A stretch of DNA of 64,000 nucleotides from Labilibacter marinus (GTDB lineage: Bacteria > Bacteroidota > Bacteroidia > Bacteroidales > Marinilabiliaceae). Location: positions 62,001 through 126,000 of the forward strand of contig NZ_LXYE02000034.1 of NCBI RefSeq assembly GCF_001659685.2, read 5' to 3'. This document shows positions 1-64,000 of the stretch, piece after piece. The notes beneath the pieces are model-generated. The model had not been told where the DNA came from. It did no database searches and worked only from the letters and a program-made list of their open reading frames with translations. Made by a program: the position numbers and the translations under genes. How positions within the stretch are numbered: the stretch's first letter is position 1; every line of letters begins with the position of its first letter.

Positions 1-1184
1 TTCATTTGATAGATTTAATTGAAGAAAAAACGAAGGTGAAATTAAGCCTTTCTACCATAAAGCGAATCTGGAAAAAGGATTATGAAGGAATTCCGCATCA
101 TTCTACTTTGGAGGTGTTTGCCCAGTTTTTAGATTACAAAAGTTGGTTAGAATTTAAGGATAAGAATAAACATATTATCCAGAATATTGAAGAAATAAGC
201 AAGGCGCAACCTAGAGATAAAACAAGGTTTAATAAACGATGGACAATTGTTTTAGGGAGTTTTATAATGGTGGGTTTTGTTTGCTGGTTATTGATGGGCT
301 CTTTTCAATCAAAAGAGGTTTTCTATCATCCCGAAGATGTTAATTTAGCTTGTAAAAACTCCGTTTCTGTTGGAGTGCCCAATACGGTTGTATTTAGTTA
401 TGAGGCAAGCAAGGTTAAAGCTGACAGTTTTTTTATTCAGCAGTCGTGGAATAAATTTAGGAGGGATAAAATACAGCCTACAGGAACACATTTAACCAGT
501 ACTTATTTTTACCCTGGTTTTCATAAAGCAAAGTTAATTGCCAACGATTCTATAATAAAACAAACTGAGGTGATGATTCAAACAGATGGTATGCTTGTTT
601 TATCCAGAGATGGTTATATGGACGAGTCGCCCATTTATATTCGTAAACCATCCATCTTTCCAGAAGGATATATCAGTGTTTCAGAAAATGATTTAAGTAA
701 TCATGGCGTTCTGGTAACGCAGGAATCGTTACTCAGTTATTTTTACGTACAGGATATTAAAGGGCTCAGTAGCCTAGAATATAGCTTTGAAACCAGGTTG
801 AAGTGCGATAGTATAATGAATTTGAATTGTCCGAATATTGATATTGTTATCAATGGAAAGGAGAATATGAACTTCTTTAGGTTAACGATGCCTGGCTGCA
901 TAGGTAAAGCCTCTATGAAAGTGGGACACCAAATGTTATCGGGTAAAAACAATGACTTGTCATTTTTGGGTGTTGATTTATACCATTGGCAGACATTTAA
1001 AATAAAGATTAAGGACGGTTTAGCTAAAGTATTTATCAATGATGTTTTACTAAAAGAACTAACAGTAAACAAAGGGATAGGTGATATAGTAGGATTTAAC
1101 CTTAACTTCTCAGGCACAGGCTCTGTTGACTTTGTTAACTTATCTAATAAGGATGGTCAAACCATTTATAAGAATAATTTCTAG
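1..1184 (+). CDS. Membrane-anchored HTH/PKD/lectin-like regulator, 5' end outside window
   Basis: The frame is open to the window edge: a CAT codon precedes the TTG at position 6. The paralogue at 41121-42362 has about 35 more residues here, so the true start lies upstream. Counting from the TTG, residues 2-25 (LIEEKTKVKLSLSTIKRIW) resemble the helix-turn-helix of the paralogue. Residues 79-99 form one membrane span preceded by basic residues, which puts the N-terminus inside. About 115-195 is a PKD-like beta domain, and about 210-392 is a concanavalin A/LamG-like domain ending in a FKIKIKDGLAKVFIND strand pattern. The architecture suggests a one-component regulator with cytoplasmic DNA binding and periplasmic glycan sensing; this function is inferred. 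The stop overlaps the stop of the convergent oxidoreductase gene by 4 bases. Confidence 0.72.
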   Translation, partial: HLIDLIEEKTKVKLSLSTIKRIWKKDYEGIPHHSTLEVFAQFLDYKSWLEFKDKNKHIIQNIEEISKAQPRDKTRFNKRWTIVLGSFIMVGFVCWLLMGSFQSKEVFYHPEDVNLACKNSVSVGVPNTVVFSYEASKVKADSFFIQQSWNKFRRDKIQPTGTHLTSTYFYPGFHKAKLIANDSIIKQTEVMIQTDGMLVLSRDGYMDESPIYIRKPSIFPEGYISVSENDLSNHGVLVTQESLLSYFYVQDIKGLSSLEYSFETRLKCDSIMNLNCPNIDIVINGKENMNFFRLTMPGCIGKASMKVGHQMLSGKNNDLSFLGVDLYHWQTFKIKIKDGLAKVFINDVLLKELTVNKGIGDIVGFNLNFSGTGSVDFVNLSNKDGQTIYKNNF

Positions 1185-1840
1185 CTTTTCTCTTTTTGTT
1201 CGTTTAATAACTCGGATAATACCCTTTTATACACATAAATAGGTTGAACTCCAGTTAAAGCGCTGGTATTATTAAAAACAACCGTAGGTACAGATGAAAC
1301 ACCCATGCCTTGCCATTTAGCCTCTTGATTTTGAATGTTTTCTTTCGCTTCTGGTTTATCCAATAAGGCCATGGCTTCATCAGTATTTAAATCAATGCTA
1401 TTTATGATTTCGCGCAATACTTCACGTTTGGAAATGTCTTTTTGTTCACTGAAAAATGCTGTAAAAAGAGCCAGTTTTAATTCAGTTTGTTGATTCGATT
1501 TTCTGGCATAATCCAATAAAATATGTGCCTCTCTTGAGTTCACTATTCTCATGCCTTCAAAATAATCAAAGTTGAAGCCTAACTCCGAGCCGTATTGGCT
1601 TAGCTGTTGTTGTACTTGTTTCACCTGTTCGGGCGAAGAACCATATTTTTGCATTATATGTTCTTGTAGATCCTGACCTGATTTTGGCATATTAGGGTTT
1701 AACTCAAAAGGCTGCCATTCAATGTCTATTTGGTCTTTTATACCCAGTTCTTGTATGGCCTTTTCAAGGCGTTTGTAACCTACAATACACCAAGGGCACA
1801 TCACATCTGACACAATATCTAGTTTTATTTTTGCTTTCAT
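1181..1840 (-). CDS. DsbA-family (FrnE-like) thiol oxidoreductase
   Basis: This is a thioredoxin-fold protein of the DsbA/FrnE group. Near the N-terminus it reads DIVSDVMCPWCIVGYKRLE, with the redox CxxC motif CPWC. It also has the helical insertion typical of the family and a late GVSSVPTVVFN segment carrying the conserved cis-proline. There is no signal peptide, so it is probably cytoplasmic. Known relatives are 2-hydroxychromene-2-carboxylate isomerase-like and polyketide FrnE-like disulfide oxidoreductases; the substrate cannot be told. The start at 1840 (MKAKIKLDIVSD) is chosen over an in-frame ATG nine codons upstream because homology begins at KIKLD. It appears unrelated to the neighbouring glycan genes. 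Confidence 0.85.
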   Translation of the reverse strand: MKAKIKLDIVSDVMCPWCIVGYKRLEKAIQELGIKDQIDIEWQPFELNPNMPKSGQDLQEHIMQKYGSSPEQVKQVQQQLSQYGSELGFNFDYFEGMRIVNSREAHILLDYARKSNQQTELKLALFTAFFSEQKDISKREVLREIINSIDLNTDEAMALLDKPEAKENIQNQEAKWQGMGVSSVPTVVFNNTSALTGVQPIYVYKRVLSELLNEQKEKS

Positions 1841-1864
1841 CTTACGCTTGTTTATATGTATATA

Positions 1865-1900
1865 CAAAAAGTGAGCGACCTTGTTCAGTGGTCGCTCACT
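1865..1900 (-). terminator. Intrinsic terminator downstream of the GH29 gene
   Basis: An 11-bp perfect stem (1870-1880 with 1890-1900, GTGAGCGACC type) has a 9-nt loop. Read on the minus strand it is followed by a T run, seen as the A run at 1866-1870 on the plus strand. It lies between the stop of the fucosidase gene and the start of the oxidoreductase gene and separates their transcripts. Confidence 0.8.
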
Positions 1901-1964
1901 ATAATATAATTACGTTTGTAATGAGTTTATAAAACTACGATTGAAATATACTTCGGTTCCTTGT

Positions 1965-3494
1965 CTATCGTGTTTTCTCTATTTTAAGCACATAAGCAAA
2001 GTCGCAAGGTTTTTCTTTTGGGAAAGTGACTTTTAAACTTTGCGGCTGATGCTCCCATGTTAGTTTTTCATCGCTACCTATTAGGCTTATACTTTTGATG
2101 TCGCCAGGGTACAACCTGCCATCAGAACCTAAGGCTTTAATATTAATGCTTTCCTCAGTGGGCCAATCCAATACAATGGCATATACTATGCCTTGCTTTT
2201 GGGTATAACGGATATCTTTTGAGGTATATTGAGGTATCTCAGTTCCGTGCTTTTGCCCTTGTCCGTGATGCCCAGGGTTTTTAATGTAAGCAGGACCTTC
2301 TCCGTAAATAGACCAAGGTGTTGTGCCGTAAATAGCTTCTCCGTTTAAAGTAAGCCAATCGCCCATTTTATATAATTCTTGCTTAATGTTTTCGGCAAAT
2401 GAACCATCCGCTTTAGGAGGAACATTCAGCAATATGCGTCCGTTTTTAGATGTGATGTCAGCTAACATATCAATGAGAATATTGGCATCTTTAACTTTGT
2501 TTGCAGGATTATAAAACCATACAAAAGGCCACGTTATATGCTGTTGCATATTGATATCTGCCATCCAAGGGTCATATTGTATGCCATCCAAATTTCCATT
2601 TTCAATGTCGCGCATAGCCACACCTGGCGGAATATCAAAACTCTTGTAGATGAATTCCACTTCCTTACCCCAATCCTGAGCAGCATTATAATAACTACTG
2701 ATATAATCTAACTGAATATCTTCTCTAATACCATCTATAAATAGTTCTTTTTCGCTTTCGGTTATTTTGCCACCTTCTATCAAATGCTTCTTTTCAGGCC
2801 CAACAGTACCGCCAAAACCTACATCAACCCAAACTAAATCGGGTTGGTACAGCTCATAGCCTTCTTTCATCCTGTCTAACCATCCTTGCAAATATTCTGT
2901 TGTATAGCGTCCTTCTGGTCCATGAACCATAGGTGTACTTCCTCGTCGGGAATAATCTCCTTCTGGATCGAGGTAAGTAGAGTTGCTTTTGCTCATTGGC
3001 CCCCAGAGTGTAGAACTATGAAAAGAGGCCATTAACTTCATATCTCGTTTGCGAATCTCCTTAGCCAATTCGCCGTAGATATCTATTTTAGGCCCTTTTT
3101 GTACGGTATTCCAGTCGGTTATTTTGCTATCCCAATTTAGGCAGCCGTTCACGTGCCAAGCCACAGGACCCGCAAATTGAGCACCTGCTTTTTCAAACAT
3201 ATCTACCCACTCTACGGCATTAAATTTATTGCCTTTCCAATGCTCAATAGCTTTGTGTGCGGGCATTTTAGGTTTGCCCATATCATGCATTACAGATTGT
3301 GCTCCCCAGTGACAATAGATACCAAATTTCATTTCGTCGAGCCATTGCGGAGTGGTGTGATTACGTAACGAAGTCCAATCAGCTGTGTAAGGTTTTGGCT
3401 TAATAGGTGTTTCTTTTTTTACCTCGGTACAGGCAATCGCCAATAAGATAATGCCCAGAAATAAACAGAATTTTAAAATACGAGTGTGTTTCAT
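1965..3494 (-). CDS. GH29 alpha-L-fucosidase lipoprotein
   Basis: This is a retaining exo-alpha-L-fucosidase of glycoside hydrolase family 29. The signal peptide ends in a lipobox (LLAIAC, Cys22), so the mature enzyme is probably a periplasmic or outer-membrane lipoprotein. The TIM-barrel domain starts near residue 40. Typical GH29 landmarks are KFGIYCHWGAQSV, FNAVEWVDMFEKAGAQ, and QPDLVWVDVGFGG with the presumed nucleophile Asp224. At 509 residues it has the barrel plus a C-terminal beta domain. It is the last gene of a minus-strand group with a sulfatase and a giant propeller protein, which fits removal of fucose caps after desulfation. A 282-bp gap ahead of it suggests its own promoter. 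The linkage specificity cannot be read from sequence. Confidence 0.9.
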   Translation of the reverse strand: MKHTRILKFCLFLGIILLAIACTEVKKETPIKPKPYTADWTSLRNHTTPQWLDEMKFGIYCHWGAQSVMHDMGKPKMPAHKAIEHWKGNKFNAVEWVDMFEKAGAQFAGPVAWHVNGCLNWDSKITDWNTVQKGPKIDIYGELAKEIRKRDMKLMASFHSSTLWGPMSKSNSTYLDPEGDYSRRGSTPMVHGPEGRYTTEYLQGWLDRMKEGYELYQPDLVWVDVGFGGTVGPEKKHLIEGGKITESEKELFIDGIREDIQLDYISSYYNAAQDWGKEVEFIYKSFDIPPGVAMRDIENGNLDGIQYDPWMADINMQQHITWPFVWFYNPANKVKDANILIDMLADITSKNGRILLNVPPKADGSFAENIKQELYKMGDWLTLNGEAIYGTTPWSIYGEGPAYIKNPGHHGQGQKHGTEIPQYTSKDIRYTQKQGIVYAIVLDWPTEESINIKALGSDGRLYPGDIKSISLIGSDEKLTWEHQPQSLKVTFPKEKPCDFAYVLKIEKTR

Positions 3495-3776
3495 TTTGTA
3501 GATTTTAATATAAGATTCTAAAGCTTTATTAGATATGAAGCTTCTTACTATTTAGTTTTATGAAAATACACTTTATTGCATTTGTAATAAGGAAATAATC
3601 ACCCTTAATAAGGGGGAAGAAGTTCTGAAGAATTTTCATTCGGGTTAATAGACTTAATAGAATGGTTAAAAGTTGGGGTAATGTGGCTGTAAACCAAAAC
3701 ATGACAAATGAGTCTGCTAAAACTTAATTGCCATGTTATATTGTTTCAATGTTTTGGAGAACTTATTCCAAATCAC

Positions 3777-5357
3777 TTAATCATTCCAGTGTTGTTCGAT
3801 AATATTATTTAAAGCAGGATAGTTTTTATCCGTTTCATTAAGTTCAATTCTTTGTTGCTTTAAGTCCTCTTTCATATCATGAATAATAGTTGCATAATTA
3901 GGGTCGTTATACTTATTATTGAGTTCCTGAGGATCATTTTTTAAATCGTAAAACTCCCAAGCTACAGGTATTTCTTCATCCATTACATCGCTATATCTTT
4001 TACTCCAGTAAAAATTATTTCTTTCGTTTTTAGCCAGATAGTGTTTGTTGTAATAAAGAATGAGCTTGTAATCTTTACTCCTAATACCCAAATGAGCAGG
4101 TACATAATGATGTATCATATGCATCCAATAACGATAGTAGGTGGTGGTTCGCCAGTTTTTTTCTTCCTTTCCTTTTATCGTTTTAATAAAGCTTTTACCT
4201 TGCATATAATTAGGTGCTTTGCCTCCAGCCAATTCAATAATGGTTGGTGCAAAATCAGTATTGTTAATGAGTAAATCACTCACTATACCTTTATCAATCA
4301 TCTCAGGACAATGGATAATAAATGGCATTTGCATAGATTCTTCATACATCCATCGTTTATCAATTAAATCGTGCGCACCCAGCATAAAACCTTGGTCGGC
4401 CGTGTACACAATAATGGTATTATCCCATAAACCCTCTTCTTTTAGGCATATAAATAACCTACCTAAATTATCATCAATACCTTTAACACATCGCAAGTAA
4501 TCTTTTAAATAAGTTTGATAAGCACGGCTAGTTGCTTCGTAGTCTGTTAAGCTACTGTCATTCACGTATTGATCTACATAGGCAGTTTTAAAATGTCTGG
4601 CCGATACCGATGACCCAACTTTATCCTTCAGCTTATTATCCTTTCCTTTGGTAGCAATAGAACCCCAGTTAGGTTGCGTATATAAACTGGCTGGTTCGGG
4701 TACCTTTGTACTTTCTAAATAATCCGTGTAACGAGGAGCAAACTCAAATTTACCATGTGGTGCTTTATAATGGTGCATGATAAAAAATGGCTTCGATTTA
4801 TCAACACGCTTTAAATAATTTAAAGTAGAATTGGTGATTACATCAGAAGAATGTCCTTCAGTTTTAACCTTATTATCTGGCCATTTACCCAATCCTTTTT
4901 TACGAAATGTAGGATTAAAGTATTTTCCTTGTCCTGGCAATACTTTATAGAAATCGAAATGAGTAGGTTCATTTTTTAAATGCCACTTGCCTATAATAGC
5001 CGTTGTGTAACCTAATTTTTTAAGCTCTATAGGTAAGTATTGTTTTGCAGTGTCCAGGGCTCCATCTAAATCTAATATACCGTTTGTTTGAGGATACTGA
5101 CCCGTAATAATTGAAGCTCTACTTGGGGTACAAATAGAGTTGGTACAAAAAGCACTATTAAATAACATTCCATCAGCAGCCAATTGGTCTATGTTGGGTG
5201 TAGGATTTAAAGCACTATAAAATCCGTTATACGCACCAATAGCTTGAGCTGCATGGTCATCGGACATAATAAATATAATATTCGGTTGCTTCTTAATTTT
5301 TGTTTGAGAGCAACTGAATAGAATAATGACAAGGGGAATAATAAGTAACTTATACAT
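3777..5357 (-). CDS. S1 family sulfatase lipoprotein, CTPSR type
   Basis: This is an arylsulfatase-superfamily (S1) enzyme. The formylglycine site is ICTPSRASIITGQ, with Cys76 to be oxidised by a maturase not found in this window. Metal ligands are visible in NIIFIMSDDH and in the later YTADQGFMLG region, where D and Q replace the usual DHG. A lipobox (LFSC, Cys16) marks it as a lipoprotein. The MSDDHAAQAIGAY and NSICTPSR signature resembles enzymes of the N-acetylglucosamine-6-sulfatase-like subfamily S1_11; this assignment is by memory and uncertain. It lies 53 bases after the propeller gene and shares its operon, upstream of the fucosidase. Its role is exo- or endo-desulfation of the PUL substrate. 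Confidence 0.9.
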   Translation of the reverse strand: MYKLLIIPLVIILFSCSQTKIKKQPNIIFIMSDDHAAQAIGAYNGFYSALNPTPNIDQLAADGMLFNSAFCTNSICTPSRASIITGQYPQTNGILDLDGALDTAKQYLPIELKKLGYTTAIIGKWHLKNEPTHFDFYKVLPGQGKYFNPTFRKKGLGKWPDNKVKTEGHSSDVITNSTLNYLKRVDKSKPFFIMHHYKAPHGKFEFAPRYTDYLESTKVPEPASLYTQPNWGSIATKGKDNKLKDKVGSSVSARHFKTAYVDQYVNDSSLTDYEATSRAYQTYLKDYLRCVKGIDDNLGRLFICLKEEGLWDNTIIVYTADQGFMLGAHDLIDKRWMYEESMQMPFIIHCPEMIDKGIVSDLLINNTDFAPTIIELAGGKAPNYMQGKSFIKTIKGKEEKNWRTTTYYRYWMHMIHHYVPAHLGIRSKDYKLILYYNKHYLAKNERNNFYWSKRYSDVMDEEIPVAWEFYDLKNDPQELNNKYNDPNYATIIHDMKEDLKQQRIELNETDKNYPALNNIIEQHWND

Positions 5358-5410
5358 AAAAAGTGGGATTTACATACTCGTAAATAGTTTTGGTATTTAC
5401 GAGTGGTCTG

Positions 5411-8400
5411 TTAAAGCTTTATAAAACTCGTTAGCATTGTTTTGTTAGTTGTGGTAACCGATAAAAGGTAATAACCTTTAGCTAGTTGTGATACGGATAT
5501 CTGTCCTTGATTATTGCCTTCCATTCTTGTAAATGACTGGCTTAAAATCTTCTTTCCTGATAAAGAAATAATTTCAACCTTGGCCGCACTTAAATCATGA
5601 ATTTCAGAGACAATGTTGATATGATGATCGCATGGGTTGGGGTAAACTCTAAGCTCTTTGTAGCTTACCTTTCCTACCGAAACATCTTTAGGTTCAACAG
5701 TAACTTGAATGCTTGAAGATATATTGGTGTTTACGATAGTACCTGTAATGGTAACCATACCTTGAGCTATTCCTTTTACCACACCTTTTTCGTTAACAGT
5801 TGCAATTGCCTTGTCATCGGATTTCCAAATAATATTATTCATGTAAGTTTCTGCAGGGAGAATAGTATAATTCAGGTTGTGAGTTTCGGATTCCAAAACC
5901 GTAACTGCATTGTCTGTTTCAATACTTGTTGGTTTAACTGGCATATTAGGGTTTGGGTCTGTGGATGTGTACCAACCACTTCCATATGTTGATGCGTAGA
6001 ATTTACCTGGCACATAGTTGTCAATGGCGATATCATTAATTCTATCGGACTGACCGTTTCCAGTGTTTATTTTTATCCAGTTTTCTCCAGCATCTTTAGA
6101 TAAATAAGTACCCGCATTTTTACCATTAATACTGGTGTTGGCTAAAGTGGAAATTAGGATGGTATTTGGATCATATAAAGCTGTTTCTATGCGATTGGTC
6201 CACGGATAATCGAATACCTTAGTCCATGTTTGCATGTTATCTTCGCTTACCCAGGCACCGCCATCATCAATACCTCCATTTTTACTTCCTGCAGTAATAT
6301 AAACTTTATTGTCCGCTGAAAAGTGAATGTCGTTGATGCCTTGTGACTTTGAGATGGATTGGGTGGATTCTACTTCATTCCAGTTCTCTCCAAAATCGGT
6401 AGATTTAAATAAACCTCCATCGGCATTTTGGATGGCCACATATATTACTTTGTTGTTTTCTGGATCTATAGCAATTGCAGTAGCGTCTAGTGATTCTGGT
6501 AAGCCGATATTGGAATCCTTCCAGTTGGCTCCTCCATCGCTGGATTTATGAACTCCCCAATGAATCTCTGAATCTCCAACAAATTCAAGACTTTTCGCTT
6601 TTTTAGGAACCACAAAATACATGTTGTCTGGGTTAACCATATCAAAAGTTAAATGTATTTGATGAACAGATTGGTCGCCAGAATGTCCTGTGATATCCCA
6701 ATAAGGTACAGCTTCTCCATGCTCAGCCCAAGTTTCTCCCGCATCAGTAGAACGCATTAATTTACCTTTTTTTGCCTGACGGAAAAATAAAGCATAATGC
6801 TTTGTTGTATCGTACGGGTGCACTGCGTACCAACTCAATGAGTTTTCATCCTCTAATATCTTTTTAAAAGTAGCAGCTTGTGCGCCAGGTCTTACTTTTT
6901 CTCCATCATCATTGGTAACCCAAAGGCTATTTTCTCCTGCAAAACAAAATACCTTGTTGGGCATTAATGGGTGCTGAGAAAACCCATGACCAGGAACATT
7001 GCTATTACCTGCGCCTACATAACTCTCTTCTCCATCAGTGGTGTATTCGTCATCAATATCCAGCCAAGTTTCACCTTTATCATAACTCATTAAGCTAATT
7101 TTAGCCAATTGAGTATGCAGTACAGAACCATCGGCATTAAATTTTACAAAGTTGCAGCCTTTACGTTCGTAAAAGTCACGTTCAATCCATTCCTTTTTAT
7201 ACTTAAGTGAGAGGTTGTTGCCCATGGGGTTACCACGTTGTACCCAATAGTTATAGTCGCTAGAACCAACTTTCCAAGCTTTACCATTTCTATGACAGAT
7301 ATGCCAATTTACACCACCATCTGATGAGCGCCAAACCTGACCAGGCTTAAAGTTATTACGTGAGGCGTTAGAATATTCATTGTTTAAATAAATATTGTTT
7401 ACATCGTTCGGATCTATTTCAACGGTATTAAATCGGATGGTTATTTTGGATGGTAGAGTGGGGTAGGCTGCTTCAAAGTCTTCATCAGTCATATCAAAAA
7501 CGTAAGCCGCACAGTGCATGTAGCTCTTTTTTACATCGCTATTGTTTTGAAACTGTCTCATGTCCAATGCAATGTTTCCACTTATCTTTTGCCACGATTC
7601 GCCTCTATCTACACTTTTAAATAATCCACCTTTGTCATCGGTAATCGTATTGCCATCGGCTTTCCACATGGGGTTACTAATCACAATCATGGTTAAAATA
7701 TCATCTGCTTCGTTATAATGGTAATCCATTGCACGAAGCATATCATAATCGATACCGCTAATCTTTTTGACCCATAAATCCCCTCCATTGGTACTTTTGT
7801 AAAAACCAGTGCTTGTTGAAGCGTATACTATGTTAGAATTTTTAGGGTCTACCAATAGAGTTTCAATACCTGTTTCAGGTTCAAGTCCGTTATTTTTTAA
7901 AATCCATGTTTGTCCTTTATCGGTGCTTTTCCAAATTTTATTTAAACTACCTGCATGAGCTAAAGTTCCCTTGGGCTGCGAGTGAGGGTATAGGTTACTG
8001 CCTAAATTTCTTAATCGGCCACCACCTGCGTACCAAATGTCATCATCTTTAGGGTCAACAGCCACCGCATCAACATATATACCGTCAAATGTAGTAACAG
8101 GTAGTCTTGTCCATTTATGACCTCTATCTTCGGTATAAAATATCCCCTGGTTTCGTTCGTCGGTGCACATGCCAAAATCTGCGTCCAGACGTGAGAAATC
8201 TAAGCTGGTTAATTCTATTGGCCCTCTATAACCTCTTTTAAAGTCAGACTCATCCTCATTTAGTATAGATTCGTAAGTTTCTCCTTTATCCCATGTTCCA
8301 TAGGAGTTTCCCATATTAGGACCTACAAATAACACATTTGGGTCTGTTGGGTGCCAAAACGCCGACTTACAGTTTCCACTCATCCCCGGCCCAAATTGTT

Positions 8401-8986
8401 TCCATACGATGTTGGGGTCAGATTCTACTTTTTTTGTTTTTAAATCGTTCGAAAAACTAGGCTCAACCACCACTTTTTCTATTTTAAAATCATCCAAATA
8501 GTAGTTTGAGTTATTTGTATCGTTAGGTCTAAAACTAAATAAGGCGTACCCTTCGTTAAAATTGCCATTGGAGGTAAATGTTGTTTTATACTGAGTCCAC
8601 TCTGTATCGGCCATAGGGCTAATATTGATATGACCTATTTTAGTTCCAATGTTATCAAACAGCTTAATATTACTAGCAGAATTATCGGTGGGAATAATGG
8701 CTTTGTACCAAAACGAAATTTCGTATGATACTCCTTCTTCCCAATTAATGATTTTGGGCGTGGTTAAATTCCCTTTTTGACTGGCTTCGCTAAATACAAA
8801 ATGTAAACCGTTATTTCCAGTATGTTTGGCTTCTGTTTTAATTTCAAAAGTGGGCATGCCTGTGCTTAAAGTCGAAGCCCATTCAACACTTAAGTCTTGC
8901 TCAAAGCTACTTTCAAAAATAAGTTCGTTGCCCCATAAACAAAATACGATGAGGTTTAAAGTAGTAAGTAAAAAAGCTCGTTTCAT
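5411..8986 (-). CDS. Giant T9SS-exported Asp-box (VPS10/GH74-like) propeller protein
   Basis: This is a secreted protein of about 1190 residues. A signal peptide is followed by a carbohydrate-binding-like beta sandwich (about 20-175). Then come two propellers (about 190-1010) with at least ten Asp-box motifs of the form SxDxGxxW, such as STDKGQTW, SVDRGESW, STDAGETW and SSDGGANW. A Big_2-like Ig domain (about 1020-1100) and a type IX secretion C-terminal domain (VYPNPCDHH onward) complete it. The fold resembles sortilin/VPS10 and GH74 enzymes, which are known to cut glycan backbones. Whether this one is catalytic is inference from its place at the head of a sulfatase-fucosidase operon. The start at 8986 (MKRAFLL) is preferred over 9004. 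A paralogue lies at 29647-32700. Confidence 0.82.
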   Translation of the reverse strand: MKRAFLLTTLNLIVFCLWGNELIFESSFEQDLSVEWASTLSTGMPTFEIKTEAKHTGNNGLHFVFSEASQKGNLTTPKIINWEEGVSYEISFWYKAIIPTDNSASNIKLFDNIGTKIGHINISPMADTEWTQYKTTFTSNGNFNEGYALFSFRPNDTNNSNYYLDDFKIEKVVVEPSFSNDLKTKKVESDPNIVWKQFGPGMSGNCKSAFWHPTDPNVLFVGPNMGNSYGTWDKGETYESILNEDESDFKRGYRGPIELTSLDFSRLDADFGMCTDERNQGIFYTEDRGHKWTRLPVTTFDGIYVDAVAVDPKDDDIWYAGGGRLRNLGSNLYPHSQPKGTLAHAGSLNKIWKSTDKGQTWILKNNGLEPETGIETLLVDPKNSNIVYASTSTGFYKSTNGGDLWVKKISGIDYDMLRAMDYHYNEADDILTMIVISNPMWKADGNTITDDKGGLFKSVDRGESWQKISGNIALDMRQFQNNSDVKKSYMHCAAYVFDMTDEDFEAAYPTLPSKITIRFNTVEIDPNDVNNIYLNNEYSNASRNNFKPGQVWRSSDGGVNWHICHRNGKAWKVGSSDYNYWVQRGNPMGNNLSLKYKKEWIERDFYERKGCNFVKFNADGSVLHTQLAKISLMSYDKGETWLDIDDEYTTDGEESYVGAGNSNVPGHGFSQHPLMPNKVFCFAGENSLWVTNDDGEKVRPGAQAATFKKILEDENSLSWYAVHPYDTTKHYALFFRQAKKGKLMRSTDAGETWAEHGEAVPYWDITGHSGDQSVHQIHLTFDMVNPDNMYFVVPKKAKSLEFVGDSEIHWGVHKSSDGGANWKDSNIGLPESLDATAIAIDPENNKVIYVAIQNADGGLFKSTDFGENWNEVESTQSISKSQGINDIHFSADNKVYITAGSKNGGIDDGGAWVSEDNMQTWTKVFDYPWTNRIETALYDPNTILISTLANTSINGKNAGTYLSKDAGENWIKINTGNGQSDRINDIAIDNYVPGKFYASTYGSGWYTSTDPNPNMPVKPTSIETDNAVTVLESETHNLNYTILPAETYMNNIIWKSDDKAIATVNEKGVVKGIAQGMVTITGTIVNTNISSSIQVTVEPKDVSVGKVSYKELRVYPNPCDHHINIVSEIHDLSAAKVEIISLSGKKILSQSFTRMEGNNQGQISVSQLAKGYYLLSVTTTNKTMLTSFIKL

Positions 8987-9456
8987 TTTTTTAAATATTA
9001 GCAAAACTTAAATGACTGGTACTTATTAAATGATACTCTTGTTGCATCATTATTTATGTTGGTCATCTACGTTTCATGTTTGGGATTTAGTAGATTTTAA
9101 TTTTTGTAGTTTAGGGTGGATTAGGTGCAAAGAAAATATATTTCAAATATGTTCATAATTCGTTTCAGACAAAGGTTAATAATGGATGCTAAAGTCGGGT
9201 ATAAACGGGATAGGGGGTATTTTTACTCGTGAATAAGATGGTATTGTATCACATTTAAAGTATTATTGTCAGTGCATTTAAGTAATAATAAATGGCCAGA
9301 ACGGAATGTCGGTTTCTTACCGTTTAAACTGTTTAAAATATTTTATCTTTATATGTGTAGATAGTTTGTCTCGTATTAAAAAGTCCTTATGGTAGTGAGG
9401 AGTTTTTATTAAGATGGGAGAATTATCATCACACCAATTACTGAAGAGTACTGCTT
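8987..9456. other. Divergent regulatory region between propeller gene and hybrid sensor gene
   Basis: This 470-bp gene-free stretch has to hold both divergent promoters. It contains the candidate operator at 9212-9225. It also has an imperfect direct repeat with a 23-nt offset: CATTTAAAGTATTATT from 9252 and CATTTAAGTAATAATA from 9275. No small reading frame or hairpin stands out. Confidence 0.6.
9212..9225 (-). promoter_or_regulatory. Candidate PUL operator upstream of propeller gene
   Basis: On the minus strand it reads TAAAAATACCCCCT. The same 14 bases occur upstream of susC at 13730-13743. Here it ends 226 bases before the propeller gene start; in front of susC the gap is about 230. Same orientation and near-identical distance suggest a shared binding site, most simply for the hybrid sensor encoded between them. 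Confidence 0.5.
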
Positions 9457-12400
9457 ATGAAAAAGGTATTATTTTTTGTTTTATGTTTCTGCTATAGCAT
9501 CGTAGTTTCAGCTAGTGAGTTTAGATTGTTGTCTACACTTGAAGGGTTATCTCAAAATGATGTTAACTGTATATTTCAGGATAGCAAAGGTTTTATATGG
9601 ATAGGAACCAATGATGGCTTAAATAGGTATGATGGGTACGAGTTTAAAACATTTAGACGCGAGCCTCGTGAAGAAAATGGTATAGCAGGTAATATTATTC
9701 AGGCTATCACGGAGGATTCCAATGGCGATATTTGGATAGGAACTAATGATAATGGAGTGAGTAAATTTGATTTGTCTGCTAACAAGTTTGTTACGTATGC
9801 TAATGCGCCAGGAGGTGTTAAGTTGTTGCAATCGAATCGTGTAACAAAAATAACGGCTGATGATAAAGGAAATGTTTGGGTAGTGAATGCTAAGGGTATT
9901 GATATCATTAATATTGAAACAAATGATATTTACTCAGTTTCAAAAGAAGGTCTTTATCACCGAAAGGATGAAATGCCTTTTAACTACATTAAAGATGTGT
10001 TTGTAGATAAAAGTGGCACAGTTTGGGCTGCTACTACTTATGGTTTGCGACAAATAAATCCTTACACTTACAAAATTGAAGCGAGCCTTATTGGCAAACG
10101 TGGGCACAGGGTTGTAGCCGGTATTTGTGAATTCAACGATAAGTTATATGTATATAACTCTAAGGGCGTTGGGTATTTAGATAGGGAGAGTAAAACTTTT
10201 GAGTATATATTAAATTCAGAAAGAATTAGTCAGCTTGAATTTGATTTAGAGGGTAATATTTGGGCTGGCACTTCAGATGGACTCATAGTTGTATCGCTTA
10301 AAAGAAAGTCGCCTTTGGTATATGAGGTGGAAAAAATATATAGAGATGGAATTGAACAGGGGGGCGGAATAACTTCTAACCTAATAAAGGATATTTACAG
10401 AGATAAGTCTGGTTTAATATGGGTTGGTACAACTGGAGGTGGTGTAAATATTTATAATCCTGAACACAAAAGATTTAAGCACTATAAAAAGACTAGGAAA
10501 GAAAGTAGTATATCTTATAATAAAATTAGAGCTGTACATGAAGATCAGCATGGAGGTTTATGGATAGGAACAGACGGTGGCGGCGTAAATTATTTACCTA
10601 AACAAACTAAAAAAGATTATTCGAAAGGATTTATTCATAAATATTCAAACGAAAATACCAAAGCCAGTAATGGTTATTGCATTGCTGAGGATACTTTAAA
10701 TAATCGCATTTGGGTAGGTACGGGTTACCCTATTAAAATTAAAGTGTATAGCTCTAAAACAGGAAAAGAGATTAATATTGATAAGTGGAATTTAGAAGTT
10801 ATAAAATCTGTTTTTTCTATATTGATTGATAGCGAGGGTTGTGTTTGGTTAGGGTCCTATGGAGATGGTTTATGGCGATTAAAGCCTGATGGTTCAGGCG
10901 GATACATGCAGGATAATTTTATGTTTGATAGCAAAAGTTATGCTTTGCCATCTGATTTTATCAGAAGTATTTTAGAGGATAAAAAGGGTAATATTTGGGT
11001 AGGAACAACAGAAGGCTTGGTGAAAATTAAGGCCAAGCATAAGTATCTGGATAAGCCCAAATTTTTTACCTATAAAAACATAGTTAACGACCCCAAAAGC
11101 ATAAGTCACGATTATATTCTACCGATTTTTCAAAGTCGAAATAAGGATATTTGGATAGGAACACTTGGAGGTGGCTTAAATCGTTATCGGGAAACAAAGG
11201 ATGGAATTGGTTATTTTACAACCTATACAACAAAAGACGGATTACCTAATAATGTTGTTAAAAGCATCCTTGAAGATGATAAGGGTAATTTGTGGTTAGC
11301 GACCAATAGAGGAATCACGAAATTTAATATCAAGAGTAAAGAAGTATTTAATTATGATATTAATGATGGTTTACAAGATTATGAGTTTGCTGAATTAGCG
11401 TGTGCAAAAAGAAAAAATGGCGAAATGATTTTTGGAGGAGTAAATGGTTTTAATACTTTTTTTCCAAATCAAATAGTAGAAGATAATTCAGAATCGCCTG
11501 TTGTATTTACCAAGCTTTCTATCTTAAACCAATTTGTTGAAGTGGGAGAAGAGCTACGCGGTCGGATTTTATTAGAGAATGATATTAATGATACCGAAGA
11601 GTTACATTTAAAGTATTCTGAAAATAGTTTTAGTATACACTATGTGGGACTTAATTTTATAGCGCCACAAAAAAACAAATACAAATATAAGCTAGAAGGT
11701 TTTGATGAAGAATGGATTGAGACTGCATCGGATACTCGTTTTGCCAAATACACCAATTTAAAACCGGGCACCTATAAATTAAGAGTTACTGCCTCCAATA
11801 GCGATGGGCAATGGAGTGATAAGGAGAGAGCGATAAGTGTTGTTGTGATTGCACCATGGTGGTTATCTACTTGGGCTTTGGTAGCGTATTGCCTAGTCAT
11901 TGTTATTCTTTTAATATTCTTTCGACGTTTTTCATTAATTGGTATTCAGCAAAAAAACCAACTGTTAATGGAGCGTTTTGAGAAGGAAAAGGTAGAAGAG
12001 CTTTCTCAATTAAAGCTGAAGTTCTTCACCAATGTATCGCACGAATTTCGAACTCCGTTAACCTTAATTATAGGACCAATAGAAAAACTAATACGTGAAA
12101 AGTCAGCTATGTCGGCTGAAAAGATGGCACAGGTTCATGATATTATTCATCGAAACGCTAATGTGTTGTTGCGTCTTATAAATCAGCTCATGGACTTTAG
12201 AAAGTTTGAGCAAGGTAAAATGACCATTAAGGCGGAGAAACATAATTTGGTAGAGTTTGTAAGAAACATTTATTCTTCATTTGAAATATTTGCAGAACAA
12301 AAAGGTATTGACTTTTCGATACAGTGTTTTACCGAGGATATTGAAGTTTGGATTGATACCGAAAAGATGGAGAAAATCATTTATAACCTCTTATCCAATG

Positions 12401-13623
12401 CCTTTAAATTTACACCTAGCGGTGGAAAAATAACGATTCAAGTAAAAGAAAGTGGTTCTGAAATTTTCTTTTCTGTAGAGGATTCGGGTGAAGGAATGGA
12501 TGAGGATATGAAGGCACGTGTTTTTGAGCGTTTTTACCAGGGGGATAAACTGGAGAATAAAAAATACGGAAGCACGGGTATAGGTTTGGCATATACCAAA
12601 GGTTTGGTAGAAATGCATCATGGATCAATTGATGTGGCAAGTGAGCTTAATGAGGGAACTACATTTACGGTTACATTATTAAAAGGCAATGCACATTATC
12701 AAAAGGAAGAGTTACAGTTAGAAAGCGAATATAGAAGCGTAGCAGATAGTGTATGGGTAAATTCATTGGATCCGAATGATTCAAGCACTGTGGTTGTAGA
12801 TACAGAAGATGACGTTGATAGTGACTCTCCAAAAACTATTTTAATTGTAGAGGATAATGTAGAGCTTAGAAGTTTTGTAAAAGAGAGTCTCAGCGGAATC
12901 TACAAAGTAATTGAAGCCGAAAATGGTGAAGCCGGATTAGAATTATGTAAGGAGCAGAATCCAGACATTATTGTGAGTGATGTAATGATGCCTAAAATGG
13001 ACGGCTTTGAAATGTGTAAAGCTATTAAGGATGATGTAGCTGTCAGTCATACGCCAATCATATTATTAACGGCTAAAACCTCCAGCGAACACAAAATAAA
13101 AGGATATAGTTTGGGTGCAGATGCTTATGTATCTAAACCATTTAATTTTGAAGTTTTAAAAGCACAGATAGAGAACCTGTTGGCTAAACGTGAAAACTTA
13201 AAAGGAGCTTTCCATAAAAAGGTAGATGTTTCGCCAACAGAAGTTGCTACCACCTCAATGGACGAAAAATTCCTAACTAAAATTTTATCTATTATTGAAG
13301 ATAAAATAGGCGATTCTGAGTTCACGGTGGAAGAGCTTGCATCAGAGTATGGTATTTCAAAGGTTATTTTAAATCGTAAGTTAAAAGCTTTAACAGGAAA
13401 AACCGCTAAGATATTTATACGATCCATTCGTCTTAAAAGAGCCGCTCAATTATTGTCTACGGGTAGGTATTCAGTGGCTGATGTTACCTACGAAGTTGGT
13501 TTTTCTGATTTAAAATATTTTAGAACCTGTTTTAAAACTGAGTTTTCTATTTCACCGTCAGATTTTAAAAAGCAACATTTAAATAAAGAAGACGATGAGG
13601 CAGAATCTGAAAACATTGAATAA
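9457..13623 (+). CDS. Hybrid two-component system sensor-regulator (HTCS)
   Basis: This single-chain glycan sensor and transcription activator has 1388 residues. A signal peptide (1-19) leads into a periplasmic region of about 14 two-component propeller repeats (IWIGTNDGLNRYDG-type, to about 700). A Y_Y_Y domain (about 710-790) and a membrane span (about 800-822) follow. The histidine kinase has the phospho-accepting His near 861 in NVSHEFRTPL and an ATPase domain with DSGEGMDEDM and GSTGIGLAY. The receiver has the acceptor Asp near 1174 in IIVSDVMMPKMDG, and an AraC-type DNA-binding domain ends the protein (about 1280-1380). The domain set is complete, with no missing key residue. It sits between the two operons it probably controls. 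Known relatives bind an oligosaccharide released from the PUL substrate. Confidence 0.96.
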   Translation: MKKVLFFVLCFCYSIVVSASEFRLLSTLEGLSQNDVNCIFQDSKGFIWIGTNDGLNRYDGYEFKTFRREPREENGIAGNIIQAITEDSNGDIWIGTNDNGVSKFDLSANKFVTYANAPGGVKLLQSNRVTKITADDKGNVWVVNAKGIDIINIETNDIYSVSKEGLYHRKDEMPFNYIKDVFVDKSGTVWAATTYGLRQINPYTYKIEASLIGKRGHRVVAGICEFNDKLYVYNSKGVGYLDRESKTFEYILNSERISQLEFDLEGNIWAGTSDGLIVVSLKRKSPLVYEVEKIYRDGIEQGGGITSNLIKDIYRDKSGLIWVGTTGGGVNIYNPEHKRFKHYKKTRKESSISYNKIRAVHEDQHGGLWIGTDGGGVNYLPKQTKKDYSKGFIHKYSNENTKASNGYCIAEDTLNNRIWVGTGYPIKIKVYSSKTGKEINIDKWNLEVIKSVFSILIDSEGCVWLGSYGDGLWRLKPDGSGGYMQDNFMFDSKSYALPSDFIRSILEDKKGNIWVGTTEGLVKIKAKHKYLDKPKFFTYKNIVNDPKSISHDYILPIFQSRNKDIWIGTLGGGLNRYRETKDGIGYFTTYTTKDGLPNNVVKSILEDDKGNLWLATNRGITKFNIKSKEVFNYDINDGLQDYEFAELACAKRKNGEMIFGGVNGFNTFFPNQIVEDNSESPVVFTKLSILNQFVEVGEELRGRILLENDINDTEELHLKYSENSFSIHYVGLNFIAPQKNKYKYKLEGFDEEWIETASDTRFAKYTNLKPGTYKLRVTASNSDGQWSDKERAISVVVIAPWWLSTWALVAYCLVIVILLIFFRRFSLIGIQQKNQLLMERFEKEKVEELSQLKLKFFTNVSHEFRTPLTLIIGPIEKLIREKSAMSAEKMAQVHDIIHRNANVLLRLINQLMDFRKFEQGKMTIKAEKHNLVEFVRNIYSSFEIFAEQKGIDFSIQCFTEDIEVWIDTEKMEKIIYNLLSNAFKFTPSGGKITIQVKESGSEIFFSVEDSGEGMDEDMKARVFERFYQGDKLENKKYGSTGIGLAYTKGLVEMHHGSIDVASELNEGTTFTVTLLKGNAHYQKEELQLESEYRSVADSVWVNSLDPNDSSTVVVDTEDDVDSDSPKTILIVEDNVELRSFVKESLSGIYKVIEAENGEAGLELCKEQNPDIIVSDVMMPKMDGFEMCKAIKDDVAVSHTPIILLTAKTSSEHKIKGYSLGADAYVSKPFNFEVLKAQIENLLAKRENLKGAFHKKVDVSPTEVATTSMDEKFLTKILSIIEDKIGDSEFTVEELASEYGISKVILNRKLKALTGKTAKIFIRSIRLKRAAQLLSTGRYSVADVTYEVGFSDLKYFRTCFKTEFSISPSDFKKQHLNKEDDEAESENIE

Positions 13624-13662
13624 AGCTTAAACCTGATATCGGGTAATAATATTAAAAAAAGT

Positions 13663-13692
13663 AAGGGGCATTTGTTTACAAGTGCCCTTTTT
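13663..13692 (+). terminator. Terminator of the hybrid sensor gene
   Basis: The stem is GGGCATTTG at 13666-13674 with CAAGTGCCC at 13679-13687, including one G-T pair, and a TTTA loop. Flanking A residues and a T tract give a standard intrinsic terminator 40 bases after the stop codon. Confidence 0.8.
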
Positions 13693-13729
13693 GTTTATGT
13701 TTTTATCTGATGTTACTAAACGAATGTCC

Positions 13730-13743
13730 TAAAAATACCCCCT
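13730..13743 (+). promoter_or_regulatory. Candidate PUL operator upstream of susC
   Basis: TAAAAATACCCCCT is identical to the minus-strand sequence at 9225-9212 in front of the propeller gene. It lies about 230 bases before the susC start codon. The distance implies a long 5' leader or activation from upstream, as expected for hybrid sensor activators. Binding is not shown. Confidence 0.5.
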
Positions 13744-13972
13744 TCTAGCTCTAGTTTGTTAAAAAGTGTTAGAAATTGCCAAGTAAAACTAATCTCTCCC
13801 TCTAAAAACGATGAATATTTCAGGTTTTTGCCCAAAAATGACTTGTTAATACCCATATATTCTGCGCATTTATCCCCGACTGTTTTTAATTAACCCCCTT
13901 ATTTTTAACAAACGATAACAATTAATCTAAACAAAGTATTCGGGTTTAATTGAACTTATTAAAAACAGAATA

Positions 13973-16900
13973 ATGAAGAACGAAAATCTTAATCGAATGC
14001 GGGTTCAATCTGGGAAATGGCTTTTGCTGTTTGTCCTTGGACTTTTTAGCATGGGAGCATTTGCTCAACAATTTAATGTAAATGGAACAGTTACTGCGGT
14101 GGAAGATGGATTACCTATTCCTGGGGTAAGTGTAGTTGTAAAAGGAACTGCTATTGGTACTATTACCGATATGGATGGTAAATACCATATTAAAGCTGAG
14201 AGAGGAAATGTACTTGTATTCAGTTTTATCGGAATGCAATCTACAGAGGTGAAAGTAACAGGTAAAGTGCATAACTTAAATATGAAAGGCGACCTAGTAA
14301 GCCTAGATGAGGTGGTTGCTATTGGTTATGGTGTACAAAAGAAGAAAGAGCTGACAGGAGCAGTTGTTCAGGTAAAAAATGAAGATCTGGCAAAAACTAC
14401 AACTTCAGATATTGGTGCTGCTTTGCAAGGGCAGATTGCGGGGGTAAGTGTTACCTCTAATAGTGGTCAGCCGGGTTCAGAGGCAGGTATTCTTATTCGT
14501 GGTTTCTCTTCTATAATGGAAGGTAATAACCAACCTTTATATGTAGTGGATGGAATTCCTTATGATGGAGATCCAAAATTATCTATCAGTGAAATTGAAA
14601 CAATGGACGTACTTAAAGATGCAGCTTCGGCTTCTATTTATGGTACACGTGGTGCTGCTGGTGTAATTTTAATTACTACAAAGCAAGGTAAAGCGGGTAT
14701 GATGACTGTGTCTGTAGATAGTGAGTATGGATTACAGCACATTACTTCAGGTGTTGATTTGTTATCTGCTTCAGAAACTGTTTATGTAGATTTAATCCGT
14801 TCGGAGCAAGGGATTACGGATGATAAAACCTTGGCATCTTTAGAGCATAATATTTCTAGAAATAGAGATCAGTTTTCAAACAATACTAATTTAGAAAATA
14901 CCATTCAAAACGACTGGGCTTCTATTCAAAACCATAGTATTAATATCTCTGGTGGTAAGGAAGGTTTAAAACACAATTTTACCATGAATTATTATAACCA
15001 AGAAGGGGTTATTATTAATTCGAAGTATGCCAGGTTTAATGCCAGAGCCAATACCATTTTTACTAAAGGAAAGTGGAAGATTAACACAAGTATTGGTTTT
15101 AGAAGAGATGAACAAGATTATGCTTCAGGTGGTATATTAAACTGGGTATACAGATATCCTGCTTATAGAGAAGACATAAATTTAGATGATACCAGTGCTC
15201 AAGCAACATCTGATGATGATAACAACGAGGCCAATAGAATTGGTTCGGTTGCTAAGCAACTTTTAAGAACAGATGAAAGAGTAGGAAATAATCATTTTGG
15301 TAATGCGCAGTTTGAATATAGTGCTACTAAGGATTTAAAAATTACTTTCCGTGGAGGAGCTAACTATACAGATAATACACGTATAAAAATTGTTCCAAAT
15401 TTTGTGGTATACAACAGTAAGGGTGAATTATTACCATCAACACCTGCGCCTTCAAATCAAACCATAAGCGATACTTATAGCAAGTACACAGGAGAGGCCA
15501 TTGTTAGTTATAATAAGAAGTTTAATGGAGGACATAAACTTAACTTAGTAGCTACAGCTTCACTTGAAGAAACAAGCTTCTCTTATTTCTGGGCAAAGAA
15601 AGAAGGCCCGGTTAGCGAAGGTATTGATGTACTTGACAATTACTTGTTGAATGCAACTGCAGGATCTGATAACAGAGATTATGTACAAACCTTAGTAGGT
15701 AGTTTGGTTAGAGCACAATATAATTATAAAGGTAAGTATTTAGCTAGTGCAAGTGTTCGTAGAGATGGATCTTCTCAGTTTGCTGAAGAAAATAGATGGG
15801 GATTTTTCCCTTCTGCTTCTGTAGGTTGGAATGTTTCTGATGAGAGTTTCTGGGAGCCTATTAAAGGCGTGGTAAATACTTTTAAAATTAGAGCGAGTTA
15901 TGGTAGAACAGGAAACGATAGATTTACCAGATATTCGTACAATGCAGTAGTAGACCCTAATAATCCATACGTATGGAATTCTGGTGATACTGAATCGTTA
16001 GCTTCAGGTAGTGCTCAATTAAGATATGCTAACCCGCTTGTAAAATGGGAAACATCTATTGAAGAGAACTTAGGTTTTGATTTTTATTTATTCAATAATA
16101 AACTATCATTCTCTGCCGATTTATATAATAGTTATAAAGAAGATCTTTTATTTGATGTAATTGCGCCTCCTTCGGTAGGTGTATCTGGTGGCGATAGCAA
16201 GGTGGTAATGAATGTAGGTAATATGAAAAATAGTGGTGTTGAATTAACCATGAATTACCGACATAAGAAAGGCCCTTGGGAATGGAATGCTGGAGTTACA
16301 TTTACGAAGAATAAAAATGAAATTACCAAAACAAGTGAGTCAAATCCATTTATCAACATTGCGAATAGTTACTACTCTAATAGAGCGACAAGTGATGATT
16401 TAGTTTCGGTAATTACAGAAGGATATGAGGCTGGTGCGTTTTTCGTATTGCAACAAAAAGGTGTTATAAATACACAGGAGCAATTAGATGCTTATAAAGC
16501 AACTTTAGATCCTAGTGAAACGGTTAGGTTAGGAGACTTAATGTATGTGGATCAATTAACCGTGGATACCAATGGTGACGGAATAGCTGATGCAGGTGAT
16601 GGATTCATCAACGAAGATGATAGAGCTTATGTGGGTAGCGGACTAGCAGATTTTGAGATGGGACTTAACTTTGGAGCATCTTATAAAAATATTGATTTCA
16701 GTATGCAATGGTTTGGTTCATATGGTTCTGAAATTATGAATGGTAGTAAAGCTTATGCATACCAATCGGGAACGCATAAAGACTTATTATATGGCTGGAC
16801 ACCTCAAAATACAAGCACTACTATACCTGCATATAGAGGAGCTCAGAAAAATACGGATAGTTATAGAGCAAACTCTGACTACTACATGGAGGATGGATCT

Positions 16901-17131
16901 TATATTAGATTACGTAATGTATCATTAGGATATACCTTGCCTAAAAGCATGCTAAGTTCTGTTGGTATTCAATTCTTAAGAGTGTATGTAGCTGCCCAAA
17001 ATCCATTAACCATCACAAATTATTCAGGATTCGACCCTGAGATTGGTGGTAGTATTAGTAAAAGAGGTTTAGATAGAGGTGATTATCCAGTAACATCTCA
17101 ATATAGAATGGGACTTCAGTTCAAGTTTTAA
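13973..17131 (+). CDS. susC: SusC/RagA-family TonB-dependent outer membrane importer
   Basis: This is an outer membrane barrel that imports glycan oligosaccharides with energy from TonB/ExbBD; it has 1052 residues. A signal peptide ends near GAFAQ. A carboxypeptidase-regulatory-like domain (about 33-115, FNVNGTVTAVEDGLPIPGV) precedes a linker of SusC type (LDEVVAIGYGVQKKKELTGAV). The plug follows (QGQIAGVSV, LIRGFSS, PLYVVDGIPYDG, ASIYGTRGAAGVILITTK), then the 22-stranded barrel to a terminal phenylalanine (MGLQFKF). It is followed after 102 bases by susD, its cognate lid lipoprotein, and is preceded by the candidate operator. The imported sugar cannot be read from sequence; neighbouring sulfatases and fucosidase suggest a sulfated glycan. 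Confidence 0.97.
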   Translation: MKNENLNRMRVQSGKWLLLFVLGLFSMGAFAQQFNVNGTVTAVEDGLPIPGVSVVVKGTAIGTITDMDGKYHIKAERGNVLVFSFIGMQSTEVKVTGKVHNLNMKGDLVSLDEVVAIGYGVQKKKELTGAVVQVKNEDLAKTTTSDIGAALQGQIAGVSVTSNSGQPGSEAGILIRGFSSIMEGNNQPLYVVDGIPYDGDPKLSISEIETMDVLKDAASASIYGTRGAAGVILITTKQGKAGMMTVSVDSEYGLQHITSGVDLLSASETVYVDLIRSEQGITDDKTLASLEHNISRNRDQFSNNTNLENTIQNDWASIQNHSINISGGKEGLKHNFTMNYYNQEGVIINSKYARFNARANTIFTKGKWKINTSIGFRRDEQDYASGGILNWVYRYPAYREDINLDDTSAQATSDDDNNEANRIGSVAKQLLRTDERVGNNHFGNAQFEYSATKDLKITFRGGANYTDNTRIKIVPNFVVYNSKGELLPSTPAPSNQTISDTYSKYTGEAIVSYNKKFNGGHKLNLVATASLEETSFSYFWAKKEGPVSEGIDVLDNYLLNATAGSDNRDYVQTLVGSLVRAQYNYKGKYLASASVRRDGSSQFAEENRWGFFPSASVGWNVSDESFWEPIKGVVNTFKIRASYGRTGNDRFTRYSYNAVVDPNNPYVWNSGDTESLASGSAQLRYANPLVKWETSIEENLGFDFYLFNNKLSFSADLYNSYKEDLLFDVIAPPSVGVSGGDSKVVMNVGNMKNSGVELTMNYRHKKGPWEWNAGVTFTKNKNEITKTSESNPFINIANSYYSNRATSDDLVSVITEGYEAGAFFVLQQKGVINTQEQLDAYKATLDPSETVRLGDLMYVDQLTVDTNGDGIADAGDGFINEDDRAYVGSGLADFEMGLNFGASYKNIDFSMQWFGSYGSEIMNGSKAYAYQSGTHKDLLYGWTPQNTSTTIPAYRGAQKNTDSYRANSDYYMEDGSYIRLRNVSLGYTLPKSMLSSVGIQFLRVYVAAQNPLTITNYSGFDPEIGGSISKRGLDRGDYPVTSQYRMGLQFKF

Positions 17132-17233
17132 AAAATGGTGAAGATGAAACAACCTTTGATAAAGTGTTCTCACGAAGAACGATTGTTATAAGGAGTTCCA
17201 TCGAATTTATTTAAAAGTTAAAATTATAATGAG

Positions 17234-19135
17234 ATGAAAAAAATAGTTAATAATATATTTTTAGGACTTACGCTTTGTTTGGCACTTGCGCTAAGCTCCT
17301 GTGAGGATTTTCTTACACAAGAAAACCCCAATGCAATAACAACAGACCTGTACTGGGCTAACCCAAATAATTTAAGTGCAGGTTTAAACTCTGTGTACAA
17401 CTCTTTTAAAAACGTTAACGGAACTCTTGTAGTTGATGAGTCTTCAAGGGCTGATTTACAATATCCAGATCAGGACAGACCAACTAGAAAGGTTTTACCT
17501 TATTATTTCCAGACTTTTAATAATAGTGATAATCTTATTAAAAATAAGTGGGCTGCATATTATAAAGGTATTTTTAGAGCCAATCAGGTAATTGAAGCAT
17601 ACGAAAATGTAAAAGCTGATTTATCTGGTGATAATGCGGATAGAGCATTATCCGTTTTTGCACAGGCACGTGCCTTAAGAGGATGGTTTTATTTTTCGTT
17701 ACACAATATTTATAATAAAGGGGCTATTCCTTTGGTAGATTTTGTTCCTATTGACGAAGCAGGTTTTCATAATGAAATTGCGTCATCAGAAGATATCTTA
17801 AAGTTTTACAGAGAAGATTTGGAATTTGCTTTAGCAAATATTCCAGCGGATGTTGATGAAAATGAAAAAGGCCGATTTACAAAAGGTGCATGTGAAGCCA
17901 TATTAGCTAAAAGTTACTTGTATGAAGGTAATTTTACTGAAGCAGCTACAAGGTTAGAAAGAGTAATGGATTATGGATACGCTTTAATGCCAGACGTAGG
18001 TAGTAATTTTACTACAAGGGATGAATTTAATGCTGAGTCTATTCTTGAAATAAATTATACCATTAATATAAATCAAGAACTCTCAGGCGACGAGAATTTA
18101 TACAATAATTTAAATGGCCAATATGGTGGTGTAGGTGCATGGGGTGCAAAACCTCCGCTTTCTTGGTTAGTGGTTGCTTACAGAAATGATCCTGTAGATC
18201 CTAATGATCCAGTTAATGTAGTTAGTTATACCGATGAAAATGGTAATGTAACGTCTAAGCTTAGAACATTTAGTTTAAGAACTTCATATTCTATTGCCAT
18301 GGCCGATGATGATGCTCCAAGTATTGGTTATTATCAAGCAGAGTATCCAGCTTTAAGTGCAGCTGCGTTCGGAAAAACTAGACCTGCACATTGGAGAAAA
18401 TATACCAATTGGGATATCATCGATAATGAAAGAAACCTAACACCTCCTAACTTAGGGCGTTCAGGTGTAAATATCCGATTAATTCGTTTGGCTGATATAT
18501 ACTTAATGTATGCAGAGTGTCAGATGGAGTTAGGAAATATGGATGAAGCCATTAAGTATATCAATAGAGTGCGTAAGCGTTCGCATATTATTTTATTAGG
18601 GGATAGAGATGCTCCAGGTGCTGAGTATAATGACTTATCCACTACTTATGATAATGATAGGGATGTAGCGGATAGATTATATGCTAACATTTATGACGAA
18701 GAAACATTAAGAACGCACTTATATCATATTGAAAGACCTTTGGAATTAGCATTAGAAGGAAATTCGTTAAGAAATAATGATTTACGTCGTTGGGGTGTTA
18801 AAAAAGAACGCTTTGTAGATTTAGCAGCAAGAAGGTATAATATTGCTCACATATGGAAAAATACGATGACTGAAATAGGTACACATAAAACCTTCTGGAA
18901 AGCGGTTGTTACAGAATATGTAGAAGGAAATGAAGACCCGGATAGTCCTAATTATCTTCCTCCTTTTAATAATAACTCGAATAATGGCGAAATTGTTTTG
19001 GATGGTATTGTGACGTATCAATCCGTTGATCATAATGATTTGCAGGAAGCTGCATTAAACTATGATGAAGACAAGCATGCGTATTTACCAATACCATTGA
19101 GCGAAATTAACTCAAACCTTGGTTTAAAGGAGTAA
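17234..19135 (+). CDS. susD: SusD/RagB-family surface glycan-binding lipoprotein
   Basis: This surface lipoprotein of 633 residues pairs with the SusC barrel and captures oligosaccharides. The lipobox is LALSSCEDF (Cys23), and acidic residues right after the Cys fit Bacteroidota surface export. Typical SusD landmarks are NPNAITTDLYWANPNNLSAG, the helical TPR-like core (SVFAQARALRGWFYFSLHNIY, GACEAILAKSYLYEGNF) and the C-terminal IRLADIYLMYAECQMELGN and LALEGNSLRNNDLRRWG. It lies between susC and the SusE/F-position gene in the same operon. Confidence 0.96.
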   Translation: MKKIVNNIFLGLTLCLALALSSCEDFLTQENPNAITTDLYWANPNNLSAGLNSVYNSFKNVNGTLVVDESSRADLQYPDQDRPTRKVLPYYFQTFNNSDNLIKNKWAAYYKGIFRANQVIEAYENVKADLSGDNADRALSVFAQARALRGWFYFSLHNIYNKGAIPLVDFVPIDEAGFHNEIASSEDILKFYREDLEFALANIPADVDENEKGRFTKGACEAILAKSYLYEGNFTEAATRLERVMDYGYALMPDVGSNFTTRDEFNAESILEINYTININQELSGDENLYNNLNGQYGGVGAWGAKPPLSWLVVAYRNDPVDPNDPVNVVSYTDENGNVTSKLRTFSLRTSYSIAMADDDAPSIGYYQAEYPALSAAAFGKTRPAHWRKYTNWDIIDNERNLTPPNLGRSGVNIRLIRLADIYLMYAECQMELGNMDEAIKYINRVRKRSHIILLGDRDAPGAEYNDLSTTYDNDRDVADRLYANIYDEETLRTHLYHIERPLELALEGNSLRNNDLRRWGVKKERFVDLAARRYNIAHIWKNTMTEIGTHKTFWKAVVTEYVEGNEDPDSPNYLPPFNNNSNNGEIVLDGIVTYQSVDHNDLQEAALNYDEDKHAYLPIPLSEINSNLGLKE

Positions 19136-19221
19136 TGATCTTGTAAAGAGAGATTTTTTCAAATATAAAATCAACCATTAACTTCTTTTTTTTGAAGCTA
19201 TTGGGGTTAAAAAATAGAAAA

Positions 19222-20937
19222 ATGAAAACATTTAAATATTTAATAGGGATGTTCATCTTGGCTAGCGTATTTTTTGCTTGTGAAGATGAATACGAACCAG
19301 TGAGTGACTTCGCGGATGCTGGTTTTTATACAAGTTACGGAAGTCAAGTTGGCAGAAGCGCTGTTGTGGGTGACTATGCCGCTTTTATGGATATATCGCA
19401 AGGCGCCATATACCACCATTGGGCAGTTGATTCAGGTAATTACTTTTTAGAGGGTCCCATTCCTCGTGGTGTAGAGGATTTTACATCATATATTATGAAT
19501 GAAGGTGATACTTCTATTCATGATATTAACGCAAATATCCTGTTTGCAAAAGGAGATACAGCTTTTCAAGTTCGTTTATTCAATGTATTTGAAGATTCTG
19601 TTGCTTGGAGAGGTGTTGACGAAACAACAGGATGGCCATACGAAGCTAAAAATCATTCGGCTGTTTATCATGAAGATGGCGAGTGGGCTGGTAAATGGGT
19701 TTTTGAATACAATATATTGGTAGATGTGTACGATACCATTATTACGGATATGGAATTACGAAACCAAGGCGTAGTAATAGACCATACTGTTGAAGGGGAT
19801 ACCGTTAAAATTAAGGCAGGTGAAGAGTTACAGTTTGCTGATTTAAGTGCTGAACTTGATAATACATCAAGACCAGATGGAACTACCTGGAGAATATTAA
19901 ATGCTCCTGAAAATTCTGGCGAGAATGAGGTGTATACTACAAGCAGTAAAACGATAGCTGATATTACCTTTAAAAAGATGGGTAATTTTTATATCGAACT
20001 TACCGCAAAAAGAGAGGCTCAAGAAGGGCTTGTAGGGGATACTGAAACATACTTAGCACCTATTGTTATTAATGTGGCTCAGTCCGACCTTCCTTTTGAG
20101 CAGCAAGGTCAAATTCGTCAAAATAAAGACAAAACAGTTAATGTAATATTTAATGCTTTAATTGCAGATGTGATACATGATGATGCAAAAAACTTGTTTA
20201 CGGTAAATGTTGAAGGTAACCCTGATCCAATTGCTGTAACAAAAGTAGAACGTGTTGAAAATAATCAAGATAATTTGTTATTAACATTGGCTGAGGAAAT
20301 CTATTACGGAGATGTTGTAACAATGACTTATACCAAGGATGAAACTATTGGTATTACGTCGCAAGATGAAAGGGCATTAGAATCATTTACCGACGTTAAA
20401 GTATTTGTATACGACCCTAATATGTTAGATCTTACTGCTGCTAGTTTTGAGGATGCTCTAGGTGATTACTGGGCAGATCAACGCAAAGGAACAGGTACTG
20501 TGGAATATTCTACCGAACAAGCTGCAACAGGAAATCAAAGTATAAAAGGAGTAAACCCAGGTACAAGTGGTAATCAAATGAGATTTTCTAGTAATGCCGA
20601 TGCATTATTAACCATTGAATCAGGCGTTACTTATACTGTAAAGTATAAAAGATTTTTAACTGCAGATACTGATTTAGCAGGTGGAGATAAATTTTATATT
20701 GGTGAAGGAGGAACTCTGAATGTAATACAAATCAACAATGTTGATAACTTATTAGATCCGGGTCAAAAGTGTCATTTATTTACAGGTAATCCAACCGAAG
20801 CTTGGTACGAAATGGAGTTTGAATGGACTGCTGATAAAGATTATGTAGGAGCTTTCCTAACAGTTCAGGTTAATCCTAAAGCAGGTACTTTTTACTACGA
20901 CGATTTCTATATTTCACCAAAAGTGGAAAAACCATAG
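19222..20937 (+). CDS. SusE/F-position surface glycan-binding lipoprotein
   Basis: This lipoprotein of about 571 residues has a lipobox (ASVFFACEDEYEP); the EDE after the Cys fits surface display. The N-terminal half holds PKD-like Ig modules (KAGEELQFADLSAE followed by NFYIELTAKREA). A SusE/F-like Ig segment (GQIRQNKDKTVNVIFNAL) and a C-terminal CBM4/CBM6-like jelly roll (about 405-570, SFEDALGDYWADQRKGTG to AGTFYYDDFYIS) follow. It is predicted to hold the glycan at the surface and is third in the susCD operon. The start at 19222 (MKTFKYLIG) replaces an in-frame TTG at 19192, because the signal sequence begins there. A strong terminator follows directly. Confidence 0.85.
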   Translation: MKTFKYLIGMFILASVFFACEDEYEPVSDFADAGFYTSYGSQVGRSAVVGDYAAFMDISQGAIYHHWAVDSGNYFLEGPIPRGVEDFTSYIMNEGDTSIHDINANILFAKGDTAFQVRLFNVFEDSVAWRGVDETTGWPYEAKNHSAVYHEDGEWAGKWVFEYNILVDVYDTIITDMELRNQGVVIDHTVEGDTVKIKAGEELQFADLSAELDNTSRPDGTTWRILNAPENSGENEVYTTSSKTIADITFKKMGNFYIELTAKREAQEGLVGDTETYLAPIVINVAQSDLPFEQQGQIRQNKDKTVNVIFNALIADVIHDDAKNLFTVNVEGNPDPIAVTKVERVENNQDNLLLTLAEEIYYGDVVTMTYTKDETIGITSQDERALESFTDVKVFVYDPNMLDLTAASFEDALGDYWADQRKGTGTVEYSTEQAATGNQSIKGVNPGTSGNQMRFSSNADALLTIESGVTYTVKYKRFLTADTDLAGGDKFYIGEGGTLNVIQINNVDNLLDPGQKCHLFTGNPTEAWYEMEFEWTADKDYVGAFLTVQVNPKAGTFYYDDFYISPKVEKP

Positions 20938-20958
20938 TTTATACAATTGTATATTTTA

Positions 20959-20997
20959 AATAAAGAGAGGGAGGCAGTTTGTCTCCCTCTCTTTATT
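20959..20997 (+). terminator. Terminator of the susCD operon
   Basis: A perfect 15-bp stem (20959-20973 with 20983-20997, core GAGAGGGAG and CTCCCTCTC) has a 9-nt loop. T-rich flanks on both sides would let it work in both directions. It lies 21 bases after the stop codon. Confidence 0.9.
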
Positions 20998-21042
20998 ACC
21001 CGCTATTGGGCAAGGACAACGCGTATTAAAAATGGAGCACAC

Positions 21043-21350
21043 CATCTATGATAGAGCATCTGTAATAATTCAGAACATCTGCCTGATTTTGGTTGAACCA
21101 ACCCCAATAGTATCCGAGTACCAAGCAGAATGCCTTGAGTCATCAGCACTCGTAAGTAAGCTCCAAACAAAACCAGTTGAACCATCTGCACGAGTGCACT
21201 ACTTCCAAAGTAAAGCAGTTGAATCTTCCTCACAAGTAAACCACCTTCAAAGCAAATGAGCTGAAACATCAGCACAACTAAAGTATATTCAAAGTAAATA
21301 CCATAAAGCTCCCACACATGTAAAAGTAGTTCTTCGCAAATAAAGAGGAT
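21043..21350. repeat. Degenerate 21-nt (42-nt higher-order) tandem array
   Basis: From 21141 the sequence divides into ten consecutive 21-nt units in which two types alternate, CATCAGCACnnGTAAnTAn-like and TCCAAAGTAAAnCAGTTGAA-like. This gives a 42-nt super-repeat. Earlier units from about 21043 are more diverged and include a small insertion. Units are far from identical, so it is neither a CRISPR nor a recent expansion. In one frame it translates to a 14-residue periodic pattern, but a stop interrupts it. A similar 21-nt array lies at 61283-61408. Confidence 0.75.
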
Positions 21351-21477
21351 GTGCTAAAGCGTTACATTGCTAACAATAGCACCCGAAACACCATGTGTTA
21401 ATATGGCTAGTTTCAATAGAATATTGGTGTAAAACAGCCTTGCATGTTTACGTCATAACGTAATCCCAGCGTTGTTG

Positions 21478-21705
21478 AATATTTTTAGAACAATTAATTT
21501 TTATTTCTTCGACTCCGCTGGAGTCGTTTTATTAATGGATTGGTTTTTTTATAAACATGTGATGCCGCTGGCATCATCTATAATAAAAAGCTTTCAATAG
21601 TTTTCATTTAAATGGCTTAAACACTCCAGCGGAGTGTACTGTCTATAGAATCTAAGAGCAAGGTAAAGTGCAACTCCAGCGGAGTTGAATAAAATAAGTA
21701 AATAC
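21478..21705. repeat. REP-like four-hairpin unit, copy 1
   Basis: This unit is repeated almost identically at 21806-22032. It holds four 17-bp palindromes, each with a 7-bp stem and 3-nt loop: 21510-21526 (CGACTCC/GGAGTCG), 21560-21576 (TGATGCC/GGCATCA), 21621-21637 (ACACTCC/GGAGTGT) and 21671-21687 (CAACTCC/GGAGTTG). The first two have loop GCT and the last two AGC, so orientation flips within the unit. Inner CC/GG pairs are fixed while outer stem bases covary, as in REP elements moved by REP-associated tyrosine transposases. No such transposase lies in the window. Confidence 0.85.
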
Positions 21706-21805
21706 GTTTGTCGGTTAATTGCGAATCTTTATAGAAGAATAAAAAGCAGTCGGCTTGAGGCAAAAAATAGATATCTCAATTAATGAATAGTTTTACCGGA
21801 CACTA

Positions 21806-22032
21806 AATATTTTTAGAACAATTAATTTTTATTTCTTCGACTCCGCTGGAGTCGTTTTATTAATAGATTGGTTTTTCTATAAACATGTGATGCCGCTGGC
21901 ATCATCTATAATAAAAAGCTTTCAATAGTTTTCATTTTAAATGGCTTAAACACTCCAGCGGAGTGTACTGTCTATAGAATCTAGGAGCAATGTAAAGTGC
22001 AACTCCAGCGGAGTTGAATAGAATACAAATAC
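21806..22032. repeat. REP-like four-hairpin unit, copy 2
   Basis: This second copy is offset by 328 bases and differs by only a few substitutions and a single-base indel. Its palindromes are at 21838-21854, 21888-21904, 21950-21966 and 22000-22016, in the same order and with the same loops as copy 1. The spacer between copies (21706-21805) is unique. Confidence 0.85.
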
Positions 22033-22102
22033 TTTTTTATCGGTCACAGAAGATAGAAAAAAATGAAAGCCCGTAGGCTAGCGGCAAAGGGAATTATTCA
22101 GA

Positions 22103-22156
22103 ATAAAATTGGGTTTGATTTGCCTACTCTCAGGCATTACGAAGCCCCAATTTTAT
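22103..22156. other. Nested hairpin of unknown role
   Basis: An 11-bp perfect inverted repeat (ATAAAATTGGG at 22103-22113, CCCAATTTTAT at 22146-22156) encloses a second small hairpin (TGCCT at 22121-22125, AGGCA at 22132-22136). It follows the second REP-like unit and lies 160 bases before the next gene. It could be part of the repeat island or a structured RNA; no T tract marks a terminator. Confidence 0.5.
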
Positions 22157-22318
22157 CCCGTTTCTGTTACTGTAATCTATTCTTAAGCAATCGCTTTATT
22201 GGTTTCATTTGCAAATATAAAGGTTGGGGAGTATGAGCAATTTAGTTTAGTATATGTTTTATGTTAACAGATTAATGTCTTATATTAACAGGAGTTATCA
22301 AACGCTAATTTTAAAATT

Positions 22319-23044
22319 ATGATGGAATCTCCAATGTTTTATAAATTTCACACCCGTGAATATTTATCCTTCAGCGATAGATCCATTCAGATCATAGGTC
22401 GCTATAATCCAGACGAGCTTGGAATAAAAGAGCCCGTTGTTAGGGTAAATAGCGCACATGAAAAACTGGGTGGAGCCTTAACTAAAGCTGTATCTACCGA
22501 ATTAACAGCAGATGTTGTGCATGCCGAAGCAGGGCGCGATAATGCATTTTATTCAACTAAACATTATTTGCAAGCATGTCAAAAATATCACGATCCTAAA
22601 TGGTCTGAGGCTGCCGATTTATTAGTGGCCCGAGTGAAGCATTATGGGTGGAGTATGCAAGACGAAAGTTATAACAAACAAAGTGCATTAACCATGAATT
22701 TGTTAAACGATGTAGAGCAAGTTGCAGAGTTTAGCGAGGCGGTAAGTATTATTCAAGGCAAAAGATGGTTTGATGGACTTAAGAAAGCACAAACTAATTT
22801 TGAGCAATCGCTCGAAGTGCGAACGCAAGCCAAAGCCAGTCAAGTAAAAATTAATAGCGACGAAGCTTGTAAAGAGTTACGTCAGGCTTACGAATCCTTA
22901 TTTACTTTTATCGATGCTTTACAACTGGTTGCACCGATGGATGCGCGTAAACCACTAATTGATGAAATCAATACAGTAATAAAAGAATACAATGTCAATA
23001 TTAAGTCGCGCTTATCGCGACTTGAGATAGATAACGAAGAATAA
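22319..23044 (+). CDS. DUF6261-like protein of unknown function
   Basis: This soluble protein of 241 residues has no signal peptide. It is largely helical with a coiled-coil-prone middle (KKAQTNFEQSLEVRTQAKASQVK). The layout (start MFYKFHTREYL, then VNSAHEKLGGALTKA, late LQLVAPMDARKPLIDEINTVIKEYNVNIKSR) resembles the Bacteroidota-specific family DUF6261; the assignment is from memory. Function is unknown. It sits directly downstream of the repeat island, with its own terminator after it. An ATG at 22322 is an alternative start. It does not look like a PUL component. Confidence 0.7.
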   Translation: MMESPMFYKFHTREYLSFSDRSIQIIGRYNPDELGIKEPVVRVNSAHEKLGGALTKAVSTELTADVVHAEAGRDNAFYSTKHYLQACQKYHDPKWSEAADLLVARVKHYGWSMQDESYNKQSALTMNLLNDVEQVAEFSEAVSIIQGKRWFDGLKKAQTNFEQSLEVRTQAKASQVKINSDEACKELRQAYESLFTFIDALQLVAPMDARKPLIDEINTVIKEYNVNIKSRLSRLEIDNEE

Positions 23045-23073
23045 ACAAGTATTAACTCAGTTTGATAACTATG

Positions 23074-23104
23074 AAAGGGAGGCATTATGTCTTCCTTTTT
23101 TTAT
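23074..23104 (+). terminator. Terminator of the DUF6261-like gene
   Basis: An 8-bp stem (AAAGGGAG at 23074-23081 with CTTCCTTT at 23091-23098, one G-T pair) is followed by a T tract. Confidence 0.75.
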
Positions 23105-23254
23105 GGGCTATAGTATTGTAATTGAGTAGTGAGTTAAAGCCTCCTGTTTAATGGGGGTTTGTATTATTACCCGTTTTTACAAACTGTTATTTTCCAATAA
23201 AGGCAACCTAGTCAGTACTTTAGTGGAAGTAATAATTTTTAAAAAATAATAGAC

Positions 23255-24091
23255 ATGAAAAAAATCTACTTTCTAATTTTAATTGCCATTGCGGTATTTA
23301 CTTCAGGAATTACAGCACAAGTAACATCTTTATATGTGCAGGATTTTGAAAAGTACGTTGAAACATCACCAACAGCTGACGATTTAAAAATTACATATCA
23401 GAGTAATGATCCTGTTATAAGTAGTGTGGTTGATGCAAATAATAACCCAAATAGTTACCCTGTTATTGGGGATTATGGATTAAGATTTTATGCAGCTGTA
23501 GGATCAGTATTTACACAAAATATAAAAACCAAATGTGAAAATGCAGGAGCGGTTGATTTAGAACAGCAAGGTGTGTTACGTGGGAAAATGAAAATTTGGA
23601 TTGAGTCTAACCCTGTAGCTTCAATAAAAATTGCATTTAATGATGGTCTTAATTTAATATTTGATATTGCAGGCAGTGTTGCCCCCGCAAATTATGGTTC
23701 ATGGCAAACTATTGAGACAACAGGTACAAGAAGTGCTGATGGAAGTGGGTTCTTAGTTATTTTCAATACATCATCTTATCTGCCAGTTAATTCAGATGCT
23801 GATACTAGAACAGTAACAGTAGAAGATAGCGAATTTTATATTGATGATTTTGAGTTGGTGTATGATGTTGATGATAATCCAACAACGGATATTGATGATA
23901 TCAAAATCAACAGTATTTATAACATTGGTTCTGCTTTGTACTTAGGTGTTAATACCGGTGATTATAAAATATATAATCTTGCAGGTACTCTAGTGCAGTC
24001 AGGTTTAGCTCAGGATCAAGTTGAACTTTCGTTGCCAAAAGGAATTTATATTGTAAAAGTAGGCGCTAGTACTGCCAAAATTAAGTTGTAA
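23255..24091 (+). CDS. T9SS-exported protein with jelly-roll-like domain, unknown
   Basis: This protein of 278 residues has a signal peptide (ending near GITAQ), a beta-rich central part (about 25-200) and a type IX sorting domain at the end (KIYNLAGTLVQSG to IYIVKVGASTAKIKL). The central part has the SVEDSEFYIDDFELVY-like close seen in carbohydrate-binding jelly rolls, but I do not recognise a family. It is probably secreted or surface attached. It lies 56 bases before a small exported protein and may share its transcript. Its place inside the PUL suggests glycan binding, which is inference. Confidence 0.72.
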   Translation: MKKIYFLILIAIAVFTSGITAQVTSLYVQDFEKYVETSPTADDLKITYQSNDPVISSVVDANNNPNSYPVIGDYGLRFYAAVGSVFTQNIKTKCENAGAVDLEQQGVLRGKMKIWIESNPVASIKIAFNDGLNLIFDIAGSVAPANYGSWQTIETTGTRSADGSGFLVIFNTSSYLPVNSDADTRTVTVEDSEFYIDDFELVYDVDDNPTTDIDDIKINSIYNIGSALYLGVNTGDYKIYNLAGTLVQSGLAQDQVELSLPKGIYIVKVGASTAKIKL

Positions 24092-24147
24092 TTATTACTT
24101 AGAGGAGAACGTATTTTAATGATTAAGAATCAAATAAACGGAGAAGG

Positions 24148-24474
24148 ATGAAAAAATTAGTATTAGCATTGGTTTTAATGATTTCGATAAATGCATTTGC
24201 ACAGGACTTAAAACCAAAGCAAAAACAAAAGGTAGAAGCTACTGTAGATAATATGGCTGAGGTTATGGAGCTTTCTGCAGATCAAAAGGCAAAGATTCTT
24301 GATATTAAAATAGAGCAAGAGAAAGAACGTATTGCCATTGTAAGCAAAACGGAAAAAGGAAGTGATGAACGAAAAGCTGCATTTACTGAACTTTACAAAA
24401 AGTATGGTAAAAAGCAGAAAGAGATTGTTACACCTGAGCAACAAAAAAAATGGAAAAACCGTCCGAAGGAATAG
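24148..24474 (+). CDS. Small exported Spy/LTXXQ-like helical protein
   Basis: This protein of 108 residues has a signal peptide ending INAFAQ. The mature part is charged and helical: MELSADQKAKILDIKIEQ, a KKYGKKQKE helix and a closing VTPEQQKKWKNRP. The layout recalls periplasmic Spy/CpxP-type chaperones, whose LTxxQ motifs are matched here by LSADQ and VTPEQ. Role is unknown, possibly envelope stress. A terminator follows, so it ends the transcript that may begin with the T9SS protein. Confidence 0.7.
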   Translation: MKKLVLALVLMISINAFAQDLKPKQKQKVEATVDNMAEVMELSADQKAKILDIKIEQEKERIAIVSKTEKGSDERKAAFTELYKKYGKKQKEIVTPEQQKKWKNRPKE

Positions 24475-24501
24475 ATTCCTTTAACATGATAAAAAGTTTA
24501 T

Positions 24502-24529
24502 GGCTGTCTCAATTGAGATGGCCTTTTTT
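24502..24529 (+). terminator. Terminator after the small exported protein
   Basis: The stem is GGCTGTCTC with GAGATGGCC (two G-T pairs) around an AATT loop, followed by six T residues, 28 bases after the stop. Confidence 0.8.
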
Positions 24530-24736
24530 ATGCTCATCGGGTATAAATAATATCTCCTATAGGGTGTTTTTAATAGCTCACTCCAGTTTTATTGTCTATC
24601 CCGTATTTTGCAATTGTTACTACCTCAATAAATTAAACACTGTCAACTACTTTAGATGATAATAACGAAGAACCATAATTATTCAGTGTTATACTCAAAT
24701 AATTCTGTGGTTATTTAAAATTAAAATCAATTTAAG

Positions 24737-26323
24737 ATGAGGAAGGTTAATCATTTATTATTGCTACTGGCTTGTATATTCATTACAAGCTCTGCATGGG
24801 CTAAAAAAAAGCCTAATGTTATTATTTTATTTGCGGATGATATTAGCGCCCGAGAGTTGCCCATCTATGGTAGTTCGGTATGGTCGCCACCCGAGGGCGG
24901 TAACACCTCTGACCCGAATTATAGAGCGCAGACACCAGTATTGGATAAAATGGCCAACGAAGGTGTATGGATGAAAACGGCTTGGTGTGCAACGGTTTGT
25001 TCTCCATCGCGTGCTATGATGATGACCGGACGATATGCCCATCTGCACAAGTGGTGGTTAAACGGCGACCTTGGAACAGAGTATTCACCTACAGGTAAAA
25101 AAACTCGACCTTGGCCTCTTTATGCCAGTTCTCCCTTACAATTAGGTCATGTAGCACAAAAAGCTGGTTATGCTACTTATTGGGCAGGAAAAACACAGAT
25201 GAAAAATTCCGATCATACCAAGTTTGGTTTTGATGAGGGCGTATTTACACCGGGCGCTGAAGGTTCAGGAGATAACCCCAATACCGATTATGAAGTCATC
25301 TATAAAAAGGTAGATGGTAAGAAAGTATTGTTTAATATAGATGAGCAAAAGGCAGGCGGTCGTTTTCCTTTAAAAAGCTATTTCTGGAAACCCTCTGTTC
25401 AGTTAATGAATCACCCAGAATCAAAAGAACAATTTGAGTGGTGGCCTAATACACCAGAAAGTAAAAAGAACTTTGGCGACCATAGTTACGCGCCAGATAT
25501 TGAGTTAGACTTTGTGTTTGATTTCATCGATCGTAAACATGATGAGAAAAAGCCATTCTTTATATATCATACCTCTCACTTAGGGCACGATTCTTTTAAC
25601 TGGCATATTCCAGCATCTAAAGCAAAATGGCCTGGTACACCAAAAGTAGAATGGGAAGATGGTAAATACACGCGCACTGAACCCAAAGTAACGGGCGATA
25701 AAGGTGTTTACGATTTACACGGAACCATTACCGAGCCAGGCATACATCATCATATTAACTACTTAGATTATCAGGTTTGGTGTTATATGGAAAAGCTAAA
25801 AGCAATGGGAGAGGAGGATAATACCATTTTTATTTTTTGTGCCGATAATGGAACAAGTGGTTATGGTAAAAAGAGTCCTGATTGCCAAAAGGGATGTCAT
25901 GTGCCTTTAATGATATACGCACCAGGATTTAATTTTACTAAAAAAGGAGCACAAGATGCTTTGGTTAACATGTCAGATATTTTACCAACTGTGGCTGAAG
26001 TGATGGGGTATCAATTCCCAACGGATTACGAAATTAATGGTGTTAGCTTAATGCCTTACTTAACTACAAAAACACAAGAGCATCGCGATTGGATTTATGC
26101 GTATCACAGCAATAAACAGTTAATCAGAGGAAGCAAAGTATTAAAAGATGGTAGAGGTAAATGGTATGATGTATCTAACGAGGTGGATGATTTAATTAGT
26201 TTTCCGGTAATTAAAGATTGGAGTACAGTATCAGAAGCACATCGTGAGGAACGTAAAAAGATGGAGGCAATTTTACCTCAGTTTGATGTGCATGACAAAG
26301 AGCATGGTGAACCAGCAAGGTAA
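24737..26323 (+). CDS. S1 family sulfatase, CSPSR type
   Basis: This exported sulfatase has 528 residues and a cleavable signal peptide (ending SSAWA) in place of a lipobox. The formylglycine site is VCSPSRAMMMTGRY with Cys88. Metal-ligand motifs are NVIILFADD near the N-terminus and IFCADNGTSG in the C-terminal half. The active-site region is rich in WWLNGD and HLGHDSFNW insertions unlike the other two sulfatases, so it probably removes sulfate from another position. It stands alone on the plus strand between terminators and is likely its own transcript. Maturation needs a formylglycine-generating enzyme encoded elsewhere. Subfamily not assigned. Confidence 0.9.
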   Translation: MRKVNHLLLLLACIFITSSAWAKKKPNVIILFADDISARELPIYGSSVWSPPEGGNTSDPNYRAQTPVLDKMANEGVWMKTAWCATVCSPSRAMMMTGRYAHLHKWWLNGDLGTEYSPTGKKTRPWPLYASSPLQLGHVAQKAGYATYWAGKTQMKNSDHTKFGFDEGVFTPGAEGSGDNPNTDYEVIYKKVDGKKVLFNIDEQKAGGRFPLKSYFWKPSVQLMNHPESKEQFEWWPNTPESKKNFGDHSYAPDIELDFVFDFIDRKHDEKKPFFIYHTSHLGHDSFNWHIPASKAKWPGTPKVEWEDGKYTRTEPKVTGDKGVYDLHGTITEPGIHHHINYLDYQVWCYMEKLKAMGEEDNTIFIFCADNGTSGYGKKSPDCQKGCHVPLMIYAPGFNFTKKGAQDALVNMSDILPTVAEVMGYQFPTDYEINGVSLMPYLTTKTQEHRDWIYAYHSNKQLIRGSKVLKDGRGKWYDVSNEVDDLISFPVIKDWSTVSEAHREERKKMEAILPQFDVHDKEHGEPAR

Positions 26324-26390
26324 TGACCAATTAATCAGATTGTCTTCAATATTATCCCTGTATTGTTAAGGAGAATATAATATACAGATC

Positions 26391-26421
26391 AAGAGCGCAG
26401 TAGGAATTAAACTGCGCTCTT
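26391..26421. terminator. Bidirectional terminator between convergent genes
   Basis: An 11-bp perfect stem (AAGAGCGCAGT at 26391-26401, ACTGCGCTCTT at 26411-26421) with a 9-nt loop lies between the sulfatase stop and the stop of the serine hydrolase gene. Confidence 0.8.
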
Positions 26422-26430
26422 TGGTTTATG

Positions 26431-27573
26431 TTATTCTTTTAAATTCCAAATAGCTTTGGCGGTATTAAATAGCTTTCTGTTATTATGGTTGTCTAAAATA
26501 ATAATAAACTTGTTTTCAGCTGGAATCATATGTATAAGTGAGCGATAACCAAATATTTCACCTTCGTGTCCAACAATTGTCATCGAATCAGTCCCATTGT
26601 CTACATTAATGATAGCTAAGCCATACCCATATTTAGCATTGTGTTTGGTGCTCATCATCTTTATACTCTCCTCACTTAATAAAGAAGCATCTAAAAAAGA
26701 TTGGCACCATAAGGCCAAATCTTCGCAGGTGGAATAAATTGCTCCAGCAGAGTAAGCACACGAAGAGTTAATATACGGAGCCACTTGAAGCTTACCTGAT
26801 ACTTTTAAATATCCATAAGCCTTGTTTTTATAAATTTTTGAAGTGTTGTCGATACCTGAATTTGTCATTTTAAGAGGTTCAAATATCATGGTGTTCAATG
26901 CATCTTCATAACTCATTTGTGTGACTGTCTCTATTATAATTCCTAAAATAAAATAGCCAGAATTGGAATATTTAGCTTGACTTCCAGGTTCAAATTCCAA
27001 TGGTAATTCCCAAAATACCTTCAAAAAGTTCAATGGCTTACTACTCTTGTAAAAGTAAGGTCTGGCTTGTGGTAGGTAAAAATAGTCTGGTATTCCCGAT
27101 TCATGTGCTAATAAATGATGTATCGTAATTTTATTCCCATGTTCTTCGGGATAATTAGGAATATAGTCCTTAATGGTACTATTTAGGCTAATTTTTCCTT
27201 GCTGATGTAATAACATAATTAAGGCGGCTGTAAATTGTTTTGTGCAGGAACCTAATTTAAACTTCGTATTGGCTTGGTTCTTAATTTGCCACTCTTCATT
27301 AGCATATCCAAAACTACCTTTGTACTGGGTGTTTTTATTTTGCATAACAAGGGCACTACCATTAAACGTGTTGTTATTAAATGCCGTTTTAAATATCTGC
27401 GATGTATTTTGAGCCTTGGCTAAAGGTGTTATGAAACCTATAATCAAGCATAGAATAATGATTTTATTGGCGCCGCCAAAAGGTTTAATACCTCGAGGCT
27501 TGCCTCGTAAATTTAATTTGTATTCAAATTCATGCCTCTGAGCTTGCCCCGAGGTTGGTTTACTTGTATTCAT
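26431..27573 (-). CDS. Beta-lactamase-family serine hydrolase with in-frame repeat near N-terminus
   Basis: This serine hydrolase is of the class C beta-lactamase/esterase fold (Pfam Beta-lactamase). Visible catalytic motifs are S109-C-T-K112 in KLGSCTKQFTAAL, Y202-S-N204 in AKYSNSGYFILG, and a late GHEGEIFGYRS in place of KTG. The signal-like hydrophobic stretch (IIILCLIIGFITPLAKAQ) begins only near residue 37. The 30 residues before it are encoded by a foldback repeat (27489-27556) read in frame, so the signal peptide has an abnormally long polar start. Export may still work or may be impaired. Substrate unknown; relatives include D-aminopeptidases and esterases. A short gap separates it from the ExbB-like gene upstream. 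Confidence 0.85.
   Translation of the reverse strand: MNTSKPTSGQAQRHEFEYKLNLRGKPRGIKPFGGANKIIILCLIIGFITPLAKAQNTSQIFKTAFNNNTFNGSALVMQNKNTQYKGSFGYANEEWQIKNQANTKFKLGSCTKQFTAALIMLLHQQGKISLNSTIKDYIPNYPEEHGNKITIHHLLAHESGIPDYFYLPQARPYFYKSSKPLNFLKVFWELPLEFEPGSQAKYSNSGYFILGIIIETVTQMSYEDALNTMIFEPLKMTNSGIDNTSKIYKNKAYGYLKVSGKLQVAPYINSSCAYSAGAIYSTCEDLALWCQSFLDASLLSEESIKMMSTKHNAKYGYGLAIINVDNGTDSMTIVGHEGEIFGYRSLIHMIPAENKFIIILDNHNNRKLFNTAKAIWNLKE
27489..27556. repeat. Foldback (REP/MITE-like) element inside a coding sequence
   Basis: An imperfect inverted repeat has outer arms ACCTCGAGGC (from 27490) and GCCCCGAGGT (to 27555) and a perfect inner core AATTTG-TATT-CAAATT. The left half also contains the palindrome CGAGGC-TT-GCCTCG. 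It lies wholly within the first 30 codons of the serine hydrolase gene and introduces no stop or frameshift in that gene. Confidence 0.65.
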
Positions 27574-27596
27574 ATTGTGAGATTTTGTAGTTTAAA

Positions 27597-27980
27597 TTAC
27601 TTTCTATTATTAAAATAATATGACTTGTTATTTAGTATAAGTATGTATAGTCTACTGATAGAAAATATGAAAAATGAAAGCAGCGAGCAGATAATAACTA
27701 CTCGTAAACCACCAGCTAATTGCTGACCAGTAATACTTCCGATGGTAAGTTTTTTTAATGAGTCAAAGGCTATGATCATTCCAATAGCTTTTCCAAAGCA
27801 ACCCCATGCCACAATAAACCAGCCGTAATTTGAAATTAATTTACTCAGTACTTCTAGCTGGCTTTTAGTCCGAAGTGCTTTTATAAAATAGTAAGTGATT
27901 ACAATTAATACAAATACCATAGGGTAAGTAAAGGCAGCTCCACCTTCATTTAGTTTCTCAATTATTTGTGAAATCATCAA
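27597..27980 (-). CDS. Small three-span membrane protein, ExbB/MotA-like
   Basis: This protein of 127 residues has three predicted membrane spans (about 18-34, 50-70, 88-112). The stretch around IISNYGWFIVAWGCFGKAIGMIIAFDSL with SITGQQLAGGLRVVII resembles the central part of MotA/TolQ/ExbB proton-channel proteins, but the protein is about half their usual length. No ExbD or TonB partner gene is adjacent. It is read toward the serine hydrolase gene 23 bases away and may be cotranscribed. A second Met one codon later is an equal start candidate. Confidence 0.6.
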   Translation of the reverse strand: MMISQIIEKLNEGGAAFTYPMVFVLIVITYYFIKALRTKSQLEVLSKLISNYGWFIVAWGCFGKAIGMIIAFDSLKKLTIGSITGQQLAGGLRVVIICSLLSFFIFSISRLYILILNNKSYYFNNRK

Positions 27981-28067
27981 GTATAAAATTATTTGTTAAT
28001 AGTAATACCAATATTCCATTGAAATGAGCCTTACAATTTCATTCTTTCACGTTTATTTCATCGTTAA

Positions 28068-28103
28068 AAAATATCGACGTAGCTATGGCTACGTCGATAT
28101 TTT
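28068..28103. other. 16-bp perfect hairpin between divergent genes
   Basis: AAAATATCGACGTAGC (28068-28083) pairs without mismatch with 28088-28103 around a TATG tetraloop. A and T tracts at the stem ends would allow it to end transcripts in either direction, yet neither neighbour is transcribed toward it. It may end an unannotated short RNA or be a mobile palindrome. Confidence 0.7.
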
Positions 28104-28370
28104 TCGTCTTGATTAACCGCAAAAATTCTAAAATTATTTAACCCTCATCTCAATATAAAATTGGTATAATATGATTTGTTTAATGCTTCACAAATATATT
28201 TTTCGGGCTTGATGATTTTATAAATATGCGATGTAGGAATGTTTTATAGGTGGTTTTAACCTTTTATGATTAGTTATTGAAAAATGAGGGTTAATTCTGT
28301 ATTTCGTCTCTAATTTTTTCCTCTTCTTAAAATAAGGATGCAAAAAGCTATATTATCCTTTTAAAACTTA

Positions 28371-28378
28371 TACTTTTG
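28371..28378 (+). promoter_or_regulatory. Possible promoter -7 element
   Basis: TACTTTTG fits the Bacteroidota TAnnTTTG -7 consensus and lies 97 bases before the cysteine-cluster gene. I see no clear TTG at the -33 position, so the match is weak. Confidence 0.35.
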
Positions 28379-28474
28379 CGACGTATACATTATAGGTTCA
28401 TATCTTACGGAAGTTTCATATTTGCGTTAATGTTATATAAGTTTTTATCAACATTACGTAAACATTAAACAAGG

Positions 28475-28939
28475 ATGGATTTAGAGATTGACCTAAAAAG
28501 GATTGATGCATTAAGTAAGCAAAGAAGAGAAGAAAATATCGAGTTTAGATTTTATTTGGAAGGTCAGGATGTTGAAAAAATAGACAACATTGTTCATAGA
28601 CTAAATGATGAAATTAGTTCCAAGATTGATTGTGTAGAATGTGGGAATTGCTGTTTAAACATTAGACCCGCAGCAGACGAAATGGTACTAGCCCGTTTTG
28701 TAAAGGACGAAGATATTGAGAAGGTAAAGTATGTTTGGGGGTTTGCTTGTAAAAATTTGGATGGTAAAAAATGTACCATTTACCAAGATAGGTATCACGA
28801 ATGTAGAGATTTTCCTTATTTAGATACCGATGATTTTATTCACAGAGTGCATGGAGTGGTACAAAATTACGAGATATGTCCCATTGTTTTTAACGTGTAC
28901 GAGCGTTTGAAAACAGAATTAGCTTGGAAGAGAAAATAA
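28475..28939 (+). CDS. YkgJ-type cysteine-cluster protein
   Basis: This protein of 154 residues has the Fe/Zn-binding cysteine-cluster pattern of the YkgJ family (CxxCxxCC). It shows CVECGNCC, then FACKNLDGKKCTIYQDR and HECRDFPY, with a further Cys in YEICPIVF. There is no signal peptide, so it is cytoplasmic. The family is common but its biochemical role is not established. It is followed after 14 bases by the DUF1801-like gene and the two are likely cotranscribed. Confidence 0.85.
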   Translation: MDLEIDLKRIDALSKQRREENIEFRFYLEGQDVEKIDNIVHRLNDEISSKIDCVECGNCCLNIRPAADEMVLARFVKDEDIEKVKYVWGFACKNLDGKKCTIYQDRYHECRDFPYLDTDDFIHRVHGVVQNYEICPIVFNVYERLKTELAWKRK

Positions 28940-28953
28940 AAAAATCGTGATAA

Positions 28954-29316
28954 ATGGAATTAAGTACATTCTATTTAAATACCAATGAGCCCAGCAGAAG
29001 TTGTCTGTTGGCTTTGCGAGATATTATTCTTGCACAAGATGAAAATGTCTCTGAAACCATAAAATACGGGATGCCTTGTTTTTGCTATAAAAATAAGATG
29101 TTCTGCTTTTTATGGACCGATAAAAAAACACATGAGCCTTATATTTTAATGGTAGAAGGTAAGCACCTTAACTATTCCCAATTAGAAAGCGGAAATAGAA
29201 CGCGTACAAAAATACTTAGGGTAAATTCCAACCAAGATATTCCCATAGACCTTATTCGTAGCATCTTAAAATCTGCCATTGATTTATATAAAAATGGCAC
29301 CATTAAAACCAAATAA
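28954..29316 (+). CDS. DUF1801-domain protein
   Basis: This small protein of 120 residues carries the DUF1801/YdhG-like pattern: ALRDIILAQDENVSETIKYG, then MPCFCYKNKMFCFLW and a C-terminal helix IDLIRSILKSAIDLYKNG. Members adopt an alpha/beta fold related to the frataxin-like Fra proteins; function is uncertain. It is probably cotranscribed with the cysteine-cluster gene before it. No export signal. Confidence 0.8.
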   Translation: MELSTFYLNTNEPSRSCLLALRDIILAQDENVSETIKYGMPCFCYKNKMFCFLWTDKKTHEPYILMVEGKHLNYSQLESGNRTRTKILRVNSNQDIPIDLIRSILKSAIDLYKNGTIKTK

Positions 29317-29646
29317 TAGATTCGCCATTTTTCGTCGAATTTAAACTCTTCATCTTTTATAAATAATCGGCGTTCATTTTGATGGATTTTATAGAGATGC
29401 CTATTTTCCTTAGCTTTTACCTTAGCTGTCCAGTTATTATCCAGTGATATTTATAACTATATCAAGAATCACCTACGTATATCTACGAAAATTTACCACT
29501 ATGTTTTTTGAAATGATTGCAATATTGTTTCTGTAAATAATAGTGTGATAACCTCTACTATTTGGAGGTGTAAGAAGTAATAGAATATGTGAGCTGATTA
29601 TCTCTCTTTTCTGTTACTAGTTGTCATTTGGAAAATAACAATTAAC
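29317..29646. other. Intergenic region upstream of second propeller gene
   Basis: This 330-bp AT-rich stretch must hold the promoter of the propeller gene. I found no copy of the TAAAAATACCCCCT motif, no clear terminator and no open frame. Confidence 0.5.
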
Positions 29647-32600
29647 ATGAAAAAACTACAAGTAGGCATTCAGTTAAAAACAATCGTGTTTTTATGTGCC
29701 ATTTTAATCCAAAGCACGGTTGGTTTTGCTCAATTTTTTGAAAAGTTAAAAACAGAGCGCGTTGAATCTGGAAATACCATTATGTGGGATCAGGTATCGC
29801 CTGGTAATTCAGGGTTTGCTAACCTTTTGCGTTATCACCCAACTATCCCCGAAAAGGTAGCTTTTTGTCAGGATATGTGGAATCATTACCAGAGTGATGA
29901 TAACGGAGAGCGCTGGTATAGCACAAAAGACCCTGATGGAGATAACTCTTTTGGGCGAATGTTGGATATCGAGTTTTCTGTCAGTAATCCTAAATTATCA
30001 ATCGCTATTGCTACTTCTGAGCTTTGGATGTCAACAGATACAGGGCGTACATTTACTCCGGTGACAAATTGTGCTTGGTACGATAATGATTCAGAAGGTA
30101 GAGATCAACAAGGATGGAGAAAGAAAGTGGCAGCAGTAGCCATTGATCCTAATGATGCAGATATCTGGTTTGTAGCGGGAGGTTCTAATGTTCGTGGTCA
30201 AGATTGGATGTCGTGCTATCAGGATGTAAACAAAGATAATCCTCGTGGTAAAACTGCACTTAACGAAGGTAAACTATGGCGAACAACCAATGCAGGTGCA
30301 AATTGGACTTTGGTGAATTCAGGTTTAAATGCAGCCGCCCAAATAGGACGAATTGTAGTTAATCCTAAAAACTCGCAACAAGTTTTTGCATCCTCAAATT
30401 ATGGTGTCTATAAGTCTACTAATGGAGGAACAAGCTGGACACAGGTTACCGATGGTCAGTTAGATAATGATATTATTATGGATATGGATTATTACTATGA
30501 TGAAACGTCGGGTAAGTTCATTCTATATGTTATTGATCAGGTACATTATTTACCAAATGGAACTTCAACAAAGTGTACAGGTGGTATTTATCGTTCAGAT
30601 GACGAAGGAGCAAACTGGGTTAAAATGAATGGTAACTTAGGTTTAAATATTGGTCGTTTAACAGGTGGTGTACCTAATAATTACTACAAGTATATTGCTA
30701 AATGGTTAGATATTACTGAGGCGGTGGCTAAATCAACTTATCCATCACTTCCAACAGAAGCATTGCAGTATTTTAATATGTTGAGTACTGACCCAAGTAG
30801 AGAAGGAGCTTTATACATCGGTTTTGCCGATCCACAGGTAGCCAACTCAATTATGCCAGGTCGTTTATGGACTACGAGCAATAATGGCGAAAAATGGATT
30901 AATACTGCGCGTTTGTATGAAGATGCTTGGGAAAGAGATAAAGCTTACTGGGAAGAAAGAGGAAATCCGTGGGAAGAAAATATGGTAGTTGGACATGCTT
31001 CTCCGCATATGCGTTTTGGTACCGATTATGCTTTACGTTCAATGCGTGGTTTAGATGTTGGTGTTAATGGTAGCGTAATGATTATTTCTGATCATAGTAC
31101 CATGTTAAGTACCGATCATGGTGCTACTTGGCAACAAATGGATGAGGAATATACTCCTTCGGGCGCTATTGTTGGACGAGGAAATAGTAACCTACCAGGA
31201 TTAACCATTGCTCAGGATAAACGTAAAGAGACAACCTTGCTTGGTTCTGGAGAGCATTACCTTTGGATTCCAACCGATGATAGTCCTGATGAAAGACAAG
31301 CGATTAAGTTTATTGAAAGTACTCAGCCCAGCGTGAGTTGTTTGGCTTATGATCCTTTTAATGTGGATATTGTATATTCAACGTCAAGTAGACAAGAGAA
31401 TAAGCAGGATATTTTCAGAAGTAATGATAGAGGTGAGAATTGGGAGAATTATGGAGTGGCTACTCCTGCGACTAATAAGTGGTTAGACGATTTTTATACC
31501 AATGGTTTAATCATCGACCCTACCAATAATCAGTACATGTATCATGGTATTACTAAAATAGTTGATGCATCCAAAGGAACACAAGGCGGGTTCTTTTACT
31601 CCAATGATTATGGAAAAACTTTCCGCCAAAGTAACAGTGGTTTACCTTCACCGGCAAGAATAAACGATATCAAGTTTGATCCTCGCGATCATAGCAATGA
31701 ATCCTTATTTATTGCGGCCGAAAATTATGAGTTTACTTATAACTTACCGCAAGCGGATGGTGGATTATATCACTCTACAAATAGAGGACAGAGCTGGACT
31801 AAAGTAAATACTCCATCTGAAGTAAAAGGAGTTCACTTTATTGAGATTGACCATACCAACCGCATGTATATTACCACTGGTTATAGAGGTGCTGGTGCTG
31901 GTGTTTGGTATACCGATGATTTTGGTGATAACTGGACACAAGTATTTGAATACCCAGGAACAGAATGTATTGATGTTTCTCCTTTCGATCATAACTTGAT
32001 GGTGGTAACATGTAAGTTTATGTCAAAGAATCCTGGCGTTTTTGTAAGCCGCGACCGTGGAGCAACCTGGGCTAAGAGTAATAAGAATATCGTCATTCCT
32101 CAGGAAATTGAAGATATTAAGTTTGATATATTAGATGCCAGCAAAATGTGGTTAGCAACTAAAGGAACTGGTTTTTACAGAGGAACTATTGAAAATGGTG
32201 ATCAAATACAAGTTGTGCAAACATCACCTCAAGTTGCAGAGGCTACAGATGAAACACCAATTCAGTTGAGTGCTTCTATCGTAAATTCAAATTTTGCTGG
32301 AGAAAGCATTGTTTGGAAATCAGACAATCCATCGATAGCAACAGTTGATGAAAATGGATTAGTAACTCCAATTAAAGGTGGTTTGGTAAATATTTGGGCA
32401 ACTACCGCTGATGGTCGTTACTCCGATTTTACTGTGATTACGGTACAAAAAAACGTAAGTGTAGTGGATGGTATAGATGTCAATCGACCTTATGTTTACC
32501 CTAATCCAGTAACTAATGAGCTATTTTTAGCTAATATGGATCTTTATTCAGGTGCTGATGTAATTAATGTATCAGGACAGATTATTAAGCAATTTAAGCA

Positions 32601-32700
32601 ACAGGATTCTTTAGATGTTTCTGATTTGACCCCTGGAGTATATTTCTTAAAAGTGAATAGTTTTGAGGAAACTGTATCCTTAAGATTTTTAAAGCAATAG
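29647..32700 (+). CDS. Second giant T9SS-exported Asp-box (VPS10/GH74-like) propeller protein
   Basis: This secreted protein has 1017 residues and is a paralogue of the protein at 5411-8986, without its N-terminal binding domain. The signal peptide ends near VGFAQ. About twelve Asp-box motifs follow between residues 85 and 860, such as STDTGRTF, STNGGTSW, SDDEGANW, STDHGATW, SNDRGENW and TDDFGDNW, consistent with two tandem seven-bladed propellers. A Big_2-like domain (about 865-930, IVWKSDNPSIATVDENG) and a T9SS sorting domain (VYPNPVTNE to the end) close it. Both proteins share the unusual run RGNPW or RGNPM in mid-protein. It is predicted to be extracellular; enzyme activity is inferred from fold and context only. 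A strong terminator follows. Confidence 0.82.
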   Translation: MKKLQVGIQLKTIVFLCAILIQSTVGFAQFFEKLKTERVESGNTIMWDQVSPGNSGFANLLRYHPTIPEKVAFCQDMWNHYQSDDNGERWYSTKDPDGDNSFGRMLDIEFSVSNPKLSIAIATSELWMSTDTGRTFTPVTNCAWYDNDSEGRDQQGWRKKVAAVAIDPNDADIWFVAGGSNVRGQDWMSCYQDVNKDNPRGKTALNEGKLWRTTNAGANWTLVNSGLNAAAQIGRIVVNPKNSQQVFASSNYGVYKSTNGGTSWTQVTDGQLDNDIIMDMDYYYDETSGKFILYVIDQVHYLPNGTSTKCTGGIYRSDDEGANWVKMNGNLGLNIGRLTGGVPNNYYKYIAKWLDITEAVAKSTYPSLPTEALQYFNMLSTDPSREGALYIGFADPQVANSIMPGRLWTTSNNGEKWINTARLYEDAWERDKAYWEERGNPWEENMVVGHASPHMRFGTDYALRSMRGLDVGVNGSVMIISDHSTMLSTDHGATWQQMDEEYTPSGAIVGRGNSNLPGLTIAQDKRKETTLLGSGEHYLWIPTDDSPDERQAIKFIESTQPSVSCLAYDPFNVDIVYSTSSRQENKQDIFRSNDRGENWENYGVATPATNKWLDDFYTNGLIIDPTNNQYMYHGITKIVDASKGTQGGFFYSNDYGKTFRQSNSGLPSPARINDIKFDPRDHSNESLFIAAENYEFTYNLPQADGGLYHSTNRGQSWTKVNTPSEVKGVHFIEIDHTNRMYITTGYRGAGAGVWYTDDFGDNWTQVFEYPGTECIDVSPFDHNLMVVTCKFMSKNPGVFVSRDRGATWAKSNKNIVIPQEIEDIKFDILDASKMWLATKGTGFYRGTIENGDQIQVVQTSPQVAEATDETPIQLSASIVNSNFAGESIVWKSDNPSIATVDENGLVTPIKGGLVNIWATTADGRYSDFTVITVQKNVSVVDGIDVNRPYVYPNPVTNELFLANMDLYSGADVINVSGQIIKQFKQQDSLDVSDLTPGVYFLKVNSFEETVSLRFLKQ

Positions 32701-32719
32701 TTATTATTTCCCTTATATG

Positions 32720-32757
32720 AAAAGCGCTTGTTCCGAAGGTTGGAACAAGCGCTTTTT
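32720..32757. terminator. Bidirectional terminator between convergent PUL genes
   Basis: A 15-bp perfect stem (32720-32734 with 32742-32756, AAGCGCTTGTTCC core) with a 7-nt loop and T tract. It separates the propeller gene from the end of the six-gene minus-strand operon. Confidence 0.9.
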
Positions 32758-32819
32758 TATTTATTTATAATTTTCATAATTGAGGGTGACTGAAGCGTAA
32801 TAAGCTTTCCGTTCTTCTT

Positions 32820-33896
32820 TTATTTTATCGGTATCTGAACATTAAAGGAATGTAAAACACCATCAGCATCCTTCGTATCAGATGCACAAACTAATGCCAC
32901 AGGCTTGCCATCTTCCAAATATAACTGTGGACGCTCTAAATGCTCTACTTCTTGAATACCTGTATCAGCCCAATTAATTTTTAAGGTAGATACTAAGGCG
33001 TTTTCAGCTAGGTTCCAGTCAAAACCATCTGCCGATTCAAACATAACCAAGGCTCGTCCTTTATCAGTAAATGCACCATGCATATCTTTTACAATGGCTC
33101 TATATTTCCCATCTTGGTACCAAATAAATGGATCTTCAGCAGGAAATTCATAACCTTTGGCTTCAAACACAGGTTTATCATATTTGGTAAATGGGCCTGT
33201 AGGCGATTCAGATGTTGCCACGCAGTGAACTACTGGACCTCCAGAAATTCTTTTTTTCTTTTTACCTACTGCCTTGTATACCATTAAATAACCTCCATCT
33301 GGTCGGCGAGTGACTGACGGATTACTGACCAATAAAGCATCTAAAGCGGTGGAGTCTGCACTGGCATCAACCAAAGGAGTATCAGTTCTTTGCCATGGTC
33401 CATTAGGATTGTCTGCAACAGCTACGCCAATGCGCTGGTTGTTGCGGTGTAACCAATTGTACTTTAGTTTACCAGGAGTGCAAGGGTTAATGCCATCGCC
33501 AGTATTGCCCATATAGTATAGGTAATATTTCCCATCAAACTTATGAATGGTAGGGTTGTGCGTGCATAAACCATCCCAATATTCAGCTCCGCGAGGAGGT
33601 AATGTAACATCCTTAAATTTAAAAGGACCAAACGGACTTTCTGCAACAGCATGTGCAATTTCGGAATGCGTAACCCAGGCCCAGCCTAAATCTTTTTTCC
33701 ATCTAGAATAATACATGTGGTATAAGCCATCTTCGCCTTTAACGATAGAGCCGCCCCAAATACTCATGGTATCTGATATAAACTTAGATTGAGCTGCTAC
33801 TTCGCCAAGTTCGATTTTAAATGGACCTTGCTCTTTTGGTGTATTGCAGGCTAATACTAATATTAGACTTACAGCTATTATGATATATCTTACCAT
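32820..33896 (-). CDS. GH43-like five-bladed propeller lipoprotein (copy A)
   Basis: This lipoprotein (lipobox SLILVLAC) carries the five-bladed propeller pattern of the GH43/GH117 clans: IWGGSIVKGEDGLYHMYYSRW, then IHKFDGKYYLYYMGNTGDG, VADNPNGPWQRTDTPLVD, and AEDPFIWYQDGKYRAIVKDMHG. It closely resembles the protein at 35334-36437, and the two flank a sulfatase, so the three genes look like a duplicated module. Exo-glycosidase activity is likely; the sugar is unknown. The start at 33896 (MVRYIII) is chosen because the longer frame from 33929 would overlap the sulfatase gene and precede the signal peptide. It is the last gene of the operon, five bases after the sulfatase stop. Confidence 0.82.
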   Translation of the reverse strand: MVRYIIIAVSLILVLACNTPKEQGPFKIELGEVAAQSKFISDTMSIWGGSIVKGEDGLYHMYYSRWKKDLGWAWVTHSEIAHAVAESPFGPFKFKDVTLPPRGAEYWDGLCTHNPTIHKFDGKYYLYYMGNTGDGINPCTPGKLKYNWLHRNNQRIGVAVADNPNGPWQRTDTPLVDASADSTALDALLVSNPSVTRRPDGGYLMVYKAVGKKKKRISGGPVVHCVATSESPTGPFTKYDKPVFEAKGYEFPAEDPFIWYQDGKYRAIVKDMHGAFTDKGRALVMFESADGFDWNLAENALVSTLKINWADTGIQEVEHLERPQLYLEDGKPVALVCASDTKDADGVLHSFNVQIPIK

Positions 33897-33901
33897 ATGA
33901 T

Positions 33902-35332
33902 CTATTCTTTTAAAAGTTGCTCTTCCCATTTTTCTACAATCTGTTCGTATGAGGCATCGGGAGCTAAACCTCTTTTCTTAAAGCCTTGTTTTAAAAAGTT
34001 CTGCGAACCTTCAATCCCCCTTTGAGTGGCTTCTGCAGATTCTGGTATAGCATGCTTCTCCACTTTAGCTATGGTGCTTTTAAGTTGTTTTACTAGTTTG
34101 TTTTGAATCTTTTTGTAGGCTGGATTACCCGATAAATTATTTAATTCCTCAGGGTCCTTATCTAAATTAAATAATTCAAACTCGGGTCTTGAATCCGCCA
34201 TAAACTGATTGTAGGGTGCTCCTAATTCTCCTTTCTCGTGTAAAGCATGATAGAGTGAAAAAGCAGGGTATTGCAGTTTTTTGTACGAAGTAACCTGCAT
34301 GTAAGGAAGCTCGGGCATACGGTTCCAAATTAATTTATATTGCCCATTGGTAATCGATCTAATATCATCTACTGCATCGCCACATCGTTGTCTGAAACCA
34401 TATACATACTTCAGTTTTTCTCCACCCAATACATCTTTACCATGCATGTGTTTAGGTATTTTAATATCGGCGTAAGCCAATGAACTAGTGGTTACATCCA
34501 CTAAACTTATTAAATCATCACGCTCTGTTCCGGCTTTATACTTTTCTGGGTAACGAACAATTAATGGAATAGCTAAACCTCCTTCGTATAACCATTGCTT
34601 GTCGCGTAAATGCGGACGTCCATGATCACCAAACAGGAATACAATGGTATTGTCTAATAAACCTTCCTTTTCTAATCTCTCCATGATTTGTCCCACGCGC
34701 TTATCGGCAATCTGAACAAACTCTAAATACAAGGCCCAATCCGCTCTGATAAGAGGATGGTCAGGGTAGCATTGTGGTAATGCTACTTTATCAGGATTGA
34801 TTGGTCTGTCCTCATCATGATGAAAGACACGATGAGGTTCGTGAATTTGAACCTGTGCAAAAAAAGGTTGATCTTTGGCACGTTCTTTCCAGTCTGTGCC
34901 ATCGAATAGATCAGAACCGATAAAGTTATAATCCTCTTTGCCTTTTTTATTCATGGCATGTGCCCAACCATTGGTACAAAAGTATCCTGCCTCACGGAAG
35001 ATTTCCATTACTGGAGTAACGCCTTCTGGCAAATCTTTTTTCTCCATGGTGCGATGGTTCAGGCAATTGATAGTACTTGGATACATTCCTGTAATTTGAG
35101 AGGAACGACTAGCTGAACAAACAGGAGCATTAGAATAGGCATTGTTAAATTTTACGCCATCCTTGGCCAACTGATCCATATGAGGAGTATATACATCAGG
35201 ATTACCATAACAAGCTACCTCTCTGCCTAAATCATCACAATTAATCCAAATAACATTAGGCTTTTGTTGTGCTTGCATTTGCATTAATCCTATCCACAGG
35301 AAAGCAAGCGTTATGATTGTTTTGGTTTTCAT
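33902..35332 (-). CDS. S1 family sulfatase, CSASR variant
   Basis: This exported sulfatase has 476 residues. The signal peptide ends near MQMQAQ. The formylglycine motif is VCSASRSSQITGMYP with Cys72. Ala replaces the Pro of the canonical CxPSR, a variant that occurs in some natural S1 subfamilies. Metal ligands are in NVIWINCDD and FLFGDHGRPHLRDKQW. It lies between two GH43-like paralogues in the operon, one base after the upstream gene's stop, so translation is probably coupled. It is expected to desulfate an oligosaccharide that the propeller enzymes then trim. Confidence 0.92.
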   Translation of the reverse strand: MKTKTIITLAFLWIGLMQMQAQQKPNVIWINCDDLGREVACYGNPDVYTPHMDQLAKDGVKFNNAYSNAPVCSASRSSQITGMYPSTINCLNHRTMEKKDLPEGVTPVMEIFREAGYFCTNGWAHAMNKKGKEDYNFIGSDLFDGTDWKERAKDQPFFAQVQIHEPHRVFHHDEDRPINPDKVALPQCYPDHPLIRADWALYLEFVQIADKRVGQIMERLEKEGLLDNTIVFLFGDHGRPHLRDKQWLYEGGLAIPLIVRYPEKYKAGTERDDLISLVDVTTSSLAYADIKIPKHMHGKDVLGGEKLKYVYGFRQRCGDAVDDIRSITNGQYKLIWNRMPELPYMQVTSYKKLQYPAFSLYHALHEKGELGAPYNQFMADSRPEFELFNLDKDPEELNNLSGNPAYKKIQNKLVKQLKSTIAKVEKHAIPESAEATQRGIEGSQNFLKQGFKKRGLAPDASYEQIVEKWEEQLLKE

Positions 35333-35333
35333 G

Positions 35334-36437
35334 TTAGTTATACGTTTTAGTTATTTTAAGAGGAATTTGAACATTGAAAGAATGTCTAACTTTATTTTCG
35401 TCCAAGGTGTCAGCAGCACATAGTAGTGCTACAGGCTCTCCGTTTTCCATAAAAACTTGTGGACGCTCCAAATGCGTAAACTGTTGTGTTCGGCCATCTT
35501 CCCATGTGAATATGCGCTCCGAAATTTCAAAATTCTTGGCTTTATTCCAGTTGATACCATCTTCAGAATCGTAATGAACCAAAGAGAAAAGTCTCTTTTT
35601 GCCTTCGTGGCGAATTCTTTTTACAATGGCTCTATATCTTCCTTCCTGATACCAGATATAAGGATCTTCTGCAGGGAAATGCTCACCTTCAAATGTGAAA
35701 ACTGGGTCTGGGAACTTTTTGAAAGGACCCGTTGGTGTATCGCCAATAGCCACCATATGCACTACCGGACCGTAATTAGGGGCAGGTGTTTTTTTGCCTA
35801 CCGCTTTGTAAACCATTAAAATTTTCCCATCCGTCATCAGACAAACAGAAGGGTTAGAGGTCATCGCTGCATCATATGCTAAACTATCTCCATAAGTAAT
35901 ATCAAGTACCGGTTTATCAAATCGTTTCCATGGACCATTGGGGTCATCCGCTACAGCTACACCAATACGCTGATTGTTTCTATGTACCCAGTTAATGCGG
36001 TGTTTGCCAGGAACCCCCACTATTTTACCATCGCCTGTATTACCCATATGGTATAAATAGTACTTTCCGTTGAATTTATGGACGGTAGGATTGTGGGTAC
36101 ACATACCATCCCAATATTCAGCACCACGAACGGGTAAAGCCACATCTTTAAACTCAAAAGGTCCAAAAGGTGAATTTGAAACGGCATGAGCAATCTCTGA
36201 GTGAGAAACCCAAACCCAGCCTGGAGCTTTAGGCCAACGCGAATAAAACATATGATATAGACCATCTTCACCTTTGACTAATGATCCGCCCCAATGACTT
36301 AAGCTATCACCTCCCGAAAAAACAGAAGTTTTAGATACTTTTTTAAACTCTATTTTATAATCGGGACTTGTATTAGGTTGTTGTGTACATGACATGATGC
36401 TTATAGCCATGAATAAAATAAATGCAATGTTTTTCAT
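35334..36437 (-). CDS. GH43-like five-bladed propeller lipoprotein (copy B)
   Basis: This lipoprotein of 367 residues (lipobox SIMSCTQQ) is a clear paralogue of the one at 32820-33896. It shares HWGGSLVKGEDGLYHMFYSRW, SEIAHAVSNSPFGPFEFKDV, GAEYWDGMCTHNPTVHKF and AEDPYIWYQEGRYRAIVKR. The conserved CTHNPT and AEDP blocks are the likely active-site blades. Its start overlaps the stop of the upstream GH117-like gene by one base (TAATG), a translational coupling signal. It probably acts in the periplasm on oligosaccharides imported by SusC. Confidence 0.84.
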   Translation of the reverse strand: MKNIAFILFMAISIMSCTQQPNTSPDYKIEFKKVSKTSVFSGGDSLSHWGGSLVKGEDGLYHMFYSRWPKAPGWVWVSHSEIAHAVSNSPFGPFEFKDVALPVRGAEYWDGMCTHNPTVHKFNGKYYLYHMGNTGDGKIVGVPGKHRINWVHRNNQRIGVAVADDPNGPWKRFDKPVLDITYGDSLAYDAAMTSNPSVCLMTDGKILMVYKAVGKKTPAPNYGPVVHMVAIGDTPTGPFKKFPDPVFTFEGEHFPAEDPYIWYQEGRYRAIVKRIRHEGKKRLFSLVHYDSEDGINWNKAKNFEISERIFTWEDGRTQQFTHLERPQVFMENGEPVALLCAADTLDENKVRHSFNVQIPLKITKTYN

Positions 36438-37717
36438 TAGTTCTGTTCTTTTAGATTTTTATTTTCTGATTTAATTCTGTCTAACTGTTTTTTGTTTAGG
36501 CCTTGTTTGTAGTAAATATCAATATCTTGCCATATGCCGGTTTTTTTCATATACGGGTCATCCACATCTAAACTTAAATCGCAATCGAAACGTGCCAGAA
36601 TGGAATGCTGATTTACACCATATTTACCTGCATTAATAAAATGGCAAAGTCCCCAGGTAATTCCTCTACCATCTGTTGTATTAGTAAAAGCATCCGGAAC
36701 AAAAGGGCCTGTAGCTACAGGAACCATTTCGGTAATGGAAGCTATCTCAAAATTAACCCAGTCTTTTGCATATTGAATTGTAAAATGCTCATTTCCATCC
36801 TTAGCCACTAACGCAGCCACACCTTCTTTAAAAGGAAATAATGTAACCTCATGACCTGAGTTTAAAACTGGGTTAAGCGGATGTTTTACAAATGGTCCCA
36901 TGGGGTCATCGGCAATTGCCAAACCTCCTGCTACCCACACATTGCCAGGACGATTAAAGGCCGATTTGTAATAAATATAAACTTTACCATCGTGCACCAA
37001 AGGATAAGGGTCGTGTATGGCATATTGATCCCATGCTCCTTCTTCTCCATTTTCAATTACAGCACCTTTTACCGGAATCCAAGGACCGTCTGGAGAATCT
37101 GAATAAGACATGGCTACTGGGCAGTAATCACCTGATTTACCGCTGGCTTCCATAAAGCCTTGGTAGTACAGGTAGTATTTGTTTTTAAATTTTAAGATAT
37201 CTGTAGTAGATACCGAACGCCAACCTACTTCTGGTTTTGGTGGGCGAGGGACTGCAACACCCTGTTCTTCCCATGTAAATCCATCTTCACTAGTAGCGTA
37301 CCAAATTTCGCATAAATCCCAATCGGTTGACGGAATAGTATCGTTACTTTTATGTGCATTTTTGGCACCAACAGGAATGGTAGAAGTATTACGATAAGTA
37401 TACCATACATAGTATTTTCCGTTTTCGAAGATAACTTTAGATGGGTCGCGACGTGTAATAGTGCCATCATGGTTGCTATAATCTAGACCTTTAATTTCGG
37501 TATATTTAAATTGAGAATAAAGTTCATTATCTCTAGGATGAATAGCACTGTAGTTTTTAAAACTACGTTGCATAGCAGCACTCATTTTTCGTTGCTGTGT
37601 TTCTTTGGTAATTGTATATGGAAATGAATCATCAGGTTCTGATGGCTTATTCTCACTGACTTGCGTGCATGAAATAATAAGGACTAATAAAAGCAATAGG
37701 TAGCTTAGTTTTTTCAT
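36437..37717 (-). CDS. GH117-like glycosidase lipoprotein
   Basis: This lipoprotein of 426 residues (lipobox LIISCTQ) resembles family GH117, whose known members cut the alpha-1,3 bond to 3,6-anhydro-L-galactose from neoagaro-oligosaccharides. Shared features are the N-terminal helical extension with repeated QRKMSAAMQRS, then RRDPSKVIFENGKYYVWYTYR, WDLCEIWYATSEDGFTWEEQG, VSTTDILKFKNKYYLYYQG and MSYSDSPDGPW. The assignment is from motif memory and a GH43 relative cannot be excluded. It is third in the operon, 20 bases after the esterase gene. If correct, the glycan may contain anhydrogalactose or a galactose-fucose backbone. Confidence 0.75.
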   Translation of the reverse strand: MKKLSYLLLLLVLIISCTQVSENKPSEPDDSFPYTITKETQQRKMSAAMQRSFKNYSAIHPRDNELYSQFKYTEIKGLDYSNHDGTITRRDPSKVIFENGKYYVWYTYRNTSTIPVGAKNAHKSNDTIPSTDWDLCEIWYATSEDGFTWEEQGVAVPRPPKPEVGWRSVSTTDILKFKNKYYLYYQGFMEASGKSGDYCPVAMSYSDSPDGPWIPVKGAVIENGEEGAWDQYAIHDPYPLVHDGKVYIYYKSAFNRPGNVWVAGGLAIADDPMGPFVKHPLNPVLNSGHEVTLFPFKEGVAALVAKDGNEHFTIQYAKDWVNFEIASITEMVPVATGPFVPDAFTNTTDGRGITWGLCHFINAGKYGVNQHSILARFDCDLSLDVDDPYMKKTGIWQDIDIYYKQGLNKKQLDRIKSENKNLKEQN

Positions 37718-37737
37718 ATTTAGATATTTATGGTGAT

Positions 37738-39039
37738 TTAGTTTATAGAATCGTTTATTCTAATGAGTTCTTGATACCATTCTCGGAGTGCGAGTGTGGA
37801 GGGGCGATTGTCCAGAAACATAGCAGTAGCATGGGCATTCAGGTTTGAACTAGCAAAGGTGGCTTTTACCCCAGTTTCTTTCAACATGCTTTTTAGTTCC
37901 TCCTTGTTGTTATCTGTCATAAAATAACTGCCTTTAAACTTTTGCAAGCGTTCCTTTGCTTCATTTATATTTGCTTTGCCCCAGCCATCTCCGTCGTAGT
38001 GCTGACAAGCATGTAAACCTTTCCACATAGAAGCAATAGTATCATTTCTTAAGCCGATAAAACCGCAAGCAATAGCACCTCTGGAAAAACCTGTTAGAAT
38101 AAGTCTGTCTTTATCCCCACCAAAGTTTTTAATGATTTCATTCACCGTTTCGATGGTTAAATCTGCGGTGTGATTGGGATTGCCCCAGCCATTCTCCGTA
38201 ATTTGATTGATCACATTATCCACAAAGGGCATACTCACCCAAATAGCACCATTGCCTTTGCTCATGCCATAACCGATGGTACAAGCTTCTGGTCGTCCTG
38301 TTGAATAGCAGTCTTTAGTAAACCAAATGTTGCCTGGGAATTCAACTACCACAGGATACTTTTTACCTGCTTGCCAATCCTTGGGTAAATATAAAGCCAC
38401 GTATTTTTCAGAGTCCTTAATGCTTGCTGTTTGGTATTGCACCCTTTTGCCAGCAGCAGCTTGTTCATATGTTATATCAGGTAATTCTAATTTTCCTGCG
38501 GGCATCTGCCATTGGGGTAATTTGCCTTTTTTAATAAGATTACTAACCCGAAGTTTTGAACCCACTTGAGGGTTAACCAACATCACCTGAATTTTATCGA
38601 TAAAATTGGGATTGATAAGCGGTGTACCATCTGGGAAAGTATCTCGCAAATTACATTGAAGCGTCTTAGTTTCGCCTACTTCAATTTTTTCACTTGCCGA
38701 TACAGCATCCCAGCCTTTGCCTGCTTTAATCCAAAATAATACCTCGATTGGAGATGTTCCTGTATTGGTAAATTGTGCTTCAATAAATTCAGAGGTGTTT
38801 AAATTCCAGCCTCCTTGGGGGGCAGGTATCGTGCACCATGTATTTCTCGCTTTAGCGGATGAAGTGATATACAGCGTTTTATTCTCGGTACTTTGTTGCA
38901 TCTCGGCCTTCATGCCCCTTGAATCAGCTAAAACACGTCCTACGTTTATATGATGCCATAACTCTTCCTCTGTTGTTTTAGTCTGACATCCCGTAAGGAT
39001 AATTAGGCAAATGGGTATATATAAAATATACTTGAACAT
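37738..39039 (-). CDS. Alpha/beta-hydrolase (carbohydrate esterase-like) lipoprotein
   Basis: This lipoprotein of 433 residues (lipobox LIILTGCQ) has an N-terminal beta-sandwich, possibly glycan binding (about 25-170), and a C-terminal alpha/beta-hydrolase. The nucleophile elbow is LTGFSRGAIACG (GxSxG). A plausible catalytic His is in SNLNAHATAMF, where lipases and esterases place it. The layout resembles PHB-depolymerase/acetyl-xylan-esterase relatives. In this operon a role in removing acetyl, methyl or other ester groups from the glycan is likely but inferred. It is second in the operon, 60 bases after the oxidoreductase gene. Confidence 0.75.
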   Translation of the reverse strand: MFKYILYIPICLIILTGCQTKTTEEELWHHINVGRVLADSRGMKAEMQQSTENKTLYITSSAKARNTWCTIPAPQGGWNLNTSEFIEAQFTNTGTSPIEVLFWIKAGKGWDAVSASEKIEVGETKTLQCNLRDTFPDGTPLINPNFIDKIQVMLVNPQVGSKLRVSNLIKKGKLPQWQMPAGKLELPDITYEQAAAGKRVQYQTASIKDSEKYVALYLPKDWQAGKKYPVVVEFPGNIWFTKDCYSTGRPEACTIGYGMSKGNGAIWVSMPFVDNVINQITENGWGNPNHTADLTIETVNEIIKNFGGDKDRLILTGFSRGAIACGFIGLRNDTIASMWKGLHACQHYDGDGWGKANINEAKERLQKFKGSYFMTDNNKEELKSMLKETGVKATFASSNLNAHATAMFLDNRPSTLALREWYQELIRINDSIN

Positions 39040-39099
39040 AGATTATTTTTGATGGATTTAGTATTTAAGTTAAGCTGCTAATAAAGTTAACTTTAAAGG

Positions 39100-40938
39100 T
39101 TAATTTCCATTCAATATATCTTTCAATTCTTCCAAATGTTTTTCGTAAACACCTCTTGGGTCTGTGTTGTGCTGAATGGCCAAGCTTGCTGCATAACCTA
39201 CCACTTCGCCCATTAAACCAGTTGTTCGCATTACACGAGTAGATCCGAAACCAACGTGGGTAGTACTAATATTTCTACCCGCCATAAAAAGGTTGTTGAT
39301 ATTACGAGAATACAAACAACGGTAGGGCACATGAGCAGGTTTTGCTCTTTTATGTACTGCTTTAGATAAAAAGGCATTTTCGTTAAAGTGTTTACTGTTT
39401 TCGTCTTGTGGGTAATGCAAATCGATGGACCAAGTGGTTGGTATAAAAGCATCCTTCTGTCTAGGGTTGGTATGATTTCGATCCATCTCGCTAAAAATAT
39501 AATCACCCATTAATCTTCTCGATTCGCGTTTTCCGCCAATATAGCCTACCCAGTCTAACTTATAATGACTGTATTTATCTTTTAAATTATTTTTTAAATA
39601 CGACCAGTTACCATATACCGCTCTGAAGTTGTGGTCACGTATTTCTTCCGCTTGACTCAGTGCATCAAAATTATTAAAACCCGTTTCCCAAAACCATTCT
39701 GATGTAGCTCCATCTAAAAAGTATTCATCTGTAAATTGCAGTGCCCAAGGTGTTTTTGGAAATGTAGAGGCCTCTTCAAATTTGGATGCATGCCACATAT
39801 TTGAGGTTCCTAAACAAAATGTATCTGCTGTATCGCGAGCCAACGATTCTCCCGTTTTAGCTTTACTTTCTCTTCCATATCTATAATCAGCTCCCGCCGC
39901 ATACCCTATGGTTCCATCTCCAGTGCAGTCCACAAAAAAACGACCTTCAAAACGTAATTCTTCATTGGTAGATATATGACGAGCAATAACTGCTTTTATC
40001 TTTTGCTCATCCATCTCTACATCATAGGCATGCATATTTAAAAACAGATCTATATTTTTTTCAAAATTAACCACACTTTCCTTACGCTTGTCTCCGTATT
40101 TTTTTCCGTCTATGTTAGCGTTGTGTGGATCTCCATTATCCAACTCGCGAACAATTCTACCCAAAGCAGCATAATCATTCTCACGGTCGATAAAACCCAT
40201 CAGGTGCACTCTTATCTCTGAACTATTATTACCGCCTAATACCGGTCGGTTTTGTATAAGGGCTACTTTTAATCCGCTTCGTGATGCTGTTATAGCCGAG
40301 CAAAGTCCTGCCATACCACCACCAATAACAACTAAATCGTATTTGCCCTTAGTTTCAGGATTATTGTTTAAACCCAATAGTTTTTTTCTCCAAGGGTTCA
40401 TTGTTTCCAAATCATTTGGCGGAACATCTTTTTTACTACTGGTAAAATAAATGGCATCACACCTTCCTGCAAAACCACTTAAATCGTTTAAGCTGATAGA
40501 AACCTTTTCAGGCTCATCAATTTGAATGGTACCTCCACTATACCATTGCCAGCCTGTTTTGCCACTGGCGCCAAAAGTGTTTTTATAGTTACTTCCAATT
40601 TTTAGTTCAAATTCTCCTGGGCCAACAGGGAATGGAGCCCAATCTTTGGTTCGTACCCAAATATGATATTTACCTTTGGCAGGAAAACTGACTTGAGTTT
40701 TGGCCTCTTTTACTATTTCGCCCATACCGTGAGCTAGTAAGTAAGAAGAGCCCATAATATCAAAATATTGTTGATCTACTTTCCAACCACCTTTATTACT
40801 GAAAGATTCAGCTTCTACTAAAAGCTTTTTTTGTGCATTAAGTGATGGGGAGAATAATATCATCACTACAATTAATAAAGGTAATATAAATGGAATGATT
40901 TGAGATGATTGTCTTAGGTGTACAAGATGATTTTTCAT
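39100..40938 (-). CDS. Exported FAD-dependent oxidoreductase with N-terminal beta domain
   Basis: This protein of 612 residues is first in the operon. A long signal sequence (membrane stretch IIPFILPLLIVVMILFSP, cleavage near LNAQ) is followed by a jelly-roll-like domain (about 37-175, LLVEAESFSNKGGWKV). A PF12831-type FAD oxidoreductase comes next: the Rossmann motif VVIGGGMAGLCSAIT near 205, then GGNNSSEIRVHLMG, FFVDCTGDGTIGYAAGADY, and the terminal NIFMAGRN-like block (NNLFMAGRNISTTHVGFGS). Such proteins recur in Bacteroidota and Planctomycetota glycan loci; an oxidation of a sugar is possible but no substrate is established. Export of a flavoprotein is unusual. Confidence 0.85.
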   Translation of the reverse strand: MKNHLVHLRQSSQIIPFILPLLIVVMILFSPSLNAQKKLLVEAESFSNKGGWKVDQQYFDIMGSSYLLAHGMGEIVKEAKTQVSFPAKGKYHIWVRTKDWAPFPVGPGEFELKIGSNYKNTFGASGKTGWQWYSGGTIQIDEPEKVSISLNDLSGFAGRCDAIYFTSSKKDVPPNDLETMNPWRKKLLGLNNNPETKGKYDLVVIGGGMAGLCSAITASRSGLKVALIQNRPVLGGNNSSEIRVHLMGFIDRENDYAALGRIVRELDNGDPHNANIDGKKYGDKRKESVVNFEKNIDLFLNMHAYDVEMDEQKIKAVIARHISTNEELRFEGRFFVDCTGDGTIGYAAGADYRYGRESKAKTGESLARDTADTFCLGTSNMWHASKFEEASTFPKTPWALQFTDEYFLDGATSEWFWETGFNNFDALSQAEEIRDHNFRAVYGNWSYLKNNLKDKYSHYKLDWVGYIGGKRESRRLMGDYIFSEMDRNHTNPRQKDAFIPTTWSIDLHYPQDENSKHFNENAFLSKAVHKRAKPAHVPYRCLYSRNINNLFMAGRNISTTHVGFGSTRVMRTTGLMGEVVGYAASLAIQHNTDPRGVYEKHLEELKDILNGN

Positions 40939-41120
40939 GATAGATAAAATTGTAGATTATTGTTTCTTGCTTACTTGTATAAAGCTATTGAATGGTTTGA
41001 TTTCTATTTTAAAATTATGGAATAATGAGAAAATATCTCCATCTTAGCCTGTTCAATACTAAATCAAATAAATGAACAACTTAACTTGCAGATTAAGTGA
41101 GGTTTGTGTTTGGCTGAAAA

Positions 41121-42362
41121 ATGGATATTAATAAAAAGAACAAGGCATTTCAAGAACAAATATTAAGGCAAACAGAGAAAAAGTTTGGTAGGGGAAAAAG
41201 GCATGTTTGGAAGAATCGAGATTTTGAAGATTTAAGTCATGCAATCCATATTAAAACAAAAGTGCTAATTAGTGTAGCTACTTTAAAACGTTTATTTGGT
41301 AAGGTTAAAACCCCTGATGATTATTCTCCGCAGCAAAGTACATTAGATGCATTAATCAATTATACAGGGTATGACCCTAATACCTCAAAAAATAAAAGCA
41401 GTAATAAAAAGCTACTTGTTATTATATTAGGAGTAATTGTATTGATGTTTACCATAGCGGCATTGACTTTGTATTTTGTAGCTAAACCATTTGTAAATAA
41501 ATCGGAACAGGTTACGTTAAAAGGTAAACTGTCATTGATAAAAACGGAGGGCACTTGTCCTACAACTGCATATTTTAATTTGGAATTGCCACAAACAAGA
41601 GATAGCATCTTTGTAAATTTTGGGGATTTGTCGCCCTTGAAAACGGTAAATGGACTTGAAACTATTTCGCATTTTTATGCTTTCCCTGGACAATTTGTGG
41701 CACGATTACGAACAAAAAATCAAGCTTTAGCGCGTTCTAATAAAATATTAGTGCCGACGAATGGTTGGCAGTCCTTCGCGTATTATTTCGACAAAGACAA
41801 TAGAGAAAGATATTATCCAATTCCAATGGAAAAGGGTATAAAGGATGGTGTTTTTCATGTAGAACCACGTACTATTGCTTCAATAGGTATTGATACTACC
41901 CAAATTGTATCTGTACGAGTAGATAATTACCAAAGAACCGATATAAACGGAGATTCATTTGATTATTTCGCTAGGATAAAAAGTAGCTTGTTTTGGCCAG
42001 CTATACGATGTTATTCCACTTTTATTACCATTGAGGGAGCATTGGGTAAGGTACAGTTTAAATTTATGACCGAAGGTTGTAGTACTTATGGCTCATACAT
42101 TCTTAGCGAGATTAAAAAAAGTGGTTCGGATAGCGATCTGAGTAATTTTATAGTTGGACGAAACCAATGGTTGGATGTTCGAATAAAAAACGAAGATAAA
42201 AATGTTCAGGTTTTGGTAAACGATGAGGAGGTTTTTGTAGGAAATTACAATAAGTCTATTGGTGATATTATTGGAACAACCATTGAATTTCATGGAAGTG
42301 GCTTTGTTGATAAGGTAAAGTTAAGTGCAGGAGAAGAGTGTATTTTCGAAGGCGATTTTTAA
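41121..42362 (+). CDS. Membrane-anchored HTH/PKD/lectin-like regulator (full length)
   Basis: This paralogue of the protein at 1-1184 is complete, with 413 residues. Residues 35-62 (IHIKTKVLISVATLKRLFG) look like a helix-turn-helix and lie in the cytoplasm. A basic stretch precedes one membrane span (98-120). A PKD-like domain (about 137-212, DSIFVNFGD to FYAFPGQFVARLRT) and a concanavalin A/LamG-like domain (about 225-413) would face the periplasm. The layout mirrors ToxR/CadC-type one-component regulators, here with a glycan-binding-type sensor. It diverges from the six-gene PUL operon and shares the 182-bp gap with it, so it is a good candidate for its control. Function is inferred. Confidence 0.8.
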   Translation: MDINKKNKAFQEQILRQTEKKFGRGKRHVWKNRDFEDLSHAIHIKTKVLISVATLKRLFGKVKTPDDYSPQQSTLDALINYTGYDPNTSKNKSSNKKLLVIILGVIVLMFTIAALTLYFVAKPFVNKSEQVTLKGKLSLIKTEGTCPTTAYFNLELPQTRDSIFVNFGDLSPLKTVNGLETISHFYAFPGQFVARLRTKNQALARSNKILVPTNGWQSFAYYFDKDNRERYYPIPMEKGIKDGVFHVEPRTIASIGIDTTQIVSVRVDNYQRTDINGDSFDYFARIKSSLFWPAIRCYSTFITIEGALGKVQFKFMTEGCSTYGSYILSEIKKSGSDSDLSNFIVGRNQWLDVRIKNEDKNVQVLVNDEEVFVGNYNKSIGDIIGTTIEFHGSGFVDKVKLSAGEECIFEGDF

Positions 42363-42402
42363 TAACCATTTATATATAGTGTTTACATCAAATTACAATT
42401 TA

Positions 42403-43755
42403 ATGACAAAGTTCGAGTCTGTAAGAAATAAAGTTTTCGGCAATACAGATTTTATTACAACCGAAAGGTATTTTGTATCCGTGACTACATTAGTTACGGC
42501 TATATTTTTGGCTATATTATGTGTGGTACATATCTTGGTAGGTCTTAATTTACAACCTGTATATTTCGTTATGGGATGTTCTCTAACTCTATTTGTCTTA
42601 TATTATTTAGTCAGATTTAGAAACATTGTACTTCTTCCAAAAATAATCATGACGGTGGTTGGATTAATCATGTTGGATATTACATGGTACGTAAAGTATT
42701 TATCCAGTGGTCCCGTTTTATTATTTATTTTAATGTTTGGTGCTTTAGTTATATGGGTTTGGGAGGGGCGCAAACTAATGCTTCTGCTGATGTTTTATTT
42801 CACCAATATTGCGGTTCTCTTTTATATCGATTTTCATGCTCCGCAAGCCTTACTTAAATACCCAAGTACAGAAGCTAGGAGTATTGATATTTTTGTAAGC
42901 ATGTTTATGTATTCTGGCTTGTTGGTGTTTCTACTGTTCGTAGTTAAAAAAGAATTTCTTAAGCAAAAAGAAAATGCCGTTACTTCGGATAAATTAAAGT
43001 CGGCTTTTTTAGCCAATATGAGCCACGAAATTAGAACACCCATGAATGGAATATTAGGATTTATGGAGTTGCTTAAACTGTCATCGCCTAACGAGGAAGC
43101 CCAGAAAGAATATATTGATGTGGTTGAAAAAAGTGGGCATAGAATGTTGAATATTATCAACGATATTATTGATATTTCTAAGGTAGAGTCTGGACAGATG
43201 ACCGTTCATAGAACGGAGACGAATATTAAAGAATTGTTGGATTATATATATACTTTTTTTCAACCTGAGGCGGCAGCAAAAGATATGAAGCTGTATGTGT
43301 TAAATAATTTGCTAAAGGATGAAAGTATCATTTTTACCGATAGAGAAAAAGTATATGCCATTTTCATTAATCTAGTTAAGAATGCCATCAAATATTCTGA
43401 TACAGGGTTTATTCAGATTGGCTGTGATATGAAGAACGAAACCAATAGTATTCAGTTTTTTGTAAAAGATACAGGCATTGGTATACCAAAAGCAAAACAA
43501 ACAGAAATATTTAAACATTTTGTACAAGCAGATATTGCTAATATAATGGCAAGGCAAGGGGCTGGTTTAGGTTTATCTATAACCAAAGCTTATGTAAATA
43601 TGTTGGGTGGTGATATTTGGGTGGATAGCATAGAGGGGAAAGGGTCTACTTTTTATTTTACCTTACCAACAAGTCATGTGGATGTGAAGTCAAACGAAGA
43701 ATTGATATTAGCTACCAACAATATTAACATTGTAGAAGCGGTATTTTCAAATTGA
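42403..43755 (+). CDS. Multi-span sensor histidine kinase (orphan)
   Basis: This histidine kinase of about 450 residues has six or seven N-terminal membrane spans (about 20-200) and no extracellular sensor domain. Then come a HisKA domain with the phospho-accepting His in FLANMSHEIRTPMNGILGF, and an HATPase domain with N box NLVKNAIKYSD, G1 DTGIGIPKAKQ and G2 GAGLGLSITKAY. No receiver domain or regulator gene is adjacent. The start at 42403 (MTKFESV) is preferred over an upstream frame at 42325 that would overlap the regulator gene. The 40-base gap to the HTH/PKD/lectin-like gene suggests cotranscription, so the two may sense related signals. Confidence 0.88.
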   Translation: MTKFESVRNKVFGNTDFITTERYFVSVTTLVTAIFLAILCVVHILVGLNLQPVYFVMGCSLTLFVLYYLVRFRNIVLLPKIIMTVVGLIMLDITWYVKYLSSGPVLLFILMFGALVIWVWEGRKLMLLLMFYFTNIAVLFYIDFHAPQALLKYPSTEARSIDIFVSMFMYSGLLVFLLFVVKKEFLKQKENAVTSDKLKSAFLANMSHEIRTPMNGILGFMELLKLSSPNEEAQKEYIDVVEKSGHRMLNIINDIIDISKVESGQMTVHRTETNIKELLDYIYTFFQPEAAAKDMKLYVLNNLLKDESIIFTDREKVYAIFINLVKNAIKYSDTGFIQIGCDMKNETNSIQFFVKDTGIGIPKAKQTEIFKHFVQADIANIMARQGAGLGLSITKAYVNMLGGDIWVDSIEGKGSTFYFTLPTSHVDVKSNEELILATNNINIVEAVFSN

Positions 43756-43763
43756 AACGAATA

Positions 43764-44411
43764 ATGAAAAGTAGGCTTTCTGATGATAAAAAAAGATTAT
43801 GCGCTATAAGTCTATTTCTTCGAAATAGTAGGCGTAGTTTCTTTTTGTTGTTTAGTATATTTGTTTTAGGCTACGTCTTGGCTCAGAGTAGAACAAATGA
43901 ATTATCTCAGAATGTTGAATATACAATTATTGATGAAGTTTCGAGCATCAATTGCAAATTGATCTATGAGCAAGACTGCTGTCAGTTAGATAATGAGAAT
44001 TCAATCAATATACGTCATACGTTAATTTCTAAAGGTGATAATCCTTATTTGCTTTCCGTGAATTCAAAACGGACTAAAGTAAAATTACAATTAGAAATGG
44101 ATACTTGCTATTTTGTAGAATTTAAAAAAGATTCTACAAACTTCAGAGGATTTCTTAGTTCCCAAAGTAACATGAAAGTTAATGATAGTTGGAAAATTAT
44201 TATAGACAAAGTAGGAATGAAGTGTATGGATACTAATTACCATAATGCAACTATTTTTCAGGGAAAAGACTCAATAATGCTGAACAAATTGTTTAATGTG
44301 AAAATTCTAGAGTTTGATATTGATGAGGATAGCAAAACCGAGATATATTTGTTTTCTTATGTAACTTGTGAAAGTAAATTAAAGATTTATAGAATTATGA
44401 GAAGACAATAA
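43764..44411 (+). CDS. Unknown exported or membrane-anchored protein
   Basis: This protein of about 215 residues begins 8 bases after the kinase stop (an in-frame TTG at 43752 would overlap it). Residues about 25-42 (FFLLFSIFVLGYVLAQS) are a signal peptide or anchor. The remainder is hydrophilic and beta-rich with several Cys (CKLIYEQDCC, MDTCYFVEF, KCMDTN, TCESK), which may form disulfides. No family recognised. It may be the last gene of the regulator-kinase transcript. Confidence 0.6.
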   Translation: MKSRLSDDKKRLCAISLFLRNSRRSFFLLFSIFVLGYVLAQSRTNELSQNVEYTIIDEVSSINCKLIYEQDCCQLDNENSINIRHTLISKGDNPYLLSVNSKRTKVKLQLEMDTCYFVEFKKDSTNFRGFLSSQSNMKVNDSWKIIIDKVGMKCMDTNYHNATIFQGKDSIMLNKLFNVKILEFDIDEDSKTEIYLFSYVTCESKLKIYRIMRRQ

Positions 44412-44435
44412 ATTAATGTATTTAGTTGAAATTAT

Positions 44436-44888
44436 ATGATATTTAAAAAATATAGAGGTTTTTTATTTGTTACTGCTTATTATTTAATTGGTATATTTTT
44501 AAGTGTAATTACTTATGAAATATTCGGACATCCATACATTCACGCACCAGGATTACATCATATCTTATTCTTGACTTTTATGATAGGAGGTTTTATCTTG
44601 ACTTTTATTAGCGCTTTCAATTTTGGAGGTAAAAACCATCTGTTTCATAAAGAATCTATAATTGCTCATGGCATTATCTTAGGAGGAGTAATAATATCTT
44701 TAGTAATAAGTTTTAAGCTCACTAATCTTAAAAATGAAATATCTAAAGAGAATCAATTACCTTCTTCTATGATAATTAATGTTAATGATTCTATTAAATA
44801 TGTTGTTAGTGATAGTGACACTGTATATATGATGAAATTTGATAGTATAGTTATAGATAAGATCAATTTACAAATACCTAATAAGTAA
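44436..44888 (+). CDS. Unknown small membrane protein
   Basis: This protein of 150 residues has three predicted spans (about 8-26, 40-62, 72-92) and a hydrophilic C-terminal tail of about 55 residues rich in Ser, Asp and Ile. No known family. The sequence here is more AT-rich than the neighbouring glycosidase genes. It lies 24 bases after the preceding unknown gene. Confidence 0.55.
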   Translation: MIFKKYRGFLFVTAYYLIGIFLSVITYEIFGHPYIHAPGLHHILFLTFMIGGFILTFISAFNFGGKNHLFHKESIIAHGIILGGVIISLVISFKLTNLKNEISKENQLPSSMIINVNDSIKYVVSDSDTVYMMKFDSIVIDKINLQIPNK

Positions 44889-44951
44889 GATTAATTACCC
44901 TCTTTCTGGAATAAAAAGATATTTTTGGTGTACTTAAATAATTCAAATATC

Positions 44952-46703
44952 ATGATGCGTATTTCTACTTTCCTATTGGTGTTTTTAGTATTGCTTTCAA
45001 GTTGCAATACGGGCACGGTTTCTGGTGACCAAACTATTTGGTCAAAACTGAGTATTGACTTTGTTGGGCCAGAAACAAGTGAGAGGGCTCATCCTAACCC
45101 ATTTACCGATTATCGTTTAGACGTTGAGTTTACCAGCCCAAGTGGCGAGATTTTTAAGGTGCCTGGATTTTATGCTGCCTCCGTAAATACAGCAGAAACT
45201 TCGGATTCAATAGGTAATATTTGGCGTGTTAACTTTACGCCAGGCGAAGTGGGGGATTGGAAGTACAAAGCCTCCTTTGTTTCAGGAAAGCATATTGCAG
45301 CCCAGCTAATAGGAGGAGAAAGTGCAGGGTATTTTGATGGAACAAAAGGGAAGTTTACGGTTACAGAGGTTAAGCATCCACAGTTAGATTTTAGAAATAA
45401 AGGGAAGTTAGAATATGTGGGCGAGCATTATATGAAGTTTAGAGGAAATCAGGAATACTTTTTAAAAGCAGGAGCCAATAGTCCTGAGGTTTTATTGGAG
45501 TATAAGGAGTTTGATAATACACCTAGTAATAGAACTTACCCAACGCATATTAACGATTGGCAACAAGGAGATCCAACTTGGCAAGGAGTCAAAGGAAAGG
45601 GCATTGTTGGAGCCATTAACTACTTGTCGTCTCTTGGGCTCAATTCGTATTATTTTTTATCGATGAATGCCTATGGAGATGGAAAGAAAGCTTGGCCATG
45701 GTTACATCAGGATAGTATTTTTCGTTACGATGTGTCGAAGTTAGCACAATGGGATATATTATTTCAGCACATGAATGCAAAGGGTATTTTGGTGAATATG
45801 ATATTAACCGAAACTGAAAATGAGGCTTATTTCGAAGAGCTTGAGTTAGGCAGCGCAGAAGGATTTGCCGATAGCAGAAAGATTTATTTTCGCGAGATGG
45901 TGGCTCGTTTTGGCTATTTAAATGCCATCAGCTACAGCATTGGTGAAGAGAATGGATGGGATGATAAGCGTAAATATCAGAAAGCCAACTCGGATGAACA
46001 ACGTAAGCAGTTTGCCGATTACTTGAGAGAGTTATGTTACTACGAGGATTTTATTGGGGTGCACAATGGCCCATCATGGGACAAGCATATATTCCCTGCC
46101 TTATACGGACATAAAAGTTACTCGGGACCTTCTTTTCAATGGGATTTTGGTAAGAATATTTATGACGAAATTTTGAGCTTAAGATTAAAATCTGATTCAG
46201 CTAAGCATAAGTGGGTGGTAAATTTCGATGAGCCCTATGTTGATCCACAAATGCGCGATGTTGACGAGTGGCGTAAGGATAATGTATGGCCAACTTTTAT
46301 GGCTGGAGGAGCTGGTATAGAATTGTATATTGGTAAAGGTTTAGATGTAACAGAGCAAGATTTTTATCCATACGAGCAGCATTATAAAACTATGGTTGTG
46401 GCCAAAGAATTCTTTAAAAAGCATGTGCCATTTTACGCTATGCAACCTGATACTGCATTTTGTACAAATGCTTTAACACTGCGTAAAAAAGATGAGTTAT
46501 TTGTGCTGTATGCTTCTCAGAATGTGCCTTTGGAACTTCCGTTACCCGTTGGAAGTTATTCTTTAACTTGGTACAACCCGTTAACGGGAGAGCACGCAGG
46601 TAAAGAAGAAAAGATCGAAATTAACCAAGAGGGTATTGTTACTATTGAAGCGCCAGTAAAAATTAAGAATCAGGATTTTGTTGTTATTATAAAGCATCAG
46701 TAA
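44952..46703 (+). CDS. DUF5060-type glycoside hydrolase lipoprotein
   Basis: This lipoprotein of about 583 residues (lipobox LVLLSSCN) has an N-terminal DUF5060-like beta-sandwich (about 20-140, TPGEVGDWKYKASF) and a TIM-barrel glycosidase domain (about 155-500). The barrel shows YFLKAGANSPEVLLEY, a GLNSYYFLSMN strand, and YSIGEENGWD with a probable acid/base Glu. VVNFDEPYVD may carry the nucleophile. A short C-terminal beta domain follows. Relatives are collagenase-like putative endoglucanases and agarase-linked enzymes; the substrate cannot be read. The start at 44952 matches the signal peptide. It stands alone and is followed by a terminator. It could belong functionally to the PUL 4 kb upstream. 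Confidence 0.78.
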   Translation: MMRISTFLLVFLVLLSSCNTGTVSGDQTIWSKLSIDFVGPETSERAHPNPFTDYRLDVEFTSPSGEIFKVPGFYAASVNTAETSDSIGNIWRVNFTPGEVGDWKYKASFVSGKHIAAQLIGGESAGYFDGTKGKFTVTEVKHPQLDFRNKGKLEYVGEHYMKFRGNQEYFLKAGANSPEVLLEYKEFDNTPSNRTYPTHINDWQQGDPTWQGVKGKGIVGAINYLSSLGLNSYYFLSMNAYGDGKKAWPWLHQDSIFRYDVSKLAQWDILFQHMNAKGILVNMILTETENEAYFEELELGSAEGFADSRKIYFREMVARFGYLNAISYSIGEENGWDDKRKYQKANSDEQRKQFADYLRELCYYEDFIGVHNGPSWDKHIFPALYGHKSYSGPSFQWDFGKNIYDEILSLRLKSDSAKHKWVVNFDEPYVDPQMRDVDEWRKDNVWPTFMAGGAGIELYIGKGLDVTEQDFYPYEQHYKTMVVAKEFFKKHVPFYAMQPDTAFCTNALTLRKKDELFVLYASQNVPLELPLPVGSYSLTWYNPLTGEHAGKEEKIEINQEGIVTIEAPVKIKNQDFVVIIKHQ

Positions 46704-46779
46704 AAAGAATAATAAACAAGTTTGTTGGAGTAATCGAGTAACAAAACTTGTAGTGAAACACCTTTTACAATAGAGTGAG

Positions 46780-46811
46780 CCAAGTATTGTTTTAGTGCTT
46801 GGTTTTACTTT
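46780..46811 (+). terminator. Terminator after DUF5060-type gene
   Basis: The stem is CCAAGTATT (46780-46788) with AGTGCTTGG (46794-46802), with two G-T pairs, followed by TTTTACTTT. Confidence 0.6.
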
Positions 46812-46879
46812 ATGGTATAAAATTAAAGCTATTCGTTAAACATATTTCGAGCTTTTGAGTTGTTTCCTGTATATTTACA

Positions 46880-47281
46880 GTGCTAAGTGAAACAACCATC
46901 TACTTGAAACAGTCCATTGCCATATTAGCCGTATTACTCTTTATGCTTCCTTCAATAAGCAAGGTGTGGATTATGGTGGATTTTAAAATTCATCAGGACT
47001 ATATAGCCAAGGTTTTATGTATCAACAAGGATGAACCTAGTAGTGGTTGTAATGGAAAATGTCATTTAAAGGAGCAATTACAAAAAACAGAGGATCAGGA
47101 CGAAAAAGAAAGTCCTAAAAATATTAAGCAAAACATAGAAATTACTTATTATCCTCCAGAGGAGAAAGCAAACTTATCCACTTGTTTGAGTAATGATTAT
47201 AAACAATTATTCTGCTATAAAAATAGTTTAAAACGAAGTGATTATAGCAGTCGTTTACTTCGTCCTCCACAGTTTATTTAA
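46880..47281 (+). CDS. Small CNGKC membrane-anchored protein of a metal-receptor module
   Basis: This protein of about 133 residues has one N-terminal span (SIAILAVLLFMLPSISKVWI) and a conserved block DYIAKVLCINKD, then SGCNGKCHLKEQL, then a charged tail. Three Cys in the block could bind metal. Small proteins of this pattern are common in Bacteroidota directly before TonB receptors. No ATG fits: GTG at 46880 or TTG at 46904 is the likely start. The next gene is a TonB receptor with copper-receptor motifs, so a role in copper handling is inferred. Confidence 0.68.
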   Translation: MLSETTIYLKQSIAILAVLLFMLPSISKVWIMVDFKIHQDYIAKVLCINKDEPSSGCNGKCHLKEQLQKTEDQDEKESPKNIKQNIEITYYPPEEKANLSTCLSNDYKQLFCYKNSLKRSDYSSRLLRPPQFI

Positions 47282-47433
47282 GCCAGATTTTATTTGTTAA
47301 ATACCTAGGGTTTATATGTGTAAACGATAACCCTAACGTGTTGTGCACCTTTGTGTACAAAAAACAGTATTCGTTTAGAGTCTATTTCTTTAGAACTAAA
47401 TGGATACAAAAACTTACATTAAATCAGCTTAAA

Positions 47434-49701
47434 ATGAATTTCAGAAAAACATTACTGCAATTGTTGTGGGTACTTGTATTTGTGCTTGTTCCTGCAATAA
47501 CTGCATTCACTCAAAATAAACAACAGGTTCGCTTACTTGATAGAGATAGCGGATTACCCATTCAAGAAGCCACCTTTTCTTATGGCAATCAAAATGGCAT
47601 TTCAGATGAAACCGGAGCTATATCTTTTTCTTACGAAGAAGGTTTGGTGATGAAACTATCTCATTTAAATTATGGTGTGTGGGAACTAAGTGACGTGCAA
47701 GTTCAAACCATGATAAAGCAAAAGGCTTGTTACTGCAAAAGTAAAAATATTGACCTTTATCCTGTTACTGTAATTGCGATGCATGCTAAGCAATCGCCCA
47801 ACGCAGGAATGAAATTGGGTTATCAGGATAAGATGGCACATGATGGTGCCGAGGTGCTGAATCAACTGCCTGCAATTAATAGCATCAGAAAAAGTGGAAA
47901 CTACGGTGCCGACCCTGTTTTTAGAGGTTTTAAATACGATCAACTTAATATTGTTATCAATGGGGCACAATCTGCCAGTGCAGCTTGCCCAAACAGGATG
48001 GATCCTCCAACGAGCCAAATGGCACCTAATATGCTGGAGCGCGTTGAGGTGTTAAAAGGGCCACACGTATTACGTTACGGAACAGGCTTTGGAGCAACGG
48101 TTAATTTTATTCCTCCGCCATTAAAGTTTAGCGATCAAGCCGATGTTTATGGTCGTGCTTCTGCAGGTTACCAAGGCAATGGAGAAGCCATAACTACAGA
48201 AGCTCAGCTGGGTTTTAATGGTAAAAAGTACGATGTTAGTTTCTTTGGAGCTTGGGCAGAAGGAAATGATTATAAGGCGGGCAATGGAAATACGATGCAA
48301 GGAGATTATCAGCGTGGCAGTTTTGGAACACGACTAGGTTTAAAAGTGGCCAGTAATCAAACGCTACGTTTATCAACAGTATATAATATGGCTCGTGATG
48401 TTGACTTTCCTGCTTTGCCGATGGATCTGCGTGAGGATAATACCTGGTTAATCAATGCGCGTCATGATATTCAAATCAATAAGGAGAATCTAAAGTTGTG
48501 GAACACTACTGTGTATGCTTCGTTTGTAGATCACTTGATGGACAATTTGTTAAAGCCACTTGATCCTAGAATGATGAATGCTACTACACCAGCAAAAACA
48601 CATAATTATGGAATGCGCACGGAAGGTTCGTGGCAGTTTACAAATAGTTCTTTGTTCGCAGGTGCAGATTGGCGTTTGGAAAGTGCTGAGGGAACCCGTA
48701 TTCGTGAGTTCTTGATGGGGCCAAATGCCGGTAAAATTGTAAAAGATAATGCTTGGCAAGAGAGTCAGATTAATAAAATGGGGCTGTTTGGTGAGTATCA
48801 TATTACGGGTGGTGAAATTAAATATGTTGTATCAACTCGTTTAGAAGTGAACTCTGCACAGGCCAAAGATCCGAGCGATGGTTTTATAGCCCTTTATCCA
48901 GAAACAGATGTAACTCAGTTTAATCCAAGTTTTAGTGTGGGAGCATCTAAAAAAGTAAGTGATAAAGCCAAAGTTGGATTATGGCTAGGTAGGGCACAGC
49001 GAAGTGCAGGGTTAACAGAACGTTATATCAACTTTTTTCCAGTAGGGCAAGATCCATACGAGATGTTGGGTAATCCAGAGTTAGATGCTGAAAAAAATAA
49101 CCAACTTGATTTAACCTTTGATTGGGCGACAAATACTAGCAGTATTAATGTGAATGTTTTTGCATCATATATGCAAGATTTTATTTCTTCGGTTATTGAG
49201 CCAGATTTGTCACCAGTTATTCCTAATAGCCCAGGTGTTCGCAGGTTTATGAATTTGGACGAGGCTTTTAAAACAGGTTTTGAAATTAACTGGTCGCAAC
49301 GAATCGCTAAGGGACTGAGTCATCAAATGGGAATAGCTTATACCTATGCTGAGGATTTAGAAAGAGAAGAACCCTTGCCTGAAATAGCTCCTTTAGATTT
49401 TAGATATGTACTGCACGGTTCGTATGTAAATGATAGATTACAGCCCACAATTAGTTTTAGACATGTTTTGGAGCAGGATAGAACTTCTGAGGAATATGGT
49501 GAGTCTAAAACACCATCTTTTTCATTGGTAGATATAAAATTGGCTTTTCAGGTAACAGATGCTTTTAGAGTAAATGCTGGTGTAAATAATTTGTTTGATG
49601 AGAATTATTATGAGCATTTAAGCCGCTCAGTTAGAAGTACACCAAATCCGATTTATGCACAAGGAAGAAACATATTTGCTTCGTTGAGTGTAAGTTTTTA
49701 G
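47434..49701 (+). CDS. OprC/NosA-like copper TonB-dependent receptor
   Basis: This outer membrane receptor has about 756 residues from the start at 47434 (MNFRKTLLQ); the longer frame from 47338 lacks a signal peptide. A carboxypeptidase-regulatory-like segment (about 30-110) precedes the plug (DKMAHDGAEVLNQLPAI, DPVFRGFKYDQLNIVING, LERVEVLKGPHVLRYG). The plug contains ACPNRMDPPTS, with Cys185 and Met189. DHLMDN has His367 and Met369. These match the CxxxM and HxM pairs that bind copper in OprC of Pseudomonas, with nearly the same separation. The barrel ends in a phenylalanine (SLSVSF). Copper import is well supported by these residues but not proven. Confidence 0.88.
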   Translation: MNFRKTLLQLLWVLVFVLVPAITAFTQNKQQVRLLDRDSGLPIQEATFSYGNQNGISDETGAISFSYEEGLVMKLSHLNYGVWELSDVQVQTMIKQKACYCKSKNIDLYPVTVIAMHAKQSPNAGMKLGYQDKMAHDGAEVLNQLPAINSIRKSGNYGADPVFRGFKYDQLNIVINGAQSASAACPNRMDPPTSQMAPNMLERVEVLKGPHVLRYGTGFGATVNFIPPPLKFSDQADVYGRASAGYQGNGEAITTEAQLGFNGKKYDVSFFGAWAEGNDYKAGNGNTMQGDYQRGSFGTRLGLKVASNQTLRLSTVYNMARDVDFPALPMDLREDNTWLINARHDIQINKENLKLWNTTVYASFVDHLMDNLLKPLDPRMMNATTPAKTHNYGMRTEGSWQFTNSSLFAGADWRLESAEGTRIREFLMGPNAGKIVKDNAWQESQINKMGLFGEYHITGGEIKYVVSTRLEVNSAQAKDPSDGFIALYPETDVTQFNPSFSVGASKKVSDKAKVGLWLGRAQRSAGLTERYINFFPVGQDPYEMLGNPELDAEKNNQLDLTFDWATNTSSINVNVFASYMQDFISSVIEPDLSPVIPNSPGVRRFMNLDEAFKTGFEINWSQRIAKGLSHQMGIAYTYAEDLEREEPLPEIAPLDFRYVLHGSYVNDRLQPTISFRHVLEQDRTSEEYGESKTPSFSLVDIKLAFQVTDAFRVNAGVNNLFDENYYEHLSRSVRSTPNPIYAQGRNIFASLSVSF

Positions 49702-49720
49702 CAAGGAAATATTTAGATGG

Positions 49721-49752
49721 AATGAGGGTGTTCTGAATTGGGCATCCTCATT
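49721..49752. terminator. Bidirectional terminator between convergent genes
   Basis: The 10-bp stem AATGAGGGTG (49721-49730) pairs with CATCCTCATT (49743-49752), with one G-T pair. The right arm overlaps the stop codon of the glycosyltransferase gene. Confidence 0.75.
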
Positions 49753-51037
49753 CGATTTTATTTAAGATAAATTTGTTCATTAAATCAACGGAGCGTTTAA
49801 CGCCATCCACAGCTCTCACTTGAGCTTGAATTTTTAACGCACTTTCTTTATACCGTTTATCTTTAATTAACTTGTCCACTGCCTTTAAAATCCTTTTTTC
49901 AGAAACAGAGAAAATAGGAATACGAATAGCCATTCCTGACTTAGCAATACCATCAATATTAGCTTGTTGTTCCGCCTGAAAACCGATGCCTATAACAGGT
50001 GTTCCAGCCCACGTAGCTGTTTGAATAGTGCCTTGTCCACCATGTAATACCGCTATATCTGCCATTTCATTTACTAAGTGGGCAGGCAAAAATTTACAAG
50101 CATAAAAATTATCTGTGTTTGGGCCAAGTTCTTCAGGATTTAAAATGGTTGTTGTGGAGCACACTATATTATAATCTTTTACTTTTCTTAAAGCAGCAAC
50201 AATGGTTTTTAAGGTTTCCGGGAACCCAGAACTACCCAATGAACAGAAAATGTTGGTTCCAGGTCTGCTAAAAACCTTTTTAATTTCATCGGACACGGGC
50301 ATGTCCATCATCGAAAAAATAGGTCCTGTGTAATGATAACCTTGGGTTAAATCCTCTTCGGGCAAACCGCTTAAAATAGGTAAGTCTGGCAACAGGGTGA
50401 TGTCTCCTCTTACTAAATCGGTGATGTTATAAATCGGTTTTAAACCAAAGTGTTTGCGGGCTTCATTAAAAGAGGTTAAAGATGCCTTAGCTGAATCGCT
50501 CAGTAATACTTTTTTAATGATGATTCGTTTGATAAAATCGGGCAACACATATCGCATAAAGAAATTGCGTTCCATGGTATTAGGCATATTATACATGCCT
50601 TTGTGAATAAATGCAGGGCAGTTCACCGTAGGAACCTGCGTAACCATAGGCAATTTTGCATAGGGTATAGAAATCATACAACTCAGGTTTAATCCTGCGT
50701 AAACGCCATCGGGTTTGTATTCTTTCAAAGCCTCTAAATCCGCTTCAGCCATTTTAATCCACTGTTCGCTACTTACAGGCAGTGGAGTTCCCACCTTGGC
50801 TTTATAGCGATTAATGTCCATGATGATTTGGTGTTGTTCCCATGTTAACTCTGGCTGTAAATCCAATTCATTAATTCCTGCTTTGGCAATTAAATGATTA
50901 TGAACCCCTCCATGATTAAAGAATTTTACTGTTGCTCCAGTCGCTTTCATTCCTTTAGCTGTTTCTAAAGCTCGGGTAAAATCCCCCAAATTATGACCGT
51001 AAGAAAAGAAGGCCCATTTTAAATCAGCAACATTCAT
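49748..51037 (-). CDS. GT1-type glycosyltransferase (UGT/MGT-like)
   Basis: This two-domain GT-B glycosyltransferase of 429 residues is related to UDP-glucuronosyl/macrolide glycosyltransferases (family GT1). The N-terminal acceptor domain begins WAFFSYGHNLGDFTRALETAKG. The C-terminal donor domain has NIFCSLGSSGFPETLKTIV and the signature HGGQGTIQTATWAGTPVIGIGFQAEQQANI, which resembles the UGT donor-binding box. No signal peptide. The acceptor is unknown; a lipid or small molecule is possible. It is unrelated to the copper receptor convergent with it. Confidence 0.88.
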   Translation of the reverse strand: MNVADLKWAFFSYGHNLGDFTRALETAKGMKATGATVKFFNHGGVHNHLIAKAGINELDLQPELTWEQHQIIMDINRYKAKVGTPLPVSSEQWIKMAEADLEALKEYKPDGVYAGLNLSCMISIPYAKLPMVTQVPTVNCPAFIHKGMYNMPNTMERNFFMRYVLPDFIKRIIIKKVLLSDSAKASLTSFNEARKHFGLKPIYNITDLVRGDITLLPDLPILSGLPEEDLTQGYHYTGPIFSMMDMPVSDEIKKVFSRPGTNIFCSLGSSGFPETLKTIVAALRKVKDYNIVCSTTTILNPEELGPNTDNFYACKFLPAHLVNEMADIAVLHGGQGTIQTATWAGTPVIGIGFQAEQQANIDGIAKSGMAIRIPIFSVSEKRILKAVDKLIKDKRYKESALKIQAQVRAVDGVKRSVDLMNKFILNKIE

Positions 51038-51205
51038 GGTATTTAGTTTTATGCAAGTTGAATAACAAATATATTCTTTTAGTTGAGGATATTAATTCAA
51101 TATGTAGTAATAAAACCTATAATTAAGAAAGGTGTAAAAAATTAATATGTTATTTTAGTGATCTAAATATTCAAGTAAAATTTCAGTAATTATCCTCCAA
51201 TTATA

Positions 51206-51709
51206 ATGAGTAAAAAAATAAGAAATTTAATACTGATCGTATTATTAATATCCAATGTTGCTTGCGATCAAATAACAAAGGAAATTGTAAGAGACCGAAT
51301 TGAGTATAACAGCCGAATAAGTGTAGTAGGTGATTATTTAATTCTTACCAAAGTTGAAAATACAGGTGCCTTTCTGGGGCTTGGAAATTCGATTCCGCGA
51401 TGGCTATATAAAATTACAATGATTGCTTTGCCGCTGTTAGCCATGATTTATGGCTTATATATATTGTTTAGAAAAAGTAAGTTGTCATTTCTACTTTGTA
51501 CAGGAATTGCCTTTATTATTGGCGGAGGAGTCGGAAATATTATTGATCGAATTTTATTTGGTTCAGTAACGGATTTTCTATTTTTTGATTTTGTGTTGTT
51601 TCACACCGGAATTGTTAATATGGCAGACATCTCTGTAACGTTGGGATTCTTTATAATATTATACGAGTCTTTTATTCAACAGCGAAAATTAAAGAGTAGT
51701 GCTGTTTAA
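51206..51709 (+). CDS. lspA: Lipoprotein signal peptidase II
   Basis: This inner membrane aspartic protease of 167 residues removes signal peptides from lipoproteins. Four membrane spans are visible. Conserved blocks are VENTGAFLGLG, GGGVGNIIDRILFGSVTDF with one catalytic Asp, and GIVNMADISVTLG with the second. It starts with ACDQITKEIVRD, the usual LspA N-terminal helix. This copy may be the housekeeping enzyme or an extra one; the many lipoproteins in the window need this activity. Confidence 0.93.
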   Translation: MSKKIRNLILIVLLISNVACDQITKEIVRDRIEYNSRISVVGDYLILTKVENTGAFLGLGNSIPRWLYKITMIALPLLAMIYGLYILFRKSKLSFLLCTGIAFIIGGGVGNIIDRILFGSVTDFLFFDFVLFHTGIVNMADISVTLGFFIILYESFIQQRKLKSSAV

Positions 51710-51762
51710 TAAGGAATAAATACTAAATTAGAAGTTAAATATTAATTTCAAACTAAACCATC

Positions 51763-51978
51763 ATGAAGACAAAATTAGAAACTGAAGTACTCAATAATAT
51801 GAGTAAAGATGCGGGTAATTGGTATGGACCGTTTTATTTCAACAGAAAAGATCCACGTTTATCAGTACCTAAAATTAGCCCAGGATTAGGCAATACGCTA
51901 AACTTTGCTAGCCCATATGCTTACTTATTTATGGCTGGAATAGCATTAATAATAGTAGCGTTCAAATTCTTTTTATAG
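51763..51978 (+). CDS. Small DUF5808-like protein with C-terminal anchor
   Basis: This protein of 71 residues has the block NWYGPFYFNRKDPRLSVPK and GLGNTLNFASPYAY, which resembles DUF5808, followed by a C-terminal membrane span (YLFMAGIALIIVAFKFF). Function unknown. It lies 53 bases after lspA and may be cotranscribed. Confidence 0.7.
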   Translation: MKTKLETEVLNNMSKDAGNWYGPFYFNRKDPRLSVPKISPGLGNTLNFASPYAYLFMAGIALIIVAFKFFL

Positions 51979-52024
51979 TTGAGTTTCCTCTATTGGTTAA
52001 TTATAATGAGTGAGTGGTAATAAT

Positions 52025-52891
52025 ATGAAGAAGCGAAGTGTAATATTACTGACCTTACTATTATTAATTACTGCTTATAGTTATAGTCAGTGTGTTAAAG
52101 GAAAGGTTATTGATTCAGAATCAAAGGAGAGTCTCTCTTTTGTTAATATGGGTATTGTAAACACTTCAATAGGAACTATAACTGATGCCAAAGGCGAATT
52201 TGAGCTTTATGTTAGCCAAGTTCCTGCGGATGCAGAACTTAAAATAACCATGATTGGTTATGAATCAAAGACCATATCAATTAGTGAATTGGCGAGTGAT
52301 TTCTGTCTGATAGAATTAAAAAAGACTTTCGTTGAGCTTAAAGAAATTAAAGTGGGTTTCAATGGACGTATTAAAAATGTGGGAAATATTCGGGCTAATA
52401 ATTCGGCTGGAGTTTGTGGTTGGGGAGGTACTAAATTTGGTAAAGGGCATGAATTAGGTTTAGAGCTTGATTTAGGAGATAACCTAGTTCGATTAGAAGA
52501 GCTAAATTTAAAAATGCACAAACAATCATTTGATACCTGCGTGTTTCGACTTCATATTAGAGAAATTGAAAATGGATTACCGGTTACTGAACTTCTACAT
52601 GAAAATATTTATTTTGAATTAACTAGTTCAAAAGGTTGGCAGAATATAGAGCTTTCCGATTACAATATTGTGGCTAATGGTAAAGTAGCTCTAACTATTG
52701 AGTGGATTAAAGTTTCCAATATTATAGAAGATAAACTGGTTAAAATGAACGGAAGTAAGAAAGCCAGACCTGTTGTTTTATTCAAGTCATGTAATAAAGA
52801 TGGGCGGTTTTTTATCAGAAAAGGAAGTGAAGCTCCGTGGAAATGCCAAGAGAATAGTAGTCCATCTTTTTATATTTCAGTGAGAGAATAG
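52025..52891 (+). CDS. Exported protein with carboxypeptidase-regulatory-like domain
   Basis: This protein of about 288 residues has a signal peptide (cleavage near YSYSQ). A CarboxypepD_reg-like Ig domain follows (about 20-105, VKGKVIDSESKESLSFVNM with IGTITDAKGEFELYV). The C-terminal region of about 180 residues is of unknown fold, with a beta pattern (LEELNLKMHKQSFDTCVFRLHIREI, then NGKVALTIEWIKV). Such proteins are frequent in Bacteroidota and are not transporters when the barrel is absent, as here. The start at 52025 (MKKRSVILL) replaces an in-frame GTG at 52010. Confidence 0.75.
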   Translation: MKKRSVILLTLLLLITAYSYSQCVKGKVIDSESKESLSFVNMGIVNTSIGTITDAKGEFELYVSQVPADAELKITMIGYESKTISISELASDFCLIELKKTFVELKEIKVGFNGRIKNVGNIRANNSAGVCGWGGTKFGKGHELGLELDLGDNLVRLEELNLKMHKQSFDTCVFRLHIREIENGLPVTELLHENIYFELTSSKGWQNIELSDYNIVANGKVALTIEWIKVSNIIEDKLVKMNGSKKARPVVLFKSCNKDGRFFIRKGSEAPWKCQENSSPSFYISVRE

Positions 52892-52924
52892 GAGGAGCGT
52901 GAGTTCTTATATTTAGATAATTAG

Positions 52925-53614
52925 ATGAAGAGAAAATTAAGGAAAATTGTTTCATTATATTATAATAGGATAATGAAATATAATTTTGATCCTGATTGGG
53001 CAGAGCTTGATAGGTATGCTAAATCTAATAAGATTATAATGACAGATATATCTTCGAGCAATTTGGATAGAATTGTTTTAATGGGAGATTCTATAACAGA
53101 GTATTGGCTGGAGTTAAGACCTGATTTTTTTAAAGGAAAACCCATTGTTAATCGTGGTATAAGCGGACAAACAACTCCGCAAATGTTATTGCGTTTTCGG
53201 CAAGATGTGGTTTTATTAAAGCCAAAAGCTGTAGTAATTTTGGCTGGAATAAATGATATTGCAGGAAATACTGGTCCTACCACTTTAGAAGCTATTTGTA
53301 ATCATATATTCTCGATGGTAGAGTTGGCTTTGGCTAATCAAATTCAGGTTGTTATGTGTTCTGTTCTTCCTGCTAATCGGTTCGATTGGAATCCAAAACA
53401 GAAACCTGCTGAGGAGGTTGTTGAACTGAATAAACGATTAAAGGCCTATGCTTCAAAAAATGACTTGACTTATATTGATTATTACCCACATATGGTAGAT
53501 AATGAATTGGGATTGAAAGCAGCATACGGTGAGGATGGTGTGCATCCAAATAAAGTAGGCTACCAGGTAATGGAGCCCTTACTGGAAGAAGGACTGAAGA
53601 AAGTCAATAGATAA
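52925..53614 (+). CDS. SGNH/GDSL-family hydrolase
   Basis: This SGNH hydrolase (esterase or deacetylase fold) has all four blocks: IVLMGDSITEYW (block I, Ser), VNRGISGQTTPQM (block II, Gly), VVILAGINDIAGNTG (block III, Asn) and EDGVHPNKVGYQVM (block V, Asp and His). There is no signal peptide in the short form. Relatives include platelet-activating-factor acetylhydrolase-like proteins acting on acyl groups. The family usually begins near DPDWAELDRYAKSN, so the start may be the ATG at 52973. It precedes an AraC gene with its own promoter. Confidence 0.9.
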   Translation: MKRKLRKIVSLYYNRIMKYNFDPDWAELDRYAKSNKIIMTDISSSNLDRIVLMGDSITEYWLELRPDFFKGKPIVNRGISGQTTPQMLLRFRQDVVLLKPKAVVILAGINDIAGNTGPTTLEAICNHIFSMVELALANQIQVVMCSVLPANRFDWNPKQKPAEEVVELNKRLKAYASKNDLTYIDYYPHMVDNELGLKAAYGEDGVHPNKVGYQVMEPLLEEGLKKVNR

Positions 53615-53652
53615 ACTCCAATATATTATACAAAGGTTGATGATGTACAATA

Positions 53653-53683
53653 TTGCCTTAATTAAAACTGTATTGTATATTTG
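53653..53683 (+). promoter_or_regulatory. Bacteroidota-type promoter of the AraC gene
   Basis: TTG at 53653-53655 and TATATTTG at 53676-53683 match the -33 TTG and -7 TAnnTTTG consensus, separated by 20 bases. Initiation would fall near 53690, about 11 bases before the ATG at 53701. Confidence 0.6.
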
Positions 53684-53700
53684 AGGAAATATACGTCAGT

Positions 53701-54561
53701 ATGAAGGCAAAATTAGAAGTTGTACCACATAAAGTTGATAGCTCTATAGCTGCATTTTATTATAACGAAAATCACTTTGATGCCCCTTGGCATTATCATG
53801 ACGAGTTGGAATTAACCTATATAACTCAGAGTAGTGGGGTGCGTTATGTGGGTAATAGTATCAAGAGTTTTCAGCCGGGTGACATGGTTTTAAACGGACC
53901 ATTGTTACCACATTCATGGCAAAATGCGCCAAACTATCAGGGTGGAGCCTCCTCTATATATGTGCAATGGCTGGCCGAAGAGTTTACAGAGATAATTACT
54001 AAACTTACCGAGTTTCATAGTATAAAAACCATGTTGGATAGAGCCAATTCGGGCATTTTTTTTAAGGCATCTAAAGAGGTACATTTAATTGGGAATAGAT
54101 TAATGGCTTTACCTGCCTTATCCGGAGCTCAACAAATAATGAACTTTATTGATATTTTACTGGAGCTTTCCTATATCAACAACTATGACCTCTTATCTGA
54201 ACCTGGAAATCATTTTTTTAGGTATCGAGAAACGGACAATAGGGTGAAAGATATTTTTGCTTTTATTGATGAGAATTATGTAAGAAAAATATCGGTGGAT
54301 AATATGGCAGATCTTACTTTTATGACTAAATCCTCTTTTTGTAAGTTCTTTAAAAATTACTTTAATAAGACTTTTACACAATACTTAAACGAATATCGTA
54401 TCCATCGTATTTGTCGAGAATTACAGGAAACCGCAATGCCCGTAAGTCAAATTGCATTAAATTGTGGTTACGAGAATATGTCGTATTTTCATCGGCAGTT
54501 TAAAAGCGTTACAGGAATGACTCCAGCTAGTTATAGGTTAAAATATGATGGGAGTTATTAA
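53701..54561 (+). CDS. AraC-family regulator with cupin sensor
   Basis: This regulator of 286 residues has an N-terminal cupin-like sensor (about 20-100, DAPWHYHDELELTYI and FQPGDMVLNGPLLPHSW) and a C-terminal AraC DNA-binding domain with two helix-turn-helix motifs (about 190-280, ISVDNMADLTFMTKSSFCKFF and VSQIALNCGYENMSYFHRQFKSVTGMTP). The HYH box of the cupin is typical of AraC regulators that bind sugars or small metabolites. It is paralogous to, and convergent with, the next AraC gene. Confidence 0.93.
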   Translation: MKAKLEVVPHKVDSSIAAFYYNENHFDAPWHYHDELELTYITQSSGVRYVGNSIKSFQPGDMVLNGPLLPHSWQNAPNYQGGASSIYVQWLAEEFTEIITKLTEFHSIKTMLDRANSGIFFKASKEVHLIGNRLMALPALSGAQQIMNFIDILLELSYINNYDLLSEPGNHFFRYRETDNRVKDIFAFIDENYVRKISVDNMADLTFMTKSSFCKFFKNYFNKTFTQYLNEYRIHRICRELQETAMPVSQIALNCGYENMSYFHRQFKSVTGMTPASYRLKYDGSY

Positions 54562-54663
54562 AGGGAGGAGAATGAAGAAGGGAAGAGGTAGAACGTAATT
54601 TCCTTGAAAGTTAATACTACTTTATTTTAATTGCCTAACGACCTAATCTACTAATAACCTATC

Positions 54664-55554
54664 TCACACTCCACTTTTTCGTTTTCTAAATTCGTTAGGA
54701 GATAAACCTGTTGTCGTTTTAAATTTCTGGTTGAAATAAATTATAGAAACATAACCGCATTCAAAACCAATTTCTTTAATCGGTAATTCTGTATTTATCA
54801 GGAGTTTTTGAGCAAAATTAATACGGATATAGTGCAAGTATACTGAAAAGGTAACGTTAGTTTGTTTCTTAAAAAAACGGCAAAATGATGAAGGAGTCAT
54901 TTTTACCAAACTAGCACAACTGTTAATGTCAATTTCTTCCTTAAAATGCTGCATTATATAATTATGAACCTTACTCATCTTTTTCGATTTAAAGCTCACT
55001 TTACTCGATAGGTAATTATCAGATGCCAACAATTGATAGTCGGAATACTGAATCATATCCAATACCTTAATTAAGGTTATCAATTGGTCAATGGGTGATT
55101 GCAGAATAGTATAATGCACAAGGGCAGAGATTTCAGCTTTTAGATGACCATTAATCTTTAAGCCTCTTTGTGCTTTAGCAAGTATGTTTCTAACGCTGGC
55201 CAGTTCGGGTATGTCTATAAATTGGCTACCAAAAATGGTTTTTTTAAACTGAATATAAATTGATTCGCAAGTGTCCTCATTATCCTCGAAAAAGTGTGGT
55301 GCCGATATCCAAGCATGAGGTAGGTTTCCTCCCAATAATACAATGTCGCCTTCTTCAAAGGGTTCAAAATGGTCGCCCACCATGCGTGTACCATACCCTT
55401 TTGTAATTAAAAGTAGTTCAAATTCAGGATGGTAATGCCAAGGCCTAGTAAAATAATGACTTTGATATTTACCTATTTTAATAGAAGTATTTTGCGATAC
55501 TTCTATTTTTTCGGGCTCAGCCGAAACTATGTTATTTGCTCCTTTGGATGACAT
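54664..55554 (-). CDS. AraC-family regulator with cupin sensor, divergent to URO-D gene
   Basis: This regulator of 296 residues has the same layout as its neighbour: cupin sensor (about 30-120, RPWHYHPEFELLLIT and FEEGDIVLLGGNLPHAW) and AraC DNA-binding domain (about 200-292, IDINSCASLVKMTPSSFCRFF and IKEIGFECGYVSIIYFNQKFK). It is transcribed away from the URO-D-family gene across a 192-bp gap, so it is the likely regulator of that gene and perhaps of the GH2 gene further on. Confidence 0.92.
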   Translation of the reverse strand: MSSKGANNIVSAEPEKIEVSQNTSIKIGKYQSHYFTRPWHYHPEFELLLITKGYGTRMVGDHFEPFEEGDIVLLGGNLPHAWISAPHFFEDNEDTCESIYIQFKKTIFGSQFIDIPELASVRNILAKAQRGLKINGHLKAEISALVHYTILQSPIDQLITLIKVLDMIQYSDYQLLASDNYLSSKVSFKSKKMSKVHNYIMQHFKEEIDINSCASLVKMTPSSFCRFFKKQTNVTFSVYLHYIRINFAQKLLINTELPIKEIGFECGYVSIIYFNQKFKTTTGLSPNEFRKRKSGV

Positions 55555-55746
55555 ACAGACAATATAACTAAATTATTGGCAATATAGCTTTAAAATATGA
55601 TTTGTAAGCAAACTAAGTTTGTAATGTGATTAATTGAATAGACTTATTGGCTTGATTTCGATTTAATTATAGAATGCAGCCAGCATAAACAAACAAAACG
55701 GTTTACAGGGTTTTATAAATGGCAAATAAAGCTTTGTTCCCAAAAA

Positions 55747-56763
55747 ATGAATACTATGACAAAAAGAGAAGTAGTTAAAATGGTACTGGACGGAAAAAAA
55801 CCTCCTTATGTGCCTTGGTCGTTTAAATTTACTGAAGAACCTAAGAAAATGCTTGAAGAGCATTATGGGGTAGATGATTTAGATCCCGTATTAGGAAATC
55901 ATATCTTAAACCTAGGTAGTGATATTGGTTTTTTTGATGAGGTTGAGCCAGACATGTGGCAGGATGTATTTGGTGTAATTTGGGACCGTACTATTGATAA
56001 AGATATTGGTGATGCTAGTGCACCTTATGTGATTAGCGAGCCTAGCATGGATGGGGTTAAATTTCCTGATCCGCACGACCCTCGTTTTTTTGCTAATATT
56101 GAACCTGAGATAGAGAAAAAACCAGAATTATTCCGTGTTTTTCAAATTGGTTTTAGTTTGTACGAACGTGCCTGGAGTATGAGAGGTATCGAAAATCTAT
56201 TGATGGATTTTATGATGTACCCTGACTTTGTACACGAGTTATTTACCAAAATTGCAGATTACAACATTGCTCAAATGACAAAAGCCATTGAGTATGATAT
56301 TGATGCAATATATTTTGGTGATGACTGGGGACAACAGCACGGATTAATTTTTGGATATGATACTTGGAAAGAGTTTGTATACCCTCAGTTAAAACGTATG
56401 TATGGCTTTGCCAGAGACAATGGTAAGTATGTGATGATTCACTCCTGTGGAGATGTGGATGAGTTATTTCCAGATTTAGTTGAATGTGGATTAAATTGCT
56501 TTAACCCATTCCAACCAGAGGTAATGGACATTAACGAGATTCTACCAATGTACCGAGGTAAATTAGCTTTCCATGGTGGACTTTCAATGCAAAAAACGCT
56601 TCCGTTCGGAACGGTTGAAGATGTTGAGAAAGAATCCAAAAACCTTATTGAGTTAGGTAAAGATGGTGGTTATATTTTCTCTCCTTCTCACTCTGTAGAA
56701 AGCGATACTACCAAAGAAAATATATTGAAGTTTATTGAAATTGCACAAGCGCAGTTGAAGTAA
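55747..56763 (+). CDS. Uroporphyrinogen-decarboxylase-family protein, catabolic type
   Basis: This TIM-barrel protein of 338 residues belongs to the URO-D superfamily. Visible landmarks are the FGDDWGQQHGLIFGYDTWKEFVYP strand-loop, KYVMIHSCGDVDELFPDLVECGLNCFNPFQPE, and GLSMQKTLPFGTVEDVEKE. The HSCGD block is shared with corrinoid-dependent methyltransferases and with URO-D relatives placed in sugar-degradation loci. It lacks the N-terminal RQAGR motif of true HemE, so haem synthesis is unlikely. The substrate is unknown. It is followed by a terminator and then by the GH2 gene. Confidence 0.85.
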   Translation: MNTMTKREVVKMVLDGKKPPYVPWSFKFTEEPKKMLEEHYGVDDLDPVLGNHILNLGSDIGFFDEVEPDMWQDVFGVIWDRTIDKDIGDASAPYVISEPSMDGVKFPDPHDPRFFANIEPEIEKKPELFRVFQIGFSLYERAWSMRGIENLLMDFMMYPDFVHELFTKIADYNIAQMTKAIEYDIDAIYFGDDWGQQHGLIFGYDTWKEFVYPQLKRMYGFARDNGKYVMIHSCGDVDELFPDLVECGLNCFNPFQPEVMDINEILPMYRGKLAFHGGLSMQKTLPFGTVEDVEKESKNLIELGKDGGYIFSPSHSVESDTTKENILKFIEIAQAQLK

Positions 56764-56851
56764 TCCATCCAGATGGATAATGGTAATCGGTAAAAATTAT
56801 TTTAAGAATAGTTATTGTAGCTTACCAGAATAAACTAAGTATTTTACAAAT

Positions 56852-56884
56852 AAAATCCCGGGGAATGCCTCGGGATTTTTACTT
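56852..56884 (+). terminator. Terminator after URO-D-family gene
   Basis: AAAATCCCG (56852-56860) pairs with CGGGATTTT (56871-56879); a T tract follows. The loop GGGAATGCCT can extend the stem by two pairs. Confidence 0.8.
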
Positions 56885-57057
56885 TCACAGAGTATTCAAT
56901 CAACAACCTTTCTTAAACAGTGATGTTTTTATTACGCTGCCACCATAATGGATAATGCAAGAGTTTAATAGCCATAAAGAGCCTTTGATAAGATGGAATC
57001 AAAGAGGAGGCTTAATAAGCTTGCAAATAATAAAGTTGTTAACTAATTATAATAGAA

Positions 57058-59529
57058 ATGAAACGAATATGTATTGGATTGTTTGTTGTTATGTTTGCCC
57101 TAACATCAACGTTTGCAAATAGTCCCAGAAAAACCCAGGACTTTAACTTTAATTGGAAGTTCTTTTTAGGAGATGCTCCAGAAGCCAAGAATCCTTCTTT
57201 TAACGATGAAGGTTGGCGTGTTTTAAACCTTCCTCACGATTGGAGTATAGAACAAAGCTATACTACCGAAAATACTTCTGGTTCAACAGGCTTTCTGCCT
57301 ACAGGAATTGGCTGGTACCGAAAATCATTTACCATCGACACAAGTCAAAAAGATAAAATATTTAACATTGAATTTGATGGTGTTTATTGTAATTCAGAAG
57401 TATGGATTAATGGACATTATTTAGGAATTCGCCCGTACGGATACAGTGTATTTTCGTACGAACTGACACCACATTTAAAAATAGGTGGTGAAAATACCAT
57501 AGCTGTTAAAGTAGACCATACCAATTTTGCCGATTCTCGTTGGTATACAGGTTCCGGAATATACAGAAATGTTAGATTAGTGAGCACTTCAAAAAGTTAT
57601 ATTCCGCAATTTGGAGCTTGGATTGAAACACCTCAGGTTTCATCGTCTCAAGCGAATGTTAAGGTTTCTACTGTGGTTAAAGATGTAACTGGCAAAGCGC
57701 AAAAGTTAAGCCTAAAAGTATTGGTAAAAGATGCCACGGGGAAACAAGTGGGGAGCATAAGTAAAAAGATTAAATCTTTAAGTCTTGATACCTCTGTTGT
57801 TCAGTTATCTATCGCTCATCCTAAATTATGGAGCATAGAAACACCCAATCAATATAAAGCAGAAATTCAGGTTTTTGCGGGTAAAGAATTAAAGGATACT
57901 TACGAAATAGATTTTGGTATTCGTTCCATTCGTTTCGATGCCAATAAAGGTTTCTTTTTGAATGAGAAGAATGTAAAACTTAAAGGCGTTTGTTTGCATC
58001 ATGATGCGGGTGCAGTAGGTGCAGTTTTTATCAAAAGTGTTTGGGAGCGTCGTTTAAACAGGTTGAAAGAAATAGGCGTAAATGCCATTCGTATGTCCCA
58101 TAATCCTGGCGACCCGGGTTTATTAAAGCTATGTGACGAAATGGGTTTTGTGGTAATGAATGAGGCTCTGGATGAGTGGAGAGAGAATAAAAGCAAGTGG
58201 ATTACCAGTCGTTTTGCCAAAGATATGCGTCCTGAATTAGAAACGGGTTACGGCGATATTTATGAGGAATGGGCCGAGCGTGATGTGAAAGATATGGTTC
58301 GATATTCGCGTAATCATCCATCCATCATTATGTGGAGCATGGGTAACGAGATAGAGTGGACGTATCCCTATTATTGGAAAATGTCTAAAAGTAATCAAGG
58401 ATTAGGAAATCAGGTTTTAAAGGAAGCTACTGGTGATGGTGTGGATATGTTAAAGGAAACAGCCGTTGAAATAGAGAAGTGGATTAAAGAAGTTGATCAA
58501 TCTCGTTTTGTAACAACTGGAGGTGTATTGCCTAAGGCTGGTAATATCACCGGATACTTTGATGTACCTGATGTGATGGGCTATAATTATAGAGCTGTTA
58601 ATTACGACGAGGACCACAAAAATTATCCTAACCGAGTAATTTATGGTTCTGAAAATTGGGGTACCTACCAAGAATGGAAAGATGCAGTGGATAGAGAGTT
58701 TATTGCGGGAATATTTATCTGGACCGGTATTGCTTATATGGGTGAGTCAGGACCTTTTCCTTGGAAGGGATTGGAGATTTCGCTGATGGATTTTGCTGGT
58801 TTCTATACGCCAAGAGGCCATTTCTTCAGAACGCTTTGGAGTGATCAGCCATATACTTATGTAGCCACCAAACATGCCCGTAAAGCGCAATGGGTTTTAC
58901 GCGATGGAGAATGGGTAGATTACCGAGTTCGTCATTGGTTAGATAAATGGTTATTTGAAGATGTGGAAGAAACGTGGAATTATGCCAAGGGTGATTCGGT
59001 ATTTGTAGAAGTGTTTTCTAATTCGCCGCAAGTGGAGCTTTTTATCAACAACAAAAGTTATGGTATAAAAAGTCCTTCCGATTTCTCGGATAATATTGTG
59101 AAGTATTTGGTGCCTTATGCCGAAGGCGAAATAAAAGCCGTGGGTATAAATCAGGCAAAGCCAGAAAGTGAGTATGCCATTAAAACAGCTAAGTGGATTT
59201 CTAAAGTAGAGCTTAAAGCAGATAAAGAAGAATTAACTGCAGATGGTTATGACTTGGTTCATATAGAAGCATTTTTAACCACAGGTGGGGGAGATATCGT
59301 TCCGGATAAAGAAATGCAATTGGTATTTGAAATAGAAGGCGAAGGTGTAAATGTGGGTGTTGATAATGGTTGGGAGCGTAACGTTCAAAATCATAAATCA
59401 AACCAAATTGTAACGCACAATGGTAAAGCCTTACTTTTAGTTAAGAGTACACAAAATAGCGGCGAGATTAAGATTACGGCGAAGTCTGGAAAGTTAGTTT
59501 CTAATACCATAATAATTCAATCAAAATAG
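57058..59529 (+). CDS. GH2-family beta-glycosidase (beta-galactosidase-like)
   Basis: This exported enzyme has 823 residues and a signal peptide ending STFAN. The domain order is: sugar-binding jelly roll (about 25-180, WRVLNLPHDWSIEQSY, GWYRKSF), Ig-like domain (about 185-290), TIM barrel (about 295-610) and C-terminal Ig modules (DUF4982-like, then an invasin-like domain to 823). Catalytic residues are visible: acid/base Glu431 in MWSMGNEIEW and nucleophile Glu532 in IYGSENWGT. Family GH2 includes beta-galactosidases and beta-glucuronidases; the NLPHDW motif is shared and does not decide between them. It may act on the galactose-containing part of the PUL substrate. Confidence 0.93.
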   Translation: MKRICIGLFVVMFALTSTFANSPRKTQDFNFNWKFFLGDAPEAKNPSFNDEGWRVLNLPHDWSIEQSYTTENTSGSTGFLPTGIGWYRKSFTIDTSQKDKIFNIEFDGVYCNSEVWINGHYLGIRPYGYSVFSYELTPHLKIGGENTIAVKVDHTNFADSRWYTGSGIYRNVRLVSTSKSYIPQFGAWIETPQVSSSQANVKVSTVVKDVTGKAQKLSLKVLVKDATGKQVGSISKKIKSLSLDTSVVQLSIAHPKLWSIETPNQYKAEIQVFAGKELKDTYEIDFGIRSIRFDANKGFFLNEKNVKLKGVCLHHDAGAVGAVFIKSVWERRLNRLKEIGVNAIRMSHNPGDPGLLKLCDEMGFVVMNEALDEWRENKSKWITSRFAKDMRPELETGYGDIYEEWAERDVKDMVRYSRNHPSIIMWSMGNEIEWTYPYYWKMSKSNQGLGNQVLKEATGDGVDMLKETAVEIEKWIKEVDQSRFVTTGGVLPKAGNITGYFDVPDVMGYNYRAVNYDEDHKNYPNRVIYGSENWGTYQEWKDAVDREFIAGIFIWTGIAYMGESGPFPWKGLEISLMDFAGFYTPRGHFFRTLWSDQPYTYVATKHARKAQWVLRDGEWVDYRVRHWLDKWLFEDVEETWNYAKGDSVFVEVFSNSPQVELFINNKSYGIKSPSDFSDNIVKYLVPYAEGEIKAVGINQAKPESEYAIKTAKWISKVELKADKEELTADGYDLVHIEAFLTTGGGDIVPDKEMQLVFEIEGEGVNVGVDNGWERNVQNHKSNQIVTHNGKALLLVKSTQNSGEIKITAKSGKLVSNTIIIQSK

Positions 59530-59623
59530 TCATCAAAAAAATATGGGAGTTTGGTCACGTATTCTGCGTATAATCAAGCTCCCACATTGAAAAAAATAGT
59601 ATTTTTGGAGTTCAATTGTGCTT

Positions 59624-60385
59624 ATGACAAAATATTTTGCTCCTGCCCTGGATAAGGGATTAGATATTCTAGAATACCTCTCTGGTCAATCAATACCGCA
59701 ATCGCAACAAGAAATAGCTTTGGGTATTGAAAGAACACCCAATGAAATATACAGAATGCTGGTAAGTCTGGAAAACAGAGGTTACATTGCCAAAGATCCC
59801 ATTTCTAGCAAATACAGTTTAACACTTCGTTTGTTTCAATTGGCACATCATCACTCTCCTGTAGATACCATGGTTAAAGCTGCCGAAATACACATGGAAA
59901 ATCTGGCGCATAGTATTAATCAGTCGGTGCATTTAAGCGTTTTACATCATAATAAATTAATGATTGTATCTCAGGCGCGAAGTTTAACCCCAGTTTCTTT
60001 ATCCGTAGAAATAGGTAGTTTATTTCCCTTAGAAAGAACCGTATCCGGAAAGGTGATTCTGGCTAACTTGACTAAAACCAAAAGCAAACAAATACTCGCC
60101 AGTAGCGATGGTTACAAAGCCATGACGGCAGATGAAAAAAAGCTTCTTCAATCGGATTTAGTAGATATGAAAGGGCAGTCCTGCGCCAGTAATAAAAGTC
60201 TACTAACAGAAGGAGTAACCGATTTTGCAGCTCCAGTTTATAATATGCAAAAAAATGTGGTGGCGGTTTTAGCCGTTTCTGCATTGACCTCTCAAATGCG
60301 CAAACTCGTATCCGTAGAAACCATAGAAAAAGAATTGGTTGAAACGGTAGAGAAAATTAGAGTTTCGCTGGGTATAAATTCGTGA
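59624..60385 (+). CDS. IclR-family transcription regulator
   Basis: This regulator of 253 residues has an N-terminal winged helix (about 5-70, ALDKGLDILEYLSGQ and QQEIALGIERTPNEIYRMLVSLENRGYI) and a C-terminal effector domain (about 80-250, VHLSVLHHNKLMIVSQ, PLERTVSGKVILA, and the closing VTDFAAPVYN, ALTSQMRK). IclR proteins bind small carbon metabolites. It lies after the GH2 gene in the same direction and may regulate it or the two CoA-transferase genes downstream. The start at 59624 (MTKYFAP) is preferred over GTG at 59618. Confidence 0.93.
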   Translation: MTKYFAPALDKGLDILEYLSGQSIPQSQQEIALGIERTPNEIYRMLVSLENRGYIAKDPISSKYSLTLRLFQLAHHHSPVDTMVKAAEIHMENLAHSINQSVHLSVLHHNKLMIVSQARSLTPVSLSVEIGSLFPLERTVSGKVILANLTKTKSKQILASSDGYKAMTADEKKLLQSDLVDMKGQSCASNKSLLTEGVTDFAAPVYNMQKNVVAVLAVSALTSQMRKLVSVETIEKELVETVEKIRVSLGINS

Positions 60386-60532
60386 AGGAGCAAGAGTTAT
60401 AGAGATAAAGATTAGATAAGTTTTTAAATAAATCGGATACTTTTAAGTGAATTACTTTTGCATTCTAGTTCATTCTTGATAAGAAAGGTAGATTTAGAAG
60501 ATTACCTTATTGTTTTTGTACATGCAAAGAGA

Positions 60533-60550
60533 GTTTCACTTTAGTGAAAC
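60533..60550. promoter_or_regulatory. Palindromic operator of the toxin-antitoxin operon
   Basis: GTTTCACT-TT-AGTGAAAC is a perfect 8-bp inverted repeat just upstream of the -7 element, where the -33 region should lie. It is placed for repression by the HTH antitoxin encoded downstream, as is usual for HigBA-type operons. The binding protein is inferred. Confidence 0.65.
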
Positions 60551-60556
60551 ATCTAT

Positions 60557-60564
60557 TATCTTTG
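60557..60564 (+). promoter_or_regulatory. -7 element of the toxin-antitoxin promoter
   Basis: TATCTTTG matches TAnnTTTG and lies 4 bases before the toxin ATG, so the transcript would start at or near the start codon (leaderless or nearly so). Confidence 0.5.
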
Positions 60565-60568
60565 TGTC

Positions 60569-60880
60569 ATGAATTCTAAAAAGAAATATCGAACCGCAAT
60601 TTTTTATAAGGATTATTTCGAAAAATTCTTTTTAGAGCAGAATGATAAAGTTAAGTCGAAAATTATCTGGACGATTCAGTTAATTGAAGAAATTGAAAGA
60701 GTCCCTGAAAGTTATCTAAAGCATTTAGAGTCTACAGATGTACTATATGAGATACGAGTAAAATTGGGTAATAATATATTTCGAATATTCTGCTTTTTTG
60801 ATGAAGGAAAACTGATAATAATTGCGAATGGATTTCAAAAGAAAACGCAAAAAACACCTAAGGCAGAAATTGTTAAGTAA
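60569..60880 (+). CDS. higB: HigB/RelE-type toxin (Gp49-like)
   Basis: This protein of 103 residues is of the RelE-superfamily HigB/Gp49 type: basic, with the pattern FLEQNDKVKSKIIWTIQLIEEI, LESTDVLYEIRVKLGNNIFRIFCFFDEGKLIIIANGFQKKTQKTP. The ELR-type strand (YEIRVK) and the late GFQKK are the usual signature of ribosome-dependent mRNA endonucleases. It is followed after 25 bases by the antitoxin, so the toxin-first order is of HigBA type. Confidence 0.9.
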   Translation: MNSKKKYRTAIFYKDYFEKFFLEQNDKVKSKIIWTIQLIEEIERVPESYLKHLESTDVLYEIRVKLGNNIFRIFCFFDEGKLIIIANGFQKKTQKTPKAEIVK

Positions 60881-60905
60881 CTTAAAATAATGGAGGAATA
60901 TAAGC

Positions 60906-61208
60906 ATGAAAAAGAATAACAAAATGACCATTGAGGATTTTAAGGATAAGCACTTTGGAGTTGAAGGTACAACAGAAAGAGATGAGTTAGAGGCAGGGTA
61001 TGAAAACTTTAAGCTAGGTACTCTTTTGCATGAAGCTAGGGTGAAAAAAGGTATGACTCAAGCTGAACTAGCTGAAAAAGTAGGAATTACAAAGTCGTAT
61101 ATATCAAAGATAGAAAACAATATAAAAGAGGTGAGACTTTCAACGTTGCAGAAAATTGTTCAGTTAGGGTTAGGGGGGCATCTGGATTTATCTATTCGAT
61201 TAAAATAA
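60906..61208 (+). CDS. higA: HigA-type XRE-family antitoxin
   Basis: This protein of 100 residues carries a central XRE-type helix-turn-helix (about 36-90, LLHEARVKKGMTQAELAEKVGITKSYISKIENN). It is the expected antitoxin for the HigB-like toxin, neutralising it and repressing the operon through the palindrome at 60533-60550. An N-terminal extension (about 1-33, FKDKHFGVEGTTERDELEAGYE) is typical of HigA antitoxins that bind the toxin. Confidence 0.9.
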   Translation: MKKNNKMTIEDFKDKHFGVEGTTERDELEAGYENFKLGTLLHEARVKKGMTQAELAEKVGITKSYISKIENNIKEVRLSTLQKIVQLGLGGHLDLSIRLK

Positions 61209-61282
61209 AAAAATTAACCTGTCTTCCTGATTCATCGAATTCGTGAATAAATTTCTCAAAACCCTTGTTTGGTCACATAAGA

Positions 61283-61408
61283 GAGCACCCGAGGAGCAAA
61301 AAAGCGACAACGTGTCATACAAAAGTGCGCTTGAGTGTTGTAGAAGCGCTGCCGAGTGTTACAAAAGGCCTTCCGAGAGGCATAAAAGCGCCACCGTGTC
61401 AGGTGAAA
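61283..61408. repeat. Degenerate 21-nt tandem array
   Basis: Six consecutive 21-nt units without spacers are seen: 61283, 61304, 61325, 61346, 61367 and 61388. Each ends in a run such as ACAAAA or ATAAAA and has a CCGAGTGT-like middle. A possible seventh degenerate unit precedes them. It shares length and CGAGTG core with the array at 21043-21350. No open frame or spacer structure fits a CRISPR. Confidence 0.75.
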
Positions 61409-61424
61409 ATGAATTCTGTTAAAT

Positions 61425-61456
61425 AGAAAAAGGCTATCTAATCAATTAGACAGCCT
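61425..61456 (-). terminator. Terminator of the first CoA-transferase gene
   Basis: AGGCTATCTAAT (61431-61442) pairs with ATTAGACAGCCT (61445-61456), one mismatch. A run of A residues at 61425-61431 supplies the U tract on the minus strand. Confidence 0.75.
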
Positions 61457-61477
61457 CTCCACTTAAAAAATGTATTC

Positions 61478-62632
61478 TTAAAGAGAAAATTCTTTTTCTA
61501 TGCTATTATTATGCTCTCCTAAAAATGGAGCACCTATTTCAGACGTTAAATATTCGTTGTTAATTTCTATAGGACAACGAGTGGTTTTAGATTTATATCC
61601 ATCACTCATTTCTACTTCCTGAATCATCTTTAAAATTTTAAATGCTTCAGTGTCAAATAGTGTTTTCCAATCCATGATTTCAGCACACCAAATATCTGCA
61701 GGTTCAAGCACGTTAAGCCAATCCTGAGTGTCTTTGGTTTTTAGGTGGTCGCCCAGGATATCCTTAATTTCATCACGCTGCGTAAACCACGATTCAACTT
61801 CAGGGTAATTCAACAAAGCATCACAGCTTAACAATTCACCCAAGAAAGGAATCTGTCCCATAGCCAAAGCTATATAACCATTTTTGGTTTGATAAATTCC
61901 GTAAGGGGCACCAAGGTAGGCGTGGGCACTGTTACTTTTTGCACGAATGGTAGGCTCTCCACCATCCCTGAAAAAGGCCGTAACCGACTCAAACTGGTAT
62001 TCTAAAGCAGATTCTAGCATGCTCACTTCAACACGAGCACCTTCGCCTGTATTTAATTTGCGATGTAAACAAGCTAATACTCCCTGGCACAGATGTGCAC
62101 CTGATAATATATCAATAACAGCCAAGCCAATAGGAACAGGTCCTGCATTTTGGTTTCCGTTTAATTGCGTAAGTCCCGATACAGCCTGCAAAAGCATATC
62201 TAAGCCTGGCTTGTTTTTCCAAACACCTTCTTTTCCATAACCCGAAAGCTCGGCATAAATAATATCCGATTTAATGCCTTTGATAGTATCAAAATCAATA
62301 CCCAATCGTTCCGCCACATCTGGTCGGAAGTTTTGGATAACAATGTCGGCTTGCTTGATCAGTTTGTATACTTTTTCTCGCCCTTCATCCGATTTTAAGT
62401 TTACCTGATAGCTCTGTTTGTTTCGGTTGATGGCTTGAAACATAGACGACTGTCCGTTGATAACCAGATTTGAAAAATACAAATCTCTACACAGATCTCC
62501 TGTTTCTGGTTGCTCTATTTTAATGACTCTAGCACCTAAATCGGCTAAACGTAAACTAGCCGAAGGAGCCGAAAGGTATTGGCTAAAATCAACTACTAAA
62601 ATACCGTCAAGAGGTTTATTTATTTTATTCAT
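61478..62632 (-). CDS. CaiB/BaiF-family CoA-transferase (copy 1)
   Basis: This family III CoA-transferase has 384 residues from MNKINKPLDG. Signature blocks are [74 protein letters not shown] and IYAELSGYG. The catalytic Asp of the family is expected in the PGLDMLLQAVSGL block. It resembles copy 2 throughout, a tandem duplication. The CoA donor and acceptor acid are not evident. The start at 62632 is chosen over an upstream ATG because homology begins there. Confidence 0.92.
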   Translation of the reverse strand: MNKINKPLDGILVVDFSQYLSAPSASLRLADLGARVIKIEQPETGDLCRDLYFSNLVINGQSSMFQAINRNKQSYQVNLKSDEGREKVYKLIKQADIVIQNFRPDVAERLGIDFDTIKGIKSDIIYAELSGYGKEGVWKNKPGLDMLLQAVSGLTQLNGNQNAGPVPIGLAVIDILSGAHLCQGVLACLHRKLNTGEGARVEVSMLESALEYQFESVTAFFRDGGEPTIRAKSNSAHAYLGAPYGIYQTKNGYIALAMGQIPFLGELLSCDALLNYPEVESWFTQRDEIKDILGDHLKTKDTQDWLNVLEPADIWCAEIMDWKTLFDTEAFKILKMIQEVEMSDGYKSKTTRCPIEINNEYLTSEIGAPFLGEHNNSIEKEFSL

Positions 62633-62743
62633 GTGTTTAAATTTTACTTTCATTTGCCACATGGAACTCTCAAATAAATTTTAATCATGCACAGTGGTTG
62701 CGTATGTAGAATTTACTTGGACGTTTCATATCTTTATATGCTA

Positions 62744-62810
62744 CAGTTGGCAGTATTCAGATAGCAGTTAAAAATGATTAACTGTTTACTGAGTGCTGTT
62801 TACTGAAGAC
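62744..62810. repeat. Heptanucleotide repeats in inverted arrangement
   Basis: Four direct 7-mers (CAGTTGG, CAGTATT, CAGATAG, CAGTTAA) are followed by inverted ones (ACTGTTT, ACTGAGT, GCTGTTT, ACTGAAG). The junction folds as CAGTTA-AAAATGAT-TAACTG (62765-62784). The array runs up to the stop codon of the next gene, and similar 7-mers recur at 63961-63984. Confidence 0.7.
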
Positions 62811-63952
62811 TATAGATTAAATTCTTGTTCAATAATTGTATTATCCTCACCTGGCTTTGGAGCCGATTTTCTGCTGAAAAGTCGCTCGCCATCTATGCGA
62901 ATAGGACAGCGCGTTGTTTTCATTTTCAGTCCATCAGAAGTTTCTACCTCTTGGTCCATTTTTAAAGCTTTATATCCTTCATGATTCAATAAATCCTTAT
63001 AGGTATTTACAGCAGAACAGAACAGGTCTTTCGCTTCAAAAATATCCAGCCAATGTTTAGAGTTTTCCTTTTTCAGGATAGGTGCTAAAAAGGCCATGAT
63101 ATCATCACGTTTATCAAACCAAGTAGCTTTATCTGCAAACTCCGTAGGAAGTTGGATACCCATGGCATCCGTAAGTTCGTTTAAAGGAACTAATGCAATA
63201 GCAATGTGGCCGTCCTTGGTTTCGTATATCCCGTAAGGTGCTTTGATGTATGCATGCGCACTTCCTTGTTTTGCACGTTGTGGCAGTTGGTTGCCATCGT
63301 TCAAATAAGTAGTGATTACCTCAAACTGAATATCTAAAGTAGACTCTAATAAACTCACTTCTACCTTGGCTCCTTTACCCGTTTTATGACGACCAATTAA
63401 GGCGGCTAAAATACCTTGTACTAAATGTACTCCGGTAAAAATATCGGAAGTAGCTAAACCACTTGCTGTAGGATTATCATCAGCATTACCTGTTAAGTGA
63501 ACCAAACCAGAAAGAGACTGAATTAATAAATCCTGCCCTGGTTTTTTAGCCCATGGTCCTTTGGCACTGTAACCAGAAACTACGCCATAAATAATGCGCG
63601 GGTTAATGGCAGAAACCACATCATAATCCAACCCAATTTTTTCCATCACACCAGGACGGAAATTATGGGTCATTACGTCGGCTTGTGCAATGAGCTGCTT
63701 TACTTTGGCCAAATCATTTGGGTCTTTAAGATTAGCAGCGTATGATTGTTTGTTTCGATTAGCCGTATGAAAAACCATACTGCTCTCATCGATAAATAAA
63801 TTTTTAATAGCAATTTGCCTCCCAGCCTCGCCAGTTCCTGGACGCTCAATTTTTATTACACGAGCCCCTAAGTCAGCCATTTTTAATCCCGCTGAAGGCC
63901 CCGCCATAAATTGTGCAAATTCTAATACTGTTATTCCCTTTAATGGTAGCAT
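62810..63952 (-). CDS. CaiB/BaiF-family CoA-transferase (copy 2)
   Basis: This protein of 380 residues from [12 protein letters not shown] is a paralogue of copy 1 with the same blocks: [79 protein letters not shown] and [13 protein letters not shown]. The near-identical endings of copy 1 and copy 2 support a local duplication. The gene is flanked on both sides by CAGT-type heptanucleotide repeats. The frame stays open to the window edge, but the family starts at 63952. It may share the pathway controlled by the IclR regulator. Confidence 0.92.
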
Positions 63953-63960
63953 ATATATTG

Positions 63961-63984
63961 AGTATGCAGTAGGCAGTATGCAGT
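63961..63984. repeat. Heptanucleotide repeats upstream of CoA-transferase copy 2
   Basis: AGTATGC, AGTAGGC, AGTATGC and AGTTATT follow each other without spacing. They match the 7-nt period and AGT core of the repeats at 62744-62810 on the other side of the gene. Confidence 0.65.
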
Positions 63985-64000
63985 TATTTACAAACCGCAC

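Follow-up and report, generated by a model that had tools for sequence, protein, structure and literature searches.

A predicted family of lectin-headed, membrane-anchored regulators encoded opposite glycan operons in Bacteroidota

SusR, the activator of the sus operons, is membrane-bound, with its sensor in the periplasm and its DNA-binding domain in the cytoplasm, and the sites predicted for SusR-like proteins are direct repeats with a long spacer (PMC3878776). TfoS requires chitin oligosaccharides (PMC11856585), and ToxR and TcpP carry a winged HTH (PMC6733452). HTCS are single-protein PUL sensor-regulators of Bacteroidota. RodZ combines an N-terminal XRE-like HTH, one membrane helix and a periplasmic domain; it contacts MreB, and it is not known to be linked to glycan operons. 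The sites of ToxR and TcpP are tandem repeats about 11 bp apart.

The two proteins analyzed here, P1 and P2 (paralogues 1 and 2), resemble SusR in being predicted membrane proteins with a putative periplasmic sensor, a candidate DNA-binding domain in the cytoplasm and putative direct-repeat sites. Going by the description of SusR (PMC3878776), they differ in that the DNA-binding candidate is N-terminal here and C-terminal in SusR, and in that the half-sites are 10-12 bp apart, whereas the SusR sites have a long spacer. Their head, a PKD unit plus a ConA-like domain, also sets them apart from SusR. Like ToxR, TcpP, CadC, and TfoS, they would act while anchored in the membrane, with a repeat spacing similar to that at ToxR and TcpP sites. 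However, they are predicted to carry an XRE-like HTH instead of a winged HTH (PMC6733452), bear a lectin-like head and belong to another phylum. They share the single-protein form of the HTCS, but no kinase, receiver or AraC domain was matched by Pfam in P1 or P2. The arrangement predicted for them is like that of RodZ, whereas their family is linked to glycan operons. Among the titles and abstract openings found in the open-access literature, none describes this architecture. The initial annotation had proposed a third type of PUL control; such a type already exists in SusR (PMC3878776). PUL regulators reveal which glycan a cluster responds to. A family with a predicted operator whose members neighbor SusC-like, sulfatase, and glycosidase genes in several orders would make it easier to work out the regulation of clusters without an HTCS or a sigma/anti-sigma pair. 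It also provides a simple setting in which to study how a protein tethered to the membrane locates DNA.

P1 is represented by its 3' part in the window, the 64,000-nucleotide stretch of Labilibacter marinus DNA that was analyzed (Table 1). The whole gene (L009:9901-11184) has its start codon 100 bases 5' of the window. P1 and P2 align end to end with 26% identity over 416 columns (E 4e-23), in agreement with the earlier statement that the partial and the complete ORF are paralogous, and a search of the genome they come from, extended to E 10, recovered no other full-length copy. Neither protein had a match above cut-off in Pfam or NCBIfam. P1 and P2 belong to an uncatalogued family of predicted bacterial regulators. 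The divergence of P2 from a six-gene operon was confirmed. The cluster is separated from P2 by a gap of 182 bp (40939-41120) and contains, in reading order, FAD_oxidored, a protein without a Pfam match, two GH43-like genes (both scoring below Pfam's cut-off), a sulfatase and GH43. P1 and P2 do lie at both ends of the PUL by position, as had been noticed, but the divergent partner of P1 is encoded beyond the window and points away from the PUL. Nor do they bracket one PUL as a pair: they belong to separate tree clades with their own divergent operons, and the central PUL has its own HTCS, which carries HisKA, HATPase_c, receiver, and AraC-type domains (Pfam). The idea of a bracketing duplicate pair was rejected because the tree contradicts it, as do the orientations of the two divergent partners.

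Table 1. Positions of the regulators, their predicted parts and neighboring genes in the window.
Feature	Position	Strand	Description	Basis
P1, 3' part	1..1184	+	HTH-TM-PKD-ConA-like protein, 427 aa in full	ORF listing
HTCS	9457..13623	+	likely regulator of central susC/susD cluster; context, outside the family	Pfam domains
Six-gene cluster	32820..40938	-	likely target of P2	ORFs, Pfam
Putative operator	41050..41080	+	three half-sites spaced 11 and 12 bp	motif models
P2	41121..42362	+	complete 413-aa regulator	ORF; AlphaFold2; tree
P2 HTH-like domain	41121..41390	+	residues 1-90, helix motif S-x-x-TLKR-x-FGK	alignment, AlphaFold2
P2 membrane helix	41400..41495	+	residues 94-125	AlphaFold2, hydropathy
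P2 PKD-like unit	41526..41786	+	residues 136-222, predicted periplasmic	profile matches, AlphaFold2
P2 ConA/LamG-like domain	41796..42359	+	residues 226-413	alignment, Pfam, AlphaFold2, Foldseek
Histidine kinase gene	42403..43755	+	HisKA, HATPase_c; directly 3' of P2	Pfam

Relatives were found across Bacteroidota, and homologues with the same domain order are present at 50 loci. Where the regulator has a visible 5' neighbor (48 loci), this neighbor is divergent in 43; for the remaining genes of these loci the figure is 156 of 536 (Fisher p 9e-17). In 16 further regions, including L156 (a repeat of L104) and one that rests on a doubtful ORF, the corresponding numbers were 15/16 and 14/83 (p 5e-9). 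Single neighbors can be wrong because genes were called by a simple ORF script; the doubtful ones are in L067, L085, L093, L096, L103, and L155. According to Pfam, the first divergent genes include those for a TonB plug (SusC-like, 13/43), 3keto-disac_hyd (6/43), and FAD_oxidored (5/43), and the second code for SusD in 10 of 34 cases, so that the survey bears out the association with glycan loci that the initial annotation expected of homologues. For example, the regulator is divergent from susC-susD in Spirosoma and from an alpha-N-acetylglucosaminidase gene in Persicobacter. In the tree, built without three partial or broken proteins (L069, L085, L103), P1 falls within a clade of 16 rows facing secreted 3-keto-disaccharide-hydrolase-like genes (support 100/99). 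P2 belongs to an 8-row clade (98/97), in which 6 face FAD-oxidoreductase genes and 2 face GH43-like genes. P1 and P2 belong to separate old subfamilies, each opposite its own operon.

The AlphaFold2 model, run on P2 only with a 48-sequence alignment (pLDDT 92.4, pTM 0.69), bears out the domain order read earlier from the letters, namely an HTH-like segment, a membrane span, a PKD-like domain and a ConA/LamG-like domain. Its N-terminal helices span residues 2-22, 32-46, 52-58, and 72-82, and the strands of the beta sandwich run from about 231 to 412. Cys297 and Cys320 of the head are invariant in the 48-row alignment. Foldseek with the full model gave, for the chain as a whole, 129 PDB matches at E<=0.001; ConA, LamG, sialidase-lectin, and galectin entries top the list, and the best 50 of the 129 are largely proteins with ConA-like units. 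A profile search also matched the head to the putative secreted glycosylhydrolase 3imm (E 0.016), and in the P1 clade the head has a profile match over 61 columns to the product of the divergent gene. At E<=0.01, Pfam matches over 48 members were 3keto-disac_hyd (PF06439) in 6, PKD in 5, PKD_4 in 4, and Laminin_G_3 in 1. Unlike the PF06439 enzymes, the head is membrane-tethered and probably not catalytic. Hydropathy indicated one membrane segment in 40 of 51 relatives, two in 8, and none in 3, and 36 of the 48 having a segment follow the positive-inside rule. Proteins of the P1/P2 type are predicted to have an HTH-like foot in the cytoplasm, a helix in the inner membrane and a lectin-like head outside.

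The N-terminal domain bears a weak resemblance to the lambda-repressor/XRE-type HTH. Its best PDB matches in Foldseek were to the TP901-1 CI domain (E 1.9 and 2.0), and 12 of the 28 matches were TP901-1 CI, C.Esp1396I or Oct4/POU entries; none of the 28 was below E 0.001, and a profile search of PDB sequences with this domain gave no match. HTH_3 matched weakly in 3 of 49 members (best E 0.002), and unrelated Pfam models matched this part as often (RRM_9 in 6, Skp1 in 5). The 48-row alignment, from which P1 with its helix TIKR-IWKK is absent, shows no variation at the helix residues S51, T54, L55, K56, R57, F59, G60, and K61; the two helix positions preceding TLKR are variable among members. 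The DNA-binding role assigned earlier to this part has indirect support, by the weak lambda-repressor-like resemblance and more strongly by a shared promoter site, while the fold match itself is weak. The N-terminal profile gave 8 matches over 9 genomes, in 5 of them. By eye, related N-terminal segments are also carried by proteins resembling STAND NTPases.

In many of the divergent promoters a TGTTCAA-like half-site occurs three times, at intervals of 10-12 bp, which is close to one helical turn. A blind motif search on 30 promoters scored 96.4-97.0, vs 50.3-64.0 for 12 shuffled sets and 52.1-65.5 for six sets of 30 other divergent promoters, with equal numbers of starts for all sets. From an initial 47 promoters, 11 near-copies were removed by hand, together with 6 in which the gene start was doubtful or the gap long; the 30 retained still contain orthologues, a kinship that the shuffles and control promoters do not mimic. 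A three-half-site model, the form of which was taken from inspection of the training promoters, found the site in 25 of these 30, which is no proof because it is circular. On 14 held-out divergent promoters, the pooled score was 104.1 vs a null of 37.8 (sd 9.2; maximum of 1000 nulls 66.1), and 58.1 vs 46.6 (sd 9.4) on the other strand; individually, 6 of the 14 reached p<=0.05. The regulators of 12 of the 14 had already been tested with the same model, the two new promoters (L152, L153) were inspected by eye before the test, and L156, counted in the neighbor survey, was left out. An earlier held-out test with this model gave 4/13 upstream vs 2/13 downstream regions, and control promoters reached p<=0.05 in 1/54 on one strand and 6/54 on the other. 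Under the same model, 3 of the nine loci classed as non-divergent or uncertain had the site. Where a member lacks a divergent neighbor, its upstream region mostly had none, and P1's own promoter was not significant (p 0.075). An assumption-free tandem-repeat test gave 7 of 45 promoters at p<=0.05 and 4 of 45 at p<=0.01, and a simple 14-bp matrix recovered 1 of 13 held-out regions. The half-site wording differs by clade, with TTCAA in most and GGTCA/GGCCA in the three members with the helix S-D-S-TLKR. The triple site beside many members suggests DNA binding by the regulator at its target promoter and direct control of the adjoining gene cluster. A genome-wide pattern from P2's site matched 33 places (its own and 32 at 2-3 mismatches) vs 26 for the reversed control; therefore no further P2 target is indicated, and a wider P2 regulon was rejected.

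Computation brings out the architecture, the divergent linkage to glycan genes and the direct-repeat site shared by many promoters, and P1 and P2 are each likely a membrane-anchored one-component regulator of their own divergent operon. We infer that a P2-type protein binds the triple site, that a glycan is the ligand, read directly by the lectin-like head, and that activation is the effect. The cytoplasmic N-terminal HTH would bind the three tandem half-sites in the divergent intergenic region, and the single membrane helix would join it to the periplasmic PKD spacer and the ConA/LamG-like head. The head would most likely bind an oligosaccharide set free by the enzymes of the cluster. This binding may alter the oligomeric state and thereby the occupancy of the triple site, which would switch on the divergent catabolic operon and adjust the regulator's own transcription. 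As a whole, a one-component regulator with triple-site binding, a glycan-sensing head and activation of the divergent operon is the best explanation, with a probability of roughly 0.7. There is about an even chance of a broader picture, in which lectin-headed membrane factors throughout Bacteroidota read periplasmic glycans directly and act via a triple direct-repeat operator, half-site and recognition helix have changed together, and the head has a common origin with the secreted enzyme-like protein under the control of some members.

The protein might bind the same operator but respond, through its periplasmic head, to a signal that is not a glycan, such as a surface protein, envelope stress or a SusCD-associated lipoprotein; the glycan linkage would then reflect which operons were captured. 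The ConA fold also serves protein contacts, the clade of L082, L086, and L100 lies opposite a DoxX-type gene, which is not evidently a glycan gene, and in our own grouping 8 of the 43 first targets could not be tied to glycans in any evident way. However, the other 35 are glycan-related in that grouping (13 SusC-like, 14 3-keto-like, 5 FAD_oxidored, 2 GH43-like, and 1 sulfatase, with FAD_oxidored and most 3-keto-like targets placed there by association or clustering only), and carbohydrate-binding or carbohydrate-active entries lead the best 50 of the 129 Foldseek matches, so this possibility is considered unlikely. A two-component system in which the histidine kinase does the actual sensing and P2 is an accessory protein is highly improbable. 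The initial annotation described the control as free of a kinase; a HisKA and HATPase_c gene follows P2 directly. A 54% relative of this kinase also follows the regulator in L141, of the same genus, and in L066 the next gene is a distant kinase match (23% over 232 aa). In contrast, at the remaining 66 of the 68 loci searched the regulator has no kinase match beside it, and five of these loci have matches elsewhere in the stretch. The kinase is therefore not a general partner, and a two-component arrangement was rejected for the family.

Alternatively, the N-terminal domain could be a protein-interaction domain as in RodZ, with the repeats bound by an unrelated regulator. The weak fold match to DNA-binding domains is consistent with this, as are the related segments on STAND NTPase-like proteins, where DNA binding is not obvious, and the nearly constant helix motif despite differing targets. 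Such a role is quite improbable: the regulator genes are placed divergently, the triple site is enriched in their promoters whereas the remaining divergent promoters of these loci show no enrichment, the two helix positions preceding TLKR vary, and the half-site wording shifts with the helix in one clade, as a single event.

The paralogues P1 and P2 (window: positions 62001-126000 on a contig of 232,565 bases; genome, 6.03 Mb) align with 26% identity over 416 columns. Neither matched a Pfam or NCBIfam model at cut-off (P1 scanned minus its first 34 residues), and the family is without a name in the database copies used. The AlphaFold2 model of P2, built with 47 relatives (pLDDT 92.4, pTM 0.69), predicted, from the N-terminus onwards, four helices, then a membrane helix, a PKD-like unit, and finally a beta sandwich. 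In a Foldseek search of the PDB, the full model gave 129 matches at E<=0.001; the best 50 were largely proteins with ConA-like units, with sialidase, laminin-G, AbnA, and similar entries at the top and Emp47p, galectins, and alginate lyases lower down. Whole-chain TM-scores were low (0.16-0.30), as expected, because one domain of several matches. The N-terminal 98 residues modelled alone (pLDDT 82.1) gave 28 PDB matches, none below E 0.001; the TP901-1 CI repressor domain took the first two places (E 1.9 and 2.0), 10 further ones were C.Esp1396I or Oct4/POU entries, and the remainder were unrelated. Thus, in the domain order of the initial annotation, the predicted beta sandwich is well supported by fold, and the putative N-terminal HTH is only plausible when judged by fold alone. 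Invariant columns of a 48-row alignment include an S-x-x-TLKR-x-FGK helix, W30, P70, W216, and cysteines 297 and 320. The P1 helix, outside this alignment, reads S-L-S-TIKR-IWKK, and the motif also differs in some distant members (locus L020).

Regulators, facing genes, and other features of the window
Feature	Window position (strand)	Size	Content or remark
P1	1-1184 (+)	427 aa	start 100 bases upstream of window
P1 first target		237 aa	3keto-disac_hyd protein, E 1.4e-9; outside window
Beyond P1's target			PD40-repeat gene, then genes reading as sulfatases (latter by eye)
Large proteins	5411-9004; 29647-32700		Sortilin/BNR-type repeats, Por secretion tail
HTCS	9457-13623 (+)		hybrid two-component system
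P2-facing cluster	32820-40938		FAD_oxidored, unmatched protein, two GH43-like below Pfam cut-off, sulfatase, GH43
P2 putative site	41050-41080		40 to 71 bp upstream of P2 start codon
P2	41121-42362 (+)	413 aa	
Histidine kinase	42403-43755		membrane protein, directly 3' of P2

A scan of GTDB genome contigs yielded 50 family loci, in the Marinilabiliales, Cytophagales, Chitinophagales, Sphingobacteriales, and other orders; matches occurred in 31 of 395 sampled genomes of the phylum, often only partial or confined to single domains. A divergent 5' neighbour was found at 43 of the 48 loci showing a neighbour, compared with 156 of 536 other genes of the same stretches (Fisher p 9e-17), and in 15 of 16 later regions, compared with 14 of 83 other genes (p 5e-9). 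At 1e-5, these first divergent genes matched TonB plug (13/43), 3keto-disac_hyd (6/43), and FAD_oxidored (5/43). BLAST clustering, which took in both window targets, gave groups of 15 3-keto-like (including P1's target), 13 SusC-like, and 6 FAD oxidoreductase genes (including P2's), smaller groups of 3, 3, and 2 genes, and three singletons. SusD was present in 10 of 34 second divergent genes. The 47 3' neighbours were mixed (59 families), and TonB plug was absent among the 25 families listed of these 59. Sulfatases, GH43, SusD-like, and other glycan genes occurred on this side as well; therefore, the surroundings of the family loci are glycan-rich in general. Of the 13 first genes that were held out, two matched 3keto-disac_hyd; FAD_oxidored, sulfatase, GH43, raffinose synthase, and alpha/beta hydrolase, among others, were each matched once.

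Inspection of the intergenic regions by eye picked out TTCAA-like words that recur about every 11 bp. Blind expectation-maximisation with a width of 14, run on 30 promoters thinned by hand, scored 96.4 in the first run and 96.4-97.0 on rerun with equal starts; equally started controls scored 50.3-64.0 (12 dinucleotide-shuffled sets) and 52.1-65.5 (other divergent promoters of these loci, in six sets of 30), a margin that overstates independence because orthologous promoters still present in the thinned set have no counterpart in the controls. Three TTCAA-like half-sites were spaced by 11 and 12 bp in most of P2's clade, 12 and 12 bp in Sphingobacteriaceae and Dyadobacter, and 11 and 11 bp in Runella, Algoriphagus, and others. 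When a three-half-site model trained on these promoters was tried on the divergent promoters of 14 other regulators, 6 of the 14 reached p<=0.05. Pooled over all 14, the score was 104.1, whereas the null stood at 37.8 (sd 9.2) with a highest value of 66.1 in 1000; the other strand scored 58.1, with a null of 46.6. Among control promoters, 1/54 reached p<=0.05 on one strand and 6/54 on the other, and the P1 promoter was not significant with this model (p 0.075). By these statistics, many of the family's promoters carry a site of the triple-half-site design, and the simplest reading is that the regulator binds the putative triple site. In three members with helix S-D-S, the site is GGTCA/GGCCA, three times, 10-11 bp apart; helix and site differing together in one clade helps the binding reading, but as a single event is only suggestive. 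Five promoters of one family in five genomes (L146-L150) carry, by eye, CGTTCATTTAC-type 11-bp repeats; their regulators have helix S-I-S, and the general model found one of the five significant.

In a tree of 51 rows, P1 was placed in a 3-keto-like clade of 16 rows (support 100/99), whereas P2 belonged to one made up of six FAD-oxidoreductase and two GH43-like rows (support 98/97); P1 and P2 are thus separate, old subfamilies. First-target type requires 7 changes along the tree, compared with 22.7 in shuffles. Between P1 and the P2-facing cluster lie genes for a DsbA-like protein, fucosidase, sulfatase, the HTCS, SusC, and SusD, and this central SusC/SusD cluster has its own likely regulator, the HTCS. 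The two regulators had been described as a pair bracketing one PUL, which is not borne out by their separate clades and the HTCS of the cluster between them. None of the six genes facing P2 is susC or susD.

Taken together, a membrane-anchored one-component regulator that controls the facing operon via a triple site is our overall explanation, with a probability of about 0.7, tempered because weak Pfam matches are unspecific and control promoters are not site-free. At a spacing of about one turn, the three half-sites would bring three HTH domains onto the same face of the DNA; a membrane-tethered regulator that clusters when it binds its ligand would occupy these half-sites cooperatively. This clustering scheme resembles the mode of action of ToxR/TcpP; the family's own version would pair a lectin-like sensor with an XRE-like reader. 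The P2 site stands about 111 bp away from the start codon of its putative target and 40 bp from that of P2, a placement that suits a putative activation of the target together with autoregulation. In the P1 clade, sensor head and 3-keto-like target may be distant kin, because they share a 61-column profile match (probability 82.5, E 9.9e-6).

A third type of PUL control had been proposed for these proteins; however, SusR is already a membrane one-component PUL regulator (PMC3878776), and the chitin-responsive TfoS of Vibrio is a further precedent (PMC11856585). The family described here differs from these precedents in domain order and parts.

Several further features were observed. At four loci (L022, L023, L039, L040), large proteins of other Bacteroidota begin with a segment that carries a similar TLKR-(F/I)-(F/Y) motif; by eye, these proteins resemble STAND/NACHT-type NTPases, and the common N-terminal segment is possibly a shared uncatalogued domain. 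At L035 and L036 (genomes G350 and G220), the PKD-ConA head is kept in 325- and 556-aa open frames whose N-terminal part is shorter or of another kind; these may be different outputs attached to one type of sensor. In the window, the two large repeat proteins flank the central susC/susD genes. The P2-facing FAD_oxidored has an N-terminal extension, and its cluster holds three GH43-like proteins; the regulators of five relatives among the 50 loci, and that of L142, likewise face a related FAD_oxidored gene. A 54% relative of the histidine kinase occupies the same position in one congeneric genome (L141).
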